A stretch of 64,000 bases of DNA from contig JAMJFS010000008.1 in NCBI GenBank assembly GCA_023544565.1, positions 1 through 64,000 of the forward strand, written 5' to 3'. The notes beneath the pieces were generated by a model. It was not told the origin of the DNA and searched no databases. It saw only the letters and a program-made list of their open reading frames with translations. The first letter of the stretch is position 1, and each line of letters starts with the position of its first letter. Of this stretch, positions 1 to 64,000 are shown piece by piece. The position numbers and the translations under genes were made by a program. This DNA comes from Methanosarcinaceae archaeon. GTDB lineage: Archaea; Halobacteriota; Methanosarcinia; Methanosarcinales; Methanosarcinaceae.

Positions 1-103
1 TATGAAGGTCATATCTAATATATTTTACGACATTATACTGTTGACATGACACTACAAGAAAAGTCGCTGTATTAAGGACGAAATTTCTTATGGAGAAAGG
101 TCT

Positions 104-931
104 ATGAACGTTACTGATCCTACAGCAGTGGTTTCCAGCATGGGCGACATAGTTTTTAAGGTTCTTTTGTCTATAGCGACGATTTTAATTGCAGTTCTGA
201 TAGGGAAAGTTATCTCTATCCGTCTTCGTAGATCTTTCAAAGAAAAGATCAACAAAAAACACCTTGATATTATTATCAAAATTGTTCAGTATAGTTTCAT
301 TATTTTTGTCCTCCTGATATTTGTGCTCCCTATCCTTGGGGTGCAACCTTCCAGTTTGCTTGTATCCGGGAGTATAGCAGGACTGGTAATAGGTTTTGCC
401 AGTCAAAGCATCGTAAGCAACTTGATATCCAGACTTTTTCTAATGATCGAGCGGCCAATAAAAGTTGGTGATAATGTAAATATAAGTGGTGTAATGGGAA
501 CTGTTGAGGATATTAGTATAATTTCAACTATAATACGAAATTATGATAGATTGTATATCAGGATGCCAAATGAGACCGTCTTCACAAATACCATAACCAA
601 TTATGTCGCAAATGTTGCCAGGCGTTTTGAGTACGTTGTCGGGATAAGGTACAGTGACGATGCTGATATGGCTATAGGCATAATAAAAGAACTTATTGAA
701 GCACATCCTTTTGCTCTTAAGAGCCCTGTGCCACAGGCTTTTGTGGATAATCTAGGGGACAATTCAGTCAATATAATTGTAAGGATCTGGTCTCCATCAA
801 CTGAGTGGTATGGGGTTAAAATGGAGTTATTGTGGGTAATAAAAAAGACCCTGGAAGAAAATGGGATCGAAATCGCATTCTCACAGCGCACGATGTGGTT
901 TGCAAATGAAATTAAAAAAGAAAGTGATTAA
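104..931 (+). CDS. MscS-family mechanosensitive ion channel
   Basis: A 275-residue small-conductance mechanosensitive channel that would release solutes across the cell membrane on osmotic downshock. Three hydrophobic helices lie at about residues 14-35, 60-80 and 84-110. The third is the glycine/alanine-rich pore helix, followed by the family signature ERPIKVGD at about 116-123 and a soluble beta and alpha/beta C-terminal domain. The start is the ATG after GGAGAAAGG. It converges on a second, different MscS gene whose stop lies 14 bases away. Length and domain order fit the short MscS class. Family assignment is firm; the exact solute or gating role is not visible. Confidence 0.92.
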   Translation: MNVTDPTAVVSSMGDIVFKVLLSIATILIAVLIGKVISIRLRRSFKEKINKKHLDIIIKIVQYSFIIFVLLIFVLPILGVQPSSLLVSGSIAGLVIGFASQSIVSNLISRLFLMIERPIKVGDNVNISGVMGTVEDISIISTIIRNYDRLYIRMPNETVFTNTITNYVANVARRFEYVVGIRYSDDADMAIGIIKELIEAHPFALKSPVPQAFVDNLGDNSVNIIVRIWSPSTEWYGVKMELLWVIKKTLEENGIEIAFSQRTMWFANEIKKESD

Positions 932-945
932 AAAAAGAAGGGGAA

Positions 946-1758
946 TTAACCCCCTTCTCCACTTATAATATTTAATTTTGGTGTTTTGATCGAATTTTTT
1001 GAGAACTCGTTTAATGTTCTTCGCGTCACATCGGATTCGAATTCAAACTCATATCTGAGGTCATTTACATAAGCTTTTGCACGCAGGCACTTGTAGTAGG
1101 GGTGATCTTTTATAAGAACCGTATATGGACGTTTTTTAGATATGAATACATATTTTGATGTTATTAATGCCTCTTTTAAAATTTTAATGGCTAATTCTGT
1201 ATCAGAATCATGATCTATGTATATATCGATAACTTTCATCATTTCCGGATTTCCTGAATTTGCGCTTGCTACTGATTCGCTGAAAATTAAAAAATTTGGG
1301 ATTGAAACGAGGTCGTCATCAAACGTAATAATTTTAGTAGCACGTATCCCAATGTCACTGACTTCGCCATAGTTATCTCTGATCTTTATTTTGTCTCCAA
1401 TCTGATATGGTTTCTCAAGTGTGATCACGATCCCGCCTACCACATCAGCAAATAGGTCCTTAAGTCCAAATCCAATTCCTGCGCCCAGAAGTCCCCCAAA
1501 AACAATAAGATGTTCAGAAGATAGATTTAGCACATCATTTAGGATATAATAAATAGCTATTATATAAATTGAGTATTTTAATAACGGTATTACCATTTTC
1601 ACATTTATCCTGTATATGCCGACATTTTCTGAAAGCCATGTGAGGATAAAAGTGATTATGCGGTTGAGGATGTATGCAAATATCAGTATTAATATGGAAT
1701 CCAGGATCGTTCCCAGGTCAATTGAGGGTAGATCAATTGTGGTGCTATTTACTGCCAT
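946..1758 (-). CDS. MscS-family mechanosensitive ion channel (second paralogue)
   Basis: A 270-residue MscS-type channel. Hydrophobic helices at about residues 16-38, 55-73 and 80-108 precede the signature EKPYQIGDK and a soluble C-terminal domain. It is clearly a different paralogue from its convergent neighbour rather than a duplicate. Its start codon directly abuts the stop of the upstream AAA ATPase gene, so the two are almost certainly one transcript and probably translationally coupled. That pairing of an ATPase with a channel hints at a joint role, which is inference. The family call is firm. Confidence 0.9.
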   Translation of the reverse strand: MAVNSTTIDLPSIDLGTILDSILILIFAYILNRIITFILTWLSENVGIYRINVKMVIPLLKYSIYIIAIYYILNDVLNLSSEHLIVFGGLLGAGIGFGLKDLFADVVGGIVITLEKPYQIGDKIKIRDNYGEVSDIGIRATKIITFDDDLVSIPNFLIFSESVASANSGNPEMMKVIDIYIDHDSDTELAIKILKEALITSKYVFISKKRPYTVLIKDHPYYKCLRAKAYVNDLRYEFEFESDVTRRTLNEFSKNSIKTPKLNIISGEGG

Positions 1759-2784
1759 TTACCACACCAGCCTAAGTTTATTAAGGAATAATACTACACT
1801 TTTAAATGCTTCCGGTCGGATTAAAAAATCATCATCATGGGCCGTTATTAGATCCTGTTTTAATAAGGTGAAAATGATGAAATCGATTCTGAAATCCGAG
1901 CCAATGATTTTTACCAGATCCTCTCTTTTGATCGATTTCATTGAAAGTATAATGCTCAAAATAAAAGCCTCATCATAATTAAGATCGATATTGAATGAAA
2001 ATTCATTTATCCAACTGGGTTTGATCAATGGGTATTGAATGCTTTTTTTCCAGACGATTTCTGCAATTCCGGGATTCCCATTTGAAATATGGTTTATTTT
2101 TTCAAAAATAATATCCTGGACTGTTATATTCTCCTTTTTTTTACTCAGTCGAATTTTTAGGATATTACGATTTATCTTAATATACGGGATATTAATGGGT
2201 TTTTTAAATGACATCACATTAAGTGGATATTTCATAAGTTTCACAAGTTTATCTTTTTTAATTGCAATGTCATCAACAAATTGTATCTCATCTTCTTTGT
2301 ACGTAGACAATAAAGATTGTTTGATATAATCCACGCTGAATTTTGATAGCTTTATCTGGATCGGGAACATTTTGCCTATATTGATCGCAGCATCAAGATA
2401 ATTCCATGAGTATACATTCCATGTGGTGATAAACATTTTATCAGAGGAAATAATTGTTTTCAAAAATTCGTCGAGGATATCAAAACCACCAATCCTACCC
2501 ATGTAAAGGAATTCACAGTGATCGAATATCATAATCCGATTTTCATTTTTAACTTTAATTTCACTGATATCTTTTACAATTGACGATAAAGATACTTTTG
2601 TTATATATAGTGGATTATTCTTTTCGATCTCATTCAACAGTGTGGTCTTTCCCCCGAAAGGTTCTGCTATGATTGCAATATTCTTCTTTTGCCCGGATCT
2701 AAAACTATCTATGGCTGTCTGTATCTCTGTAATTTGATCTTTAAATCCGATCATTTCATGTTTATCATTTATATTGTCATTCAT
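1759..2784 (-). CDS. AAA/ATP-binding protein, unknown function
   Basis: A 341-residue protein with a P-loop at about residues 40-50 (EPFGGKTTLL), a Walker B-like stretch (IMIFDHCEF) near residue 85, and a C-terminal part that looks like the helical and winged-helix region of STAND/ORC-like archaeal ATPases. It has no membrane segment. The gene sits directly upstream of, and touches, an MscS channel gene on the same strand, so co-expression is likely. I do not recognise a specific family member. Possible roles are regulatory or chaperone-like action on the channel, but nothing in the sequence proves this. Confidence 0.7.
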   Translation of the reverse strand: MNDNINDKHEMIGFKDQITEIQTAIDSFRSGQKKNIAIIAEPFGGKTTLLNEIEKNNPLYITKVSLSSIVKDISEIKVKNENRIMIFDHCEFLYMGRIGGFDILDEFLKTIISSDKMFITTWNVYSWNYLDAAINIGKMFPIQIKLSKFSVDYIKQSLLSTYKEDEIQFVDDIAIKKDKLVKLMKYPLNVMSFKKPINIPYIKINRNILKIRLSKKKENITVQDIIFEKINHISNGNPGIAEIVWKKSIQYPLIKPSWINEFSFNIDLNYDEAFILSIILSMKSIKREDLVKIIGSDFRIDFIIFTLLKQDLITAHDDDFLIRPEAFKSVVLFLNKLRLVW

Positions 2785-2969
2785 GGGTCGATGGACATAA
2801 GCGCATTTAATGAGTTAAACTATAAACTGTTCTAAAAGTTTAGTATATAAGAAAAGATTACTGGTAACAATATATGCTTTGCTATTGGCAGATCAATAAT
2901 AATCCATTTTATTCGAATGAAGCAGAAGAATCACCCCTAACTGCATAACGGTAGAGGTTTTATTCTTTT

Positions 2970-3030
2970 ATATAGTCTATAGGATTATGTAGTTTAAGTC
3001 AATCCGAGCGTAGCGAGGATTTTCTTGTAG
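2970..3030 (+). repeat. Two-hairpin dispersed repeat, copy A
   Basis: First hairpin ATAGTC/GATTAT (one G-T pair), then a linker, then a second hairpin: AATCC-GA-GC, loop GTA, GC-GA-GGATT, ending TTTTCTTG. The tandem GA/GA mismatch and triloop are shared with the other copies. It is followed, after an inserted MITE, by copy B in the same orientation. Confidence 0.85.
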
Positions 3031-3035
3031 TATAT

Positions 3036-3144
3036 AGAGGCTGTCCAACAATCCAAAATCACAGATAAAAGAAGGACAAATATGGCTTTAAATCAATAAA
3101 TAAGGTTTGATTTTATCGTCCATAGTAATTGTTAGACAGCCTCT
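3036..3144. mobile_element. MITE-like element (109 bp) inside a repeat tandem
   Basis: Terminal inverted repeats of 17 bp with one mismatch: AGAGGCTGTCCAACAAT at 3036-3052 and its complement at 3128-3144. The interior is AT-rich and holds no gene. It separates copies A and B of the two-hairpin repeat; TATA stands on both sides and may be the target duplication. The end sequence resembles those of several bacterial and archaeal insertion sequences, so it is probably mobilised by a transposase encoded elsewhere. Confidence 0.75.
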
Positions 3145-3200
3145 ATAATTTATGAAATTATATAGTTCAAGTTAATGCGAACGAAGTGAGCATTTTCTTG
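3144..3200 (+). repeat. Two-hairpin dispersed repeat, copy B
   Basis: First hairpin ATAATT/AATTAT; second hairpin AATGC-GA-AC, loop GAA, GT-GA-GCATT inside CAAG/CTTG. It lies 25 bases beyond the stop of the P-type ATPase gene, in the opposite orientation to that gene. Confidence 0.88.
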
Positions 3201-3224
3201 ACATATCATTTATGATATGAGATA

Positions 3225-5876
3225 TTACCAAACCCTCTTCTTCGCCTCCTTTTTTTTATGCAGGAATTTCTCGAATTCCACAATAAAAAACACAGTGCTG
3301 GATACCCCTATAATCCGTGCCCAGTCCTCCAGTCCAAGAGGAGCGGTCTTAAACACAGTGTTCATGACCGGATGATACGTGATAAGCATCTGCAATCCCA
3401 TCACAATCGCTGTGCCAAGGAGCATGAACCTGTTGGAGAACAAAGAGCCTGCCACATAGTCATATATAGACTTGGAATTATACAGGTAGAATATCTCAAA
3501 GAAGACAATAGTGTTTAGCGCTATCGTGCGAGCCGTATCAAGTCCTCTGCCATTGTTATCTAATTCGAAGAAAAACAACAGGAAGGTGGCAGCCACCATT
3601 AGCAGGGATACAAGCACAATCCTCCACTTTATCACTGGCAACAGAAGCGGTTCATCAGGACTGCGGGGAGGCCTGTTCAGCAATCCCTTTTCCTTTGGCT
3701 CCATAACAATGGACACACCAAGACCTATTGCAGTGATGGTATTTATCCACAGGATATGCAGGGGCAAAAGAGGAAGCGTGACACCAAGCAGGATAGCTGC
3801 CATTATCATAAGCCCTTCGCCGCCATTGGTTGGCAGGGTCCACAATATAATCTTTTGGATCTTGCTGTACACGTCCCGTCCTTCCTCAACAGCAGAGACT
3901 ATGGATGCAAAATTATCATCTGCAAGCACCATATCAGACGCCTCTCTGGCAACCTCGGTGCCGGAGAGCCCCATTGCGATGCCGATGTCGGCAGTCTTCA
4001 AGGCAGGAGCATCATTGATGCCGTCACCTGTAACTGCCACAACCTCTCCTTTAGCCTGAAGAAGCTGGACAATACGGAACTTGTGTTCAGGTGCAGTTCT
4101 GGCAAATACCGAAACAGTATCCAGCGCTTCAGTAAGCTGTTCATCAGTCATTTTCTCAATATCGCTGCCGCCCAGTGCGCCTTTTGTCCTTATGCCAAGT
4201 TGTGCTGCAATGCTCTGGGCTGTTTTTAAGTGGTCGCCTGTAATCATGATGACCCGTATGCCCGCAGTCTTGCATTTCTCGATGGAGATCTTCACCTCTT
4301 CTCTGGGCGGGTCGATCATACCCTGCAATCCTACAAAGACCAGATTCTGGATATCATCAGGCTTTATCTGCTCAACATCAGCTCCCACCTTTTTATATGC
4401 CATACCGATGACCCTCAGTCCCCCTGAAGCCATCTCCTCTGCGGCCTTATGAACACTGTCAACATCAAGCATACCACTATACTCATAATTGCACAGCTCC
4501 ATCATCTTCTCAGGCGAGCCTTTCACATAGATCAGCTTGTTGCCGTCAGAATCCATGTGCAGTGTTGCCATGTACCTGGTTTCTGACTGGAATGGTATGA
4601 CATCAAGTCTTGGCAGGTGGAATTTTCCAGCCTTTAAGCCAGTTATCAAAAGCGCCCCTTCCGTTGGGTCACCATCTATCCCATTATCCTCCACAATGGA
4701 TGCATCATTGCACAGCATACCTACTCTTAAGGTCTCGATCAGTGCAGGATTGCTTATGGGTTCTATTCTTAAGTCATTCAGGATAAAGTTTCCTTCAGGT
4801 ACGTAACCTGTTCCTGTGACATGATACCTTTTCCCTGACGTGTATATTTCTGTCACAGTCATCTGGTTTTTTGTCAGGGTTCCTGTCTTGTCAGAGCATA
4901 TGACCGTGGCCGAGCCCAGAGTTTCCACAGCAGGCATTGTGCGTATGATGGCATTTTTTGATGCCATTGACTTGATAGCGATCGCAAGTGAAATGGTAAT
5001 AATAGCAGGAAGCCCTTCAGGGATTGCTGCTACGGCCAGACTGACAGCGGCAAGGAATATCTCCACTGTCTCCATCCCCCAAAGTATGCCGACCACGAAC
5101 GTGAACAAAGATATCAGTAGAATCACCACTGAGAGGATAAGACTTAAGCGTGCAATCTTTTTTACAAGGGGTGTGGCCATCTCACCACTCTGCCGGATGA
5201 ACTCGGATATCTTGCCTATCTCAGTATCCTTTGCCGTTGCAACAACAATACCCCTGCCCAATCCCTGGGTGATCAGGGTGCCTGCAAAGAGCATGTTCTT
5301 CTGGTCAGCAGGCGGGATGTTCTCCTTTTCGATAGGGTCGGTAATCTTTTCCACAGCCATGGATTCTCCGGTCAGCAGAGATTCATCCGCCCTTAGATTT
5401 TTCACATAAAAGGCGCGCAGGTCTGCAGGCACCCGGTCACCGGCTTCTAACAAAACGACATCACCTGCAACCAGTTCCCTGCTGTGTATTGTCCAGCGCT
5501 GACCATTCCTGATAACGCTGGCCTCAGGCACCAGCATCTTTGCAAGTGATTCAAGGGCACGCTCGGCCTTATACTCCTGAATAAAACCTATAATTGCATT
5601 TGCAAGCACAACCCCCATAATGACGGTCATGTCTGCATATTCCTTCAAAAATAATGTTACTACTGCAGCGGCGAGCAGTACATAGATCAGAGGACTTGCA
5701 AACTGTTTCAGGAACTTGTATACAGGCCCGTGCTCTTTTTTTGGCTCGACCTCATTGTAACCGTCCCTTATAAGCCTGTTTGACGCTTCCTCCTGGGTGA
5801 TGCCATCCAGACTGCTCTGCAAAAGTGATATGATTTCATCTGCAGGAATATGATACCATTTTACTTCACTCGCCAT
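3225..5876 (-). CDS. Cation-translocating P-type ATPase (P2 type)
   Basis: An 883-residue P2-type ATPase, the class of Ca2+ and Na+/K+ pumps, driving cation transport across the membrane with ATP. Visible motifs: N-terminal cation ATPase domain (1-70), TGES at 169-172 in the actuator domain, PEGLP at 286-290 in helix M4, phosphorylation motif DKTGTLT with Asp329, GDPTEGALL in the nucleotide domain, TGDGINDAP in the P domain, and a six-helix C-terminal membrane region. PEGLP is typical of Ca2+-ATPase-like pumps, so Ca2+ is the best guess; Na+ or H+ cannot be excluded. The length is normal. It is monocistronic, flanked by repeats at its 3' side. Confidence 0.93.
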   Translation of the reverse strand: MASEVKWYHIPADEIISLLQSSLDGITQEEASNRLIRDGYNEVEPKKEHGPVYKFLKQFASPLIYVLLAAAVVTLFLKEYADMTVIMGVVLANAIIGFIQEYKAERALESLAKMLVPEASVIRNGQRWTIHSRELVAGDVVLLEAGDRVPADLRAFYVKNLRADESLLTGESMAVEKITDPIEKENIPPADQKNMLFAGTLITQGLGRGIVVATAKDTEIGKISEFIRQSGEMATPLVKKIARLSLILSVVILLISLFTFVVGILWGMETVEIFLAAVSLAVAAIPEGLPAIITISLAIAIKSMASKNAIIRTMPAVETLGSATVICSDKTGTLTKNQMTVTEIYTSGKRYHVTGTGYVPEGNFILNDLRIEPISNPALIETLRVGMLCNDASIVEDNGIDGDPTEGALLITGLKAGKFHLPRLDVIPFQSETRYMATLHMDSDGNKLIYVKGSPEKMMELCNYEYSGMLDVDSVHKAAEEMASGGLRVIGMAYKKVGADVEQIKPDDIQNLVFVGLQGMIDPPREEVKISIEKCKTAGIRVIMITGDHLKTAQSIAAQLGIRTKGALGGSDIEKMTDEQLTEALDTVSVFARTAPEHKFRIVQLLQAKGEVVAVTGDGINDAPALKTADIGIAMGLSGTEVAREASDMVLADDNFASIVSAVEEGRDVYSKIQKIILWTLPTNGGEGLMIMAAILLGVTLPLLPLHILWINTITAIGLGVSIVMEPKEKGLLNRPPRSPDEPLLLPVIKWRIVLVSLLMVAATFLLFFFELDNNGRGLDTARTIALNTIVFFEIFYLYNSKSIYDYVAGSLFSNRFMLLGTAIVMGLQMLITYHPVMNTVFKTAPLGLEDWARIIGVSSTVFFIVEFEKFLHKKKEAKKRVW

Positions 5877-6090
5877 GTAGGATAAGAGAAAGTCAGATTA
5901 TTAATAACTTTTTGCAGATTAAATGAAAACAAGTTGTGTGGGCTGTATTGAAGTGATTTTATAAAATATGGCGATGACGATCTTTTTTTACGTTATCGAA
6001 AAATCAATTTTAAATATGTATAGCTACGCCTGTAATTATTCACAATAGCAAATTGAAAGATTTTTTAATTCCTTGAGGCCTGAAGTGATC

Positions 6091-6633
6091 TTAGGTCAAT
6101 TCTCTCTTCAGTATCTTATGTGCAATATTTAGCTTCTTGAATTTCTCAGTGTCTCCGGTTGACATATCCGGATGCAATTCTTTTGCCATAACCTTGTATT
6201 TTTTATTGATGACCTCAAAATCCGTCTCATCATGGGGACAATCAAAAAACTCTCGCGCCTCTTTGCGCCTGTCATAGACATCTGAATCCTCTTTAAATTC
6301 TGAAATAAAATCGCGTAGTGTATTTTCACCAGAAATGACCAGATTTACTTCAATCTCAATTACCTTAAATAAAACATAAAGATTTTCTACATATTTGCTT
6401 TGCATATTATGACTAAAATGCATTCGATGATCCGATATGTACCAGGTTGCAGAAGCTTTTGCTTTTTTTATCGCAATTTTTTCAAGAGGGATATTAATGT
6501 CATCTTCGATAACATCGATCTTCTTTAAGATCTTAATAATATTATTCTTAAATTGTATCGATCTTCGATTACTGGCATCCTTTACAACTATTGAACCAAT
6601 TTCGTGTCCTTTTATTTTTACCATTGAATTCAC
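6091..6633 (-). CDS. J-domain (DnaJ-like) protein
   Basis: A 180-residue soluble protein. The C-terminal 55 residues form a J domain: a helix beginning near residue 128 (FFDCPHDETDFEVINKKYK), the diagnostic HPD tripeptide (KELHPDMS, near residue 158), then a helix with KFKKLNIAHKIL. The N-terminal 120 residues are not DnaJ-like (no Gly/Phe or zinc-finger region) and I do not recognise them. It presumably stimulates an Hsp70 ATPase in a specialised context. No co-directional neighbour is close enough to form an operon. Confidence 0.75.
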   Translation of the reverse strand: MNSMVKIKGHEIGSIVVKDASNRRSIQFKNNIIKILKKIDVIEDDINIPLEKIAIKKAKASATWYISDHRMHFSHNMQSKYVENLYVLFKVIEIEVNLVISGENTLRDFISEFKEDSDVYDRRKEAREFFDCPHDETDFEVINKKYKVMAKELHPDMSTGDTEKFKKLNIAHKILKRELT

Positions 6634-6933
6634 TCATTTTCGTTTTTGAAGACGTCACTAGTACTCTGCTCCTTTATAAAACAATATGTATGGTTTAGAA
6701 CAACGGTTTTTTTTATATATGATTGAAATGCATGGCAAATCATGGAAATTAATAAAACTTCAATAGAATCAAATAAGTGTAGCGGAGAATTGTGATGATA
6801 ACGTTTTATACAGGTTTTATACTATATTGTACTGGGGATATCGTCAGCGACTTGATCTCTCTTTTCGGTTAACTGATATAATTTAAGGTTAGTTGTATAG
6901 TTTGAAATGTAAGTAAAAGTGAGGAGAAAAGAT
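6634..6933. other. Divergent intergenic region, promoter-bearing
   Basis: The 300 bases between the divergent J-domain and phosphofructokinase genes hold no gene that I can support. A TATA-like GATATAATTT at about 6874-6883 is well placed for the phosphofructokinase promoter, and CTTTATAAAAC near 6670 could serve the J-domain gene. Confidence 0.4.
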
Positions 6934-8310
6934 ATGCCACCATTGTCAGATATTCATGAGTTGCATCCTATTGAGAAAGAACTTCTGGGGTATGACCTAT
7001 CAGTAAGAAAACTGGGTGAATGTTTATACGAATCCAATGATATTTATCTGAACAATAAATTCGAGAACCAGCAGTTCTATGTACCAGACAACGAGCATAT
7101 ACTGGCTGTGATCGATAAAAGTTCAGTGGAATCCCTTTTGGAAAAAGGCATAGATCTGCCTGCTTTTGAGAAAGCAGGGCCAAAGAAAAAGCTGTTTTTT
7201 GAGTTAGGCAAAGCCACATATGCTATTGTGACCTGCGGAGGACTCTGCCCGGGGCTTAATTCTGTGATCAGTGGGATCGTCATGCTGAATTTTTTTCGCT
7301 ATAATAATAAGGTGGGATATGGCATTCGCTATGGTTATGCCGGTTTCATCAAGGAAAACGGTCACGAAGTAATACCTCTGACACCGGAATTTGTGGAATT
7401 TATCCACTCTCAGGGCGGCACTGTACTTGGTTCATCCAGAGGGCCGCAGGATACAAAAAAGATTGTCGACCGGCTGGTGGAACTGGAAGTGAAGATCCTT
7501 TATGCTATCGGCGGCGATGGCACTCTCCGGGGAGCATTGGATATCGCGGGGGAGATCGAGAAGCGAGGTTTGAAGATAGCCGTGATCGGTATTCCCAAGA
7601 CCATTGACAACGATATCAATTTCATCGATAAATCTTTTGGTATGGAAACTGCTTTTTCGGAAGCTTGTGTTTCCATCTATGCGGCGCATGTTGAGGCCAG
7701 GTCTGCTGTTAACGGTATAGGCATCGTTAAGGTGATGGGGAGGGAGTCTGGTTTCATTGCTGTGAATGCCACGCTTGCAACGAATGATGCGAATTATTGT
7801 TTGATACCTGAGATGGAATTTGAACTGGAGGGAGAGAAGGGGTTTTTAAGACAGCTGGAAAAACGGCTTTTGGAGCGTAAGCATGCAGTTATTGTGGTTT
7901 CGGAGGGGGTGGGACAAAAATATGTTTCTGACCCTGATAATCCTCAATACGACCTGTCCGGGAACGTAAAACTCCTTGATTTTGGGATTTATTTGAAGGA
8001 GCGTATAGAAGCCCACCTGAAAACGAAAAATATCCCGACAACGATCAAGTATCTTGACCCGAGTTATAGTATCCGAAGCCGCCCTCCGACGCCAAATGAT
8101 TCGATCTTCTGTTTACAACTGTCACAGATGGCGGTTCATGCAGGCATGTCCGGAAGAACGGGTATGCTGGTTGGGATATTCAACGGTCAGTTCACTCATC
8201 TGCCAATGGAAATTGTGACTGCAAAAAGGAAAAAGGTTGATCTGGATTCCCAGTTGTGGCACTCTGTGCTGCAAATGACAGGCCAGCCGGCATCATTCAA
8301 GAATGAGTGA
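6934..8310 (+). CDS. pfkA: PfkA-type 6-phosphofructokinase
   Basis: A 458-residue member of the PfkA superfamily (long, TP0108-like group), phosphorylating fructose 6-phosphate in glycolysis. Signatures: GGLCPGLNSVISG near residue 103, GGDGTLRGA, PKTIDNDI and MGRESGF. The glycine in GGDG is the residue usually associated with ATP rather than pyrophosphate as donor, while the lysine in PKTIDND is shared with pyrophosphate enzymes, so the donor needs an assay. The ATG at 6934 has GAGGAG seven bases upstream and is preferred over the GTG at 6919. Next downstream is a glucan phosphorylase, fitting glycogen breakdown. Most methanogens use an unrelated ADP-dependent kinase for this step. Confidence 0.85.
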   Translation: MPPLSDIHELHPIEKELLGYDLSVRKLGECLYESNDIYLNNKFENQQFYVPDNEHILAVIDKSSVESLLEKGIDLPAFEKAGPKKKLFFELGKATYAIVTCGGLCPGLNSVISGIVMLNFFRYNNKVGYGIRYGYAGFIKENGHEVIPLTPEFVEFIHSQGGTVLGSSRGPQDTKKIVDRLVELEVKILYAIGGDGTLRGALDIAGEIEKRGLKIAVIGIPKTIDNDINFIDKSFGMETAFSEACVSIYAAHVEARSAVNGIGIVKVMGRESGFIAVNATLATNDANYCLIPEMEFELEGEKGFLRQLEKRLLERKHAVIVVSEGVGQKYVSDPDNPQYDLSGNVKLLDFGIYLKERIEAHLKTKNIPTTIKYLDPSYSIRSRPPTPNDSIFCLQLSQMAVHAGMSGRTGMLVGIFNGQFTHLPMEIVTAKRKKVDLDSQLWHSVLQMTGQPASFKNE

Positions 8311-8516
8311 CTGTTTTTCCAGCAATCATCAACATTTATGTTTTCTACTTTAATCAGTGTATCAGTATTCTCCAAAACCATACTTTATCTGCAATATGGA
8401 TTTTTTTTCCTGTTAACGAACTAAAAAATATTTACATGAAACAGTTCATGTTCATGGCAATTCCATCATAATATGTATATAGAATCGAACATTAATTTTA
8501 GCACAGGAGTTGGAGT

Positions 8517-10232
8517 ATGTTACAATTTGATAAAGGGATTGATAAAAAAGATCGGATCATAGCATATTACTCAATGGAGATAGGGCTCGATAGTCGCATT
8601 CCAACATATAGCGGCGGACTTGGTGTGCTGGCAGGAGATACTATACGATCATGTGCAGACCTTGGCGTACCTATAGTGGGGATCACATTATTGAGTGAAA
8701 GGGGATATTTCTACCAAAAACTTGACTCCGATGGAAACCAGATAGAAATGCCAGTATCCTGGAACAAAGACAACTTTTTGACACTTCTGCCCGCAAAAAC
8801 TACTCTGCATATAGAAGGGAGAAATGTCACAGTGCAGGTCTGGCAATATACCGTAACAGGTGTGGGCGGTGCCACTGTTCCCGTATACCTGCTTGATACG
8901 AACGTTGAGGGAAATTCAGAATACGATTGCGCCATAACAAGCTATCTGTACGGCGGAGATCTGCAGTATCGTTTCGCGCAGGAGATGGTGCTCGGTATTG
9001 CAGGAGTTAGTATACTAAAAGAACTCGGTTATACTGGTATAAGGAAATACCACATGAACGAAGGACATGCTGCTCTGCTGACCCTTGAATTGCTGGAGCG
9101 TGATAAGGTTGACAATAATAAGCCAGCTTATGACCCGCATAACGTGAGGAAGATGTGTGTTTTCACCACCCATACGCCTGTTCCTGCAGGTCATGACAAG
9201 TTCCCGCACGGTATCGTCCGGAACATGTACGGCAATATCTCACGCTTCGAAATGGACGATGAAATACACACAGATGGCATGCTGAATATGACCCTCCTTG
9301 CATTGCGTATGAGCCGCTTTATCAATGGTGTGGCAAAGAAACATACTGAAGTCTCAAGAAGCATGTTCCCTGGATATAGTATAGATTCCATCACAAACGG
9401 GGTACACTCTCCGACATGGGTTTGCGAATCTTTTGCAAAATTATATGATAAATACATGCCAGGATGGCGAACTGATCCATTCACCCTCCGATATGCTCTC
9501 AGCATACCGAATCCCGAGATATGGGATGCCCATATGGTAGCTAAAAAGAGACTTATCGATAAGGTCAACAGTCTGACAAACGCAGGGATGGACCATGATA
9601 TTTTGACAATAGGATTTGCACGGCGGGCAACAGCATATAAGCGTATGGAGTTGCTGTTTCATGACATTGAGAATCTTGTTCGCATCAATGACAATGCGGG
9701 TGAGATACAGATAATCTTTGCAGGCAAAGCCCATCCTGCCGACTTAGGTGGAAAGGAAACTATCAGGCGCATCCATACCCGTATAGAAGAATTAAGTGGG
9801 AGGATAAAGATAGCCTATCTTCCAAATTATAACATGGGTCTATCCAGATTGATGATCTCAGGTGTAGATGTATGGTTGAACACACCGCAGCGACCCATGG
9901 AAGCATCAGGAACAAGCGGTATGAAAGCATGCCACAACGGTGTTCTCAATCTGAGCGTGTTCGACGGCTGGTGGCTTGAAGGATATATAAAAGACGCTAC
10001 CGGATGGGGCATAGGTCTAAAGCCCACTGATGCAAAAGAAGAAATAAAAACTGATAATGCGGCGGATGCAAGTGATCTGTATAATAAGCTTGAACATGAA
10101 ATACTACCTATGTTCTACGATGACAAGCCAAAATGGATGGATATGGTATGTCACAGTATTGCTCTCAATGCATCGTTCTTCAATACACACCGGATGATAC
10201 AGCAATATATCACAAGCGCATACTGTCACTGA
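8517..10232 (+). CDS. Alpha-glucan (glycogen) phosphorylase, short type
   Basis: A 571-residue GT35 enzyme that releases glucose 1-phosphate from glycogen or maltodextrin with phosphate. It is the short archaeal/bacterial form, lacking most of the N-terminal regulatory part of the roughly 800-residue enzymes. Visible: the N-terminal YYSMEIGLDSRIPTYSGGLG, the active-site region HMNEGHAAL, and the pyridoxal-phosphate lysine in EASGTSGMKACHNG near residue 468. An AGGAG precedes the ATG. It lies about 200 bases after the phosphofructokinase, and together they connect stored glucan to glycolysis. Confidence 0.92.
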   Translation: MLQFDKGIDKKDRIIAYYSMEIGLDSRIPTYSGGLGVLAGDTIRSCADLGVPIVGITLLSERGYFYQKLDSDGNQIEMPVSWNKDNFLTLLPAKTTLHIEGRNVTVQVWQYTVTGVGGATVPVYLLDTNVEGNSEYDCAITSYLYGGDLQYRFAQEMVLGIAGVSILKELGYTGIRKYHMNEGHAALLTLELLERDKVDNNKPAYDPHNVRKMCVFTTHTPVPAGHDKFPHGIVRNMYGNISRFEMDDEIHTDGMLNMTLLALRMSRFINGVAKKHTEVSRSMFPGYSIDSITNGVHSPTWVCESFAKLYDKYMPGWRTDPFTLRYALSIPNPEIWDAHMVAKKRLIDKVNSLTNAGMDHDILTIGFARRATAYKRMELLFHDIENLVRINDNAGEIQIIFAGKAHPADLGGKETIRRIHTRIEELSGRIKIAYLPNYNMGLSRLMISGVDVWLNTPQRPMEASGTSGMKACHNGVLNLSVFDGWWLEGYIKDATGWGIGLKPTDAKEEIKTDNAADASDLYNKLEHEILPMFYDDKPKWMDMVCHSIALNASFFNTHRMIQQYITSAYCH

Positions 10233-10654
10233 TGGGGCATGTTAACATCATTAAGTGGTCGTAATATTTATGTCCGGATTTATGATTTCTATTAACCTCA
10301 ATAATATATTATTCGCACCTCCTGGCTATGCTTGAAGACCAAAATACAAAAACCAATATCTAAAACATGATGGGTGGATCGATTTTTCGTTTACGTTTAA
10401 CAAATCCTGTTTGACAAGTCGCATCATGCAGCCATCCCTGCGGTAGAATTAACTCGATGTACATAACATAATCCCATAAATTTTATACATGAACAAACTT
10501 GCCCCAATGGATCCAGAAATACACAATGGTCCATTTCAGAACTATTCATGTATATTCTCCTCTTGCGATTCCAAAACTCTACATCTCACATCCAAAAACT
10601 ATATTTACCATATCCACGGATATATATATGTTATATAATCAGGAGTGGTTGTAA
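10233..10654. other. Intergenic region upstream of hsp20
   Basis: This 422-base AT-rich stretch has no open frame that I can support. Only the hsp20 promoter at its right end stands out. Confidence 0.5.
10606..10650 (+). promoter_or_regulatory. hsp20 promoter with palindrome overlapping the TATA box
   Basis: A perfect inverted repeat ATATCC-AC-GGATAT at 10610-10623 overlaps the TATA-like run GATATATATATG (10619-10630). An AGGAG ribosome site follows at about 10641. The position suits a repressor that blocks TBP/TFB at a heat-shock promoter, as Phr does in Pyrococcus; the identity of any regulator here is inference. Confidence 0.5.
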
Positions 10655-11116
10655 ATGAAATTTGGATTAACACGCTGGAGGTCACCTGCAGTTTCGCAAT
10701 GGGACCCATTTGAAGAGATCAACCGGACACAGGAGCGATTGAATCAATTGTTTGAACATTTCGCACCCAGAGAAGAGTGGCTTGGTGAAAAGACAATATC
10801 GCCTCTTATGGACGTAAAGGAAGAAGGTGACAAGATAATTGTCAAAACTGATGTGCCTGGCGTCGATAAGAAGGATGTAGAGATCAACGTAAAGGATAAT
10901 GTCCTTGAGATAAACGCAAAATGCAGCAAGGAATCCGATGTCGAAGAGGAAGGTTATGTGCGACATGAGCGCATGTATAACAGTTTCCATCGTGCCATTA
11001 TGCTTCCTTCTTTCGTCACGCAAGAAGGCGCAAAGGCAAAACTTGATGACGGTGTCCTGACTCTTACGCTTCCCAAATCGGCTATTGAAGAAGGTCACAG
11101 GATAATGATCGAGTGA
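10655..11116 (+). CDS. Small heat-shock protein, Hsp20/alpha-crystallin family
   Basis: A 153-residue ATP-independent chaperone that holds unfolding proteins. The alpha-crystallin domain spans about residues 48-140: it opens with PLMDVKEEGDKIIVKTDVPGVDKKDVEINV and closes with the conserved DGVLTLTLPK. A hydrophobic N-terminal arm precedes it. A strong AGGAG lies upstream, and a palindrome sits on its TATA box. The gene is followed by a strong hairpin plus T-run terminator, so it is monocistronic. Confidence 0.95.
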   Translation: MKFGLTRWRSPAVSQWDPFEEINRTQERLNQLFEHFAPREEWLGEKTISPLMDVKEEGDKIIVKTDVPGVDKKDVEINVKDNVLEINAKCSKESDVEEEGYVRHERMYNSFHRAIMLPSFVTQEGAKAKLDDGVLTLTLPKSAIEEGHRIMIE

Positions 11117-11152
11117 TGTTTTTCAAGATACAAATTAATATTGTTTGAGTGT

Positions 11153-11213
11153 AAGCGCCCACATATCAATCCGTATTCATGGAGTTATGTGGCCGCTTGA
11201 TCTTCTTTTTTTA
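11153..11213 (+). terminator. Stem-loop and T-run terminator after hsp20
   Basis: Arms AAGCGCCCACATA (11153-11165) and TATGTGGCCGCTT (11186-11198), 13 bp with one mismatch, are followed by a run of Ts at 11203-11212. Archaeal termination mainly uses the T-run; the stem is an additional feature. Confidence 0.65.
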
Positions 11214-11369
11214 AAATGTTTCAAAGCACCCGATTGTGATTTGCGGCATCAGTAAAAATGCTATCGTCATCTTTTGCTTAGTCGGGGTAACTATCATCAT
11301 CGCCGCAAAATGTACTATATAGATAATCTTATTTATCCCCAACGCTATTTCACGCATCGAGGAATACAA

Positions 11370-12128
11370 TTGCAATTGAAACTCGAAGCATTCACCGTTG
11401 ACAACATCCCATTGATAAAAAAAGGGGATGACCTTGCAGCACTAATATGTGAGAACACGGGAATACAGGATAACGATATTGTTGTGATTGCATCAACGAT
11501 CGTGTCCAAGTCCGAAGGTCGAACATTCGTACTTGATGGTATAGTTCCCACGCAACCTGCTCTGGAAATTGCATGCAAGAATGGTGAAGACCCGCGTTTC
11601 ATTCAGGCTGTTCTTGACAGGAGCAGGGAATGTCTGGTTGAGTCGCCTATACTGCTTGTTGAAACACTCAACGGGCACGTGTGCATAAAAGCAGGCATTG
11701 ATAATTCGAATGTAGAGAATGGATTACTTCTTGAGTTGCCCAAAGACCCCGATGCGAGTGCAAAACAGATCGTTGAAGGGATACACAAAATCACTTCAAA
11801 ACGTGTCAGCGTGATAATCACAGACACGAACGGTCGCGCCTTTAAGATCGGGCAGACAGGCGTGGCAATCGGTCTATCCAATATCGCACCGATAAAGAAC
11901 TGGTGTGGGGAAAAAGACCTATTTGGCAGAGTGCTTGAAATAACCGAAGAAGGGGTTGCCGATGAGATTGCAGGAACTGCAAATTTGCTGATGGGGGAGG
12001 GGGATGGCGGCAATCCGGTTGTGATAATCAGGGGGCTTGAGATGTATGTGGATATTGATGTTACGATAAAGGAAACTTACCGTCCTGATGGTGAGGATGT
12101 TGTCAGAAAAGGGCTGCGATGTTTGTGA
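11370..12128 (+). CDS. cofE: Coenzyme F420-0:L-glutamate ligase CofE
   Basis: A GTP-dependent ligase that adds glutamates to F420-0 to make coenzyme F420, the hydride carrier of methanogenesis. The protein is 252 residues, the family's usual length, if translation starts at the TTG at 11370, which has GAGGA six bases upstream. A longer in-frame extension back to 11274 would add 32 residues that do not look like the family. The N-terminus LEAFTVDNIPLIKKGDDLA, the stretch ASTIVSKSEGR, and the core IITDTNGRAFKIGQTGVAIG are characteristic. No operon partner is visible. Confidence 0.9.
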   Translation: MQLKLEAFTVDNIPLIKKGDDLAALICENTGIQDNDIVVIASTIVSKSEGRTFVLDGIVPTQPALEIACKNGEDPRFIQAVLDRSRECLVESPILLVETLNGHVCIKAGIDNSNVENGLLLELPKDPDASAKQIVEGIHKITSKRVSVIITDTNGRAFKIGQTGVAIGLSNIAPIKNWCGEKDLFGRVLEITEEGVADEIAGTANLLMGEGDGGNPVVIIRGLEMYVDIDVTIKETYRPDGEDVVRKGLRCL

Positions 12129-12432
12129 TTGTTGAGTTGAATTAAGAAACGTCATGACCGTCGCTAAGCGGCACGTTTCATGACCAATAAATTATAATAA
12201 TTGCAAATTTTCAAAAATTGATTGTGCGTATCTTTGTAGCAGGCAATATTGGAATCATATTTACTCAATAAATAAAATATTTTTTAAAAATGAAAACTAA
12301 AAAAATGGCAATTAAAAAACGAGTATTCTTCAACGATATAAATTTATAAATCATTGATGATGATTGGAATATGCCGCCTGCGGCGGGTTGATGCATCGGT
12401 TTTAAAAATGAGTATATGGATACTGGTTTCGG
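12129..12432. repeat. GC-rich hairpin pair between convergent genes
   Basis: The 304 bases between convergent cofE and the deaminase hold two GC-rich hairpins in an AT-rich background: GAAACGT/ACGTTTC (12146-12178) enclosing CCG/CGG, and CCGC-CT-GCGG near 12374-12384. They resemble the paired hairpins found at about 23.3, 38.0, 40.4 and 41.0 kb. No gene is visible. Confidence 0.5.
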
Positions 12433-12927
12433 TTATGCCGACATTTGTATCTTTTGTGGTTGCACCTTTTGCGGAATATTTACCACTTCAACACCCGCCT
12501 CTTTGAAAAACTTGATGGAATCGGCATCGGGATATGATGTGGTATAAACCACCTTCTCGATATGTGCATTTATTATCATTTTTGTACACAGGATACATGG
12601 TTGATGTGTACAGTAGATTGTTGCACCTTCAGTGCCCACGCCGTGAAGTGCCGCCTGTATGATCGCGTTTTGTTCCGCATGAACAGCACGGCATTTTTCA
12701 TGACGGGTTCCGGATGCAATATTTTCCTGATCTCTTATGCAGCCGATATCAAGACAATGTTCAAGGTTTCGGGGGGCACCGTTGTATCCTGTGGACAGGA
12801 TTCGTTTGTCTCTTACGATTACAGCACCGACTGTATTTCGTAGGCATGTGGCACGTTTTGCAACAACGGATGCAATCTCTAAAAAATAATCATCAATGGA
12901 TGGTCTGTCTGTCTGTATATCAGTCAT
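12433..12927 (-). CDS. Deoxycytidylate (dCMP) deaminase family protein
   Basis: A 164-residue zinc deaminase that would convert dCMP to dUMP for thymidylate synthesis. Zinc-site motifs are clear: VHAEQNAI (His ligand plus catalytic Glu) and PCILC (two Cys ligands); [17 protein letters not shown] precedes them. I chose the ATG at 12927 because family similarity begins there. It has no ribosome site, but a TATA run at about 12950-12958 lies roughly 26 bases upstream, the spacing expected for a leaderless archaeal transcript. A longer frame reaching 13062 overlaps the divergent secF promoter and looks unrelated. Confidence 0.88.
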
Positions 12928-13055
12928 CAAATTCAATAAACAGTAAGTGGTATATATATGTGTATTGTATGTGGAAGTAATCATCACATAAGGAAAAATC
13001 ATATCTTTCGAGAATTGAGCGATATGGCACAGAGTGTGAATTGGAGCACAAAAAT

Positions 13056-13958
13056 ATGACATTTAGTCTAACGGAATCATTGGATTCATTTGTAAAAAAG
13101 CACGATAACCGTCAATTGTTGACAATTCCAATTGCGGTCTTTGTGTTATCGATATTGGTATTGGCATTTACGTTTGCAAGCACAGGTGCGCCTGTTAAAC
13201 TTGGAATGGAATTTAAAGGCGGCACCATGATCGCAGTCACAACAAGTGATTCCGCTCTTTCCATTGAAGCCAAATATTCCGAATATCCTATAATCGATGC
13301 CAGATCGGCAGGCGAGAGAGTTGTCATCCAATTTGGTCCAATGGATGGAAAAGTGCAGCGAGCACTTGAAGATGACATCACAGCCAGTTATTCAGATGTA
13401 GAGATCAAACAGATCGGTGCAGTATATGGCACTGCTCTCCAACTACAGGCAGTAAAAGCCGTAATATTATCATTTTTGGGAATGGCAGCAGTTGTTTTCT
13501 TGATATTCAGGACAACTGTTCCATCATTGGCGGTAGTGGCATCTGCATTTTCGGATATAATAATCGCAGCCGCATTCATGAACATTGCAGGGATCGAGTT
13601 ATCACTTGGAACTGTTGCTGCACTCTTAATGCTTATCGGTTATTCTGTAGACAGTGACATTCTCCTTACAACACGCGTACTCAAACGACGTGGTACGGTC
13701 GAGGAAAAGATATCACGGGCAATGCACACTGGTATCACAATGACAACGACCACACTCGCAGCACTTGTCGTGATGTATGTTGTATCCACTTATTCATATC
13801 TCATCTCTTCATCACTCCCACAGATGTCCATGCTTTCGGACATCTCAATTGTTCTCATCTTTGGACTGGCAGCCGATATTATGAACACATGGTTGCTAAA
13901 CACGGGACTCCTTCGCTGGCATGTTGAGCGAACATCACCAAGGAGGCGAAGGGCATGA
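13056..13958 (+). CDS. secF: Protein-export membrane protein SecF
   Basis: A 300-residue RND-type membrane protein that with SecD assists Sec-dependent export. The first transmembrane helix (about 24-45) is followed by an extracellular domain with [10 protein letters not shown] (the SecF GG motif), then five C-terminal helices containing [13 protein letters not shown], matching the SecF consensus around the charged helix-4 residues. ATG 13056 follows GGAG at 13043-13046. Its stop overlaps the secD start by four bases (ATGA). The F-then-D order is usual for archaea. Confidence 0.94.
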
Positions 13959-15664
13959 GGGGAGATGAAGTAAAGGATAAAGAGAATCAAAGTATTTTCA
14001 AAAACACACGTGTCCGCTTATTCATACTGGTACTTCTTGCATCACTGGTCGCGATCCATCCATGGTATGTTTCCGGTGAAGGTTTAACGACCAATCTCAA
14101 TTACGGTCTTGATCTTGAAGGCGGTTCATGGCTCCAGATCAAACTTCAGGGTGCTGTCGTACAGGTTGATGCAGATCCAGGAATGATCGTTAAACAAATG
14201 ATAGAATCCACAATTGGAAAGTCCATAGAAATTACGGATGTAGGTATTCCGGATGATGGTGCTACCAATAGTCAGGCTTATGTTACGTTCACAACAGACG
14301 ATTTCATCACACAAACACAAATAGACCTACTCAGGCTTGGACAGGCAACGATCAATCGCAAGGACAACAAGACCGAAGTCACACTATACTCTACTAAAGA
14401 GTCGCTTATAGTTGCATTTTTATCAAATTCACTCAGCACTGAGGTAGTGCCTATTGCTTACGTGGACGGCGTACAATATGAGATAAGGACTGCCGTATCT
14501 GAGCAGGAACTGCAGGATCTTATGGCAACTGTTGGTGGTTCTATCGTAAAGAACACAGATGGGACACTGAAATACCGTGAAGGTGTTACAACAGAGACTC
14601 GGGATATGACCAAAAATATCCTGACTGATAAATTGAATTCATATTCACTTGGCTTGAAAGAAATACCAGTTCGTACAGTTGGCGAGGATTATATCTTGAT
14701 TGACTTCGCAGGTATTGATCTTGCTACTGCAAAGGATATTGTGGAAAAACCTGGTAAATTTGAGATTCGTATACAGACAACGGATAATGACAGCGTACAT
14801 GTCCTTTATGGTGACGATATTGAAAGTGTTGGAGTTCCGGGATTCCATGATGGCCAATGGAGCACACCATTCAGGCTAACCGAATCGGGTGCACTTGCAC
14901 TCCAGAGGATCGCTATAGAAACAGGCGCATCCAGCAATCCGGATGCACACTGGCTGGATATGTATCTTGATGAAAATATAGTTTACAGTGCTCCCTTGAG
15001 TCCAAGTGCAGCTACAAGGCTAGAACAGTTTCCGATATACTCATGGGAATCCTCTACAGGTGGAGATGAGGAAAGCAAGATTCAGGCTGAACAATTACAG
15101 ATACACCTTCGAGCAGGTGCGCTTCCTGTGAATGTGGAACTTGTAGGGTCAGGCCACGTTGATGCGGGACTTGGTAAGCAGTTCAAGACCCAATCTGTAA
15201 TAGCAGGTCTTCTTTCGCTGCTTGCAGTCGCTTTTGTTGTGTTCCGCAGGTATCATCAAAAAGAAATATTGATTCCGATGGTAGCAACTTCCGTCAGTGA
15301 AGTTTTTATGATCCTTGGATTTGCGGGTGCAGTGGGCTGGCAACTTGACCTTGCAAGTATTGCAGGTATAATTGCAGTGATAGGAACTGGTATTGACCAT
15401 CTTGTGATCATCACGGATGAAGTTCTTTATGAGGGAAAACTGCCATCAATAAAGATATATCTTGAAAGGATAACAAAGGCATTTGCCATCATTTTTGCTG
15501 CTGCGGCAACAACCACGATCGCAATGTCACCTCTTGTTGTGATGGGATTTGGTGCTCTTAAAGGGTTTGCGATAACCACTATCGTTGGTGTGATGATAGG
15601 TGTATTGGTCGCAAGACCTGTTTACGGGATCGTGATAAAAGAGGTATTGCAAAAAACAGATTGA
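13955..15664 (+). CDS. secD: Protein-export membrane protein SecD
   Basis: A 569-residue partner of SecF. An N-terminal helix (about 22-42) is followed by GLDLEGGSWLQIKL, the SecD hallmark, then a large extracellular portion and five C-terminal membrane helices with GTGIDHLVIITDE in helix 4, where the charged residues line the membrane core. It is translationally coupled to secF by a four-base overlap. Length and architecture match archaeal SecD. Confidence 0.94.
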   Translation: MRGDEVKDKENQSIFKNTRVRLFILVLLASLVAIHPWYVSGEGLTTNLNYGLDLEGGSWLQIKLQGAVVQVDADPGMIVKQMIESTIGKSIEITDVGIPDDGATNSQAYVTFTTDDFITQTQIDLLRLGQATINRKDNKTEVTLYSTKESLIVAFLSNSLSTEVVPIAYVDGVQYEIRTAVSEQELQDLMATVGGSIVKNTDGTLKYREGVTTETRDMTKNILTDKLNSYSLGLKEIPVRTVGEDYILIDFAGIDLATAKDIVEKPGKFEIRIQTTDNDSVHVLYGDDIESVGVPGFHDGQWSTPFRLTESGALALQRIAIETGASSNPDAHWLDMYLDENIVYSAPLSPSAATRLEQFPIYSWESSTGGDEESKIQAEQLQIHLRAGALPVNVELVGSGHVDAGLGKQFKTQSVIAGLLSLLAVAFVVFRRYHQKEILIPMVATSVSEVFMILGFAGAVGWQLDLASIAGIIAVIGTGIDHLVIITDEVLYEGKLPSIKIYLERITKAFAIIFAAAATTTIAMSPLVVMGFGALKGFAITTIVGVMIGVLVARPVYGIVIKEVLQKTD

Positions 15665-15706
15665 TCGAAACAGCGATCCGGTACAATACAAAATACAGGT
15701 GATTCA

Positions 15707-16741
15707 TTGGTGAAGACGAAAAAAGATGTATGGACTGTAAAATACCGTCCACATACCCTTAATGGTGTAATAGGGAACGAACAGTCAGTCACTACCATCT
15801 GCCAACTTGTCCAGTCGAATAACCTTCCGCATCTTGTATTTCATGGACCTGTGAATTCCGGAAAAGCGTCTGTTGCTTTTGCATTGGCGTATGAACTCTA
15901 TGGTGAAGGGTATGAACGCAATTTCACATATTTCAATGCCTCTGATTTTTTTGATCAGGGCAAACAGTATCTTGTGCGGGATAAGCGTTTCATCCGTATC
16001 ATTGGGACTGACGACCCGAAAAAGATCCGCAAAACCGTGATCTCCATTTTCAAAGAGATAATCAATGAATATGCAGGTATGGGTTCACTCGATGCGGATT
16101 TTAAGATTATTTTCATTGACAATGCCGAATCCCTTAATTCAGATGCCCAGCACGCACTGAGGCGCATAATGGAAAAATACACTACCACATGCAGGTTCAT
16201 TCTGTCAACTACACAACCGTCAAGATTGATACCACCTCTTCGTTCAAGAGGGTTGCAGTTATTTTTCACTTATGTTTCTGATGCTAAACTAATCGAGTAT
16301 GTGAATTCCATAGCAGTCCAGGAGGGACTTACAATATCAGATGATGCATTGGATGCTATCGCATATCATTCAAAAGGCAATTTGGCGAAAGCACTTTTGA
16401 CAATGCAGATCGCATCAATGTCATCAGGGAACAATGAGATATCACAGCAACTTATCTATGGGGCTGTCCTTGGTGAAATACCTGAAGACATAACCAGACT
16501 TTTCGAATCCGCGCTTACAGGTGACATAATGGCAGCCAGAAAGATTATCGATAAATTGTTGATAGAGGATGGTCTCTCGGGTTCCGAGATATTGGAGCAG
16601 TTGCATGGCATTGTTGTTACATCCAATGAAAAAGATACTGATATTGCAAAGTATGTCAACAATATCGCAGAGGCAGATCTTCGTATGCTGGATGCTTCGA
16701 ATGACAGGATACAGCTTGAAGCAATGGTTGCGAATTTTTGA
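15707..16741 (+). CDS. Replication factor C small subunit paralogue with degenerate ATPase motifs
   Basis: A 344-residue clamp-loader small subunit homologue. It starts WTVKYRPHTLNGVIGNEQ, the RFC N-terminal motif. The P-loop at residues 47-54 reads GPVNSGKA where active subunits have GPPGTGKT; Walker B reads IIFIDNAE instead of DEAD-like; the arginine-finger SRC motif reads SRG. Downstream helical domain and collar are normal. Methanosarcina species have two small subunits, RfcS1 and RfcS2; this looks like the second, diverged one. The TTG at 15707 follows AGGTGA; the next codon GTG is an alternative. It lies between secD and elp3 on one strand. Confidence 0.83.
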   Translation: MVKTKKDVWTVKYRPHTLNGVIGNEQSVTTICQLVQSNNLPHLVFHGPVNSGKASVAFALAYELYGEGYERNFTYFNASDFFDQGKQYLVRDKRFIRIIGTDDPKKIRKTVISIFKEIINEYAGMGSLDADFKIIFIDNAESLNSDAQHALRRIMEKYTTTCRFILSTTQPSRLIPPLRSRGLQLFFTYVSDAKLIEYVNSIAVQEGLTISDDALDAIAYHSKGNLAKALLTMQIASMSSGNNEISQQLIYGAVLGEIPEDITRLFESALTGDIMAARKIIDKLLIEDGLSGSEILEQLHGIVVTSNEKDTDIAKYVNNIAEADLRMLDASNDRIQLEAMVANF

Positions 16742-16759
16742 AATTGGTGTGTACCATAA

Positions 16760-18406
16760 ATGACAACAGCGAATACAGATGATTTCGAATCAGCCTGCAG
16801 GGAACTGCTTGATATGGTGCTTGATGGTACTGTCAAAGATGAACTGCAATTGAGTCTTCAGAAAAAGAAGATAAGCGGGCGCTATAAATTGTCCACTTTG
16901 CCGAAGAATGCAGATATCATTATGGTGGGAAATGATGAAGAAAAGGGGCTTGTAAAGGATATTCTTCGCCGAAAACCTGTGCGTACAATTTCCGGTGTTG
17001 CGGTAGTCGCTGTAATGACCTCGCCTGCTCCTTGTCCGCATGGTGTATGTGTTCCGTGCCCGGGTGGACCGGATTCGTCATTCGCATCACCCCAGAGTTA
17101 TATGGGTCGTGAGCCTGCAACCATGCGTGCGATCCAGAATGAATATGACCCGTACAGGCAGGTAATGTCACGTCTTACACAGTTGAAAATTATTGGGCAC
17201 GAGATTGACAAGGCTGAACTTATTGTAATGGGGGGTACATTCTCGGCGCGCTCGATAGATTATCAGGAATGGTTCACAAAACGATGCATTGAAGCGATGA
17301 ATGATTTTTATGATACGGATTGGCGCAACAATGTCCATAACATTGGCAAGGAATATCCGTATGTGACAATTGAGGATGTACAGGAAGCCAATGAAACTTC
17401 TGCGGTCAGGAACATCGGTATTACATTTGAAACACGTCCGGACTGGGCAAGAAAGGAACATGTTGACAGGATGCTGGGTCTTGGTGCTACAAAGGTTGAG
17501 ATCGGTGTGCAGAGTGTCTATGATTTTGTACTTTCACGGATCGAGCGGGGACACGCAGTTAGTGACACTGTAGAGGCAAACCGTGTTCTCCGTGATAGTG
17601 GTTTGAAAGTTGGATTCCATATGATGCCGCAACTGCCTGGGGTGGATGCCGCGCGGGATCTGAGAGGTTTTAAGAAACTATTTACGGATCCGCAATTCAT
17701 GCCGGATTATTTGAAGATATATCCTACACTTGTTACCGAGGGTACGCGCCTCTATGATATGTGGGAGCGTGGTGAGTACAAGGCGCATGATATTGAAGAA
17801 AACATTGACCTTATTGCAGATATAAAATCAATATTGCCGAAATGGGTTCGGCTGCAGCGCATCCAGCGTGACATTCCGGCACAACAGATATTCTGTGGTG
17901 TCACAAAAAGTAACATACGCCAGCTCGCAGAAAGCAGGTTGCATGAACGGGGTGGGCAATGCCGTTGTATTCGCTGTCGTGAAGTAGGTCATAATATTTT
18001 GAGGGGCAAAGAACCGAATCTGGATGACATTGAACTTACGGTTGAGTCATACAATTCATGCGGCGGGGTTGAACATTTCATCTCATTTGAGGATGTGGGG
18101 CAGGATATACTTATTGGTTTTTTGCGCCTAAGGTTCCCTGGCTCACCGCACAGAAGCGAACTTGAGGGTGCTGCAATTGTCAGGGAACTGCATGTATATG
18201 GGTCGATGGTGCCTGTTGGTGTGGGCGCGAAAGAAATGGATTGGCAGCATCGTGGTTATGGTGCAGAACTTCTTTTATATGCAGAAGAACTCGCGCGTGA
18301 AAATGGGTATTTGAAACTATCCATTATAAGTGGGATCGGTGTTAGGGAATACTATCGTAGATTTGGTTATGCTCGCGATGGTATCTATATGTCGAAAAAG
18401 GTATAG
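16760..18406 (+). CDS. elp3: Elp3-family tRNA wobble-uridine modification enzyme
   Basis: A 548-residue radical SAM plus GNAT enzyme that in archaea makes cm5U at the tRNA wobble position by itself. The radical SAM cysteines are C92, C97 and C100 (APCPHGVCVPCPGG). The acetyltransferase domain occupies about residues 400-548, with the HRGYGAELLLYAEE acetyl-CoA loop and the ending YYRRFGYARDGIYM. Full length for the family. The gap to the RFC-like gene is 18 bases, so both are probably in one transcript. Confidence 0.94.
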   Translation: MTTANTDDFESACRELLDMVLDGTVKDELQLSLQKKKISGRYKLSTLPKNADIIMVGNDEEKGLVKDILRRKPVRTISGVAVVAVMTSPAPCPHGVCVPCPGGPDSSFASPQSYMGREPATMRAIQNEYDPYRQVMSRLTQLKIIGHEIDKAELIVMGGTFSARSIDYQEWFTKRCIEAMNDFYDTDWRNNVHNIGKEYPYVTIEDVQEANETSAVRNIGITFETRPDWARKEHVDRMLGLGATKVEIGVQSVYDFVLSRIERGHAVSDTVEANRVLRDSGLKVGFHMMPQLPGVDAARDLRGFKKLFTDPQFMPDYLKIYPTLVTEGTRLYDMWERGEYKAHDIEENIDLIADIKSILPKWVRLQRIQRDIPAQQIFCGVTKSNIRQLAESRLHERGGQCRCIRCREVGHNILRGKEPNLDDIELTVESYNSCGGVEHFISFEDVGQDILIGFLRLRFPGSPHRSELEGAAIVRELHVYGSMVPVGVGAKEMDWQHRGYGAELLLYAEELARENGYLKLSIISGIGVREYYRRFGYARDGIYMSKKV

Positions 18407-18446
18407 GGCTGTATGCCGGCAGTATTGGCGGGATGATGGAATAATT

Positions 18447-18812
18447 TTAATCAAAATATGATTTCACTGTTGCAGCTGCTTTTATAATTTCCGCTAGACT
18501 TGAGTCCATATTTATATCAGGATTTACCATTGCAGTTACCATAACCTTTGAGCCTGCGCATACAGTTATCATTTTTGAGCCATCGCGGTTTTCAACGATC
18601 AATTTATTGATTGAATGATTACCTATCGTTTGCATTGTAATCAATGCAGTTTTACGTACAACTGAAGCCATAGCTGCAAAACTTTCAGGATGGAACTTTG
18701 GGTCCATATCCGATGTGACAAGAATTCCGTCGTTTGATATTATGGCGGAAGATTCCACATTTGCATACATCTTCAGATCCACAAGTGCATTTTTTAGTAC
18801 ATCGTCACTCAT
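18447..18812 (-). CDS. Roadblock/LC7-domain protein
   Basis: A 121-residue single-domain protein of the roadblock/LC7 (longin-like) fold: ALVDLKMYANVESSAIISNDGILVTSD at the start, a central helix with FAAMASVVRKTA, and the final strands and helix. Archaeal members usually pair with small GTPases or regulate polarity and taxis; no GTPase is adjacent. ATG 18812 is chosen because similarity starts with MSDDVLKNAL; an upstream extension of 11 residues is possible. It converges on elp3. Confidence 0.78.
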   Translation of the reverse strand: MSDDVLKNALVDLKMYANVESSAIISNDGILVTSDMDPKFHPESFAAMASVVRKTALITMQTIGNHSINKLIVENRDGSKMITVCAGSKVMVTAMVNPDINMDSSLAEIIKAAATVKSYFD

Positions 18813-19090
18813 TTTTAAACATAACCTTTTTATTTTCCGTATCAACTATATGGTCACGTTTCATCCCCTTTGCACATTCGTACCAGTGCACTACACATGT
18901 ACATTTAGGTGTTATATAAGCTTTTTGCATCTGTCAGTATTTAAGGATTTTGAGTATAATATTGGGGGACACATCACAAATTTTAAACTGAAATCCTTTT
19001 ATATAAAGTTAATAGTATATGTGTAATACAGAATATGTGATGCACAGTTTACAATTAAAGTCACATATTAAGGAAATGTTGTTATAATCC

Positions 19091-19432
19091 ATGGACCTTG
19101 AAATATTGTATGAAAAACTGCAACAGATAGAAGATAAATTAGATTGTCTTTTACAAGAGCGAACACCAAGGAATATCATTGATGGTGATATATTAGAATC
19201 GCTTGATGTTATGACGCTATTGTCTCTCCCTGACCATTTACGTACGAGTGCATCCACTCTTTTCGAACTTCAGAAAGCTAGTGCTGAAGAAGTATCAAAT
19301 GTAACTAATAAAGAGCGTGCAGTGGAAAGTAACTATCTTAATCAATTGGTCCGGATGGGGCATGTTGATAAATTCAGGGAAGGCAGAAAAGTTTATTTCC
19401 GCATTAATAATATATCAGAGATTAGTAAATAA
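19091..19432 (+). CDS. Winged-helix (HTH) transcriptional regulator, unknown target
   Basis: A 113-residue protein. Residues 1-22 look like a short coiled coil (LYEKLQQIEDKLDCLLQE); residues 40-113 have the pattern of an ArsR/MarR-like winged helix with two helices (TLFELQKASAEEVSNVT, SNYLNQLVRMGHVDKFREG) and a wing ending KVYFRI. It could bind DNA as a dimer. A MinD-like ATPase follows 117 bases later on the same strand. No specific family recognised. Confidence 0.65.
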   Translation: MDLEILYEKLQQIEDKLDCLLQERTPRNIIDGDILESLDVMTLLSLPDHLRTSASTLFELQKASAEEVSNVTNKERAVESNYLNQLVRMGHVDKFREGRKVYFRINNISEISK

Positions 19433-19549
19433 AAAGTTTAAATCAAATCAATTTGATATTTAATCAAATTTAATTGTTAAATATATATATATGTATGTAT
19501 TGAATATTATTATGTTCGTATAGTTTGTTGTAATATATATTGAGGAAAA

Positions 19550-20302
19550 ATGGTCATAACAATAGCCGTACATTCTTGCAAAGGCGGAACTGGTAAAACA
19601 AGCATTGCTCTAAATCTGGCAGGAGCTTATGCTGCATCAGGCAAGAATGTATGTCTTATAGATCTGGATTCAAAGGCACCATCTCTTTCTTCTATATTCA
19701 ATACTCGATCTAATAAATGGGTAAATGATGTTCTTTTTGGCAAATGCAATATTACGGATGTGATACATGACGTTTCTGATGGAATTGGGGTGAGTGGAAA
19801 GTTATACGTAGGTCTTTCAGATCCTAATATAATTGCAATTCGAGACATTTCCAGCAAGGATCGGAAGTGGCAAGCAAAAGCTCTGCAGGTAATAATGGAT
19901 GCAAAAAAAGATCTAATAAATGCCGGCATGGACGTCATAATATTTGATACTGGTCCGGGTGTTGACTTTTCATCAATAAATGCAGTGGCAACTGCAGATT
20001 ACGTGCTTGTAATTGTTAAACCAAATAAAATGTGCATTATTGGAACAGGTCAAATCATCAATGGTGTGTATAAATTGTTGGGTAAAAATTGTGGCGTCGT
20101 TGAGAATATGTGCCATGAAACACATTTCTTAAATCCAATATCCAATACTCAATTTGGAGTACCTGTTCTTGCATCAATTCCATGCATGTGCGATGTTCAG
20201 TTAAAAACTGATGCGGATATATTAGCACTGAATGAACCGAATCATCCTTTTTCAGAATCAATCTTCAAGATTATGGGCCAGATATCAGAACAATCTGATT
20301 GA
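19550..20302 (+). CDS. MinD/ParA-family ATPase
   Basis: A 250-residue deviant-Walker ATPase. The motif CKGGTGKTS at residues 9-17 has the signature lysine of the MinD/ParA class, IDLDSKAPS follows at about 39-47, and FDTGPGVDFSS matches the switch II DTPPG region. It lacks an obvious C-terminal amphipathic membrane helix, so it is more ParA/Mrp-like than cell-division MinD. GAGGA precedes the ATG. It follows a winged-helix gene, a pairing that can indicate positioning of DNA or a protein cargo. Confidence 0.85.
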   Translation: MVITIAVHSCKGGTGKTSIALNLAGAYAASGKNVCLIDLDSKAPSLSSIFNTRSNKWVNDVLFGKCNITDVIHDVSDGIGVSGKLYVGLSDPNIIAIRDISSKDRKWQAKALQVIMDAKKDLINAGMDVIIFDTGPGVDFSSINAVATADYVLVIVKPNKMCIIGTGQIINGVYKLLGKNCGVVENMCHETHFLNPISNTQFGVPVLASIPCMCDVQLKTDADILALNEPNHPFSESIFKIMGQISEQSD

Positions 20303-20336
20303 AGCAGCATCTTGTGATATGTATTTAAAAATTCAT

Positions 20337-21152
20337 TCATTCATTCTTTTTTTGCTTTTTAAGTATGGGTTTCACATCGTTTTTTACATAATCTAACATA
20401 ATGTTCATTTTAATATTTTCGATTGTATCATCAATTTCATCTGATGCCGCCAATATATTTTGAAGTGCTGCAGCCAGCATAAACATGACCAATGCAGCAG
20501 CAATTGCTAGTATTGTGCGCTCAACAGGATATATAAGAACAACGGATTCAAAGATTTCTGCAGGAAGGTCAAATAGGATCAAAGCTGAAATACTTCCTGC
20601 CATATGGTCAGAAAGTATTGCTACAAGGGATGTCAGGAACAATAATATCAGAGTATGCGCTCCTACATTCGAGATTTTATTTTTGTATTTTGTGTGAAAT
20701 ACAACAAATAGTACCAGTATTATAATGTGGAACCATGGGTAGTAATACGCCTCTCGTCCGGCATCAAATACATACCATAAAAGTATCAAAGAAGAATATA
20801 TTATAAGTGCAATTTTTTCTTTCTTTACAACTATCAAACCTGCAACGATTGATGAGGTCATCACAAATATTGGTGTTAGCATTGAAAAAGTGTTAACATT
20901 TGTAAATCCATGTTGAACGACGTGTGCCATTATACCAAAAAATGAAACTGCTGCGCCCCAATATGGTCCAAGTAGCATGCCATTTAGAGGTCCGAATGCT
21001 GCAACTGAACTGATTCTTGCACCCTCTATACCAAATACATTTCCAAAATCAGGAAGCCAGCTTGCAAAGTATATAATAATTAATGCAGAGATTAAATAAA
21101 TTAATCTGAGTTTTGGATTATTAATCAATTTATTATGGAACTCTAGAGACAC
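20337..21152 (-). CDS. Multi-pass membrane protein, ECF transporter S-component-like
   Basis: A 271-residue integral membrane protein with about six or seven hydrophobic helices (for example 18-34, 58-80, 88-108, 113-130, 138-152, 165-185, 205-235) and a charged C-terminal tail. The early stretch ISSVAAFGPLNGMLLGPYWGAAVSFFG recalls substrate-binding S components of energy-coupling-factor transporters. No ECF ATPase or T component is adjacent. Treat the substrate as unknown; it may be another type of small transporter. Confidence 0.5.
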   Translation of the reverse strand: MSLEFHNKLINNPKLRLIYLISALIIIYFASWLPDFGNVFGIEGARISSVAAFGPLNGMLLGPYWGAAVSFFGIMAHVVQHGFTNVNTFSMLTPIFVMTSSIVAGLIVVKKEKIALIIYSSLILLWYVFDAGREAYYYPWFHIIILVLFVVFHTKYKNKISNVGAHTLILLFLTSLVAILSDHMAGSISALILFDLPAEIFESVVLIYPVERTILAIAAALVMFMLAAALQNILAASDEIDDTIENIKMNIMLDYVKNDVKPILKKQKKNE

Positions 21153-21189
21153 ATTAACATCTTTGCATTCAATTTTATATAAATGTTAG

Positions 21190-21385
21190 GTAACTATTCA
21201 GCCATAAATAAACGTTATTGGTAGATTTAATAATTTATAAATAGATAATTGCACACAATTGTCAAACATCTTTAAAATCGATAGACTTAGACTCAGTATT
21301 AAAAACTAAAAAATGTATTGCCATAGACACAAATAAGCGAATTTTCGCCATCGTTGTCCGGTCTTAAGGGTAGCTGAATAGTTAC
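21190..21385. mobile_element. MITE-like element (196 bp) with 8-bp target duplication
   Basis: Perfect 13-bp terminal inverted repeats GTAACTATTCAGC (21190-21202) and GCTGAATAGTTAC (21373-21385) are flanked on both sides by the direct repeat AATGTTAG (21182-21189 and 21386-21393). The inside has no gene. This is the signature of a non-autonomous DNA transposon; the transposase must be elsewhere. Confidence 0.85.
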
Positions 21386-21567
21386 AATGTTAGTATCTTT
21401 TACTCTTTAATATGTGAATAATTATATTTGCAGGTAGCACTTTGTACAATTGATGAATAATCTTTATATAGTATTGTGTATATACACAAAGGTGTCCAGT
21501 TTGTAAAATTAGTTGTGCAACATTATATTATTTTTCAATATAAATTAGAAATATAGAGGTATTAATA

Positions 21568-21963
21568 ATGAAAATAAGAGTAGTAAGTTCAAAGGACGAA
21601 ATCGAGACGTTAGGCAACGAAGAGGAAATCGTACATCTTGCATTTAGGCCATCTAACAAGGATATTTTTTCATTGGTCATCAAATGCCCAAATGTAAAAG
21701 CACTTCATATTCCAAGTTCATACAAGAGAACCATTTCAGGCTCTGCTAAGATGTACCTCTCAATGCAGGGAATTGACCTGTTAGAAGGCGATGTATGGGG
21801 TCACAGGAAGGACATCAATGAATATTCTGAAGTTTCAAAAAGTGTTTTTGACCGCATAAAAGATTCCAGGGCAGAAGGACTTTCAGAAAAAGATATTGCT
21901 GATAAAATGGCACGAGAGACCAGACTTGGTGCAGATTTCATTGATTTCATCATGAAACAGTAA
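21568..21963 (+). CDS. DUF1699 family protein
   Basis: A 131-residue soluble protein of a family I know from Methanosarcinales and annotated only as DUF1699. It starts MKIRVVSSKDEIETLGNEEE and carries the conserved NVKALHIPSSYKRTISGSAK. The C-terminal third (SRAEGLSEKDIADKMARETRLG) looks like a small helix-turn-helix, so nucleic-acid binding is conceivable. GAGGTATTAATA precedes the ATG. Function unknown; no operon partner. Confidence 0.78.
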   Translation: MKIRVVSSKDEIETLGNEEEIVHLAFRPSNKDIFSLVIKCPNVKALHIPSSYKRTISGSAKMYLSMQGIDLLEGDVWGHRKDINEYSEVSKSVFDRIKDSRAEGLSEKDIADKMARETRLGADFIDFIMKQ

Positions 21964-22108
21964 TAAGGTGAGAATTCCCCTCAATCTTTTTGTCTTTTAC
22001 AGTAATACTTGGATCAATGTTTCTTTTTAGGCGAAAGAGGGAATAATAATTTAAGTAGAAATATTTGAGGGGCATTTTCTTATTCTCTCCCACTTTTTTT
22101 AATTGTAT
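21964..22108 (+). other. 3' region of DUF1699 gene with long-range inverted repeat
   Basis: CCCCTCAA near 21977 and TTGAGGGG near 22067 are complementary, and T-rich runs follow each. They could form a termination structure. No gene is seen here. Confidence 0.35.
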
Positions 22109-22163
22109 ATGTTTTATAAACATATAGTTTGAGTTAACGCGAACGAAGTGAGCGTTTTTTCGT
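22109..22163 (+). repeat. Two-hairpin dispersed repeat, copy C1
   Basis: First hairpin ATGTTT/AAACAT; second hairpin AACGC-GA-AC, loop GAA, GT-GA-GCGTT. Both stems differ from other copies by paired changes. Copy C2 follows directly. Confidence 0.88.
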
Positions 22164-22167
22164 AGTA

Positions 22168-22224
22168 TATGATCTATAAGATTGTGTAGTCCAAGTCAAT
22201 TCGACCAAAGGGAGAATTTTCTTG
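22168..22224 (+). repeat. Two-hairpin dispersed repeat, copy C2
   Basis: A weaker first hairpin (GATC/GATT region) and a perfect second hairpin AATTC-GA-CC, loop AAA, GG-GA-GAATT within CAAG/CTTG. It lies between the DUF1699 and MscS genes. Confidence 0.88.
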
Positions 22225-22382
22225 TTTTAATATTTATTGGGCATCAGCATATGCTATATTAATTTAATAATTTCCATCTACTCCAAAATCCGGTGCACAA
22301 ATCTGCCGTTTCAATTCAGTAAACATTATTTAGAATGACCCTCAATCATTATCTACTGAAAAAAATGTAAAAAAGGTGACTC

Positions 22383-23258
22383 ATGTCCATTCTTGATAAT
22401 ATACCTTCGTGGTTTACAGGGAACATCGCAAATGCCTTGTTCATATTTGTTGTTGTCATATCTACCATAATTGTTGCAAGAATTGTTGATCGTTTGCTCA
22501 AAGCCCAGATAAAGATGCTGAGTGCAAAAATGAATGTCGATGAGATGGTTTACGGGCTCATCAGGCGTATTGCTATCGCTTTCGTATACATTGTAGGCCT
22601 CATGATCGTGGTCAGCAGCGTTCCATTTCTTGAAAACATGTCGCTCGCTATTCTTGCAAGTGCAGGATTTGCGGGACTTGTCGTGGGTATGGCAGCCCAG
22701 AGCACCCTTTCCGACATTATTTCAGGCATGTCATTAGCAGTATTCAGACCTTTTAGGTCAGGGGATATTGTAACAATCCATAATGAATATGGTACAATAT
22801 CCGACATCACGCTCGGACATACGGTGATCATAACATGGGATAATCGCAGGCTAATCATACCAAACCACATAATCAGTGAAGAAGCAATAATCAACTGGTC
22901 CATCAGTGATCCAACCATACTCTGGCCTATCAACATCGGTATCAGTTATGATTCTGATATCGACCTTGCACGTAGCATCATGATCGAAGAAGCCAAAAAA
23001 CATGCAGAAGTAATGCGCTTAAACGATGTGCGTAAATATCATTCCGAGGTAGTTGGTGGTGAAGAAATAAAAGTTCGTGTGACTGAACTCGGTGATTTTG
23101 CAGTTAATCTCAGGCTTTACATATGGGTTTCGGATCGTTCAAAGGCATTCTCTACAGGATGCGACCTTATAGAATCAATAAAGAAAAGATTTGATGCAGA
23201 AGGTATTGAAATACCATTCCCATATCGAACGATTGTCTACAAAAAAGATCTTACATAA
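22383..23258 (+). CDS. MscS-family mechanosensitive ion channel (third paralogue)
   Basis: A 291-residue MscS-type channel with helices at about 15-35, 58-80 and 86-112; the pore helix reads AGFAGLVVGMAAQSTLSDIISG and is followed by FRPFRSGDIV and the typical soluble C-terminal domain. An AGGTGA sits upstream of the ATG. It is closer in motif to bacterial MscS pore helices than the two at the left end of the window. It is preceded by a tandem of the two-hairpin repeat. Confidence 0.92.
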   Translation: MSILDNIPSWFTGNIANALFIFVVVISTIIVARIVDRLLKAQIKMLSAKMNVDEMVYGLIRRIAIAFVYIVGLMIVVSSVPFLENMSLAILASAGFAGLVVGMAAQSTLSDIISGMSLAVFRPFRSGDIVTIHNEYGTISDITLGHTVIITWDNRRLIIPNHIISEEAIINWSISDPTILWPINIGISYDSDIDLARSIMIEEAKKHAEVMRLNDVRKYHSEVVGGEEIKVRVTELGDFAVNLRLYIWVSDRSKAFSTGCDLIESIKKRFDAEGIEIPFPYRTIVYKKDLT

Positions 23259-23623
23259 AACTAATGTGAAATTAAATTTATGTTTTTGTTTAGATGGTGT
23301 AGCGTTGTGGTACAGAGTGTTTAATATGTTTATGATAAAAACGATTCACCTCACGCGCGTAGCGCGCATTGCTCTGCATACACATCGAATTTTCAATCGC
23401 CATCTGCACATTTCACAAGTTTTAATAAATGTTTTGCTAACTATTTATTTAATTCAAATTGGCATAGATGGAACGTGCCGCCTGCAGGCGGTCGCACTGT
23501 TTTTGGTTTCAAATCGAATCATTTCATTTGCGAAATCATTTTAAAAAAGCTATACAAATACAAATTTATTATAGAAAAAAAGAATGCACGCATTTTGCGT
23601 GCATTTGATCGATTTTAATTTGA
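23259..23623. repeat. GC-rich hairpin pair between convergent genes
   Basis: Two hairpins about 130 bases apart: GCGC-GTA-GCGC inside 23354-23368 and CCGCCTGCAGGCGG at about 23480-23493 with flanking GTG/CAC. The spacer is AT-rich and gene-free. The arrangement matches the paired hairpins at 38.0, 40.4 and 41.0 kb. Confidence 0.6.
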
Positions 23624-24928
23624 TTATTCGTTGCTCAGTTCTTTGCTGAAATATTTGTCATACGATGCCATGTCGAAGTGTCCATGACCGCTCAGACCAA
23701 AGAGAATTGTCTTTTCCTCCCCTGATTGTTTACACTTGAGTGCATGTTCGATCGCAGATTTTATGGCATGTGCAGATTCTGGTGCAGGCACTATACCTTC
23801 ACTTCTTGCAAATGTCACTGCTGCTTCAAATATCTCAATCTGGTGGTATGCTTCAGCAGTGATAAGTCCGTCAGCATACAGGTTACTGATGATTGGTGAA
23901 TCGCCGTGATATCTCAGTCCCCCTGCATGGATCGCAGGTGGTACAAATGCGTGGCCGAGTGTGTACATTTTGAGCAGTGGTGTCATTTCGGCAGTGTCCC
24001 CAAAGTCATACTCGTATTTGCCTTTTGTAAGTGTAGGGCATGCAGATGGTTCGACTGCTATAACCTCAACATCCTTCTTCCCATTGATTTTATCTTTCAA
24101 ATATGGGAAACTGAGTCCTGCAAGGTTACTTCCGCCTCCACAGCAACCAATAACCACATCAGGATATTCGTCAACCTTTTCAAGTTGTTTCTGTGTTTCA
24201 AGACCTATGACAGTCTGATGTAACATGACATGGTTCAACACACTGCCAAGTGAGTATTTTGTATTGTCATGGAGTGCAGCATCTTCGATCGCTTCACTAA
24301 TGGCAATTCCAAGACTTCCGGATGTATCTGGGAATTCTTCAAGGATCTTTCTGCCAAATTGGGTGTCAGGACTTGGTGAAGGTACAACTGTCGCACCCCA
24401 TAGGTTGATGAGTGATTTACGGTATGGTTTTTGCTTAAAACTTGAGCGTACCATGTAAACCTTGCACTCCATGTCAAAATAATTGCATGCAAGTGAGAGT
24501 GCACTCCCCCACTGTCCAGCACCGGTCTCGGTGGTGATCCTCTCAACACCTTCTTTCATGTTGTAATATGCCTGCGGGATGGATGTGTTTGGCTTGTGGC
24601 TTCCGGCAGGGCTTACGCCTTCATATTTGTAATATATCTTTGCAGGAGTGCCGAGTGCTTTTTCTAGCCTGTGTGCCCGATAGACGGGTGATGGTCTCCA
24701 CAATCGGTAGATATCCCTGACCTCTTCCGGAATATCGATATATTGCTCAGGAGACATTTCCTGTTTGATCAATTCCATCGGAAAGATGGCTGCCAGATCC
24801 TCTGGACCAATTGGCTCATTGGTTGCAGGATTTAGCGGCGGTGCAAGCGGTGTTGGCAGATCCGCTAATATATTGTACCATTTCTTTGGCATCTCATTTT
24901 CGTCAAGTAGGATCTTTGTGGATTCCAT
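23624..24928 (-). CDS. TrpB2-type tryptophan synthase beta chain-like protein
   Basis: A 434-residue pyridoxal-phosphate enzyme of the TrpB2 subgroup, longer at the N-terminus than TrpB1. The cofactor lysine lies in [13 protein letters not shown] (near residue 110); the phosphate-binding [12 protein letters not shown] is near residue 240. TrpB2 proteins condense indole with serine and often act without TrpA; none is adjacent, so a salvage role is plausible. A T-run after a hairpin with GCACGCA/TGCGTGC (23585-23604) just beyond the stop may be a terminator. Confidence 0.9.
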
Positions 24929-25113
24929 GTATTTTGCTCCTTTTTTGGCATAAAATATAAATTAAAATACACTAGTGTGCTTAATTTGATAATATAAAAT
25001 CGTTTCTTTAATAGTCATAATTCAGATGAAAGGATTATGGGATATCGCAGGTGCGTGTGAAATGATAGAAAAGATGCTGTAAATGTAAGGTCAATAGTTT
25101 TACCATTTACATT

Positions 25114-26454
25114 TTAATTTAAATTTTCATCCAGTTTTTCTGCAATCTTTACAGCAGTTCTTGCAACATCCAGTGCATTTTTACCAAGCACCCTGATCAT
25201 TGGTTCCTTGCCAATCCCTCCGGCATCAGAGATTATATCGGGAACACTGCCGTATTCTTTGATCGCATATGTAACTCCCCAGTCCATAGTGCTTGTTTTT
25301 TCAGGTTCGTCTGCCCGGTCAAAAGATGATATTGTAAGGTTCATATCTTTGCATATCTCAAGCACTTTCAATGAGTACTTTATATTGACCGATGCCCGAA
25401 TATTATTGTCGAATTGCATAGCGGCAAGTATTATTCTTGCAACATGGCTGCTTGCACCAAACTCGACACAACCGACATTTACGGCTTTTCCTTTAAGTTT
25501 CGCAATTCTTCCCGAAACTGCAGCCACATCGTGCACATCAGAAGCACCCGTTATTGCCATTGCTATATTGCACCCGACTTCGGGAACTAGTATGGCAAAT
25601 GACTTGCATCCGGTGAGAATCTCAACAGCACGTCTGGTCTCATCAAGCACCTCGTATCTGGCTGCATTTTTACGAATATGCGCTACCTGATTCACAGGAG
25701 CAACTCCGGCTCCGATAGGAACACTTTCCCTGATCGCATGTTCGACAAAACGTTTTGCATATCTTGCACTGTCCACTACGGAATTACCATGTGCCAGATA
25801 TGCTGTGAGGGCTGCAGAGTATGTGCACCCGGAACCATGTGTGCCGCCTTTTATGAACTCACCCGAAATAACTGTAAAAGAATCGTGTTTGGATTCATAG
25901 ATAACATCAGATGCATCCAGATGTCCGCCTGTGACAATTATGTTTGGAACGCCCACATCGGCAATGATTTTTGCAGCGCATTTTGCATCATCCTGGGTTT
26001 CAATTACAATACCGGAAAGTGCACTTGCTTCATCGGTGTTTGGGGTTACAATCATGCACAGTGGCAGCAATTCATCCCGCATTACCGATAACGCGTCAGT
26101 TGTAAGCAAGTCACCTCCGGCCTCAGCTGCCATAACCGGATCGACTACAAGTGAAAGGTCGTATTTCTTGATGCATTCTGCAACAGTAGATACAATTTCA
26201 GGTGAGGCAAGCATTCCGCTTTTTGCCCACTGAACATCCATGTCTATACACACGGCATCGATCTGGTCTTTAACAACCTGTGGTGGCAGGTTGAATGCGC
26301 CAAGTACACCTGTTGTGTTTTGTGATGTAACTGACGTGATGGCACATGTGCCATGTGCGCCAATGGATGCGAATGTCTTGAGGTCTGCCGAAACTCCGGC
26401 ACCTCCGCCGGAGTCGGTACCTGCTATTGTCAGTACAATAGGTGTTTTGCTCAT
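25114..26454 (-). CDS. thiDN: Bifunctional HMP/HMP-phosphate kinase and thiamine-phosphate synthase (ThiD-ThiN)
   Basis: A 446-residue fusion for thiamine biosynthesis. Residues 1-260 form ThiD, a ribokinase-fold kinase for hydroxymethylpyrimidine and its phosphate ([20 protein letters not shown] at the start, [20 protein letters not shown] at the anion hole). Residues 270-446 form ThiN, the archaeal thiamine-phosphate synthase ([47 protein letters not shown]). This fusion is common in methanogens and replaces ThiE. No riboswitch was recognised upstream. Confidence 0.93.
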
Positions 26455-26496
26455 TTTGGATCACCTATTGGATATGACATTCGATCTTGTTCAAAT

Positions 26497-27249
26497 TTAA
26501 ATAAAAGATCCGTGTCCAGGGGGCATTGAACTGATGGATTCTGCTGATGTAGTTGTATCATCATCAGTAACGAGTGTACCCATGATCAATACATCGAATG
26601 TTTTGTTCAGGGTGGGGCTATTAAATCCTAAATTTATACCACCAGCAACGGTAACATTGTCGCTTACTGCAAGATTGGTTTGGGGTACTGATGCCCATAC
26701 AAGCCCTGTGCCATCATCAATTTCAATATATGTGTAGGTAGATATGTTCATTGTCTGGTTTACTGTACCGCTAATAACTACATTAGAATATGACGCAGGA
26801 TTTTCAAGTACATCCGCATTTGTGGGATTCTCGATAGCTGCTGTTTGCATTCCATCTGAAAAGATGATGGCTGCAAATGTCTTGCCAAGTGTGGTGCTTG
26901 TAAAGTCTTTCATAATGCTTCCTGTGAGTGTTCCTTGTGTACCGATCTTAACAATTGTTTGTGGTACTGCTGCCCATACTTTTCCTGTACCATCATCAAG
27001 TTGGATATATGTGTAACCGCCCGAGTTCATTGTATCTACAACTTTTCCTGATATCTCAGCTCTCTCATATCCCTGTGGATTTGCATTCATATCGCCGGCA
27101 TTGTATGCGATAGAAGAGGTCTGGGGGAGTGTGGTCGTGCTTTGAGGTACTGGTATTTGAGTATTTTCATTTCCGAGACAGCCGGAAATTAGTATCAGGC
27201 TAATTGTGAGCAATAGTGTAATTAACAGTTTTTTAGTTAATTTATTCAT
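26497..27249 (-). CDS. Lipoprotein with two OB-fold repeats
   Basis: A 250-residue exported protein. Residues 1-24 form a signal peptide ending in a lipobox-like LISGC, so it is probably lipid-anchored outside the cell. Two homologous domains follow, about 55-135 and 143-222, each with an NP..Y...ISG strand, [10 protein letters not shown] or [10 protein letters not shown], and W A . VPQT. This is the pattern of OB-fold nucleic-acid-binding-like domains seen in extracellular proteins. The ligand is unknown. It is in the same direction as thiDN with a 42-base gap, but a shared role is not obvious. Confidence 0.72.
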
Positions 27250-27877
<628 letters not shown>

Positions 27878-28042
27878 TGTATATTAAGTAATAAATGTAT
27901 CAATGCTATTCTTCAATGGCAATATATGTAATACATTTGATTTAATATTAAATGGCATATTATAATTGTCATTTAGATCAACGTTTAAATAATCAATTTT
28001 ATTAGATAACATCGTTCAAAACATAATATAAGGTGATAATAA

Positions 28043-28213
28043 ATGTCCAAAGGTACTCCTTCAATGGGTAAGAAACAGAAACGAACCCATGCAAAATGCA
28101 GACGCTGCGGAAGCGTTTCACTCAATATTCACACAAAACAGTGCACATCATGCGGTTTTGGAAAATCCAAACGTATGAGAAGTTACAAATGGCAGGCAAA
28201 GTGCAAATATTAA
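28043..28213 (+). CDS. rpl37e: 50S ribosomal protein L37e
   Basis: A 56-residue zinc-ribbon ribosomal protein. The start reads [23 protein letters not shown] and two CXXC pairs (CRRC and CTSC) form the zinc site; it ends in basic [20 protein letters not shown] sits eight bases upstream of the ATG. The position directly after LSm supports the call. Confidence 0.96.
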
Positions 28214-28251
28214 TTCAATAAATTAATTATAACGTAATTTTTTTTTCGTTG

Positions 28252-28308
28252 TATATTTTTATAACTATATAGTGCGAGTAAATTCGACCAAAATGGAGGA
28301 TTTTCTTG
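28252..28308 (+). repeat. Two-hairpin dispersed repeat, copy D
   Basis: A degenerate copy: AATTC-GA-CC, loop AAAA, TG-GA-GGATT then TTTTCTTG. It ends 15 bases before the purF start, so it either forms the purF leader or contributes TATA-like sequence to its promoter. Confidence 0.72.
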
Positions 28309-28323
28309 TGCCAGAGGGTTAAA

Positions 28324-29736
28324 ATGCGAGAAGAATGCGGTGTTGTTGGCGTGGTCATGTACAATGCAGATCCACAATCAAGCCCAACCGCTCTTCAGAT
28401 ATATTATGCACTCTATGCTCTTCAGCATAGGGGGCAAGAATCTACCGGCATAGTTGTTCATGATGGTAACATAGTACATTCCATTAAGGGAATGGGTCTT
28501 GTTCCGGAAGTTTATTCTAAAGAAGAGATCAATGACCTTAGTGGTCATGTTGGAATTGGTCATGTCCGTTATTCAACAACAGGTGCATCAGGAATTGAGA
28601 ATTGCCAGCCGTTCATTGTGAATTTTAAGGGCGGTACTGTTTCTCTGGCACACAATGGTAATCTTGTAAACAGTAAAGAACTTCATGATGAACTTGAGTC
28701 AAATGGCAGTATTTTCATCACAGACTCAGACACTGAAGTAATGTTGCATCTTCTGGTAAAAGAACTTCTGAAATCAGATCCTGTTGATTCTATTCACGCT
28801 GTTATGCGCAGGCTTGTAGGTTCATATTCACTAACTATATTGATAGATGATATGTTAATAGCTGTCAGGGATCCACTTGGACTTAAACCGCTTTGTATCG
28901 GAGAGGTAAAAGGTGGTCATGTGGTTGCATCGGAAAGCGTTGCAATTGATACATTGAATGGGAAACTTATACGTGATGTAAATCCCGGCGAGATCGTGGT
29001 CTTTAAAGACGGAGAGATCGAGAGTCATCGGATATATAATGTAAAACATCCTGCACATTGTGTTTTTGAATATATTTATTTTGCAAGACCTGATTCGATA
29101 ATCGATGGTCAACTTGTATATCGTGTACGTGAGAGGATAGGGGAACAGCTTTCGATCGAACATCCGGTTGAAGCAGATATGGTTTCACCGGTTCCTGATT
29201 CTGGCATTACGTTTGCAATAGGATATTCTGAAAAATCGGGCATCAAATACCGCGAAGGATTGATGAAAAACCGTTATGTCGGGCGTACATTCATCATACC
29301 TGGGCAGGCGATGCGCGAGACTGCAGTTAGACTTAAGATGAATACGATCTCAATGAATATTAGTGGAAAGCGTGTAATCCTTATTGACGACAGCATTGTG
29401 CGCGGAACTACATCCAGAAGGATAATTGATATGGTTCGTAGTGCCGGTGCCGTTGAAGTGCATGCAAGAATCGGAAGTCCGGCAATTATTGCACCTTGTT
29501 ATCTCGGGATTGACATGGCGACAAGGGATGAACTCATTGCAGCCCACAAGACTGTACTTGGTGTTGAAGGTGTGATAAATGCAGATTCTCTTGGCTATCT
29601 GAGTATAGATGGTCTTGTCAAATCAATTGGGATTGATAAAGAGAACCTGTGTCTTGGGTGTTTGACAAGTGTATATCCGGTTGAGATACCGGGAGAAGAA
29701 TGTCATCGCAGGCAGTTAAAGTTAAACGAGTTTTAA
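28324..29736 (+). CDS. purF: Amidophosphoribosyltransferase PurF
   Basis: The 470-residue first enzyme of purine synthesis, making phosphoribosylamine from PRPP and glutamine. With the ATG at 28324 (AGAGGG upstream) a short propeptide MREE precedes Cys5, the nucleophile exposed by processing in ECGVVGVV. The PRPP loop is VILIDDSIVRGTTSRR. Late cysteines in CLGCLTSVYPVEIPGEEC suggest the iron-sulfur type of enzyme. A GTG-initiated longer form would read into repeat copy D and is unlikely. Confidence 0.95.
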   Translation: MREECGVVGVVMYNADPQSSPTALQIYYALYALQHRGQESTGIVVHDGNIVHSIKGMGLVPEVYSKEEINDLSGHVGIGHVRYSTTGASGIENCQPFIVNFKGGTVSLAHNGNLVNSKELHDELESNGSIFITDSDTEVMLHLLVKELLKSDPVDSIHAVMRRLVGSYSLTILIDDMLIAVRDPLGLKPLCIGEVKGGHVVASESVAIDTLNGKLIRDVNPGEIVVFKDGEIESHRIYNVKHPAHCVFEYIYFARPDSIIDGQLVYRVRERIGEQLSIEHPVEADMVSPVPDSGITFAIGYSEKSGIKYREGLMKNRYVGRTFIIPGQAMRETAVRLKMNTISMNISGKRVILIDDSIVRGTTSRRIIDMVRSAGAVEVHARIGSPAIIAPCYLGIDMATRDELIAAHKTVLGVEGVINADSLGYLSIDGLVKSIGIDKENLCLGCLTSVYPVEIPGEECHRRQLKLNEF

Positions 29737-29964
29737 GTTTGTATTTGTTTATGATGAAATGTCGGTGCACATTTAAAATACCTAAACCCCCATGAAGCAA
29801 CCCCGCCGTAGGCACATGTTTCATGCCCACTATCCATTCACATTCGTAAAATATGCAGTTTCTATGTAGGGCAAACCATACAAAAACAAATATGTTGACA
29901 GCGATTGAAACTTCGATGCGTATTCATGGCAAAATTACTAAATATGTAATCCCTGTCACCACCA
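29737..29964 (+). other. Intergenic hairpin after purF
   Basis: CATGAAGCA and TGTTTCATG (29792-29826) form an imperfect hairpin enclosing CCGCCGTAGG, similar to the GC-rich hairpin repeat family. It may act as a purF terminator. Confidence 0.4.
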
Positions 29965-31013
29965 ATGAAACTTCGCAACATATTATTTTCGGCCAGATTA
30001 ATAGGTGCGATCATCATTCTCTGGTTTATAGATGTTGAACAACTGACGCTTATCCTTCGCTCCATAGACCCCTATTTCATACTATTTGCATTTTTGCTGG
30101 AACTTTCAGGGTTTCTGATATGGACCCTGAAATGGAAACATCTTGTTGACAAAATCGAACACATCAAGTTCAAAACCCTGTTTATGGGGTTGATGGCCGG
30201 GAATTGCATGAGTACCAATGTGCTTCGAGCAAGAACCTTTGGCGGATTTGGGCGGGCATTTTTTCTTAAAAATGTCTTACAGAATCATAAGAAAGCAAAC
30301 TGGTATGCCACTATTGTTATGGACCAGACCACCAATAATTTTGTATTTATCCCACTTTTAATATTCTCCTTGCTTTTTGGTGTTCTGTTTTTAAACATCC
30401 CCTGGTGGCTGTCGGTATTGATGGAGATTATAGTCCTTATCCTGTTTTCGTCAGCACTTGCTACATACCTGTCAAGGCAAAAGATCAAAAGATCAAAAGA
30501 TCGTCCATTATCAATTTCTGCCAGTTGAACCTGCAACGGATTTATAATTTTACTCCGATTAAATTTTTCAGGGACAGATTTGAATCATACCATATATTTG
30601 AAAAGATCGTTGTCCAGGACCTTACGGAATTCAAAAAAACCTACACCACAATTTTGAAGGATAAACAAACACTTACAAAAGATGTGGGACTCGCAGTTCT
30701 TATGTACTCATTCATTTATTCCAAATCATACGTCCTCTTTCACAGTACCGGATATGGCATTTCCATCCTCCAACTTGTGGTGTCCCTGTCCCTTATACTC
30801 TGGATAATCTCTGTGGTTCCCGTTCCGTGAGGATTTGGGTTTAAAACGATCGTGATGATAGGAATGTATACCATGGTGAAAATTCCTATCAACATTGCAA
30901 CCATTTTTTCTATAATTGACAGAATTATTTATTTGTTCTTTGTGATTGTCGTCTCATATTCTGTAATTGGTGTTATGCGAATATTCCATATCCAGATGCG
31001 AGACAGGGCATAG
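29965..31013 (+). pseudogene. Broken flippase-like membrane protein (UPF0104/AglD type)
   Basis: The first 172 codons encode a lysylphosphatidylglycerol synthase TM-region/flippase-like protein (RARTFGGFGRAFFLKN near residues 88-103). Two lesions follow. Three copies of the octamer AAAAGATC at 30479-30502 shift the frame; removing one copy joins it perfectly to the next frame. An in-frame TGA at 30828-30830 then stands where the family has Gly in a P-G-G motif, and reading on gives MIGMYTMVKIPINIAT to a TAG at 31011. The restored product would be about 346 residues, normal for the family. Two independent lesions argue for a true pseudogene. Confidence 0.85.
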
Positions 31014-31361
31014 ATGTTATTTTATGAGAAATGGGTGAGTCTCGTAGTGTTACAGGCGATCTATTGGATGGGATGACGCGCAAATAAACCGGAAATAGAT
31101 CTTGCATAAAGTGCCACACCATTACAAACGAAACCTTTAAAAAAAAATGAATGTCAGGCATTCACATCATTAAAATAGGCAAAGGTATAAGAGAGAGTTC
31201 ACCCTTATAAGCATCACTAACTTTTAAGCAGTAAATTAATCTTAACTTTTTTATAGTATATATTTAAGTTTTGTTTTTATCCCTTAATTGTTTTTAATAT
31301 ATCTAAAAGATATGAATCTGAAAGAGCATTTGAGCAATTAAGTAGCTTTTTCAAACAAAAT
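31014..31361 (+). promoter_or_regulatory. Upstream region of DEAD-box helicase
   Basis: A TATA-like run at 31251-31268 (TTATAGTATATATTTAAG) would start transcription near 31290, giving a 5' leader of roughly 70 bases. Long leaders on cold-induced DEAD helicase genes are known in methanogens. No gene is visible in the rest. Confidence 0.45.
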
Positions 31362-32588
31362 ATGGAAAGTCTAACTATGGATAATTTTAAAAAACTTGGA
31401 ATCAGTAACGCTATTTTGAAATCAATTGATGAACATGGATTTGAAAACCCCTCTGAAATACAGGAAAAATCGATCCCCCTGATCCTTAACGGAGAAGATG
31501 TCATCGCCGGATCCGCAACAGGTTCCGGAAAGACACTCGCATTTGCTTCAGGCATAATACAAAATTCCGATCGAGGATACGGAATTCAGGCTTTGATCCT
31601 GACCCCCACAAGAGAACTTGCAGAGCAGGTGGCAAATTCTTTTAAGAAATTCTCAAGATACGACCCATTGAAAGTCGTATCTATCTACGGCGGTGTAGGG
31701 ATCAATCCGCAAATTAAAGGATTAAAGACCGCTGAAGTTGTTGTAGGAACACCGGGCAGGCTACTCGATCATATCAGCAGAAATACCATCCGATTAAATA
31801 ATGTAAAAACCCTTGTCCTTGATGAGGCAGACCATATGTTCGATATGGGATTCATAAAGGATGTGGAAAAGATCATCCAGAAATGTCCTGAAAACAGGCA
31901 GACCCTTTTGTTCTCTGCAACCATTACAAAAGAGGTTGTCAGGCTTTCCCGTAAGTACATGGTAGACCCGGTTGAGGTAGCAGTAGAGTCTTATATCGAT
32001 CCGAAAAAATTGAATCAGGTCGTTTATAAAGTACAAGATGACATGAAACTCTTTCTTCTCGTGCACCTTCTAAAGAACGAGACCACAAACCTTGGAATGG
32101 TTTTTTGTAACACAAAAAGAAACACTGATAAAGTCGCAAAGAACCTGAGAAATTCCGGTGTCAATGCCATTGCAATCCATGGCGGACTGACACAGAACAA
32201 ACGAAATAACATAATGGAATTATTCCATTCCAAAAAAGTATCTGTTCTTGTATGTACAGATGTAGCTGGAAGAGGACTCGATATAAAGGATGTTTCCCAT
32301 GTTTACAATTACGAAATTCCCAGAGAGAGTAAACAATATATTCACAGGATCGGAAGAACTGCACGAGCGGGATCAAATGGAAAAGCAATAAATATCCTTT
32401 CCCCAAAAGACCATGATAATTATATGAGTGTGTTGAGAGACAATGATGTAGCTATTAAGGAACTAACACTACCTGCTATGGAAAGGATGAAAAAACCGGA
32501 AAGAGCATTGGAAAAGCCGGTCAATAGAATGAACACACCGCCAAGAAAAGGTCGGCAAAATCAAAGACAAAACTACAACCACAGATAG
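31362..32588 (+). CDS. DEAD-box RNA helicase
   Basis: A 408-residue ATP-dependent RNA helicase. Motifs in order: Q motif (FKKLGISNAILKSIDEHGFENPSEIQ), I (ATGSGKT), Ia (PTRELAEQV), II (DEAD in VLDEADHMFDMGF), III (SAT), and in the second RecA domain IV-VI ending HRIGRTARAG. The basic, Gln/Asn-rich tail after residue 375 probably binds RNA. In Methanococcoides and relatives such proteins unwind structured mRNA in the cold. ATG 31377 is an alternative start. A perfect hairpin follows the stop. Confidence 0.95.
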   Translation: MESLTMDNFKKLGISNAILKSIDEHGFENPSEIQEKSIPLILNGEDVIAGSATGSGKTLAFASGIIQNSDRGYGIQALILTPTRELAEQVANSFKKFSRYDPLKVVSIYGGVGINPQIKGLKTAEVVVGTPGRLLDHISRNTIRLNNVKTLVLDEADHMFDMGFIKDVEKIIQKCPENRQTLLFSATITKEVVRLSRKYMVDPVEVAVESYIDPKKLNQVVYKVQDDMKLFLLVHLLKNETTNLGMVFCNTKRNTDKVAKNLRNSGVNAIAIHGGLTQNKRNNIMELFHSKKVSVLVCTDVAGRGLDIKDVSHVYNYEIPRESKQYIHRIGRTARAGSNGKAINILSPKDHDNYMSVLRDNDVAIKELTLPAMERMKKPERALEKPVNRMNTPPRKGRQNQRQNYNHR

Positions 32589-32641
32589 ATACCGTTTGTC
32601 TGTGTATTGAGGCACAACTAACTTTTGATATGTTGGTATCG

Positions 32642-32665
32642 GCAGGAGCAATGGACTGCTCCTGC
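32642..32665 (+). terminator. Perfect hairpin downstream of DEAD-box helicase
   Basis: GCAGGAGCA and TGCTCCTGC, nine perfect base pairs with a six-base loop, followed by a short A-run rather than Ts. It may end or protect the helicase transcript. Confidence 0.5.
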
Positions 32666-32883
32666 AAAAACATAGGCATGGAATCAGAACGACGGACAGA
32701 TCGTTTTCCTACGATAGCAAAAAACATTATTCCGATGTTTTCGGACCTATTGTATTGTATCTGTCAGATAAGTTCTAAATTATACTTGCGGAGTAGTATA
32801 TCTTGGGAAAGATAGGATATTCTCATGCACGAAACCACGTAAAACCAATACACTAAAATATCCATTCATCTCATCAATATATT

Positions 32884-34023
32884 ATGAAATCCGTGTGCAT
32901 TATTGGGGAGGTGCATCTTCCACACCAGATACGATGGTACTGGCCGGGTGAAGGAGATAAAATACTTGGAATGAGTACATACTTTGATCAGGAGACTACA
33001 TTTTCCCGATTTGAAAAAAAGGCCAAGGATATTATCCGCACAAACCATGTGCTCAATGATTCCATCGACAATGGGGGAAAATATACATTCAACATATCAG
33101 GTACATTTCTTGACCAGTGTAAATGGGATCCTGATGTAACAGATTCTTTTCTGGAACTTGCAGCTACAGGAAATGTTGAGTTTGCAGCATCACCGTATTA
33201 TCATTCGATCTGTTCCCTTTATCCTGACCTCTCAAAGTTTAAGGAAGAAGTGAAAAAGCATAAAGATGCCATTTTCAACCTGTTTGGAACTGCCCCAACA
33301 ACCTTTGTAAACTCTGAACTGATCTTATCAAAACACATCGGGAAGATGCTAAAAGGAATGGAATTTGAATGCCTTGTATCTGAAGGATCACACAACGTAT
33401 TGAACGGATACGACCCCGTCCATTTGTATCATGACCACCTGCCAACCCTTCTTCGACACATCGACCTGAGTGAAGATATCGAGAACCGTTTCTCTGAAAA
33501 AGAATGGACCGGATATCCATTAATTGCAGATAAATTCGCATCATGGATCAGCAGCATGGAAGGGGATGTTGTCACACTGTATTTCAATTACGATACCCTT
33601 GCAAAACATCATAAAAACGAGAGCAAGATATGCAGATTCGTGCGTGAGTTACCGCAAGCGCTTGCCGATCATGGAGTGGATATGATCACACCATCGATGG
33701 CCGTCCACAAATACAAAAAGAAGATCGTGAAACTGGCAACCCTCAAAACGGAGTCGACTGCACGTTATGGCATGCACAGTATGCTGGGCAACCACATGCA
33801 AAACCTGTACCTCAATGAATTGGTTACAATAGGGCAGGAACTGGAGAATATCAGGGATGCCCGCGAATATGATACTTTTAAGCACATTTACAGTTGTCTT
33901 GGACAAACTGACCTGCTTTTGGACATGAACTCCAACAATCTACAGATCGCATATGAGCGGAGCGTGAATCTTTTTTCCATACTATCAGATCTGCGGCGTG
34001 CTATCCTGGAGGTCAGGCCATGA
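32884..34023 (+). CDS. GH57-family protein with altered catalytic residues
   Basis: A 379-residue glycoside hydrolase family 57 homologue. It aligns along its length with the next gene, but key positions differ: motif 1 is HLP (11-13) instead of HQP, and motif 4 reads FNYDTLAKHH (Asn235) instead of MDYETFGEHQ, so the acid/base aspartate is replaced by asparagine. The nucleophile glutamate is kept (NSE, Glu145). It is therefore probably not a normal amylase and may be a non-catalytic partner of the adjacent enzyme. Its stop overlaps the next start by ATGA, so the two are co-translated. Confidence 0.8.
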   Translation: MKSVCIIGEVHLPHQIRWYWPGEGDKILGMSTYFDQETTFSRFEKKAKDIIRTNHVLNDSIDNGGKYTFNISGTFLDQCKWDPDVTDSFLELAATGNVEFAASPYYHSICSLYPDLSKFKEEVKKHKDAIFNLFGTAPTTFVNSELILSKHIGKMLKGMEFECLVSEGSHNVLNGYDPVHLYHDHLPTLLRHIDLSEDIENRFSEKEWTGYPLIADKFASWISSMEGDVVTLYFNYDTLAKHHKNESKICRFVRELPQALADHGVDMITPSMAVHKYKKKIVKLATLKTESTARYGMHSMLGNHMQNLYLNELVTIGQELENIRDAREYDTFKHIYSCLGQTDLLLDMNSNNLQIAYERSVNLFSILSDLRRAILEVRP

Positions 34024-35216
34024 CATCAATTTGTATTTATTTTCAGATACACCAGCCATACCGGCTTCGCTGGTTCTGGCCAGATGGGGACAATGGGTTC
34101 AACAGGTACTTTGACGAATCCATAAATAAAGAAATATTCGAAAAAGTTGCCCGCAAATGTTACCTTCCTACAAACAATGTTATGCTGGATGCGATTGATG
34201 AACACTATGGTGAGTTCAAATTCAGCGTCTCTATCACAGGAACGCTCCTGAGCCAATGTGAAAAATGGGGCACGGATGTACTTGACACTTTCAGGCAAAT
34301 GGCAGACTCAGGGTGTGTGGAATTTTTGGATGAGACTAACTACCATTCACTTGCCGGATTGTTCGAAGATCGGACCGAGTTCATAGAACAGGTTCGTGAA
34401 CATCGCGATCTTGTCTTTGACCTGCTAAAAGTGAAACCCGAAGTGTTTAGAAATACTGAACTGTTGTACAATAACAGCATTGCAAAAACGGCATCTGATC
34501 TGGGATACAAGGCAATACTTACAGAAGGCTTAGAGAATCTGCTTGGCTGGCGCACCCCAAACCATGTGTATAAAGCAAAAGACAGTGACATTGCAGTCCT
34601 GATGAGAAACTTCAAACTCAGTGATGATATCGGGTATAGATTCTCTGCAAAATGGTGGGGTCAGTACCCACTCACAGCAGATAAATGGGCTACCTGGGCA
34701 TCAGAAGCAGGTGGAGAAACGATAAATATATTTATGGATTATGAGACATTTGGGGAGCACCAATGGGAAACTACAGGTATATTTCAGTTCTTACGTGCGT
34801 TGCCAGATGAAGTTATAAAGAGGAATCTCACTTTCAACACTCCATCCGAAGTCGTAGATATGTACAAACCGGTTGCGGAAATCGATGTAGGAGATTTTTC
34901 AACGATCTCATGGGCTGACATGGAACGTGATACGAGCGCATGGCTTGGGAATGATATGCAGAGGCGTTGTTTTGAAGAGGCAAAACAACTTGGACCGTAT
35001 GTCAAAAAGACAGGCGACAAAGAACTTTTACGCATCTGGAAACACCTGCTGACATCAGACCACTATTACTACATGTGTACTAAATGGCTGGATGACGGTG
35101 ATGTCCACTCATATTTCAGCATACATTCATCACCATTCGATGCGGCTGTTAATTTCATGGCAGTCATTATGGATTTCAAGGCTCAGGTGTTCAAACGGCT
35201 GAGCGAAATTGATTAG
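34020..35216 (+). CDS. GH57 alpha-amylase or glucanotransferase
   Basis: A 398-residue GH57 enzyme acting on alpha-glucans. Conserved motifs are intact: HQP at 11-13, GTLLSQ at 74-79, nucleophile Glu147 in FRNTELL, and acid/base Asp240 in MDYETFGEHQ. It could be an alpha-amylase or a 4-alpha-glucanotransferase; sequence alone does not decide. It has no signal peptide, so it works on intracellular glycogen. It overlaps the degenerate GH57 gene and lies 73 bases before the V4R gene in the glycogen operon. Confidence 0.9.
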   Translation: MTSICIYFQIHQPYRLRWFWPDGDNGFNRYFDESINKEIFEKVARKCYLPTNNVMLDAIDEHYGEFKFSVSITGTLLSQCEKWGTDVLDTFRQMADSGCVEFLDETNYHSLAGLFEDRTEFIEQVREHRDLVFDLLKVKPEVFRNTELLYNNSIAKTASDLGYKAILTEGLENLLGWRTPNHVYKAKDSDIAVLMRNFKLSDDIGYRFSAKWWGQYPLTADKWATWASEAGGETINIFMDYETFGEHQWETTGIFQFLRALPDEVIKRNLTFNTPSEVVDMYKPVAEIDVGDFSTISWADMERDTSAWLGNDMQRRCFEEAKQLGPYVKKTGDKELLRIWKHLLTSDHYYYMCTKWLDDGDVHSYFSIHSSPFDAAVNFMAVIMDFKAQVFKRLSEID

Positions 35217-35289
35217 TGTTATGCTTGTATGATATTTTACGGGGATATGAAACAGATATGGAGTTGGTAATATAGTTCGGGATCTTTGT

Positions 35290-36081
35290 ATGTTCAGTAC
35301 CGCAGATGAGACTGCGAATGTTATCTGGTTTGATATCAGTTATGCTGACACGATCAGTTCACAGGCAGACATTATGCGCTTTTTTGCAGACAATAACGTG
35401 AATATACGGTTTGGATACCTTGACAATACCGGACAAGCAAAAAAAGGGAAATACATCATTTTCACACAGGTGAATAAAAACGTTGATATGGAAAAACTTG
35501 CTGCAGATCTCAAAGGCCTCGACGTTGTGCAGGATGTGGAATACGGAATTTCAAGTAACAAAATGATACAATCCGTGGAATTTCCGCTCAACCTGCTTGG
35601 GGAAAGAGCAGTGATAGCACGCGCAACAACATTCGTGGACATCATACGAACCCTATATGAGAATGTGTCGCAGTCTGATGGATTGTTGATGCTGAGCGGG
35701 CTAAAAGGCGGAATAAATGCAGCCAGGTACTTTAAAGGAATTACAACTATAGATGAGAGCAATTTCAAAGATGTTTTGAAAGAGTTGTTCATGGCAACCG
35801 GATGGGGAATCCTTGACGTTGAATGTGATTGTGAAACCATGAGCGGGCGGATATTTGTTCACGAATCGTTCATTGCAGATAATTTTAAGGAGAGCGAACG
35901 TCCTGTATGTGGATATATGAGCGGATATTTTGCAGGATTTATAACAGAGGTTGTGGGCAAGACCATGCATGTGCGTGAGGTTAGATGCAAAAGCATGGGG
36001 CACGATGTGTGCGAGCATATCATATCACTTGCACCGGAGGGTGCAAAACTTGAACACCTTTTGAGAGGAGATATTACTTGA
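35290..36081 (+). CDS. V4R-domain protein in the glycogen operon
   Basis: A 263-residue protein. The N-terminal 75 residues look like an ACT-type ligand domain; residues 120-260 form a V4R (4-vinyl reductase-like) domain with RPVCGYMSGYFAGFITEVVGK and the cysteine-bearing end VREVRCKSMGHDVCEHII. V4R domains bind small hydrocarbons or metals and often sense signals. Its stop overlaps the GH15 start (TTGA), so it is translated with glucan-degrading enzymes. A regulatory or sensing role in glycogen use is inference. Confidence 0.75.
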   Translation: MFSTADETANVIWFDISYADTISSQADIMRFFADNNVNIRFGYLDNTGQAKKGKYIIFTQVNKNVDMEKLAADLKGLDVVQDVEYGISSNKMIQSVEFPLNLLGERAVIARATTFVDIIRTLYENVSQSDGLLMLSGLKGGINAARYFKGITTIDESNFKDVLKELFMATGWGILDVECDCETMSGRIFVHESFIADNFKESERPVCGYMSGYFAGFITEVVGKTMHVREVRCKSMGHDVCEHIISLAPEGAKLEHLLRGDIT

Positions 36082-38024
36082 TACGACAACCGAATGTGGT
36101 TTTTGGCAATTCCCGATTGCTTGTTACAATGGGGGGGAAAGGAGAACTTTTTGGTTTCTTCTATCCAAGACGAGACTATGCCCAGCATGTAGAGGATTCG
36201 CTGGCATGCATTTATAATGGTAATAAACTATTGTGGCTCAACAGCCATGAGTGGTATTCCACTCAGGAATACATTGAAGATTCCAACATTGTATCTACGG
36301 AACTATCACACGGCTCCGGCATCAAAATATCGATCATTGACTTTGTTCATCCGGAAGTCCCCATACTGATCCGCAAATTCAAGTTCCATTCGAAAAAGCA
36401 GTTGCGCGGCAAGTTCTTTTATTACTCGAATCTCAATGTCGGGGAAATGAATAAAAAGAATTCATGTTTTTGTGATTCGGATGAGAAACTGCTTGTACAG
36501 TACTGGCAGGACTACTATATCGGTCTTAAAGGGATACCTGATTTTAAAGAATGGCAAGTTGGCAAGTCGATGGATACCATCTGGTGGACCAATGCAAAGT
36601 ATGATATGGAAGATGGAAAACTGCAAAACAACAAGGAAGATATAGGTCAACTTAACAATGCGCTTGGATGGGATCTTGATATTGAAGCCGGCGGTGAGAC
36701 CGAGATCACTGTACTTATCGGTGCCGCCCAGAAAAGAACACGTTTGTACAAAAGTATGCGTGAACTCGCAAACCAGCCAATTGACAATGTGTTTGAAAAA
36801 ACACGTGACAACTGGATCATGTGGCTGTCAAAAAAGAATGTGTTGAGCCTCCCAGTGCTTGGAGAACACAATGTAGCAAAGCAGGAGATGTTCAGTGCAT
36901 ATAACCGCTCTCTTCTTACATTGAATCTTTTAAATGATGAAAAACATGGCTCCTTTATTGCTGCACCTGAGTTTGATTCAAATTTTGAGATGTGCGGGGG
37001 ATATGGATTCTGCTGGAATCGCGATGGTGTGGAAGTTGTATTGGCATTACTGGATGCAGGCTATCCGGAATATTGTGATCGGTTCTTCAAATGGTGTGAA
37101 AAGACACAACTCTCTGATGGTTCATGGTTCCAGAGATACTGGCTTGATGGGAACACCGCACCTTCATGGGGGAATTTTGATTACTCGACCCAGGTAGATG
37201 AAACGGGTGCAACACTGCATGCAATTGATACATACTATCGCTCACTAAAAGGGATCACAAAGGTTGAGTTCCTCGAAGACATGTGGGCTTTGGTACTGCG
37301 CGGTGCCGAATACCTGATGAAACGAAGCCGACGCGGCGTGCATGATTCTTGTATTGACCTTTGGGAGACGTATTACGGTCGTTTCAGTTATACGAATGCT
37401 TCGGTGTATGCCGGACTTGTTGCTGCTGCTCATATTGCAGAGAAATATGACGAATCCGGTCTTGCCGATCGATGGGTAAAACACGCTGATTTTGTGAAAA
37501 TGAAAACAATAGAAAAACTGTGGTTGAATGAGGGATATTTTGCAAAAGGAATTATCAATAAAAAACTTGATCCCACAGTTGATGCAAGCATACTTGGGAT
37601 GATCGTTCCGTTCAATATGCTCTCCCCGAACAATCGTGAAGAGAGGGCAATGATCTATTCGATCATCAAGAATATAGAAGAAAAATTGAGGATCAAGGTC
37701 AATGACCACTATGGAATTCTGCGGTATGAAGGTGATAATTATATCGAAGGAAATCCCTGGATTGTGACCACACTATGGCTTTCAAAGACAATGCTTTCGC
37801 TTGCCATCGCACTTCAAAGTGAATCCGGCAGCGAGAAACAAGTGCGGCAATTGGTCATAGATGCGACAGATTACATCAAATGGTCACTAAGAGGCACGAC
37901 AAGCACGGGACTGCTTTCTGAACAGGTGGATAAGTTCACAGGCTATCCTGCGTGGGCAATACCGCTTGGATGGAGTTGTGCTCTTATGCTGGATAATATC
38001 CGGCTTCTTGATAAGATACGATAA
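36078..38024 (+). CDS. GH15 glucoamylase (glucan 1,4-alpha-glucosidase)
   Basis: A 648-residue family 15 glycoside hydrolase that releases glucose from alpha-glucan ends. Residues 1-250 form the N-terminal beta-sandwich and 270-640 the (alpha/alpha)6 barrel, with GYGFCWNRDGVEVVLALLDAG, WFQRYWLDG and the catalytic-acid region DLWETYYGRFSYTNASVYAGL. No secretion signal is present. The start is the TTG at 36078 with GAGGAG seven bases upstream, overlapping the V4R stop. A hairpin pair follows. Confidence 0.92.
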   Translation: MIRQPNVVFGNSRLLVTMGGKGELFGFFYPRRDYAQHVEDSLACIYNGNKLLWLNSHEWYSTQEYIEDSNIVSTELSHGSGIKISIIDFVHPEVPILIRKFKFHSKKQLRGKFFYYSNLNVGEMNKKNSCFCDSDEKLLVQYWQDYYIGLKGIPDFKEWQVGKSMDTIWWTNAKYDMEDGKLQNNKEDIGQLNNALGWDLDIEAGGETEITVLIGAAQKRTRLYKSMRELANQPIDNVFEKTRDNWIMWLSKKNVLSLPVLGEHNVAKQEMFSAYNRSLLTLNLLNDEKHGSFIAAPEFDSNFEMCGGYGFCWNRDGVEVVLALLDAGYPEYCDRFFKWCEKTQLSDGSWFQRYWLDGNTAPSWGNFDYSTQVDETGATLHAIDTYYRSLKGITKVEFLEDMWALVLRGAEYLMKRSRRGVHDSCIDLWETYYGRFSYTNASVYAGLVAAAHIAEKYDESGLADRWVKHADFVKMKTIEKLWLNEGYFAKGIINKKLDPTVDASILGMIVPFNMLSPNNREERAMIYSIIKNIEEKLRIKVNDHYGILRYEGDNYIEGNPWIVTTLWLSKTMLSLAIALQSESGSEKQVRQLVIDATDYIKWSLRGTTSTGLLSEQVDKFTGYPAWAIPLGWSCALMLDNIRLLDKIR

Positions 38025-38200
38025 ACAACCGCCGAAGGCGGCGCATCCCATAACCACTTACCTATAAGAAATACATAATATGCAATGTCATATTCAAACC
38101 AACTTAGAAAATAATTAATTTGTTATTTGTGAATATATCGTTTATTGATTTCGGAGGAGTGCGCCGCTTGCGGCGTGTTGCTCACGTGGAGTTAAGAACA
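38025..38200. repeat. GC-rich inverted hairpin pair, copy 1
   Basis: CCGCC-GAA-GGCGG at 38029-38041 and CGCCGC-TT-GCGGCG at about 38162-38175 bracket a gene-free AT-rich spacer. The first loop is C-GAA-G. The unit lies between the GH15 and debranching-enzyme genes. Confidence 0.7.
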
Positions 38201-38270
38201 ACTAACATAACTTACTGAATGAATAAATGATTGACTAAATACGATTTGATCATAGATGGAGACATGAAGT

Positions 38271-40322
38271 ATGAGCAGGGCTGGTTTTTCTTATAATGGT
38301 GTTCTTGATTACGAACACGGAATACAGAAGGAATGGATAACTACCAACGGTCTTGGAGGATATGCCTCATCAACGATCATTGGTGCAAATTCAAGAACAT
38401 ATCATGGACTGCTGGTCGCTGCACTGAATCCACCTGTTGACAGGACTGTTTTGCTCTCATCGATCGATGAGGAGATCATTGTCGGTGAGAAAATATTCCG
38501 TCTTTCAACACACAAATATCCGAACACGGTTTATCCCACAGGTTTTGAATATCTAAAACAATTTTCTGTTGATCCTTTTCCAACTTCTGTCTACCAGATA
38601 GGAGATATGGAGATTGTCAAGCGTGTTTTCATGGTCTATGGACAAAATACTACCGTCATAAAATACGAAGTGAACAATGGTGGCGACAGTGGTGACGACG
38701 ACGGTTCCAGCAATGTAATACTGCGTCTTTATCCGCTTATCAGCATGCGGAATTTTCATCATACCATAAGGTCGAACAATGTTGGTTTTGCACAGGATGC
38801 AAGCGAATATGAAACAACACTTACCGCAAATGACGTTTCGCTGTCGCTTACATCCAATGCCAGATATTCACAAGGTGGGACATGTTTCTACAATCTTGAA
38901 TATGACACCGAACGCTCACGGGGGCAGGCATATCAGGAGGATAACTACAACTCTGGATTTTTTGAGATCAAACTTAAGAAAGGTGTGAACAATATTTTTG
39001 TTGTTGCATCGGTTGATGAAATATCACCCATGAAAATCAGTGATGTTGAAGAACTGTACGAGGAAGCACTTGTACGGCTGAGCTCACTTGAAGATAAGAC
39101 TGGACTTGACGATGACTTTGTTCTGGGCCTTATACCTGCTGCAGATTCGTTCATTGTGAACCGTGCATCTACTGGCTCAAGAACGATAATAGCCGGATAC
39201 CACTGGTTCTCTGACTGGGGGCGGGATGCTATGATATCCCTGCCAGGACTTACACTTGTGACGGGAAGGTTCGAGGATGCTGCACAGATCCTTTTAAGTT
39301 TTGCAAAGAACTGCAAGGATGGTTTGATACCAAACAGGTTTGCTGATCTTAGTGACCAAAAACCGGATTACAATACTGTTGATGCTTCTCTGTGGTTCGT
39401 GCATGCTGTGGGAAAATATTTTGCATATACCAAAGATGTGAATTTTGTCAGAAAAATGTGGGATACTGTTGACAGCATCATTCGCAACTACATGAATGGC
39501 ACTCATTTTGATATCCACATGGATGCAGATGGGCTGATAACACACGGAAGCCAGCTAACATGGATGGATGCCAAGATCGGCGACTTTGAAGTAACACCAA
39601 GACGCGGCAAGGCATGTGAGATCAATGCCCTGTGGTATAATGCACTAAAGACCGCATCCCATCTGGCAGAACACCTGCAAAAAGACACATCCTTCTACGA
39701 CAGGTTAGCGGATGATGTTAAACAAAGTTATGCCGCTACGTTCTGGAATTCTGATGAGGAGTGTCTTTTTGATTGTGTTGATGGTAATATTTCCGGTAGT
39801 GTTTCCGGTAGTGTTGATGCCGGTAAGAGCGGAATGGTCAGTCGGGATGCATCGATCCGACCAAACCAGATACTTGCAGTTTCACTTCCATACACTATGT
39901 TATCACGGGAGATGGAGATCGATATTGTGAACAGGGTTGAGCGCGACCTTTTGACACCTGTCGGACTTCGGACTTTGGCAATGAATGACCCTTTGTGCAA
40001 GAAACTGTGTGACGGCGACATGATAGCGCGCGATATGGCATATCATAACGGCACTGTCTGGGCATGGCTAATGGGTCCTTATGTTTCTGCGTACACAAAG
40101 GTCAACAACCATTCCAAAGAAAGCCGTGAGCATACGCGCGCGATATTGCTGGGTTTGAGAGAACACTTGCAGGATGGCGGTATCGGGACAATTTCCGAGA
40201 TATTCGATGGCGACGCGCCACATAAACCGCGCGGGTGTATCTCGCAGGCATGGAGTGTTGCTGAAGTTCTGCGTGCGTATGTTGAAGATGTGGTTAGGGG
40301 TGTGAATGGAGAGATTGGTTAG
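38271..40322 (+). CDS. Glycogen debranching enzyme (amylo-alpha-1,6-glucosidase, GH133)
   Basis: A 683-residue archaeal-type debranching enzyme hydrolysing alpha-1,6 branch points. The N-terminal glucan-binding domain (1-270) starts with EWITTNGLGGYASSTIIGANSR; the catalytic barrel contains GYHWFSDWGRDAMISLPGL and LTWMDAKIG, with CISQAWSVAEVLRAY at the end. It is part of the same-direction series of glycogen-degrading genes, separated from GH15 by a repeat pair. Its last codons are duplicated about 0.6 kb downstream. Confidence 0.94.
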   Translation: MSRAGFSYNGVLDYEHGIQKEWITTNGLGGYASSTIIGANSRTYHGLLVAALNPPVDRTVLLSSIDEEIIVGEKIFRLSTHKYPNTVYPTGFEYLKQFSVDPFPTSVYQIGDMEIVKRVFMVYGQNTTVIKYEVNNGGDSGDDDGSSNVILRLYPLISMRNFHHTIRSNNVGFAQDASEYETTLTANDVSLSLTSNARYSQGGTCFYNLEYDTERSRGQAYQEDNYNSGFFEIKLKKGVNNIFVVASVDEISPMKISDVEELYEEALVRLSSLEDKTGLDDDFVLGLIPAADSFIVNRASTGSRTIIAGYHWFSDWGRDAMISLPGLTLVTGRFEDAAQILLSFAKNCKDGLIPNRFADLSDQKPDYNTVDASLWFVHAVGKYFAYTKDVNFVRKMWDTVDSIIRNYMNGTHFDIHMDADGLITHGSQLTWMDAKIGDFEVTPRRGKACEINALWYNALKTASHLAEHLQKDTSFYDRLADDVKQSYAATFWNSDEECLFDCVDGNISGSVSGSVDAGKSGMVSRDASIRPNQILAVSLPYTMLSREMEIDIVNRVERDLLTPVGLRTLAMNDPLCKKLCDGDMIARDMAYHNGTVWAWLMGPYVSAYTKVNNHSKESREHTRAILLGLREHLQDGGIGTISEIFDGDAPHKPRGCISQAWSVAEVLRAYVEDVVRGVNGEIG

Positions 40323-40344
40323 ATGGTTTTAGTGCTGACATAAA

Positions 40345-40500
40345 AACCGCCGCATGCGGCACATTCCATATCTATTGACACACATATCAGCACAGACGAT
40401 CATTTTGTATCAATTCTATTTATGCACACGAAAATAATAATTGGATTTCTTTTTGATTTTATGGGAATACGCCGTCTGCGGCGGTTATTGCGCGGGTTTC
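40345..40500. repeat. GC-rich inverted hairpin pair, copy 2
   Basis: The left hairpin CCGCCGCATGCGGC begins near 40350 and the right CGCCGTCTGCGGCG near 40469, around an AT-rich spacer that contains ATCAATTCTATTTATG. It shares spacer sequence with copy 3, so the whole unit of about 150 bp is the repeat, not just the hairpins. Confidence 0.78.
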
Positions 40501-40581
40501 AATTTTTATTCCACCTTGAACCGTCAACTATTAACAATATCAACAACTGAACAAATGATATCAATTTAAAAGGTGAAAAAA

Positions 40582-40782
40582 ATGGCAAGTCCAATATTAG
40601 CAGCAATATTATCATTTCTCATACCGGGTGTAGGGCAGTTTTATGCAGGACACATGTTTAGAGGATTATTTTTATTTATCCTGGCAGCAATTGTCGCAAT
40701 ATTCACCTTGTTTTCAGGCAGCCTTATAATAGCAGTGGTGGCCGCTATTGATGCCTATTCATTGGCAGCGAAAACAAATTGA
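40582..40782 (+). CDS. Small two-helix membrane protein (TM2-like)
   Basis: A 66-residue protein of two hydrophobic helices (6-22 and 27-60) joined by GQFYAGHMFRGLF, the pattern of TM2/DUF5683-like domains (PGVGQFYAG). ATG 40582 follows AGGTGA at the correct distance. Function unknown. It is bracketed by copies of the GC-rich hairpin repeat. Confidence 0.72.
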   Translation: MASPILAAILSFLIPGVGQFYAGHMFRGLFLFILAAIVAIFTLFSGSLIIAVVAAIDAYSLAAKTN

Positions 40783-40807
40783 AGTCACGCACAAAAAACT
40801 ATGATTT

Positions 40808-40878
40808 CTGTTGAAACTTAACAACTTCCCCATACACATCCAGCGTAGCGTCTGCAATTGTTTTCCAGTTCGTCTGTA
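40808..40878 (-). pseudogene. Duplicated 3' end of the downstream glycosyltransferase gene
   Basis: Read on the minus strand this encodes NWKTIADATLDVYGEVVKF, nearly identical to the last residues of the intact glycosyltransferase that ends at 41178. It lacks all upstream coding sequence and is fused at about 40878 to a copy of the debranching-enzyme end. Confidence 0.8.
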
Positions 40879-40958
40879 TGGGTGTATCTCGCAAGCATGT
40901 GGCGTTGCTGAAGTATTGCGCGCATATGTGGAATATGTGTTTAGGGGGTGGGAGTGAA
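40879..40958 (+). pseudogene. Duplicated 3' end of the debranching-enzyme gene
   Basis: The reading GCISQACGVAEVLRAYVEYV matches the end of the debranching enzyme (GCISQAWSVAEVLRAYVEDV). It has no start and ends in a TGA. It is followed, as in the original, by a hairpin repeat unit. Confidence 0.8.
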
Positions 40959-40989
40959 GAGATCGGATGCGTGGTTTTAGTGCCAACAT

Positions 40990-41160
40990 GGGAACCGCCG
41001 CAGGCGGCAGATTCCATCGCCACTGACTCGCAGATAAGTACACACATCAGTATACACAATTATTTTTTTATCAATTCTATTTATACGCACGAACATAATG
41101 ACAAGAAACTTGATTTTAATTGGTCATATGGGAATTCGCCGCCTGCAGCGGTTTCTACAT
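40990..41160. repeat. GC-rich inverted hairpin pair, copy 3
   Basis: CCGCC-GCA-GGCGG at about 40996-41008 and CGCCGCCTGCAGCGG near 41138-41152 flank a spacer with ATCAATTCTATTTATACG. It is a sister of copy 2, apparently duplicated along with the adjoining gene ends. Confidence 0.78.
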
Positions 41161-41177
41161 TATTTATAGTATTTTAA

Positions 41178-42335
41178 TCAAACAACCTTCCCATACACAT
41201 CCAGCGTAGCATCTGCGATTGTTTTCCAGTCATACAATGTCTCAACCATGCGCCTGCCTTCTTTCCCATACGAGTTTTTTGCAAGCCTGCCAATCATATA
41301 ATTGATGCCCCATGCGATTGAGTCCGAATTATTGAAGACATTAATACCGGTCTTGAAATTGTCAACAAGACGAACGGCGTCCGTGGCGACCACAGGCTTT
41401 CCTGCATCCCATGCTTCAAGAACAACGATCCCGAACGGTTCATTGCGGCTAGGTACGCACACAATATCACATGCATTGTACCAATCCCGGGCAGTTTCGT
41501 CTGAAGCATATCCTAAAAAGTGGCAGGCGCCGGATACGCCTGATTTATTTGCAATATCTTCGCAATTGTGGCGCATCTCCCCTTCACCAACAAAAACAAA
41601 GTGTGCACCCCAATTATCACGCAATACTTGTGGTATGGCCTCAACAAGAAGGTCTGGACCTTTTTGGTAACTCATGCGCCCGATAAAAAGCACAACCGGT
41701 GCAAAAAGGTGTATTCCAATACTTTCTTTGACCTTACCTGCATCAACAATTTTTCGTATCTTACCTGCATATATCCCATTGGGAACTTTGGTTATCTTAG
41801 AATCCGGTATCTGGTAAAGATGCTGGATCTCATCTGTCAAAATTGTTGATGTTGAGATAACTTCCTTTGCCTCAAAACCACCAAGCCATTCCCGATGGGA
41901 TATCTCCTGCGCTTCCCACCAACTACCGTACTGGTTTCCGTTCCTGCCCCACTCCGTGCTGTGATATGTGATCACAAAAGGCACACCAAACTCCGTCTTA
42001 ATCCGGCACAGGACATTCACAGGATGCCAGTCGTGCCCATGAAGTACATCAAATTCCCCATTCTCCCTTACGTCCAAAAAACGTGAATACATCGCATCGC
42101 ACATCCTGTCCATCTGATAAACGATGTTTCCGGACTGGTCATGCGTCACCATGTGGTAATGCACACCATTTATCATCTCGTAGTCACCAAGCCCGCCACT
42201 ACGGGTGAAGATATGAACCTCATGCCCTTTTGCCGCAAGTGCCTCTGAGAGTTCCGATACATGCGGCGCGATTCCTCCCACCTTTATCGAATACAGGCTC
42301 TCCCACGCGAACATGCCGATTCGAAGTTTTTTCAT
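41178..42335 (-). CDS. Glycosyltransferase, GT4/GT5-like (glycogen-synthase-like), paralogue 1
   Basis: A 385-residue GT-B enzyme. It opens RIGMFAWESLYSIKVGGIAPHVSELSEAL (donor/acceptor loop of glycogen-synthase-like GTs), has HGHDWHPV and VVLFIGRMSYQKGPDLLVEAI in the hinge region, and SRNEPFGIVVLEAWDAGKP, the EX7E nucleotide-sugar site. It is about two-thirds identical by eye to the gene at 48243-49412. It likely extends alpha-glucan in the glycogen cluster. ATG 42335 fits the family start. A 55-codon gene lies 46 bases upstream on the same strand. Confidence 0.88.
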   Translation of the reverse strand: MKKLRIGMFAWESLYSIKVGGIAPHVSELSEALAAKGHEVHIFTRSGGLGDYEMINGVHYHMVTHDQSGNIVYQMDRMCDAMYSRFLDVRENGEFDVLHGHDWHPVNVLCRIKTEFGVPFVITYHSTEWGRNGNQYGSWWEAQEISHREWLGGFEAKEVISTSTILTDEIQHLYQIPDSKITKVPNGIYAGKIRKIVDAGKVKESIGIHLFAPVVLFIGRMSYQKGPDLLVEAIPQVLRDNWGAHFVFVGEGEMRHNCEDIANKSGVSGACHFLGYASDETARDWYNACDIVCVPSRNEPFGIVVLEAWDAGKPVVATDAVRLVDNFKTGINVFNNSDSIAWGINYMIGRLAKNSYGKEGRRMVETLYDWKTIADATLDVYGKVV

Positions 42336-42381
42336 TTGATAGCCGCCGTGAAACACTTTGGAACCTGATAATACCTATATT

Positions 42382-42549
42382 TCATTTGATCGAACATATG
42401 TCTTTTACCAGTTGTTCTGCACTTACCTGGCGCGTTAGATATGACCTGATCCCATCCCACATGCATTTTGAATCCAAATGTTTTGAATCAATGATGTGAT
42501 TGGCAGAGAGTGAACGCGCTGATTCTAATTTGTTGTTAAATAACCCCAT
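42382..42549 (-). CDS. Small hypothetical protein (55 aa) ahead of a glycosyltransferase
   Basis: The frame begins MGLFNNKLESARSLSANH and ends EQLVKDICSIK. Its ATG has AGGTGG five bases upstream, and a TATA-like ACTATATACTC lies about 30 bases before it, so initiation signals are good. It is charged, soluble and mostly helical by appearance. It is in the same direction as the glycosyltransferase with a 46-base gap, so an operon is likely. No family recognised. Confidence 0.55.
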   Translation of the reverse strand: MGLFNNKLESARSLSANHIIDSKHLDSKCMWDGIRSYLTRQVSAEQLVKDICSIK

Positions 42550-42657
42550 ACTAACCACCTGCTTTTTAAAACGAGTATATAGTATTTATCGTTATTTAGA
42601 TGACATGTGGTAAACACACAACCCCTTAGGTGGTGTGTGAGGTGAGAGCTATGTTTA

Positions 42658-42790
42658 ATGTATGCCGATAAGGTCACAGATTCCATGCGACGTGCCATGA
42701 ATGAGACAGACTGCTGATGGAATATGCAGATTCAATACAATGAGGAGCACGGCATCACGCCTGAGATCATCGTTAAAGATATCAATCATA
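42658..42790 (+). pseudogene. uvrB C-terminal fragment, copy 1
   Basis: Reads MYADKVTDSMRRAMNETDC, then a TGA, then WNMQIQYNEEHGITPEIIVK, matching the UvrB C-terminal consensus (YADKVT, YNEEHGITP). It has no upstream uvrB domains and is interrupted by a stop. It abuts the 3' end of the PIN gene. Confidence 0.82.
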
Positions 42791-43238
42791 GTCCAAATTC
42801 TACAATAGTTTTGCTTATGCTCCAGACTTCGATTATCTTATCATCGTTTATCTTATCGAAATGCCTGTCATTGGTGATTAAGATAGAATCTGCCTGAATG
42901 CAGGTAGCAGCATGATACATGTCGATTAGTTCATCTTCCGGGAAATATGATTTGCAAAGGCGCAGGAACTTCTCATTTACATCTATTATTCTTATTTTGT
43001 CTATCAATTTTTGGACAATTTCTCTCCCACGCGCAGACTCAAAGACTTGCGTATACTTTTCCATTTCCATAATCAGGAATTCGTTGCCTATGAGAGCAAT
43101 GTCAGTATCATCGATTAGCGCCAGAAGCAATTTTAGCGATGTAGTATCCTTTCTAGGATTCTTAATGACTGCAATGAATAGATTTGTATCAACCAAAAAC
43201 TGACGGATGTTTTTCCCTGATTTTTTCTTTAACGTCAC
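42786..43238 (-). CDS. PIN-domain protein, VapC-like toxin
   Basis: A 150-residue PIN-fold protein, predicted metal-dependent RNase. Acidic residues of the active site are visible: Asp in FLVDTNLF, Glu in NEFLIMEMEKY, and two Asp in DMYHAATCIQADSILITNDRHF. It overlaps the upstream AbrB-like gene by about 50 bases, the usual arrangement of antitoxin before toxin. The start is uncertain: GTG 43238 has AAGGTG just upstream, while a TTG at 43253 is also possible. The locus is flanked by uvrB fragments. Confidence 0.82.
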   Translation of the reverse strand: MTLKKKSGKNIRQFLVDTNLFIAVIKNPRKDTTSLKLLLALIDDTDIALIGNEFLIMEMEKYTQVFESARGREIVQKLIDKIRIIDVNEKFLRLCKSYFPEDELIDMYHAATCIQADSILITNDRHFDKINDDKIIEVWSISKTIVEFGL

Positions 43239-43452
43239 TTCGCACCTTACCAACTACGGAATCTATGTCGATATTTTTAAAATCATTTTCAAGTTGATTT
43301 GCCAACTCATCGGTGTTGATTTTTTTGATGATTAGAATGTCATTTTCAACATCTGCTATAAGCAGTTTAGAACATTTATTTAATTTTAACTTCTTGCGCA
43401 TGGCGCCAGGGATGACAATCCTGCCAGATTTATCGATGTTTACGATTTCCAT
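43189..43452 (-). CDS. AbrB/SpoVT-type antitoxin
   Basis: An 87-residue protein. The first 45 residues form a swapped-hairpin AbrB DNA-binding domain (IVNIDKSGRIVIPGAMRKKLKL); the acidic and basic tail should wrap the toxin. It precedes and overlaps the PIN gene. As with other such pairs it would neutralise the toxin and repress its own promoter. ATG 43452 is chosen over the codon three residues earlier because of family similarity. Confidence 0.85.
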   Translation of the reverse strand: MEIVNIDKSGRIVIPGAMRKKLKLNKCSKLLIADVENDILIIKKINTDELANQLENDFKNIDIDSVVGKVRSDVKEKIREKHPSVFG

Positions 43453-43504
43453 ATTTACCATTATGGTATTATGCCATAATACCTTTTTGGCGGATTGAAT
43501 CTAC

Positions 43505-43632
43505 GACGTGTCACATACAAGACAGACCGCCGCCGGATGTTGCAGATGCAATACAACATAAAGCACGGCAATCACGCCTGAGACCATCGTTAAAGTTATA
43601 CAGAAGAAGATGGTGCCGGTGCAATCAAATTT
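43505..43632 (+). pseudogene. uvrB C-terminal fragment, copy 2
   Basis: Reads RQTAAGCCRCNTT, stop, then ITPETIVKVIQKKM, corresponding to the same UvrB C-terminal segment as copy 1, with frame damage. At the nucleotide level the two copies share CAATACAA, AGCACGGC and ATCACGCCTGAGA. They flank the toxin-antitoxin pair as direct repeats. Confidence 0.78.
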
Positions 43633-44614
43633 TCAAATACTCCGCCGCACTTTCAGGAACCACAGTATTAATAAAAATTCCAGTACCCTTCTCAAATCCC
43701 GCAGGTGTCGATAACACTGGCTGCAACCTCACATTCAGGTGATATGAATCGTCATCGAATATCCAGTAGAACATGTAATTGTATGACGGTGAACTAAGAA
43801 CCACATCGTACCGCGAAACAACGAAACGTATCGCATCACCGATAAGTCTCAGCATCTCATCCGTACAGTTTGCCAGATGGTTAACATGCTGTTTTGGCAA
43901 TATCCACACCTCGAACGGAGTCATTGAAAAATGCGGACAAAACGCAACAGCACCGCTATTTTCATACAATAGTCGCACAGATCTGCTTTCCTTATTCACA
44001 ATGTCACAATAAGGACACCCGCCGGCAGCATGGATCGCATCCTGTTCACGCTTCAATGATGGTGGAAGAATTGGAAGAGCGATAAGCTGAGAGTGAGTAT
44101 GGTCGAGCGAAGCACCTGCACGTTCACCCCAATTCTTAAAAAGCGACACATACCTGATGCCATCCTGCGAGCGATAATGGGACACGCGCTCCTTGTACAC
44201 TCGCATGAGCAGTGACATCTCATCATCCGAAAAATCAGATATCATCCTGCCATGTGTTGGAGATTCAACGATCACCTCATGATAGCCAAAACCTTCCTGT
44301 ATCGACCACTGCGAAGCGGCAGAGTCTTCCAATTCAGATAAAATAGCAGGTTTTGGAGATAACGCAGGAAAAAGGTTCGGAATGCATCGGACATCCCATC
44401 CGGTAACAAGCGATCCCACTGTATCCACAAGCACCTCACCATCCTTGTAAACCGCCGTCCCGAGAGGTGTCCTGTCCTCATTCCCACCGCAGAACACACA
44501 ATCTGAAACTACACTGGCAGTTTTCTTTGATGCAAAATCGGATGGGCGCTTTCCGCGCTCCGATGCAATGATACAATATTCATCAAGAAAATAATGCTTC
44601 CTGATCTCGGACAT
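43625..44614 (-). CDS. galT: Galactose-1-phosphate uridylyltransferase-like protein GalT
   Basis: A 329-residue HIT-superfamily nucleotidyltransferase that exchanges UMP between UDP-glucose and a hexose 1-phosphate. Zinc residues sit in SDCVFCGG near the start and the active site in SLDHTHSQLIALP; the second HIT-like half holds HFSMTPFEVWILPKQHVNHL. It overlaps the upstream glycosyltransferase if the GTG at 44623 is used; ATG 44614 has AGGGTG at a good distance. In a glycogen cluster it may supply or recycle UDP-glucose. Confidence 0.88.
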   Translation of the reverse strand: MSEIRKHYFLDEYCIIASERGKRPSDFASKKTASVVSDCVFCGGNEDRTPLGTAVYKDGEVLVDTVGSLVTGWDVRCIPNLFPALSPKPAILSELEDSAASQWSIQEGFGYHEVIVESPTHGRMISDFSDDEMSLLMRVYKERVSHYRSQDGIRYVSLFKNWGERAGASLDHTHSQLIALPILPPSLKREQDAIHAAGGCPYCDIVNKESRSVRLLYENSGAVAFCPHFSMTPFEVWILPKQHVNHLANCTDEMLRLIGDAIRFVVSRYDVVLSSPSYNYMFYWIFDDDSYHLNVRLQPVLSTPAGFEKGTGIFINTVVPESAAEYLKI

Positions 44615-44619
44615 GTTCT

Positions 44620-45957
44620 TCACACCCTTTCGACCTTAGCTATAACATTCCTGTAAACATCAAGTGTTTGACGGGATACCACTTCCCATGTGAACATCTC
44701 AAGCACCCGTTTGCGCCCGTTCTTACCCCACACTTTTGCATATCCGCTATCAAAAATTTCAGTGATCCCCCATGCAATATCCTGCGGATCATGGGGATTT
44801 ACGTGCATACCTGTCGGGTTATCGGATGGCGGTGTCACAACGATCTCACGTAACCCGCTCGTTCCCCTTGCACCAACCACAACAGATTTTTCCATTGCCA
44901 TTGCCTCGATCGCAACGATGCCAAACGGCTCATAAAAACTCGGGAAAACACAGACATCAGACATTGCATAATGGTCTATCTTCTCATCATCAGGTAGATA
45001 ATCAGTGTTAAGCAAAACCGAACTTTCAAGATGATTGTCCGATATCATGCCGCGTATCAATCCCTCCTGTGTACCCTTGCCGACCAGCACAAGTTTAGTA
45101 TCCGGATATTTTTCAAGCACATCCGGCATGGCAAGTACGAGTTTAGCAGCACCTTTAACCTCTTCAAGCCTTCCGATGAAAAGCACCACACGGTCGCTTT
45201 CTCCAATCCCATACTCTTTCCTCAATTTGCTGATATTGGATGGACGTGCATTCTCCGGATCAAATCTCTTAACGTCCACGCCGTTGTAGCAAACATATAT
45301 CTTATCCTGCGGGACGCCCATTGAAACCAGTTCATCCTTCATTGCATTGGAGACTGTAATAAGAGCATCAACATAATTTGCACTCCGGTTCTCAAAACGC
45401 TGTATCTGGGGATTCAGATTCCCGAGCGAACGACCTGCTTCCGTACTGTGTACATGGTAGATCGTCGGGATACCGGTCTCTTTCTTGATCGTCATTGCAG
45501 CAGGCAGGTCAAGCCAGTCATGTCCAACACAAATATCAATCGACCTTCCGTTTCGCATCAACTCTACAATGCGGGATGCTGCGAGATGGTTGTACGATAA
45601 CAGATCACACAGGAAATCAACACCCATGTCTCCCCATGTGTCCCAGGTCTCCTGTGATAAGAACAGTTCCGCCGTATCCCGGTCAGATAACGATTGCTGA
45701 CGGAATACTTCGATTTCACCTTTAACGTTATCAAGGTTATCTTTAACGTTACATTCACCTTCACCGCCACCTTGTATTTCATGAACAGGAAGTGAATTGT
45801 TCTCGTTTGGAGTTGCAATTATCATATCATGCCCAAGTCCGGTGAATGCATCTGTGATATCTGTAATATATGCTCCAAGTCCACCGAATAAACGCGGAGG
45901 ATATTCGATACTGACAAACGCGATTGTCATTACATCTGATGGATCGTTGATAGTCAT
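44620..45957 (-). CDS. Glycosyltransferase, GT4/GT5 glycogen-synthase-like
   Basis: A 445-residue GT-B protein: IAFVSIEYPPRLFGGLGAYITDITDAFTGLGHD at the N-terminus, VGHDWLDLPAAM, hinge VVLFIGRLEEVKGAAKLVLAM, and the sugar-nucleotide motif PSFYEPFGIVAIEAMAMEKS near residue 345. The translation start at 45957 has AAAGGGTG five bases upstream. It differs from the paralogue pair at 41178 and 48243 but belongs to the same superfamily. Probably an ADP- or UDP-glucose dependent alpha-glucan synthase. Confidence 0.88.
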   Translation of the reverse strand: MTINDPSDVMTIAFVSIEYPPRLFGGLGAYITDITDAFTGLGHDMIIATPNENNSLPVHEIQGGGEGECNVKDNLDNVKGEIEVFRQQSLSDRDTAELFLSQETWDTWGDMGVDFLCDLLSYNHLAASRIVELMRNGRSIDICVGHDWLDLPAAMTIKKETGIPTIYHVHSTEAGRSLGNLNPQIQRFENRSANYVDALITVSNAMKDELVSMGVPQDKIYVCYNGVDVKRFDPENARPSNISKLRKEYGIGESDRVVLFIGRLEEVKGAAKLVLAMPDVLEKYPDTKLVLVGKGTQEGLIRGMISDNHLESSVLLNTDYLPDDEKIDHYAMSDVCVFPSFYEPFGIVAIEAMAMEKSVVVGARGTSGLREIVVTPPSDNPTGMHVNPHDPQDIAWGITEIFDSGYAKVWGKNGRKRVLEMFTWEVVSRQTLDVYRNVIAKVERV

Positions 45958-45993
45958 AATTGCACCCTTTCCCAAAATATTATACTTATATTA

Positions 45994-47793
45994 CTACGTA
46001 ACCTTTATGCCAGTCAGGAGTTCGTAATAATGTTTTGCAGGCATATCCCAATTCATTTCTTTTGCAAGAAGATTTGCTTCTTCACAAAGAAGATTGTATT
46101 TCACCTTGTCATGAAAATATGTATCAATGAAATAATCCATCGCAAGTGCATAATCCACAATAGTCTCATTGTAGGACATATCTATATTGTCCACAACGAT
46201 CACACCACCCATACCCATTACAAGACGCTTCAGAGTCTTTAATGCATCACTGAAACCACACACCTTGCTGACAATGCTCGGAGTTGATTCCTTGCCTGCT
46301 TCAAGTCCGGTCAGCAGGAATGGGTCATACCTGGACGGGAAAATGCCGGCAACACAACCTGACATCAACTCTTCTAGAGTAATATTGAGACCGCCATCCG
46401 TAGATGATATCCATTGAGGATACAGCACAGCTGAGACGCATCTTTTACCACTTGGGATTTTAGAGCACTCAAGTCCTCTTTCTTCGATCATACTTTGCAG
46501 CCGGAGTTCATCACCAACAAGAACTTCTTTTGGAAGATTTATCGGGAAACCATCCGGCAGATTTGATTTTGGTCCATGTGCTGCAATTATAAAACACACA
46601 ATCCTGACATCTTCGTCAAGTTTTCCACCCAGAATTTCCATCTTTACCATGCGGTCAAGCATTACAAGTGAATCAAGCAGATCAGGATAACCTTTGTTCT
46701 CTATCTCTATACGCGATATCGAGAATAAAGGTATAATCTTTTTGTAGGGGATCTGTTCACCATCGTGGTATTTATGCAGGTTTTCAGACAAAAAATTCTG
46801 GATATTTTTGCGGAATTGTGTTTTCTTATCCCAATCGGTTTCACCATCATCAAGGGTTACTCCGTTTCGGACTAAAATTGAATCAACACCATAGAACAAT
46901 TTTGTTTCCTTACTGGTAGAATTCCCAACAGCTGTGACCACATCGGCATAGCTCGAAAGTGATTCCAGTTTTGCAAACGCTAGGGGGACACCCTCAACCC
47001 ACGAACTGTCATTGTTTCGGATCTTTTGTATGGAAAGATGCCCTGCACACCTTCCCGGCAATGTTGCATGGAATGTGGCAACAGACTTAACGGGGATTCC
47101 CATTTTTTCAAGTCGGGCAATCGCATAGAATACCCCGAATTCGTGGCAATGTAATGAAACTTGCATATTTGGCATAAGCGATTTTGCAAAATCCGTAATT
47201 GCCGTGTCATGATATTCTCTTGCCTTCTCTTCATTTAGAGTGACGAGTGCACGTACGAATTCTGATATTGCATAGGACAGGTTAAGATAATGAGTATATT
47301 CTGAACCGTTTCCCAAATTGTCATACTTTAGCGAATCAAGATTTATCAATTCGTAGGCTTCGGATTTTATCTTGTTTGTAAGTGACACACTGGTGCCCTT
47401 ATAATCAGTAATGATCTTGCCAAAATTGTCGGTCTTGAACATTAAGAAACCAATTTTAGTCTCACCGACTTTCCTGACACCTGGTATGATCTCGATACCC
47501 TCGATCCTGACAGCCTCAATCGCCGCTGCTAATTCCCCGTCAAGATCAAACTCATCGAACTCGCTCATATCAGTGATACGATTTAGTCCTTTATTCCAGT
47601 CAGATCCACTCGATCCATAATATGGGCCTGCAACAAGAATCCTTGGATTATCGCCATCACTTATTGCCCCCGAATTGAAAAGTGATGCAAGAGTCATAGC
47701 TTCAGCATCAATGACATTCCAGATACCACCCATCTTATTAGATTTTGGACCTGCTTCTTCACCTGCAAGTATTATCCACTTTCGTTCTAACAC
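45994..47793 (-). CDS. GT3-like glycogen synthase
   Basis: A 599-residue glycosyltransferase resembling the eukaryotic-type (GT3) glycogen synthase. Matching features: GGIWNVIDAEAMTL near the start, LHCHEFGVFYAIARLEKMGIPVKSVATFHATLPGRCAG in the middle, and FPSRYDPFLLTGLEAG near the C-terminus. The GTG start at 47793 has GGAGG eight bases upstream. It lies at the end of a co-directional series of three glucan-forming genes. GT3 members use UDP-glucose, in line with the nearby GalT. Confidence 0.82.
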   Translation of the reverse strand: MLERKWIILAGEEAGPKSNKMGGIWNVIDAEAMTLASLFNSGAISDGDNPRILVAGPYYGSSGSDWNKGLNRITDMSEFDEFDLDGELAAAIEAVRIEGIEIIPGVRKVGETKIGFLMFKTDNFGKIITDYKGTSVSLTNKIKSEAYELINLDSLKYDNLGNGSEYTHYLNLSYAISEFVRALVTLNEEKAREYHDTAITDFAKSLMPNMQVSLHCHEFGVFYAIARLEKMGIPVKSVATFHATLPGRCAGHLSIQKIRNNDSSWVEGVPLAFAKLESLSSYADVVTAVGNSTSKETKLFYGVDSILVRNGVTLDDGETDWDKKTQFRKNIQNFLSENLHKYHDGEQIPYKKIIPLFSISRIEIENKGYPDLLDSLVMLDRMVKMEILGGKLDEDVRIVCFIIAAHGPKSNLPDGFPINLPKEVLVGDELRLQSMIEERGLECSKIPSGKRCVSAVLYPQWISSTDGGLNITLEELMSGCVAGIFPSRYDPFLLTGLEAGKESTPSIVSKVCGFSDALKTLKRLVMGMGGVIVVDNIDMSYNETIVDYALAMDYFIDTYFHDKVKYNLLCEEANLLAKEMNWDMPAKHYYELLTGIKVT

Positions 47794-47910
47794 TCAATCA
47801 ACCTCCATTTATGCGTAATCTCCAACTCTATATTAAAATAAAGTCACTCCATTCTAAACATTGAGTTGCACTCATGAAGCATATACTCTTAAAATATAAC
47901 TATTTTGCAA

Positions 47911-47974
47911 CAAGTAAATATTCACTTTGTTCGCATTAACTTGGACTACATAATCTTATAGATTATATACTATA
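47911..47974 (-). repeat. Two-hairpin dispersed repeat, copy E
   Basis: First hairpin ATAATC/GATTAT; second AATGC-GA-AC, loop AAA, GT-GA-ATATT (partly decayed) then CTTG. It lies 12 bases after the stop of the winged-helix gene, in the same orientation. Confidence 0.83.
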
Positions 47975-47985
47975 AAAAAATCTAT

Positions 47986-48210
47986 CTATTTAAGTTTTAT
48001 AGACCACTTATTACCGACTCTGGAAAGGTCAAGTTTGTCTTCTCTTGCAAGCCATCCAATGGACATAATATAGGTCTGCGCATCGAACCCATTTTCAACG
48101 AGATGATTTTTTAATTGGGTCAAATTACATTCTCCTTTTATCAATTCATTATAGACTACGCCGGCAGCCTCTCCTATTTGGGTGTTTATGTTTAATGTTG
48201 ACTCATCCAT
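47986..48210 (-). CDS. Small winged-helix protein (DUF2582-like)
   Basis: A 74-residue protein with the pattern of the small archaeal winged-helix family (IGEAAGVVYNELIKGECNLTQLKNHLVENG, then IGWLAREDKLDLSRVGNKWSIKL). It probably binds DNA or protein. ATG 48210 has AGGAG six bases upstream; an earlier ATG at 48246 overlaps the upstream glycosyltransferase stop. It is co-directional with that gene and may regulate the glucan cluster, which is inference. Confidence 0.75.
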   Translation of the reverse strand: MDESTLNINTQIGEAAGVVYNELIKGECNLTQLKNHLVENGFDAQTYIMSIGWLAREDKLDLSRVGNKWSIKLK

Positions 48211-48242
48211 AGTGCTTTCTCCTGTTTTTTTATAATGAAAAA

Positions 48243-49412
48243 TCAATTAACAACATTCTTGTATGTTTTAACAGTATCTTTCGCAACGATATCCCAATTG
48301 TATTTCGTATCGATCAGTTTTTTACCGTTTATACCCATCTGTTTAGTTGATGAATCCAGTCCACCCATTGCATAATTAATTCCCCATGCAATTGATTCGG
48401 GGGTTTTGTAACCAACGATGCCATTTGAGAAATTATCGACCAGATGAACAGCATCGGTTGCAATGACGGGTTTGCTGGCATCCCATGCTTCAAGCACAAC
48501 GATCCCAAATGGTTCGTTACGGCTTGGTACACTGACGATGTTACATGCATTTACCCAATCCATGTGCACTTCATTTGATGCATATCCAAGAAAATGACAT
48601 GAATTCTGAATTCCAAGTTGAAATGCAAGATTCTCGCAATATGTTTTCATCTCACCTTCACCAATGAAAACAAAATGTGCGCCCCAATTTTCACGCAATA
48701 CTTGCGGAATGGCACGGATCAACATATCCACACCCTTTTGGTAGTTCATACGGCCTACGAACAATACCACAGGTGCAAGCGGATGAATACCAAATCGTTC
48801 TTTGATCGCACCTTCATTGACATCCTTTTCGATTTTCCCTGGGAATATCCCATTTGGTATTACCGATATTTTGTAGTCCGGTATACTGTATTGCTGTTGA
48901 ACTTCCTGTTTGAAATGGTCTGTGGTTATAATTACTTTAGATGCCTCATATCCCCCAAGCCACTCCCTATGTGAGATCTCACGGGCTTCATACCAGTCGC
49001 CAAGTTGGTTGCCGTTACGTCCCCATTCCGTACTATGGTACGTGAGAGCATACGGCTGACCATACTGTTCTTTTATGCGATTTAGTGCAGTAACAGGATG
49101 CCAGTCATGGCCATGTAATATATCGAAATCCCCAAACTCTTTTTTAACTTCACCAAATTTATCAACCATTGAGTCGCACATCCTGTCCATCTGATGTACG
49201 ACATTACCCGATTGGTCGTGCGAACAACGCTGGTAGTGCACACCATTTATTTCATCATAATCCCTGTACCAGCCTTTTCGTGTAAAAATATGTACCTCAT
49301 GCCCTTTGTCTGCAAGCGTTTCCGCAATTTCAGTCACATGCGGCGCGATGCCCCCTACTTTAACAGAATGCAAACTCTCCCAAGAAAACATTCCTATTCG
49401 TAATGACTCCAT
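48243..49412 (-). CDS. Glycosyltransferase, GT4/GT5-like (glycogen-synthase-like), paralogue 2
   Basis: A 389-residue GT-B enzyme closely related to the gene ending at 41178: the N-terminus RIGMFSWESLHSVKVGGIAPHV, HGHDWHPVTALNRIK, VVLFVGRMNYQKGVDMLIRAI and SRNEPFGIVVLEAWDASKP match almost residue for residue. The two arose by duplication. It is likely an alpha-glucan synthase; the reason for two copies is unclear. It starts divergently from the F430 operon, separated by 373 bases. Confidence 0.88.
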   Translation of the reverse strand: MESLRIGMFSWESLHSVKVGGIAPHVTEIAETLADKGHEVHIFTRKGWYRDYDEINGVHYQRCSHDQSGNVVHQMDRMCDSMVDKFGEVKKEFGDFDILHGHDWHPVTALNRIKEQYGQPYALTYHSTEWGRNGNQLGDWYEAREISHREWLGGYEASKVIITTDHFKQEVQQQYSIPDYKISVIPNGIFPGKIEKDVNEGAIKERFGIHPLAPVVLFVGRMNYQKGVDMLIRAIPQVLRENWGAHFVFIGEGEMKTYCENLAFQLGIQNSCHFLGYASNEVHMDWVNACNIVSVPSRNEPFGIVVLEAWDASKPVIATDAVHLVDNFSNGIVGYKTPESIAWGINYAMGGLDSSTKQMGINGKKLIDTKYNWDIVAKDTVKTYKNVVN

Positions 49413-49785
49413 TTTTAACCCTACTCCTTTTAATTTAAGTTACACACTAATACTAACATTAACTATTGATTAACAATAAGGTGTGATGAGGTTATATAGA
49501 TTGCTTACATTGCCATTGCACATATATATTCATACACTGTTATATAAATAAACAAAATTTGTTTATTCACTGTGCCAATTTGACATATATCGGCAATATG
49601 TATGTCAACGAATTTATACTTGAGACCAAAATCTGATCGATCCATAGTTGCAAATCCATAACATTTGCTACACCTTCAAATGGCGCAAAAGTATTATATC
49701 TGATAACATTGCAGTAAAACCCATAGTAGTAACACAATCAATCGTATTTGTGTTACTATAATCAAAATAACAAAGAGGCACCAAT
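49413..49785. promoter_or_regulatory. Divergent promoter region of the F430 operon and a glycosyltransferase
   Basis: Holds the cfb operator described separately and a second inverted repeat TTGACATA (49580-49587) / TATGTCAA (49601-49608) with a 13-base spacer. A TATA-like TATTATATC at about 49692-49700 fits transcription toward cfbA starting near 49725. No gene is visible. Confidence 0.6.
49727..49758 (+). promoter_or_regulatory. Perfect 11-bp inverted repeat, candidate nickel operator of cfb operon
   Basis: TAGTAACACAA and TTGTGTTACTA are perfect complements separated by 10 bases, 28 bases before the cfbA start and just downstream of the TATA-like element. A dimeric repressor here would block transcription. 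The heptamers GTAACAC and GTGTTAC with 14 bases between resemble what I recall of NikR half-sites, though the orientation may differ. Confidence 0.65.
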
Positions 49786-50181
49786 ATGAGTGAAAAATTA
49801 GGAATATTAGCGATCGGACACGGCAGTAAACTTCCATACAACAAAGGGATCGTAGAAAGCGTTGCCAATAATATCGCAAAGAAGCACACGGATGTTGTTG
49901 TAAAGGTCGGGTTCATGAACATGAACGAACCAACCATTGAGGATGCTCTTGCATCATTTGCAGGTACAGGCGTAACAATTATTGCAGCAGTTCCGGTATT
50001 TCTTGCATCCGGTGTTCATATCACACAGGATATACCAAAAATACTCGGTTTTGAAGAAGGCAGTGAAAAGACTACCATACAACTTGATGGTAAAGATGTC
50101 ACAATCGTGTACGGAAAGCCTCTTGGCGGCGACGAGTTAATATCTGATCTTGTGTTTAAGAGAGCACAGGAAGCATTGTAG
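49786..50181 (+). CDS. cfbA: Sirohydrochlorin nickelochelatase CfbA
   Basis: A 131-residue small chelatase of the CbiX-short class that inserts nickel into sirohydrochlorin, the first dedicated step of coenzyme F430 synthesis. Metal-binding His lies in [14 protein letters not shown] (near residue 10) and the second in [15 protein letters not shown] (near residue 75). AGAGG precedes the ATG. It heads the operon cfbA-E-D-C-B. Cobalt insertion for cobalamin is possible in vitro, but the neighbours point to nickel. Confidence 0.95.
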
Positions 50182-50211
50182 GCCACAGATCAACAGAACA
50201 ATTAACATAAC

Positions 50212-51618
50212 ATGACTGCAGGTCAAAAGAACGCCGCTGTGCTTGACCTGACACACGGCGGAATAATCATTGCACAAAAGATGGCACAACTTGGCTACAA
50301 CGTAAGCGCTATTGACGTATATAATACTGTAGACCCTGCTACTCTTGCTGACCTGCAGAACAATTTTGATATTAAAACATCAAAAAGCCCAATCCCTGTC
50401 GATGAATTTGATATAATCGTTGCCCCCGTGCATCTCGACCCAAATTATGAAATGTTGCAACAGGCTCGCGATATGGGTAAGGAAATTGTCACACATCACA
50501 AGATCGTTGGCGAGATATTATCCCACGACAAGACAATTGTAAGTACAGGTGCAAAGATCATCGAGATCACAGGCACAAAAGCAAAAACAAGTACAGCATC
50601 AATCCTTGCTGACATGTTATCACGCAAAATGAATGTCGTACTTCACACAACCCGTGGTCTTGAATATTGGGAGAACGGCACACCGTCCCTGATATATCAG
50701 GGATTGAGCATTGCACCCGGGAGTATCCTGCATGCAGTGGATAAAACCGCATCATACATATCATCAAATTCCAAATCCAAACCCAACATTGTGCCGGATG
50801 TTTACATATTTGAAGTATCGATTGGCGGTACAGGATATGCCGATATCGGCATCCTGACCACGCTTACACAGGACTACAGGATCGCGAATAACACGGCATG
50901 GGCAAGTGATGCGAAAATGCAGATGCTTGACAATGCAAAGCCCGGCAGCACAGTCGTCATAAACTGCACAGACGATGCAGCAACAGGGCGCACACTGGAT
51001 GATTCGGTGAAGACAGTCACCTTTAGCGATTCAAATGATTGCAATGCGGATGTGAACCTGGCACTTGATGAATACGCGATCATCATAAATTCCGGCAATT
51101 GGATGTCTGTTATCAATGCACAACACGGTTATGATATTGGATCATATACTACCGCAATGGTTGCTGCTGTAACTGCTGCACTTGAGATGGGTATCGAACT
51201 CGATATCATCAGAGATACATTAGCCCACTTTGGAGGTCTTAGCGGCAGAATGCGCGAGCAGGTATTTGAAGGTAAGACATTGATCGACAATTCCAATTCA
51301 GGAATGAACATCATATCTGTGGAAAAATCACTTGTTTATGCAAGTACACTTCAAATTAAGAAAAAGGGCAGGATAATCATGGTGCTTGGAGAAGAAGCCG
51401 CACAGGTATGTGAAGGTTTGCCACCCGAAGATGTATCAGGATTCCTGCTACAGCAAGGAAAAAACATCGATGAACTGGTCCTTGTTGGTGAGAGAATGCA
51501 CGCGGTAAAATATGAAAATGCACATTATGCAGATTCACTTACACAGGGTTTGACTGTTGCATCCGGGATTGCCGGTGCTAATGACTTGATATTGTCCTGT
51601 GTCAAATGCTTTCGGTAG
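50212..51618 (+). CDS. cfbE: Coenzyme F430 synthase CfbE
   Basis: A 468-residue Mur ligase-like ATP-dependent enzyme that forms the last carbocyclic ring of F430 from 15,17(3)-seco-F430-17(3)-acid. The P-loop-like ITGTKAKTSTASILADML is near residues 122-139; the central and C-terminal domains follow the Mur pattern (GGLSGRMREQVFEGKTLIDNSNSGMN). It lies 30 bases after cfbA. Length is normal for CfbE. Confidence 0.93.
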   Translation: MTAGQKNAAVLDLTHGGIIIAQKMAQLGYNVSAIDVYNTVDPATLADLQNNFDIKTSKSPIPVDEFDIIVAPVHLDPNYEMLQQARDMGKEIVTHHKIVGEILSHDKTIVSTGAKIIEITGTKAKTSTASILADMLSRKMNVVLHTTRGLEYWENGTPSLIYQGLSIAPGSILHAVDKTASYISSNSKSKPNIVPDVYIFEVSIGGTGYADIGILTTLTQDYRIANNTAWASDAKMQMLDNAKPGSTVVINCTDDAATGRTLDDSVKTVTFSDSNDCNADVNLALDEYAIIINSGNWMSVINAQHGYDIGSYTTAMVAAVTAALEMGIELDIIRDTLAHFGGLSGRMREQVFEGKTLIDNSNSGMNIISVEKSLVYASTLQIKKKGRIIMVLGEEAAQVCEGLPPEDVSGFLLQQGKNIDELVLVGERMHAVKYENAHYADSLTQGLTVASGIAGANDLILSCVKCFR

Positions 51619-51687
51619 ATATGAATTTATAATTGATTCAAACTAATAAATTTTAAATAATACGGCGTACCAAAATGAGGAGATAAC

Positions 51688-52806
51688 ATGGAGAAAGTTA
51701 AAAAAGAGATTTCGATCATACACCCGCGTCCGAGTTCAATCGTTGCCGCACTTTATACATTGCGAGACCTGGATGTTGATGTTGCGATATTGCATGGACC
51801 TCCAGGATGTTCTTTTAAACATGCAAGACTACTTGAAGAGGACGGGATACATGTAGTCACAACATCCCTTGATGAAAATGGGTTCGTGTTCGGTGGACAT
51901 GATGAACTTGTTGCGCTTTTGGATAAAGTATCCGAGATGTTTAACCCCAAACTTATTGGTATCGTTGGAACATGTGTAAGCATGATAATCGGGGAAGAAC
52001 TGCACGATGCCGTTCTGGAAGCGAACCCGGATGTGCCTGTTATTGAAGTGGAAGTACACGCAGGATATCGCAACAATACAAAAGGTGTGCTGTTCGCACT
52101 CGAATCCGCATTGGATGCAGGTATCATCAGCGAGGATGAGTTCGACCGCCAGAAAGTCCTGCTCGAGGAAGCCACCATTGTCGAGAAACGTCACGGTGCA
52201 GCAAGTAAGGAGTATCTTGCACCATCACGCGGCGATCTGAAATACAAAGTTGCACAGCGAATTATCGATCTTTTGAAGGAAGGAAAGCGCGGCATTACCA
52301 TCATGAATGCAAAAAAGGAAACTGGATACATGTTTGCCGATGTTACGGTTGCTGTCAATGAGGTCGCAAAACAACTCGGTGTTGGATCAAATATCGTGAA
52401 CATGGCAAATATTGATGACACACTCGGACTTCCGCGTGTACGCCATCATGCAAAGTGCATCGCGGCTGACTTCAAGGAGCGAGGTATTGTTATCCATGAG
52501 AATATCGGTGGAATGGACGAGTACCCGATCGCAGGTGATGTCGCCGGCAAACTCATTGAGGAAAAGTACAGTGATTACGATTTCGTGATTATAACCGGAG
52601 TTCCACATGCAATTCCTATGGATTGCATCCCGGGAATGGAAATTATTTCAGTGACCAACGGTCCGAGACAGGTGTTGCCTATGAAGGAAATGGGCCATGA
52701 TCACGTGATCGTTGAGATCGACCTGCACCCAAAGACACTTGGAGTTAACAACATTGTGGAATCCGAGTTTGGGGCAACATTGCGCGAAGTCGCAAAGGAT
52801 TTGTGA
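51688..52806 (+). CDS. cfbD: Ni-sirohydrochlorin a,c-diamide reductive cyclase catalytic subunit CfbD
   Basis: A 372-residue nitrogenase NifD-like protein that, with CfbC, performs the six-electron reduction and lactam ring formation of F430 synthesis. [14 protein letters not shown] near residue 35 and [15 protein letters not shown] near residue 93 supply cluster cysteines in the NifD-like arrangement. GGAG precedes the ATG at the right distance. It is followed at once by its reductase partner. Confidence 0.94.
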
Positions 52807-52834
52807 GCGGATGGGCGACAATAGGGATGATAAG

Positions 52835-53638
52835 ATGAACGATTCTAAAAAACCGAAGATCATAGCAATATACGGCAAAGGCGGTATCGGGAAATCAAGC
52901 ACGGCATCCAACGTTGCTGCTGCATGTGCAGATGAGGGCTACAAGGTCATGATTATCGGATGTGACCCCAAAAGCGATTCATCCATCACACTGCTTGGTG
53001 GTAAAAGAATTCCAACGATCCTTGACCTCATGCGAAGCGGTGTTGATATCACAGAGGATGATGTGGTGTTTGAAGGTTACAATGGCGTGAAATGTATCGA
53101 AGTCGGTGGACCTGAGCCAGGTATTGGATGTGCTGGACGCGGGATCATTGTGGCGATCCAGAAACTCAAGAAAATATCAAAGGCGCAGGATGAATGTGAC
53201 CTCATCATTTATGATGTACCCGGCGATATTGTATGCGGTGGATTTATAGCACCCATCAGAAAAGGTCTTGTCAGTGAGGCTTATGTGTTAACATCCGGGG
53301 AATATATGCCCCTGTATGCGGCAAACAATATCTGCCGCGGAATGTCCAAGATCAATACTCCTATCAGCGGTGTGATATGCAATGCTCGCAGTGTCAGCCG
53401 CGAGGAAGAGATCGTACACAAATTTGCAGAGGAAATGGGAAGCGACCTTATCGCATTCATTCCAAAGGAACAGATCGTTCAGGATTGTGAGCGCGACGGT
53501 TTTTCAGTTATGGAAAGAGCACCGGATTCCGAAATCGCACAGGTGTATCGCAATCTTGCACGTACGATTATGTCAAGGAATACGTCCGTTATGGCAAAAG
53601 CCCTTGAGGATGAAAGACTGCGTGAACTTACACGATGA
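52835..53638 (+). CDS. cfbC: CfbC, NifH-like reductase component of the F430 reductive cyclase
   Basis: A 267-residue homodimeric iron protein that passes electrons to CfbD with ATP. The P-loop is [15 protein letters not shown]; cluster cysteines lie in GCAGRGI and PGDIVCGGF, as in NifH. ATG 52835 has AGGGATGA upstream; ATG 52811, eight residues longer, is also possible. Any start further upstream would overlap cfbD with unrelated residues. It follows cfbD by 28 bases. Confidence 0.93.
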
Positions 53639-53662
53639 TTCTAATCCACCAATACTGATACC

Positions 53663-55138
53663 ATGGAACAACCAAACCAGCCATCAAACGAAATTAAATC
53701 CATCCCGCGCGTGCTGTTATCAGCAGACCGCTCATCGTCGGGAAAGACAACGATCACTATCGGACTACTCGCAGCACTCCGCGCGCGCGGATATAATGTA
53801 CAAGCGTTCAAGGTTGGGCTGGATTATATCGACACAAGTTACCATTCAGAGATTACAGGACGGCACGCCAGGAATATTGATGGGTACCTGATGGACGAGA
53901 ATGATGTACTGGATGTTTATACACATGCATGCGAGGCTGACGGCAATGCGGATATTGCGATAATTGAAGGTGTTCGCGGATTGTATGAAGGGTTTGAGAG
54001 TTTTACAGATCTTGGAAGCACTGCACAGGTGGCAAAACAACTCGATTGTCCTGTGATCCTTATCATCAATGCAAGAAGTATAACCCGCTCTGCTGCGGCT
54101 CTTGTCAATGGTTACAAGAACTTTGACACGGATGTTAATATCGCAGCGGTCATCCTGAACAATGTCGGTGGTGGGCGACACGCCAAAAAGGCAAAAGAGG
54201 CTATTGAACACTACACCGGGTTGCCCGTCATAGGAATAATTCCCAGGGACAATTCCATGCAGATATCAATGCGCCATCTGGGACTTGTCCCTGCGCTTGA
54301 AGGGCGGCGGCGGGTAGATGATTTCGATGAGCGGATCGGTGCTATCGAGAATATCATCACGAAAGGGATTGACATTGATCGTGTGATCGAGATCGCAAAA
54401 AGTGCCAGACCATTGGAAAAACTAAAAAGTACGATATTCACTCCAGATTCACAAAAAGGCACAGGCACAGGAACTCGTCCAACGATTGGCGTTGCGCTGG
54501 ATGAGGCATTTAATTTTTATTACCATGATAACATCGAACTGCTTGAACTTGCAGGAGCAGATATTAAATACTTTAGTCCGATCCATGATACACACCTGCC
54601 GGATGTAGATGGACTCTACATCGGTGGCGGTTACCCTGAACTCTTTGCGGCTGAACTGGAAGCGAATGAGTCTATGCGAAATGATATCAAAGGGGCTTCT
54701 GCCGCCGGATTGCCAATATATGCGGAATGCGGCGGATTGATGTACCTGACTGAAAAACTGACAACGGGTGTCAAGGGAAAAGGTACATATCATATGGCTG
54801 ACATGCCGGAATCCACACATCAGATGGTTGGTGCACTTCCGGGACATACGTTGATGGGACACACAAGGGTTGTCAGTTATAATATCGGAACGCTGGAGAT
54901 GGATACTGTTATCGGGAAAAGTGGAAATTCATTCAAAGGACATGAGTTCCATCATTCCGAGATCGTAGACATACCCCCTGATACAAAATTTGCGATAAAA
55001 CTTTTCCGTGGAGTTGGGATTATTGATGGCTGGGATGGACTTACAGTTAACAATACTGTAGGCTCGTATGCTCATTTGCATGGGGTTTCATACAAGGAAT
55101 TTGCAGGATCGTTTGTAAAGTGTGTTTCCGGGATTTGA
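53663..55138 (+). CDS. cfbB: Ni-sirohydrochlorin a,c-diamide synthase CfbB
   Basis: A 491-residue CobB/CbiA-type amidotransferase that converts the a and c acetates of Ni-sirohydrochlorin to amides using glutamine and ATP. The N-terminal ATPase domain has SADRSSSGKTTITIGLLAAL near residue 20; the C-terminal glutaminase has the nucleophile cysteine in YAECGGLMYL near residue 355. Last gene of the F430 operon; the context settles CfbB rather than the cobalamin enzyme. Confidence 0.93.
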   Translation: MEQPNQPSNEIKSIPRVLLSADRSSSGKTTITIGLLAALRARGYNVQAFKVGLDYIDTSYHSEITGRHARNIDGYLMDENDVLDVYTHACEADGNADIAIIEGVRGLYEGFESFTDLGSTAQVAKQLDCPVILIINARSITRSAAALVNGYKNFDTDVNIAAVILNNVGGGRHAKKAKEAIEHYTGLPVIGIIPRDNSMQISMRHLGLVPALEGRRRVDDFDERIGAIENIITKGIDIDRVIEIAKSARPLEKLKSTIFTPDSQKGTGTGTRPTIGVALDEAFNFYYHDNIELLELAGADIKYFSPIHDTHLPDVDGLYIGGGYPELFAAELEANESMRNDIKGASAAGLPIYAECGGLMYLTEKLTTGVKGKGTYHMADMPESTHQMVGALPGHTLMGHTRVVSYNIGTLEMDTVIGKSGNSFKGHEFHHSEIVDIPPDTKFAIKLFRGVGIIDGWDGLTVNNTVGSYAHLHGVSYKEFAGSFVKCVSGI

Positions 55139-55237
55139 CTGCTTAATTTCTATAATTATAAGTACTTTTAAGTGAATTTTAAGTATAGTCATAGTTATTA
55201 TAATTAAATGTACCTCATCCTGATAGAGGAAAAAATC

Positions 55238-55462
55238 ATGATGAATCTGGAAGTATTCAAAAACTGCATTGACAAAGAAATAACGATCGAACTTAGTTCC
55301 TTAACATTCAGAACTGGAAGAATTACAGAATTTGATGATTTTGGAATATACTTCGTACCATTTGATAATACATCTGATATGATAATTGCATGGCATAACA
55401 TCAATAAGGTGATCATAGAAGCCGATAAATTAGTTGTGATCGAACCGTTTGATGAAACATGA
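55238..55462 (+). CDS. Small beta-rich protein, possibly Sm-like
   Basis: A 74-residue protein starting MMNLEVFKNCIDKEITIELSS. It alternates beta-strand-like stretches (ITIELSSLTFRTGRITEFDDFGIYFV, INKVIIEADKLVVIEPF) in a way reminiscent of the Sm fold, but the RGD-type Sm2 signature is missing. AGAGGA precedes the ATG at 55238 at ideal spacing. No family was recognised. It lies between cfbB and endA on the same strand. Confidence 0.6.
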   Translation: MMNLEVFKNCIDKEITIELSSLTFRTGRITEFDDFGIYFVPFDNTSDMIIAWHNINKVIIEADKLVVIEPFDET

Positions 55463-55542
55463 CTTTTTTCACTGATCTTGTGTTGTAATCAAATATCGTA
55501 TGACCTTCAATTTTTTATTTCATCTACTTTTAGGTGACTCAA

Positions 55543-56598
55543 GTGATAGGTAAATTGACCAAAGATATTGTTGTGGCCGGTAAACAGGCTATTAATGAAC
55601 TGTATAATGTAGGATATTACGGGCGACCGAAAGGAGATATTCTTGAACTTACACTGATCGAGGCTGCATTTCTACTCTACCGCAACAGGATCGATATCGA
55701 ACTAGAAGGTGGTATGCTTAATTTTGCAGATTTCTTTAAGGTCGCATCAATGCGACAGCAATATTTTGAGTTGAAATATATCGTCTATAAAGACCTGCGA
55801 GAAAGGGGATTTTATGTTCAGCCCAGTGTTACTGATTTCAGGATATATCCAAGAGGCGGGCATCCCGGCAAGACGGCTGCGAAGAGTTTTGTCTATGTCC
55901 GCACCGAGCGCATACCAATGCCACTTCGTAATCTGATGAGGTCATTGAATGCTGCTTCTAATGTCCGCAAACAGATGATACTTGCGATTGTTGATGAGGA
56001 GAGTGATATCACTTTCTACGAGGTCAAGTCCGTGGATCCAAAAGGAGAAATGGATGAGATATATCCAGATATCAAAGCACATGCAACACTTTTGGAAGAG
56101 CGCGTGATAATTTGGGACAGTGAAGCCTCGAGTACATTGTTTGAGAATGGTTTTTACGGCAAGATGCTTGATGAGAGCAGATTGCAGTTGTCACTTGTGG
56201 AATCCGCTTACCTGCTTGAAAATGGAATTATCGATATACATGACCGCGAATCCGACCACGTTTTGAACATAGAGGAGTTTTCAAAGCGTGCATCTGCTAT
56301 CGAACCTGAATTTATAAGCAAGTATAAAGTGTACGAGGATCTACGAAATCGCGGGCTTGTTCCAAAGACCGGATTTAAGTTCGGGACTCATTTTAGGCTG
56401 TACAGCCAGGTCAAGTCACTTGACAAGATACCACACTCTGAGAATCTTGTACATACCATTACACCTGACTATGAATTTGCACTGCCTGTTATGTCACGGG
56501 CGATCCGAGTGGCAAATAGTGTCAGGAAGCACATGATCTTTGCAGTGCAGAGCGAGAAAGGGATCGAGTATATTGATATTGGCAGGATCAAGATGTGA
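55543..56598 (+). CDS. endA: tRNA-intron endonuclease EndA (two-unit, homodimeric type)
   Basis: A 351-residue protein of two tandem endonuclease units, the long form that acts as a homodimer and removes introns from precursor tRNAs. Each half has the YKDLRERGFYV or YEDLRNRGLVP helix, a FR.Y motif (FRIY, FRLY) and VRK near the end (SNVRKQM, NSVRKHM); the second half also has PHSENLVH. One half is expected to be catalytic and the other structural. GTG 55543 with AGGTGA five bases upstream is preferred to the GTG at 55534. Confidence 0.92.
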   Translation: MIGKLTKDIVVAGKQAINELYNVGYYGRPKGDILELTLIEAAFLLYRNRIDIELEGGMLNFADFFKVASMRQQYFELKYIVYKDLRERGFYVQPSVTDFRIYPRGGHPGKTAAKSFVYVRTERIPMPLRNLMRSLNAASNVRKQMILAIVDEESDITFYEVKSVDPKGEMDEIYPDIKAHATLLEERVIIWDSEASSTLFENGFYGKMLDESRLQLSLVESAYLLENGIIDIHDRESDHVLNIEEFSKRASAIEPEFISKYKVYEDLRNRGLVPKTGFKFGTHFRLYSQVKSLDKIPHSENLVHTITPDYEFALPVMSRAIRVANSVRKHMIFAVQSEKGIEYIDIGRIKM

Positions 56599-56644
56599 TT
56601 ATCACACGAGAACTAATGTCAACCCAAAAATATGAGGCAAATAT

Positions 56645-57040
56645 ATGTACAGTATAATTGCAGTTGACATATCGGGACGCCATAAGATCAATGACCGCTA
56701 TTATGTGGTGTGTGCAGCCGTATCCGTATCTATCACCGCAGATCATATAGAGAAAGTGAACCAGGTCAAGATCAAACCATTCTGGCTGGACTCTGCACCT
56801 GAATTGACAGATATCATACAAGTCATCGAGGATACTGCAAAAGAGATCAAGTTTGAGGGAACGATAATAACAGAGCACGGGGAAATGTACAATCAGCCGG
56901 AAGGAGTGGTTGCAAGCATGTTCTCACGTGATTTTAAGTATCAGGAATCACTTGGCGAGCGTAGTTCGATCGAACTGGCACACCACATATCACTTTGTAC
57001 GCGAAATCTTCTTTTGAATGAACTTGGAATTGATCGTTGA
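56645..57040 (+). CDS. DUF2209 family protein
   Basis: A 131-residue archaeal protein. It starts MYSIIAVDISGRHKINDRYYVVCAAVSV and contains EGTIITEHGEMYNQPEGV and the ending RNLLLNELGIDR. AVDISGRH with a conserved Asp suggests an RNase H-like beginning, but this is a guess. It follows endA by 46 bases on the same strand. Function unknown; distribution in methanogens is from memory. Confidence 0.78.
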   Translation: MYSIIAVDISGRHKINDRYYVVCAAVSVSITADHIEKVNQVKIKPFWLDSAPELTDIIQVIEDTAKEIKFEGTIITEHGEMYNQPEGVVASMFSRDFKYQESLGERSSIELAHHISLCTRNLLLNELGIDR

Positions 57041-57617
57041 TCGAATTTTGGTATTTGTATAGATGTGGTTAGATATTTGCGTAAATGTAAATATTCTATC
57101 TGAAACTAAAACCAATACAACCGCCGTAGGCGGAGCGTTTTCATATAATTGCCTCCAAATTATGGAGTTTTTCGACAGTATATTGTAACCCCAGTTTGAC
57201 AGTTCCCACTCTTTTTTGAAGATAATGCATACTATTTTGCTCTAAAACTCCTCAATTTTGTCAGGAAAACCTGTTTGATAGTTTAAAATTTATCAACTAA
57301 AAATCTACGTAATCCCTGTTTTCCCCTTAAAATCAGTGTATTCATTGGGTCAAAATTCGCATAGATTAAATTTTTCGAGTCACTTTTCATGTAATCTACG
57401 GTAACTGTCAAACTTGGGCTGTAATGAACTAAAAACAATTGAAAATTCGATGTGTACGTAGGGCAACGTCGCGCATGCGCAGGTTGTAGAATCGTTTTTA
57501 TCATAAACTCATTAAATACTATGCGGCACAACGTTGCACCAGATAAACAAAAACAACAAATCCGTGCAGTATAATGAACCCTATTTAAACGGTAAAAAAA
57601 CGAATAGGGGGTCCTCC
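57041..57617. other. 577-base intergenic region with hairpin and MITE-like inverted repeat
   Basis: CCGCC-GTA-GGCGG at 57122-57134 is a lone member of the GC-rich hairpin family. The MITE-like repeat is listed separately. An 82-codon frame on the minus strand (57283-57531) crosses one end of that repeat; I see no family or ribosome site and do not call it a gene. Confidence 0.55.
57183..57423. mobile_element. MITE-like element, imperfect terminal inverted repeats
   Basis: AGTTTGACAGTT near 57193 and AACTGTCAAACT near 57403 lie in arms of about 20 bp that match at most positions (ACCCCAGTTTGACAGTT against AGCCCAAGTTTGACAGTT). The interior is gene-free and AT-rich. It looks like an old non-autonomous element; target duplications were not identified. 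Confidence 0.55.
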
Positions 57618-59384
57618 CTATTCTTCAAAATTATAATAGTATTCGCCCTTCGACTTTTGTTCCCTGTCAAGTCTTGAACCAACCTTATTCACTCTCGGGC
57701 GGGTCGTGTCTTCATCCCTGCGGAACGTGATCCCAAGGTTTGCCAAAAACTTGTTCATACCATCCTGCATACCCATGGGCTCGTGTGCCTCACCATGAAC
57801 GGCCGGTTCTCCTTCGAACACGATAAGGCGCTCGCTCAGCATATCGATCATGTAGATGTCATGGTCAACGACCATTGCGGTTTTCTTGCTGTTCTCGGCA
57901 AAGCGCTTGATCGCTTTTGTGGCGAGGGACCGTTGTTCAACATCAAGGTGTGCACTCGGCTCATCAAGAATGTACAGGTCGGCTTCCTGACTGAGGCACG
58001 CTGCAATTGCCACTCTTTGCAACTCACCGCCACTCAGGTCGATAACTATCTTTTCGTATAGGCTCTCAAGTTGCAATGGTTTTGCGATCTCAGCCTGATA
58101 ATAACTTGAATCAAACCTGCGTGTAACACTTCTAAGGAAATCCTGTACGCGTAGAGGTATGTCGGCTTTGATATACTGTGGCTTGTATGCGATCTTTATA
58201 TTGATATCGATCTTACCCTCATCAGGTTCAACCTCTTGTGCAAGTATCTTTAAGAAAGTGGATTTACCAATTCCGTTCGGTCCGACAATACCCAGAACTT
58301 CTCCTTGCTTTAGTGAACCGCCGGTTGTTGAAAGTGAAAAACCGTTTCCGTATTTCTTGGAAAAATCACCGTATTTTACAAGGGTGGCAATATCGGTCTC
58401 GGTTCTTGGCGGGTGTTTTTCAAATTTGATCGCATCAGGACGGATACGCACGTTCTCTTCAGGAAGATAACCTTTGAGATACTGGTTAATACCGATCCGC
58501 ACACTTTTTGGATAGGTCATGACACCGTATCCGCCGGGATGCCCGTATGCTACATGCACCGTGTCTGCAAGCATATCAAGGATTGCAAGGTCATGCTCAA
58601 CAACCAAAACCGCTGTTTCTTTGGCAAGTTCCTGAATGAGTTGTGCTGAATTGATACGCTGGTAAATATCAAGATACGGACTGATCTCATCAAAGAAGTA
58701 GAAGTCTGCATCCTTTGCCATACAGGCAGCAAGAGCCACTCTCTGCAACTCTCCTCCACTAAGTTCACTGATGTTACGATCGATTATGTGAGCAAGATCT
58801 AGCCTTTCTACCAGATCATCGAGGACACCACGGTCATTGGTCTTTTCAAGCAAAGAGCTCGTCTTTCCTTTGAACGCCTTTGGGATCATGTCGATATACT
58901 GGGGTTTTTGGGAAACGGTTACTTTACCGTCAATAACATCACTGAAATAATCATACAGGGCAGACCCTGCATAGTATTCTAACACTTTATTCCAGTCACC
59001 TTTTTCTTCGCCGAAATTGGGAACAAGTGTACCTGAGAGTATCTGTACAGCCGTACTTTTTCCGATACCATTGGGTCCGAGGATACCTGTGACCTTTCCG
59101 AATTGGGGAACAGGGAGTCCGAACAGTGCAAAGCCGTTTGTTCCGTACCTGTGGGTCGGTTCCGTGAGGGCTTCGGGAAGACCGATTATCATGATTGCGT
59201 CAAATGGACATTTTTTGGTACATATTCCGCAACCTACACACAGTTCTTCTGAAATGACGGCTTTTCCATCTTCTCCAAAGACTATGGTCTCGTCACCTGT
59301 CCGAACCCGTGGACAGTATTTCTCGCACTCATGGCTGCACCGTCTTGGCTGACAGCGGTCTTTGTTCAGTATCGCTATTCGCAT
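57618..59384 (-). CDS. Ribosome recycling ATPase RLI/ABCE1
   Basis: A 588-residue ABC protein that splits ribosomes after termination. The N-terminal iron-sulfur domain has CQPRRCSHECEKYCP and CVGCGICTKKCPFDAI (eight cysteines). Two ABC domains each have GPNGIGKST (Walker A) and LSGGELQRVA (signature), with the hinge regions typical of the family. Full length; essential in archaea. A short T-rich run follows its stop. The direction is opposite to DUF2209. Confidence 0.97.
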   Translation of the reverse strand: MRIAILNKDRCQPRRCSHECEKYCPRVRTGDETIVFGEDGKAVISEELCVGCGICTKKCPFDAIMIIGLPEALTEPTHRYGTNGFALFGLPVPQFGKVTGILGPNGIGKSTAVQILSGTLVPNFGEEKGDWNKVLEYYAGSALYDYFSDVIDGKVTVSQKPQYIDMIPKAFKGKTSSLLEKTNDRGVLDDLVERLDLAHIIDRNISELSGGELQRVALAACMAKDADFYFFDEISPYLDIYQRINSAQLIQELAKETAVLVVEHDLAILDMLADTVHVAYGHPGGYGVMTYPKSVRIGINQYLKGYLPEENVRIRPDAIKFEKHPPRTETDIATLVKYGDFSKKYGNGFSLSTTGGSLKQGEVLGIVGPNGIGKSTFLKILAQEVEPDEGKIDINIKIAYKPQYIKADIPLRVQDFLRSVTRRFDSSYYQAEIAKPLQLESLYEKIVIDLSGGELQRVAIAACLSQEADLYILDEPSAHLDVEQRSLATKAIKRFAENSKKTAMVVDHDIYMIDMLSERLIVFEGEPAVHGEAHEPMGMQDGMNKFLANLGITFRRDEDTTRPRVNKVGSRLDREQKSKGEYYYNFEE

Positions 59385-59499
59385 ATTGTATCCCTGTGTG
59401 AAAGTTAGTGTTAAAGTTATTGTGAATATTAGTGTTTAAGGTTATATTTGGACCAACTATGGTGAGTCATTTGATATATAAAAAAACAAAAAATGCAGG

Positions 59500-59922
59500 T
59501 CAATTCAAAAGCAATGTCCATGTTACAAGGCAAAAGTCTATGACCAGAAATTCAACATAGAACCAATCCTTGAATCCGAACTCTTTTGTGCTGATCTTGA
59601 AAGAAGGATAGATCAACCTCTGTGCATAATATGCAAGCACAGCAACGATCGTAAGTACTGCGTACCATCTTACGTCTTCGGCTGTTCCGAATTGGTCATA
59701 TGCCACAATCCCGCCAATTATTCCGAGAATGGATGAGACTGCTGTTTTTATTATGCCATTAATGTGGTTTTGCTTTCGCTCTTCAGGAGTCTTTTCTTTG
59801 ATCTTGATGATGCCTTTCTCAGTTTTAGCATCGACATTTGTATCAACATTGTCACTAGCAACAACAACACCTGTGGTGCTCTTACTTTTGCCTTTTCCGG
59901 TTCTGCTTGATGACTTACTCAA
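59500..59922 (-). CDS. Small membrane protein, EMC6-like
   Basis: A 140-residue protein. Residues 1-55 are hydrophilic, rich in Ser, Lys and Thr; three hydrophobic helices follow (about 57-76, 85-103, 118-139), with KDWFYVEFLVIDFCLVTWTLLL at the end. The helix arrangement and the F..VTW ending recall EMC6, a core subunit of the eukaryotic membrane-insertion complex that has archaeal homologues. This is similarity by eye only. It follows 115 bases upstream of the RLI gene on the same strand. Confidence 0.5.
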   Translation of the reverse strand: MSKSSSRTGKGKSKSTTGVVVASDNVDTNVDAKTEKGIIKIKEKTPEERKQNHINGIIKTAVSSILGIIGGIVAYDQFGTAEDVRWYAVLTIVAVLAYYAQRLIYPSFKISTKEFGFKDWFYVEFLVIDFCLVTWTLLLN

Positions 59923-60036
59923 CTGGTTGATCTCCTTTTGGTTTTTGAATTGAATTTATGAGTATGATGTTAACGATAAATTAATGGAAAATATATAAGA
60001 CCTTACACTCTTTTTTGGCAATAGAGGTTTATAAAA

Positions 60037-61014
60037 CTAAATAAACTCATTGCTCAAAACGTTTTTTATATTGTCGATTGAAATTGATTCGATACCCATG
60101 GAATTGAGATGTTCCGCAAACTTTGCGGGGCGGTCTCCGTTCGGGTGATAGATTATGGCAACTTCGGGATCGATGTCTTCGACCATTTTCACAAGCCCTG
60201 TTGCATCAAGGTGATCGCTTATGTTTATTGAAGGATAGTAGTAGTCATCCCTGCCTGTAAGTACGTATTTTGTAATTTCACGGGGTAGTTTGCCAAGGTC
60301 CCAGGGTGGTACGACGCACATTCCCTCTCCGCAGGATTCACCAAGTCCTACCAGTTCACCGCAGTCTTCGAGCAGGTGTTGTGTGAGAGCAAGACTTTTG
60401 CCTTCCATTTCAATGGCACCGTTGTATCCAAATTTGCGAATGAGTTCAACTGCACGTTGAGCCTTGCCGAAAGCATATGCACCAAAAGCTACACTGCCAT
60501 CCATTTCCATGGCATTGTTGAATCCGGTTATATCGTCCTCGAAATGACATGTGGAGTCGGCATGGTCGCCGTAATTTGCTTCGGTTATGAGGACATCGCA
60601 TTTTGGTAATTGTGATGCGTCCTTGACATCGCCTGTTACAAGGATGCGTGTGCCAACCTCATTTTTCCAGTAGAACGCGGTCGAACCCACTGTGTGTCCG
60701 GTCGGGTAGGTTGTGACAGTCACTCCATTTATCTCGATAGACTCGTCCACACCCGCGCCTACAGTTGATCCGCAATACTTACGGTCGTGTCTAATTCCAA
60801 GTGCAATCGCGGTCTTGTCAGAGCAGACCGCACGGTCCGAGAGCATTGCAGATTTGCCATGATGATCAGAATGAGCATGTGTTATCAGGTATGCATCTGG
60901 CTGCTGGTATTTCATAGGAATGCGCGTCGAGTCTATTGAAAATACACACGGATTGCCGTCTGCTGATCTGAATTTGACGGCAAGATGCGGTTTGAATGTA
61001 CCACGCACGTTCAT
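60037..61014 (-). CDS. MBL-fold metallohydrolase, exonuclease-like
   Basis: A 325-residue metallo-beta-lactamase-fold protein. The metal motif is ITHAHSDHHGK near residue 45; GHTVGSTAFYW and LVTGDVKDA follow; SDHLDATGLVKMVEDIDPEVAIIYHPNGD resembles the beta-CASP C-terminal region of RNA or DNA processing nucleases. It is shorter than archaeal CPSF-like proteins. A role in nucleic-acid processing is likely but the substrate is unknown. Divergent from the Cys-rich peptide gene. Confidence 0.8.
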   Translation of the reverse strand: MNVRGTFKPHLAVKFRSADGNPCVFSIDSTRIPMKYQQPDAYLITHAHSDHHGKSAMLSDRAVCSDKTAIALGIRHDRKYCGSTVGAGVDESIEINGVTVTTYPTGHTVGSTAFYWKNEVGTRILVTGDVKDASQLPKCDVLITEANYGDHADSTCHFEDDITGFNNAMEMDGSVAFGAYAFGKAQRAVELIRKFGYNGAIEMEGKSLALTQHLLEDCGELVGLGESCGEGMCVVPPWDLGKLPREITKYVLTGRDDYYYPSINISDHLDATGLVKMVEDIDPEVAIIYHPNGDRPAKFAEHLNSMGIESISIDNIKNVLSNEFI

Positions 61015-61129
61015 CTGGCGATATGCCAGAACACCCAGATCAATTAACCGTTTTGATATAATATCCCTCGAATGTGTAGATTGGTTTTAAGGTATTTACA
61101 TGTTTGGAGATTAGTTTTTTGGATATTTG

Positions 61130-61242
61130 ACCATTTACATATATATAGTGAGCAACGTCTATTTGCTAGAATTTGTGATGTATAAGTTTAATTACCTTGT
61201 AAACACTTGCAACATCATAATCATAATATGGAGATATTAATA
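61130..61242 (+). promoter_or_regulatory. Promoter and leader of the Cys-rich peptide gene
   Basis: TATA-like ACATATATATAG at 61137-61148 should start transcription near 61172, leaving a leader of about 70 bases before the ATG at 61243, which has GGAGA nine bases upstream. Confidence 0.55.
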
Positions 61243-61419
61243 ATGGCTCAAGTAATGAATGAAAATATTGAAAAACTTATACAATACATAGCAGATGAAT
61301 TACCACACGGGTGCAAGGATATCAAATGTTATCAGTGTTCTTTAAGTGTAAATTATGGTGCTAATAAGCATTTGTGCGAGACAATGAAAATGTTAGCCGG
61401 GCGCAGATCTAAACTTTGA
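61243..61419 (+). CDS. Small four-cysteine peptide, putative radical SAM substrate
   Basis: A 58-residue protein: an acidic, helical first part (MNENIEKLIQYIADELPHG) like a leader, then a cysteine core with C24, C29, C32 and C45, and a basic tail. It resembles the methanogen Cys-rich peptides I recall as the TIGR04165 family, encoded next to radical SAM enzymes of TIGR04083 type; such an enzyme lies 490 bases downstream on the same strand. ATG 61243 with GGAGA upstream is preferred. A zinc-binding role is the alternative. The modification is inferred. Confidence 0.7.
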   Translation: MAQVMNENIEKLIQYIADELPHGCKDIKCYQCSLSVNYGANKHLCETMKMLAGRRSKL

Positions 61420-61766
61420 TCCTTACGTAAACAGAGTCATTTTTATTTTGATATTTCAGTTCAAATAAATCTGTTACAGGCATTAACCTGAACTTTTTGT
61501 TTATTTATTTTAATTGGATAGCAGTGCCTATGTGCCGTGCGAGCGGAATGAAGATTTGTCAGCAGGTGTGCGGGCGGGGTGCTTTTTAAAATATTTACGT
61601 ATTTTTAAGTTAGGGTTTGAAGGATGTTTACTATAGTTACATTTCAGATGTAAAATATTCGTCAAAAAAATGTATTGCTCAGACATAGTTACAATGTTGT
61701 TAAATAAATCTCAAAAATTCCACAGGAAAACTATTAAAACCATTACTACTTTGGAAAACCCACAAT

Positions 61767-61826
61767 CAAGAAAATGCTCACTTTGTTCGCATTAACTTGG
61801 ATTACATAATCTTATAGATTATATAC
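61767..61826 (-). repeat. Two-hairpin dispersed repeat, copy F1
   Basis: On the minus strand: first hairpin ATAATC/GATTAT; second AATGC-GA-AC, loop AAA, GT-GA-GCATT within CAAG/CTTG. Fully paired outside the invariant GA/GA and TT/TT positions. Confidence 0.88.
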
Positions 61827-61890
61827 AACGATAAAATTCTCCCCTAAGGTCGAATTAACCCAACGCACATAATTTTACAAATTATATACA
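61827..61890 (-). repeat. Two-hairpin dispersed repeat, copy F2
   Basis: First hairpin ATAATT/AATTAT; second AATTC-GA-CC, loop TTAG, GG-GA-GAATT. The element ends 20 bases before the radical SAM gene, overlapping its promoter or leader. Confidence 0.82.
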
Positions 61891-61910
61891 TTAAAAATGG
61901 AGATACCCCA

Positions 61911-63092
61911 ATGTCCTTCCACGTAATGATAATCCCTACATTAGGCTGCCCATCCAATTGTAAATACTGCTGGAGTTCCGAAGAAGATTCACCGGTAATG
62001 ACTACTGAGACCGTTGAAGATATAGTTAAATGGCTTCAAAACTTCCGCAAAGAACCGGTTACTTTTACTTTCCATGGCGGGGAACCGCTGCTTGCCGGTG
62101 CGGACTTTTTCCGAAAAGCTCTGCCAACACTGGCTGATGGGTTGCATGAACAGGGAATTGCTTTTGCTTTGCAGACGAATCTGTGGAAAATGACCCCTGG
62201 GATCGCACAGATACTGGCGGAATATAATATCCCGATCGGTTCCAGTCTGGACGGTCCACAGGAACTCACCAATTTCCAGAGAGGGGAGGGATACTACGAA
62301 AAGACCATGGCAGGATATGAGATTGCTAAAGCCAATGGTCTCAATGTTAGTTTCATATGTACCTTTACATCCCATTCAGTAAAATTCAAAGAAGATATTT
62401 TCAAATTTTTCCTTGATAATGGTTTAAATCTTAAATTACATCCAGCACTACCATCCTTACGCGATGATAACCCTGAAAAATGGGCACTTCCTCCTGAAGA
62501 ATATGGGGAATTGTTAGTTTATCTTCTTGACCAATACCTGAAAAACCTGAACCGCATACAAATGATGAACATTGACAACCTCTGTCAATGTTATTTCGGT
62601 GGCAGAGGCACAGTATGTACTTTCGTAGATTGTATGGGAGATACTTTCGCAGTAGGACCAGATGGTAGCATATACCCTTGCTATCGTTTCGTAGGCATGC
62701 CAAAATACGTAATGGGTAATGTTCGTGACCAGCCCACCGTAGAAGATCTTGCAAAGTCTGAGCCATGGAAACTCATGTTCCAGTTCAAAGACTACGTGGA
62801 CAAGGAATGCGGAGATTGTACACATATCAAATACTGTAGGGGTGGATGCCCCTATAACGCCATAGCACCGACAGAAGGCGAAGTAAAAGGTGTTGATCCA
62901 CACTGCATCGCATACAAGAGGATATTCGAAGAGATCGTAGATCAGGCAAATGAGGAACTATTTGGCGGCGGTGCCGGCTCAGGCCCTGCGATGTTTGGCT
63001 TTGGAGGAGGAGCCCCATCTGCACCGAGTGGAAAAGCAGGAATAATGGATATTGTACGTAAACACTCCACACCGGATGAAGTGCAGTATTAG
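61911..63092 (+). CDS. Radical SAM/SPASM peptide-modifying enzyme
   Basis: A 393-residue radical SAM enzyme with a SPASM-type C-terminus. The SAM cluster cysteines are in CPSNCKYCWSSEE (near residues 13-20), followed by FTFHGGEPLLAG. Late cysteines in GSIYPCYRFVG, KECGDCTHIKYCRGGCPYNA and HCIAYKR bind auxiliary clusters, as in enzymes that alter cysteine or other residues in ribosomal peptides or sulfatases. A Gly-rich stretch ends the protein. The neighbouring Cys-rich peptide is the natural substrate candidate. GGAGA lies seven bases before the ATG. Confidence 0.88.
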   Translation: MSFHVMIIPTLGCPSNCKYCWSSEEDSPVMTTETVEDIVKWLQNFRKEPVTFTFHGGEPLLAGADFFRKALPTLADGLHEQGIAFALQTNLWKMTPGIAQILAEYNIPIGSSLDGPQELTNFQRGEGYYEKTMAGYEIAKANGLNVSFICTFTSHSVKFKEDIFKFFLDNGLNLKLHPALPSLRDDNPEKWALPPEEYGELLVYLLDQYLKNLNRIQMMNIDNLCQCYFGGRGTVCTFVDCMGDTFAVGPDGSIYPCYRFVGMPKYVMGNVRDQPTVEDLAKSEPWKLMFQFKDYVDKECGDCTHIKYCRGGCPYNAIAPTEGEVKGVDPHCIAYKRIFEEIVDQANEELFGGGAGSGPAMFGFGGGAPSAPSGKAGIMDIVRKHSTPDEVQY

Positions 63093-63190
63093 CAGTAACA
63101 ATGGTAGTAATGGTAAGGATAAGCGGTAAGCCTACTTCATACTTTTATTCTAATCATAATCCCATATTTGCAATTAGTCCTAATTGAAAA

Positions 63191-63253
63191 CAAGAAAATC
63201 TTCGCTACGCTCGGATTAACTTGCACTATATAATTCTATAAATTATATGCTAT
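63191..63253 (-). repeat. Two-hairpin dispersed repeat, copy G
   Basis: First hairpin ATAATT/AATTAT; second AATCC-GA-GC, loop GTA, GC-GA-AGATT within CAAG/CTTG (one unpaired position). It lies between the radical SAM gene end and the purL end. Confidence 0.85.
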
Positions 63254-63313
63254 GAAAAAAATGGCATGCAATCCGATTGCAGTGCCGTTAATGAATATTC
63301 TTACACAAAATAA

Positions 63314-64000
63314 TTATTCCATCATGAGCCGTGTCAAACTGCTCCTTGCCCATGATATCTCATCATGCGACAGTGATATTTCAATCCCGTTGCTTGATAT
63401 CTTAATACTGTCCCCGCCAACTGTGCCAATAACAGTTGCAGAAACATCTTTTAACATCGCCAGAACAGCATTTGGTTCTGAAGTTGTAAGTATTGCACAC
63501 GCTTGTGATTCAGAGAACAACACATCATCTGCACGAAGATCGCCACCTATGGCACTCACATCGACCTGTGCACCTTTTGTGCCACACATCTCACAAAGCG
63601 CCACAGCCAGTCCGCCAAGTGATACATCGTGTGCAGCAGTAATCTTTCCACTTCTGACAACATCAATGACCTTATCAACGATCTCACTAGCATTGTCAGG
63701 GACTGTCGGAACATGTCCGGTTGTTCCCTTGTCAATGATACTGTAGTATTCCGAACCACCGAGTTCATCGCGGATATCGCCTATAAATATCACTGTATCG
63801 CCTTCATTAACAAAAGTTGCAGATGGAGCGATATTAATATCGTCCACGACCCCGACCATACCTATGGATGGAGTTGGCAGGATCGCTGTATTGAACTCTC
63901 CACTCTCATTATAAAGTGAAACATTACCACCAACGACTGGAATTTCCAGTTCACGCGCGCCGTCACCAAGTCCAAGTATTCCGTGTTTGAACTGCCAGTA
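63314..64000 (-). CDS. purL: Phosphoribosylformylglycinamidine synthase PurL (partial)
   Basis: The C-terminal 228 codons of the large subunit, cut by the window edge. Reading from the edge gives YWQFKHGILGLGDGARELEIPVVGGNVSLYNES, then ILPTPSIGMVGVVDDI, and later KITAAHDVSLGGLAVALCEMCG, all PurL consensus. It converts formylglycinamide ribotide with glutamine and ATP. Its N-terminal part lies beyond the window. It converges on the radical SAM gene. Confidence 0.94.
   Translation of the reverse strand, partial: YWQFKHGILGLGDGARELEIPVVGGNVSLYNESGEFNTAILPTPSIGMVGVVDDINIAPSATFVNEGDTVIFIGDIRDELGGSEYYSIIDKGTTGHVPTVPDNASEIVDKVIDVVRSGKITAAHDVSLGGLAVALCEMCGTKGAQVDVSAIGGDLRADDVLFSESQACAILTTSEPNAVLAMLKDVSATVIGTVGGDSIKISSNGIEISLSHDEISWARSSLTRLMME

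Follow-up and report, generated by a model that had tools for sequence, protein, structure and literature searches.

The window, by which is meant the whole 64,000-nucleotide stretch of DNA that was analysed, belongs to a MAG of the ANME-3 genus (1.78 Mb in 72 contigs, 92.5% complete), referred to below as the host genome. It carries genes for ABCE1/RLI and a DUF1699 protein, which mark it as archaeal, glycogen-metabolism genes (phosphorylase, debranching enzyme and glycogen synthase) at 8517-10232, 38271-40322 and 45994-47793, and three MscS-type channel genes at 104-931, 946-1758 and 22383-23258. Nine copies of a two-hairpin repeat are distributed along it. The initial annotation had located all nine correctly; the boundaries of the unit are redrawn here, from a T[A/T]G start to a CTYG end, which gives an element of 60–63 nt:

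2969..3027, plus strand: copy 1, with an eroded 5' end and the 3' end TTTTCTTG
3028..3200, plus strand: copy 2, head-to-tail with copy 1, split at 3037-3143 by another miniature element
3037..3143, no strand assigned: unrelated MITE of ~107 bp inside copy 2, with inverted ends GAGGCTGTC.../...GACAGCCTC
22103..22162, plus strand: copy 3, with the target TTTTTTAA on its 5' side
22163..22224, plus strand: copy 4, directly behind the 3' end of copy 3
28249..28308, plus strand: copy 5, preceded by TTTTTTCG, which departs from the X:X' rule set out below
47911..47972, minus strand: copy 6, preceded by the target TTTTTTTA
61767..61828, minus strand: copy 7, directly behind the 3' end of copy 8 (TTTTATCG)
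61829..61891, minus strand: copy 8, preceded by the target ATTTTTA
63191..63252, minus strand: copy 9, preceded by the target TTTTTTCA

Head-to-tail tandems occur at 22103-22162/22163-22224 and 61829-61891/61767-61828, and copies 1 and 2 were originally in tandem too: their junction, with the insert in brackets, reads TTTTCTTG^TAGTATATA[GAGGCTGTCC...GACAGCCTC]TATAATTTATG. The ~107-bp MITE that splits copy 2 has duplicated TATA (3033-3036 and 3144-3147); its ends can also be given as GAGGCTGTCC.../...GACAGCCTC, and the block recurs at genomic loci L002-L008, at several of which it again adjoins the hairpin element. Searching the window with a covariance model of the nine copies returns exactly those nine. 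A degenerate pattern of hairpin 2 matches five of them and nothing in 100 shuffles; an alternative pattern, whose loop was 8 nt long, yielded a sub-variant and a few unrelated matches and was discarded.

Read from 5' to 3', the element comprises T[A/T]G, hairpin 1 (8–10 bp, AT-rich), a 3-nt linker, CRAG, TY, AATNN, GA, 2 bp, the loop, 2 bp, GA, NNATT, TT and CTYG. Among 237 distinct copies the outer stem of hairpin 2 is CG, GC or TA at one pair and CG or TA at the next, the inner pair is GC, CG or AT, and CRAG covaries with the CTYG of the 3' end (CGAG/CTCG, CAAG/CTTG). In 130 distinct copies from relatives, 95.6% of stem cells are paired versus 85.1 ± 0.4 after shuffling, and double-change cells number 257 versus 81.6 ± 6.0, a value reached in 0 of 500 shuffles, with slid controls at 32 or fewer; the alignment being fitted to the model and the copies related, these counts denote strong covariation and not a formal R-scape E-value. 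The compensatory stem changes described initially are therefore real, and they support the contention that the folded form is selected. GA opposite GA, which was said never to change, is indeed present in all nine window copies, but the claim was too strong for the element at large, where it is found in 196 of 237. The C-GNA-G loops pointed out at the same time describe many copies, triloops being C-RNA-G in 146 of 150 cases (GNA in 110), but not those with tetraloops, which are C-RNNA-G in 70 of 80 (GNNA in 62, GNRA in only 4). Loops of the C-GNA-G and C-GNNA-G types stabilise DNA mini-hairpins, and GNA loops also feature in published work; GNRA is the tetraloop type favoured in RNA.

The covariance model also finds copies throughout the host genome, as the initial annotation had supposed, and in related genomes. 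It gives 138 matches, 135 after removal of overlaps, in 1.1 Mb of host DNA, and the whole host genome holds at least 146 copies (150 candidates scored). Genomes of the same genus contain 31–153 copies each, other Methanosarcinaceae genomes 0–1. Of 160 genomes sampled across the order, 25 give matches, chiefly in one other family (ANME-2), and of 394 across the phylum, 8. In a pattern scan of ~85,000 species genomes, which may omit records very close to that of the window, all matches among those listed are ANME-3, ANME-2 or unclassified Methanosarcinales MAGs. The element is thus common in ANME-3, present in fewer copies in ANME-2 and found almost nowhere else in the phylum. A run of N, an assembly gap, lies inside a tandem array at L126 (about 8200-8320), so that array lengths in the host MAG are probably underestimated. 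Judging by the open papers searched, the element is apparently undescribed: none was found that deals with ANME-3 mobile repeats, which is weak evidence of absence.

Most copies are intergenic (124 of 135, in a host DNA that is 83% coding) and their orientation relative to genes is mixed and random, a distribution that fits a selfish element tolerated by its host; the data neither require nor indicate a host function. A terminator or gene-linked role was rejected on account of this mixed orientation together with intergenic contexts near background, in agreement with the earlier argument against a simple terminator. Strong stem covariation and intergenic location would also suit a structured RNA or an RNA-level regulatory element, such as a 3'-UTR stabiliser or terminator, as would the strand preference of the fold: the loop-bearing strand folds more stably in 216 of 230 copies with RNA parameters, and in 195 of 230 with DNA parameters. 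The random orientation, the tetraloops (GTCA and GTTA, with GNRA at 4 of 80), the lack of any match to the element in an Rfam search and the exact mobile junctions and empty sites described next make such an RNA extremely unlikely, and the suggestion that the repeat may act as RNA is disfavoured accordingly by loop types, orientation and precise boundaries.

Copy flanks were matched between loci of the host genome and of its relatives, and filled and empty sites were then aligned. Filled and empty orthologous sites have exact junctions and no target duplication. TTTTCTCG is present once in the empty site at L168 and flanks the insert on both sides at L211. How this is to be read emerges from comparing L203 with window position 23453, two paralogous members of a dispersed repeat. 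The target is the left flank TTTAGTTCA, and the TTTTCTCG on the right is part of the element, since in the empty site TTTATTTAA runs directly into the right flank. Further filled and empty pairs were obtained by comparing L210, L166 and L161 with loci of the host genome itself. The dispersed repeat exceeds 150 bp (window about 23300-23560; L129 about 13900-14150), and in several relatives and at other host loci the hairpin element sits within it, always at the same place. These junctions define the ends as ^T[A/T]GTATA... and ...TTTTCTYG^. Insertion takes place without target duplication directly 3' of TTT-X-T-N-X'^, mostly before T, where X and X' denote complementary bases. The element's own 3' end, TTTTCTYG, matches the target consensus, so that each copy already in place offers a site for the next insertion; hence the head-to-tail arrays. 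Insertion boundaries, target rule and tandem logic had all gone unnoticed in the initial annotation.

In the left flanks of 120 first-in-array copies, TTT occupies positions -7 to -5 (91–97%) and T position -3 (97%), and positions -4, -2 and -1 are variable; the right flank is near-random except at +1, which is T in two thirds. The variable positions are linked: mutual information between -4 and -1 amounts to 0.92 bit, the next-best pair within the target reaching 0.14. With identical flanks collapsed, there are 144 distinct sites, not fully independent as genomes and copies are related, and X and X' are complementary in 130 of them, against an expectation of 62.5 and a maximum of 87 in 20,000 shuffles. 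All four pairs are represented (TA 76, CG 43, GC 7, AT 4), in sites that include GTTC, GTCC and the ATTT type. The excess persists when CTYG sites are removed (89 of 103, shuffle maximum 76) and when T..A sites are removed (54 of 68, shuffle maximum 48). Hundreds of natural insertions thereby take the place of a mutagenesis experiment on target choice and reveal base-pair covariation within the target. A pair between bases of one strand three positions apart forms only in single-stranded DNA, and the target is therefore probably read in folded single-stranded form.

A REP-like element moved by an IS200/IS605-type Y1 transposase (RAYT), with CRAG guiding both cleavage sites, would have in its favour the ssDNA-type hairpin with conserved mismatches, the intergenic location, the absence of target duplication and the covariation of CRAG with the terminal CTYG. 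Guide-target covariation of the IS200/IS605 kind was sought and is at noise for target positions -4 and -1, which nonetheless pair with each other; the one exception is a weak association of CRAG with position -2 (64 versus 52.5 ± 4.2, p=0.004), which may leave room for some guide-type pairing. The parallel with REP sequences and Y1 enzymes, put forward initially along with a search for a TnpA/RAYT gene, fares poorly on the enzyme as well. The only Y1 transposase gene found in the host is IS200-like and has unrelated ends (L133:1604-1957; G000 C3:21604-21957), and no Y1 gene was found in G003, a relative with about 150 copies; both ends of the element, and its target rule, are shared instead with an IS91-family Y2 transposon. 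Like REP/BIME systems with RAYTs, the element consists of ssDNA-type hairpins that are numerous between genes and conserve mismatches in their stems, but it lacks the GTAG foot and a cognate Y1 gene, forms direct tandem arrays instead of inverted BIMEs and follows another target logic. The Y1 reading is largely refuted and very unlikely to be correct.

The IS91-type Y2 transposase, intact or in fragments, was found in 6 of 6 same-genus relatives and in none of the other genera sampled within the family; related genes are present in ANME-2. The protein (~360–475 aa) matches NCBIfam NF033538 (IS91 family; E=5.1e-76, 256 bits, cut-off 125) as well as PF04986 and PF14319, has the HUH motif NPHLH (NHHIH in L287) and a two-tyrosine YxxxY motif (YVGRY, YVARY or YIGRY), and gives no helicase domain matches in Pfam. 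Its transposon begins like the miniature element, as TTTXTNX'^T.G[T/A]ATATAATTTATA, with left ends GTCC^TGGTATATAATTTATA, TTCA^TAGAATATAATTTATA and CTCG^TTGTATATAATTTATA, the flanking tetranucleotides GTCC, TTCA and CTCG being of the GTTC/CTTG type. The 3' end is TGCACCC-GAA-GGGTGC-TTTCTTG^, followed by many different flanks, as is the right end TGCACCCGAAGGGTGCTTTCTTG^; at L257 a miniature copy lies directly behind such a 3' end. A complete element of ~1.5 kb at L286 reads TTTTTCA^ACGAATAGGAAAGTATAAA...GCCCCGAAGGGGCTTTTCTTG^. The IS91-type transposons of the ANME-3 genus and ANME-2 thus have in common with the miniature element the left end, a C-GAA-G hairpin followed by a terminal TTTCTTG, and the rule of target choice. 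In another taxonomic family a miniature copy, at L079, has a divergent left end, ATGTATAGGAAAGTATAAAC, of the type seen at L286, and the local IS91 left ends diverge likewise (L286 ACGAATAGGAAAGTATAAA, L287 ACGTATAGGAATTTATAAAC), the pattern that would arise if the enzyme and the miniature ends changed in step. Common to miniature and transposon are the first ~14 nt and the end formed by hairpin, C-GNA-G loop and TTTCTYG^; internal sequences differ, and the miniature has no ORF. The 3' arm of hairpin 1 and most of hairpin 2 are absent from IS91 ends, which makes descent less certain than shared machinery.

Taken together, the sequence comparisons make it very likely that the repeat is a non-autonomous rolling-circle (HUH) transposon of ~60 nt, a miniature relative of the ANME IS91-family elements, and an IS91-type enzyme probably moves it. 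Recognition as single-stranded DNA, one of two possibilities raised in the initial annotation, and by an HUH-type enzyme, is the best reading. The IS91-type transposase, acting in trans, would nick single-stranded DNA after X-T-N-X' held as a U-turn by the X:X' pair, first at the left end; read-through would then proceed to hairpin 2, which, stiffened by its GNA or GNNA loop and tandem G.A pairs, would serve as terminator of the single-stranded intermediate, whereupon the enzyme would cut the strand after CTYG and join it to a new XTNX' site. Neither an IS91 transposase nor an IS91 right end was found in the host MAG (92.5% complete), and no IS91 transposase in several ANME-2 genomes with 10–43 copies. 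As many of the relatives' copies lie at contig ends, the gene may have been lost or left unassembled in such genomes, and the host copies are possibly relics.

The ANME-2 genomes in which copies are present and IS91 genes undetected could also point to a different HUH enzyme, namely a Rep from a rolling-circle plasmid or virus, in which case IS91 would be just a fellow user of the nick-site code; rolling-circle Reps typically nick at CTTG^. The left end and terminator logic are, however, common to IS91 and the element in detail, and a viral carrier was rejected, the element pattern having no match in viral contigs. A different HUH enzyme is accordingly improbable, and mobilisation by the IS91-type transposase is retained. 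The uncultured anaerobic methane oxidisers of ANME-3 and ANME-2 can thus be credited with an abundant mobile element whose likely enzyme and exact ends are named.

The pairing within the target has a counterpart in CRESS-DNA viral Reps, which need an intramolecular Watson-Crick pair of any identity in the single-stranded nick site (PMC9973303); there the pair is -4:+1 and the site a replication origin, here it is -4:-1 and the site a transposition target. The IS801 targets GAAC, GGAC and CAAG (GTTC, GTCC and CTTG) conform to X..X' (PMC3189936), with CGAC as an exception. It is conceivable, at somewhat under even chances, that IS91-type HUH transposases in general pick their targets by a structural code X-T-N-X', in which any Watson-Crick X:X' pair closes a U-turn of single-stranded DNA. 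If so, the code would explain why IS91 accepts both GTTC and CTTG, a 30-year-old puzzle that becomes directly testable, and would link IS91 transposases to the structural rule of viral Reps.

IS91, IS801 and ISCR elements have their terminus on the 5' side of the transposase gene and their origin on the 3' side (PMC3189936, PMC13393415). The ANME partner has the reverse polarity, its target-flanked end 5' of the gene and its hairpin/CTTG end 3', so that its assignment to the IS91 family, tested against this difference, rests on the protein (IS91 transposase family, HUH and YxxxY), the absent target duplication and the GTTC/GTCC/CTTG tetranucleotide target, to which an element end resembling the target may be added. 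Other differences from those elements are the broader target (any X:X' pair after TTT), the archaeal host and the size of the miniature, 60 nt versus 229–679 nt for mini-IS801; the IS801 transposase is reported to act in trans, as is suggested here. Helitrons have the polarity of the ANME partner, with the target-flanked end 5' and the hairpin/CT-motif end 3' (PMC4778049). Non-autonomous Helitrons further resemble the present element in their HUH enzyme, insertion before T without target duplication, and a 3' terminus at which a hairpin shortly precedes a brief CT motif. Helitron identity was nevertheless rejected: ends are CTYG instead of CTRR, starts T[A/T]G instead of TC, the element is only 60 nt long and the partner is no RepHel protein, having no helicase. 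Miniature and reversed-polarity partner bear on the IS91-Helitron relationship and, if the reading is true, an archaeal IS91 of Helitron polarity with its hairpin-ended miniatures would parallel, in prokaryotes, the pairing of autonomous with non-autonomous Helitrons.

Some copies have an odd left part (TGGATTTTGG...) and were considered as ends of a longer autonomous element; the oddity is in fact due to another MITE, inserted with duplication of 9 bp. This second MITE family (ACACTGTCCCATTTTCCAGTTATTT...AAATAACTGGATTTTGG) is found at L089 (about 470-1030, minus strand), L111:18407, L146:7076 and L110:14840, and at L089 it sits inside a hairpin element, flanked by the 9-bp duplication GTTCGAGTC.

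Follow-up and report, generated by a model that had tools for sequence, protein, structure and literature searches.

The window analysed here, a stretch of 64,000 nucleotides from a Methanosarcinaceae archaeon, contains near its end two genes on the same strand, one for a small protein with four cysteines and one for a radical SAM enzyme (Table 1). Both open reading frames are as described in an earlier note on this DNA, which had taken them for a peptide and its modifying enzyme in a methanogen. The word methanogen is a loose one in this case, as the genome shares its genus with the ANME-3 genome HMMV, that is, with an anaerobic methanotroph clade within the Methanosarcinaceae.

Table 1. Features of the locus, with positions counted from the first letter of the window.
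Feature	Position	Strand	Remarks
Gene for Cys4 small protein, 58 aa	61243..61419	+	Real gene, not TIGR04165
Conserved element upstream of the enzyme gene	61724..61769	+	AGGAAAACTATTAAAACCATTACTAC...; BLASTN, alignments
Palindrome, 24 bp	61803-61826		TACATAATCTTATAGATTATATAC
Palindrome, 24 bp	61866-61889		TACATAATCTTATAGATTATATAC
Gene for TIGR04083 radical SAM/SPASM enzyme, 393 aa	61911..63092	+	Proposed McrA aspartate desaturase
C-terminal part of the enzyme, residues 350-393	62959-63089		Region of the family end motif
Further copy of the palindrome	63230-63246		TACATAATCTTATAGATTATATAC
Further copy of the palindrome	47947-47970		TACATAATCTTATAGATTATATAC

The assignment of the enzyme to family TIGR04083, which the earlier note had suggested, is borne out by a profile search, with a score of 671.7 bits across model positions 1-376 against a curated cut-off of 300. 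Pfam Radical_SAM and SPASM are matched as well, in agreement with the radical SAM motif and the SPASM-type cysteines that had been pointed out from the letters. The ligands of the SAM cluster are arranged as C13-x3-C17-x2-C20, and the auxiliary-cluster cysteines are C236, C241, C257, C300, C303, C309, C313 and C332; all of them are invariant in 22 TIGR04083 members. The family entry itself (rSAM_pep_methan, a hypothetical equivalog), which the enzyme matches at full length over its 376 positions, is described by NCBI only as a 'peptide-modifying enzyme'. Here, we propose McrA as its specific protein substrate.

At the C-terminus, a Gly-rich linker is followed by a tail at ca residues 376-386 (GIMDIV), in which Met379 is invariant. 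The family as a whole ends in the motif GIMxLMxK after a variable Gly-rich linker, and residues 378-384 of the present enzyme are predicted to form a helix apart from the main fold. As a guess, this tail might play a role in folding or in substrate docking.

The predicted model of the enzyme (pLDDT 82.8) has anSMEcpe as its nearest structure (E 4e-24, TM 0.76/0.83), which makes anSME (TIGR03942, PDB 4k36-4k39) the closest known fold. In anSME, a Cys or Ser side chain is oxidised by hydrogen abstraction and electron transfer to the auxiliary clusters. The same eight auxiliary-cluster cysteines are found in the present enzyme, and a two-electron oxidation of a protein side chain is proposed for it too. 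However, its score against TIGR03942 is 179.9 bits, which does not reach the cut-off of 349.45, and the proposed substrate is a different one. Furthermore, Tyr258, invariant in the 22 members, aligns with the anSME aspartate after the YPC cysteine, which we take to be the catalytic Asp277. With a tyrosine in place of this residue, the TIGR04083 enzyme is not an anSME.

The small protein has its cysteines at positions 24, 29, 32 and 45, i.e. in the pattern C-x4-C-x2-C-x12-C, and ends in ...AGRRSKL. It is carried by three of the seven genomes of its genus, and in all three the gene is divergent from one for a metallo-beta-lactamase-fold protein. The two orthologues (L036/G001 and G002) are 78-84% identical to it and preserve the four cysteines, the frame and the start, with dN of 0.06-0.13 against dS of 0.33-0.53. 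This conservation, with dN/dS below 1, indicates a genuine gene rather than a chance open reading frame. Two distant homologues occur in genome G030, neither of them close to TIGR04083; their cysteine spacing is nearly identical, with the C-x4-C-x2-C part and the fourth cysteine 12-13 residues further on. No Pfam, NCBIfam or PHROG family was matched by the 58-residue protein. The cysteine pattern would suggest, as a guess, that it possibly binds a metal; its AlphaFold model has a pLDDT of 64, which is too low to assess a metal site.

The membership in TIGR04165 that had been suggested for this protein does not hold. The NCBIfam search returned zero matches at E 0.1, the family cut-off of 60 bits was not reached, and its own genome has no TIGR04165 member above the cut-off. 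Proteins of TIGR04165 (methano_modCys) are similar in that they are small and contain cysteines, and in Methanobacteriales their genes immediately precede TIGR04083, but they have two CxxC zinc-ribbon knuckles in place of the pattern given above. We have also considered a phage protein, and rejected this option as IMG/VR and phage records hold no relatives and the homologues show weak PHROG similarity only. One weak match to the peptide turned out to be a fragment of a different gene.

Between the two genes, the element upstream of the enzyme gene is maintained in ANME-3 relatives regardless of the sequence further upstream, and a shorter match to it, AAACTATTAAT, occurs in many Methanosarcinales. 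We infer that it is probably the core promoter of the enzyme gene. The intergenic stretch from the metallo-beta-lactamase-fold gene to the enzyme gene is a hot spot for insertions (L036:2088-4749, L038:3113-4264). Two of the palindromes are found a short way upstream of the enzyme gene, and an operator common to both genes was considered. The palindrome is, however, a dispersed repeat, with 41 sites in the genome at up to two mismatches, where the reversed control gave 0, and no copy was seen upstream of the peptide gene.

In other genomes, the company of TIGR04083 is MCR and Mmp10, and not a precursor peptide. In Methanolobus, the gene follows the mcrBDCGA operon, and in the Methanolobus-type cases L058, L077, G009, G022 and G033 the end of mcrA lies 159-478 bp upstream of it on the same strand. 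Methanothrix harundinacea (L067) has mcrG, mcrA, mmp10 (on the opposite strand) and TIGR04083 in this order. At two further Methanothrix loci (L080, L088) the immediate upstream neighbour of TIGR04083 is mmp10, in the same orientation. Linkage with mcr or with MCR maturation genes is thus found in Methanolobus and Methanothrix; in many genomes TIGR04083 does not adjoin mcr. Methylation of an arginine in McrA is the established function of Mmp10 (NCBIfam name; PMC7581889). Mmp10 (TIGR03278) and MgmA likewise belong to the radical SAM enzymes; both modify McrA and may be encoded near mcr. They are, however, cobalamin-dependent methylases, whereas TIGR04083 is a SPASM protein with two auxiliary clusters, for which a dehydrogenation is proposed. 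No universal small-ORF partner of TIGR04083 emerged in Methanosarcinales from a clustering of 1923 small ORFs, and a small zinc ribbon was present near it at two loci only.

Nearly all biological methane is produced by MCR, which also consumes a large part of it, and the modifications in its active site are thought to tune the enzyme. Didehydroaspartate has been found in M. marburgensis, M. barkeri and M. acetivorans (PMC9081873) and in ANME-2c and ANME-2d (PMC12413448), and is absent from M. wolfeii, M. kandleri, M. formicicus, M. thermolithotrophicus, M. shengliensis, ANME-1 and Ca. Ethanoperedens (PMC9081873/PMC12413448). The enzyme responsible is listed as unknown in reviews (PMC7581889, PMC8070964).

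To compare this pattern with that of TIGR04083, three genomes (G666, G673 and G039) were assigned to organisms by exact identity of their McrA to PDB chains. The two McrA proteins of G673 are those of 5a8k and 5a8w (550/550 each), the latter of which we take to be an M. wolfeii structure. The former is given for M. wolfeii in a table of PMC9081873, and the modification is absent from this organism (Table 1 of the same paper). The TIGR04083 gene of G673 was found to have an in-frame TAG at a Tyr codon, where TAC is present in the seven remaining Methanothermobacter genomes. This stop is the third codon past that of the last cluster cysteine, and 39 residues, including the conserved tail, are lost. 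Being located after the last cluster cysteine, it might leave a shortened enzyme with activity, and the TAG could also be an assembly error. G666, with the McrA of M. marburgensis (1hbm/3pot), has an intact TIGR04083 gene, and here the modification is present (PMC9081873, Table 1). G039 has the McrA of Ca. Ethanoperedens (7b1s, 485/485 over the matched part); no TIGR04083 was detected above the cut-off in this genome of one contig and 94% completeness, and the modification is absent there as well.

The control genomes of M. acetivorans and M. jannaschii contain one TIGR04083 gene and none, respectively. Methanosarcina species carry the gene, as do ANME-2c-like and ANME-2d-like genomes, which belong to families with the McrA closest to the ANME-2c and ANME-2d structures; for ANME-2 and Methanococcales the evidence is at the level of family or order. 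In all tested taxa, the presence, absence or disruption of TIGR04083 agrees with that of didehydroaspartate, M. shengliensis, M. kandleri and ANME-1 being left out of the comparison; the M. shengliensis McrA was not found among the McrA genes examined. In M. marburgensis the target motif GYDLQDQC comprises Gly445, Asp450 and Cys452; the McrA of the window's genome has this motif too, with the aspartate at position 471. The aspartate is conserved in every McrA checked, even where it is unmodified, as in M. wolfeii and Ethanoperedens, so that the variation would be explained by the presence of the enzyme and not by that of the residue.

Taken together, the family, the fold, the linkage and the matching distribution lead us to infer that TIGR04083 is most likely the enzyme making didehydroaspartate in MCR, by desaturation of McrA Asp450 (Asp471 in ANME-3). 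We put the probability of this assignment, of both residue and chemistry, at roughly three in four. That M. wolfeii lost the function through the nonsense mutation belongs to the same reading and appears likely to a similar degree. A literature search returned no paper that names TIGR04083 or assigns an enzyme to didehydroaspartate; most subscription papers were outside this search, and an earlier publication is possible.

In the proposed mechanism, the enzyme would act in the maturation of MCR and bind the McrA segment GYDLQDQC, presumably ahead of folding and assembly. The 5'-deoxyadenosyl radical would then abstract one hydrogen from the aspartate located between the thioglycine and the often methylated cysteine, that is, Asp450 in M. 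marburgensis and Asp471 in the ANME-3 McrA of the window's genome. The second electron would be delivered to the auxiliary Fe-S clusters of the enzyme, and with two hydrogens removed the product would be a Calpha=Cbeta double bond, i.e. didehydroaspartate. Such a desaturation requires the same two-electron outcome as the anSME reaction.

Three other assignments have to be weighed against this one. In the earlier note the two genes of the window were read as a RiPP system, in which the 58-residue protein would be the precursor and TIGR04083 the maturase acting on its cysteines. The genes are indeed neighbours with the same orientation in the window, the peptide and its four cysteines are conserved, and TIGR04083 is related to RiPP maturases, but the linkage is not conserved in relatives, which is what the note itself had named as evidence to the contrary. 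Other genes stand between the peptide and the enzyme in both relatives that retain it: a three-gene HpaII-type restriction-modification island (HpaII-type restriction endonuclease, C5 methylase and Vsr) in L036/G001, and another ORF after the peptide in G002. At locus L038 a Fic gene occupies the peptide's spot, and at L039 no peptide homologue was found in the 5 kb upstream of the enzyme. The peptide is missing from most genomes with TIGR04083, while G030 (75% complete) has the distant peptide homologues without a TIGR04083 above the cut-off. Moreover, the gap in the window is 491 bp and the enzyme gene retains its own upstream element, and the neighbouring genes that were examined included neither a transporter nor a protease. 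A RiPP system at this locus is thus highly improbable, and the peptide is best read as a separate small cysteine protein that is unrelated to the enzyme and not its substrate. The pairing of TIGR04165 with TIGR04083 on which the note had drawn is real in Methanobacteriales, but the peptide of the window has no part in it. TIGR04165 is directly upstream of TIGR04083 in these archaea, among them all eight Methanothermobacter genomes, and ends only a few bp before it in Methanobrevibacter, so that TIGR04165, or another small cysteine protein, could be the substrate instead of MCR. Against this, a search of 295 genomes from the window's phylum, in which TIGR04083 is common, gave no TIGR04165 above the cut-off, and the member tested resembles a plain zinc ribbon (Pfam Lar, Zn_ribbon_8). 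It is also retained in M. wolfeii (G673) despite the broken enzyme gene, and an accessory or adaptor role would fit equally well. We regard a substrate of this kind as quite unlikely.

The remaining option is that TIGR04083 acts on MCR at another residue or subunit, or on another MCR-associated protein, since the linkage to mcr and mmp10 alone does not name a residue. However, thioglycine, methylarginine, methylcysteine and methylglutamine already have assigned enzymes, methylhistidine is universal, and 6-hydroxytryptophan is absent from M. marburgensis, which carries TIGR04083. Didehydroaspartate alone varies in step with the gene and is therefore the only one of the listed McrA modifications to fit its distribution, which leaves a different MCR target unlikely.

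If the assignment to didehydroaspartate is correct, the McrA of ANME-3 is predicted to carry didehydro-Asp471, and SPASM chemistry would gain the desaturation of aspartate, in a central metabolic enzyme. It would also be relevant to building active MCR in other hosts. A named candidate gene makes the question of didehydroaspartate testable. As a word of caution, the name of a 'peptide-modifying' family can direct attention away from a housekeeping substrate.

Some further observations were made on TIGR04083 loci. Besides G673, one of the seven remaining Methanothermobacter genomes has a broken TIGR04083 gene, split by a frameshift (L302, G671:C1:69500-75500). The frameshift may be either real or a sequencing error; an unmodified McrA Asp450 is predicted from it. 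Among 60 related genomes, only 29 have TIGR04083 above the cut-off, and several complete ones are without it; from such genomes, organisms with an unmodified McrA aspartate are predicted. At L015 (G009), TIGR04083 is closely followed by a partial duplicate of the mcrA C-terminal part, at 1139-1635 after the enzyme start. Finally, in Methanobrevibacter (L101-L115) a second small cysteine protein (MICDDCKHLELRNKYKIVCKV...) is encoded right after the enzyme gene.
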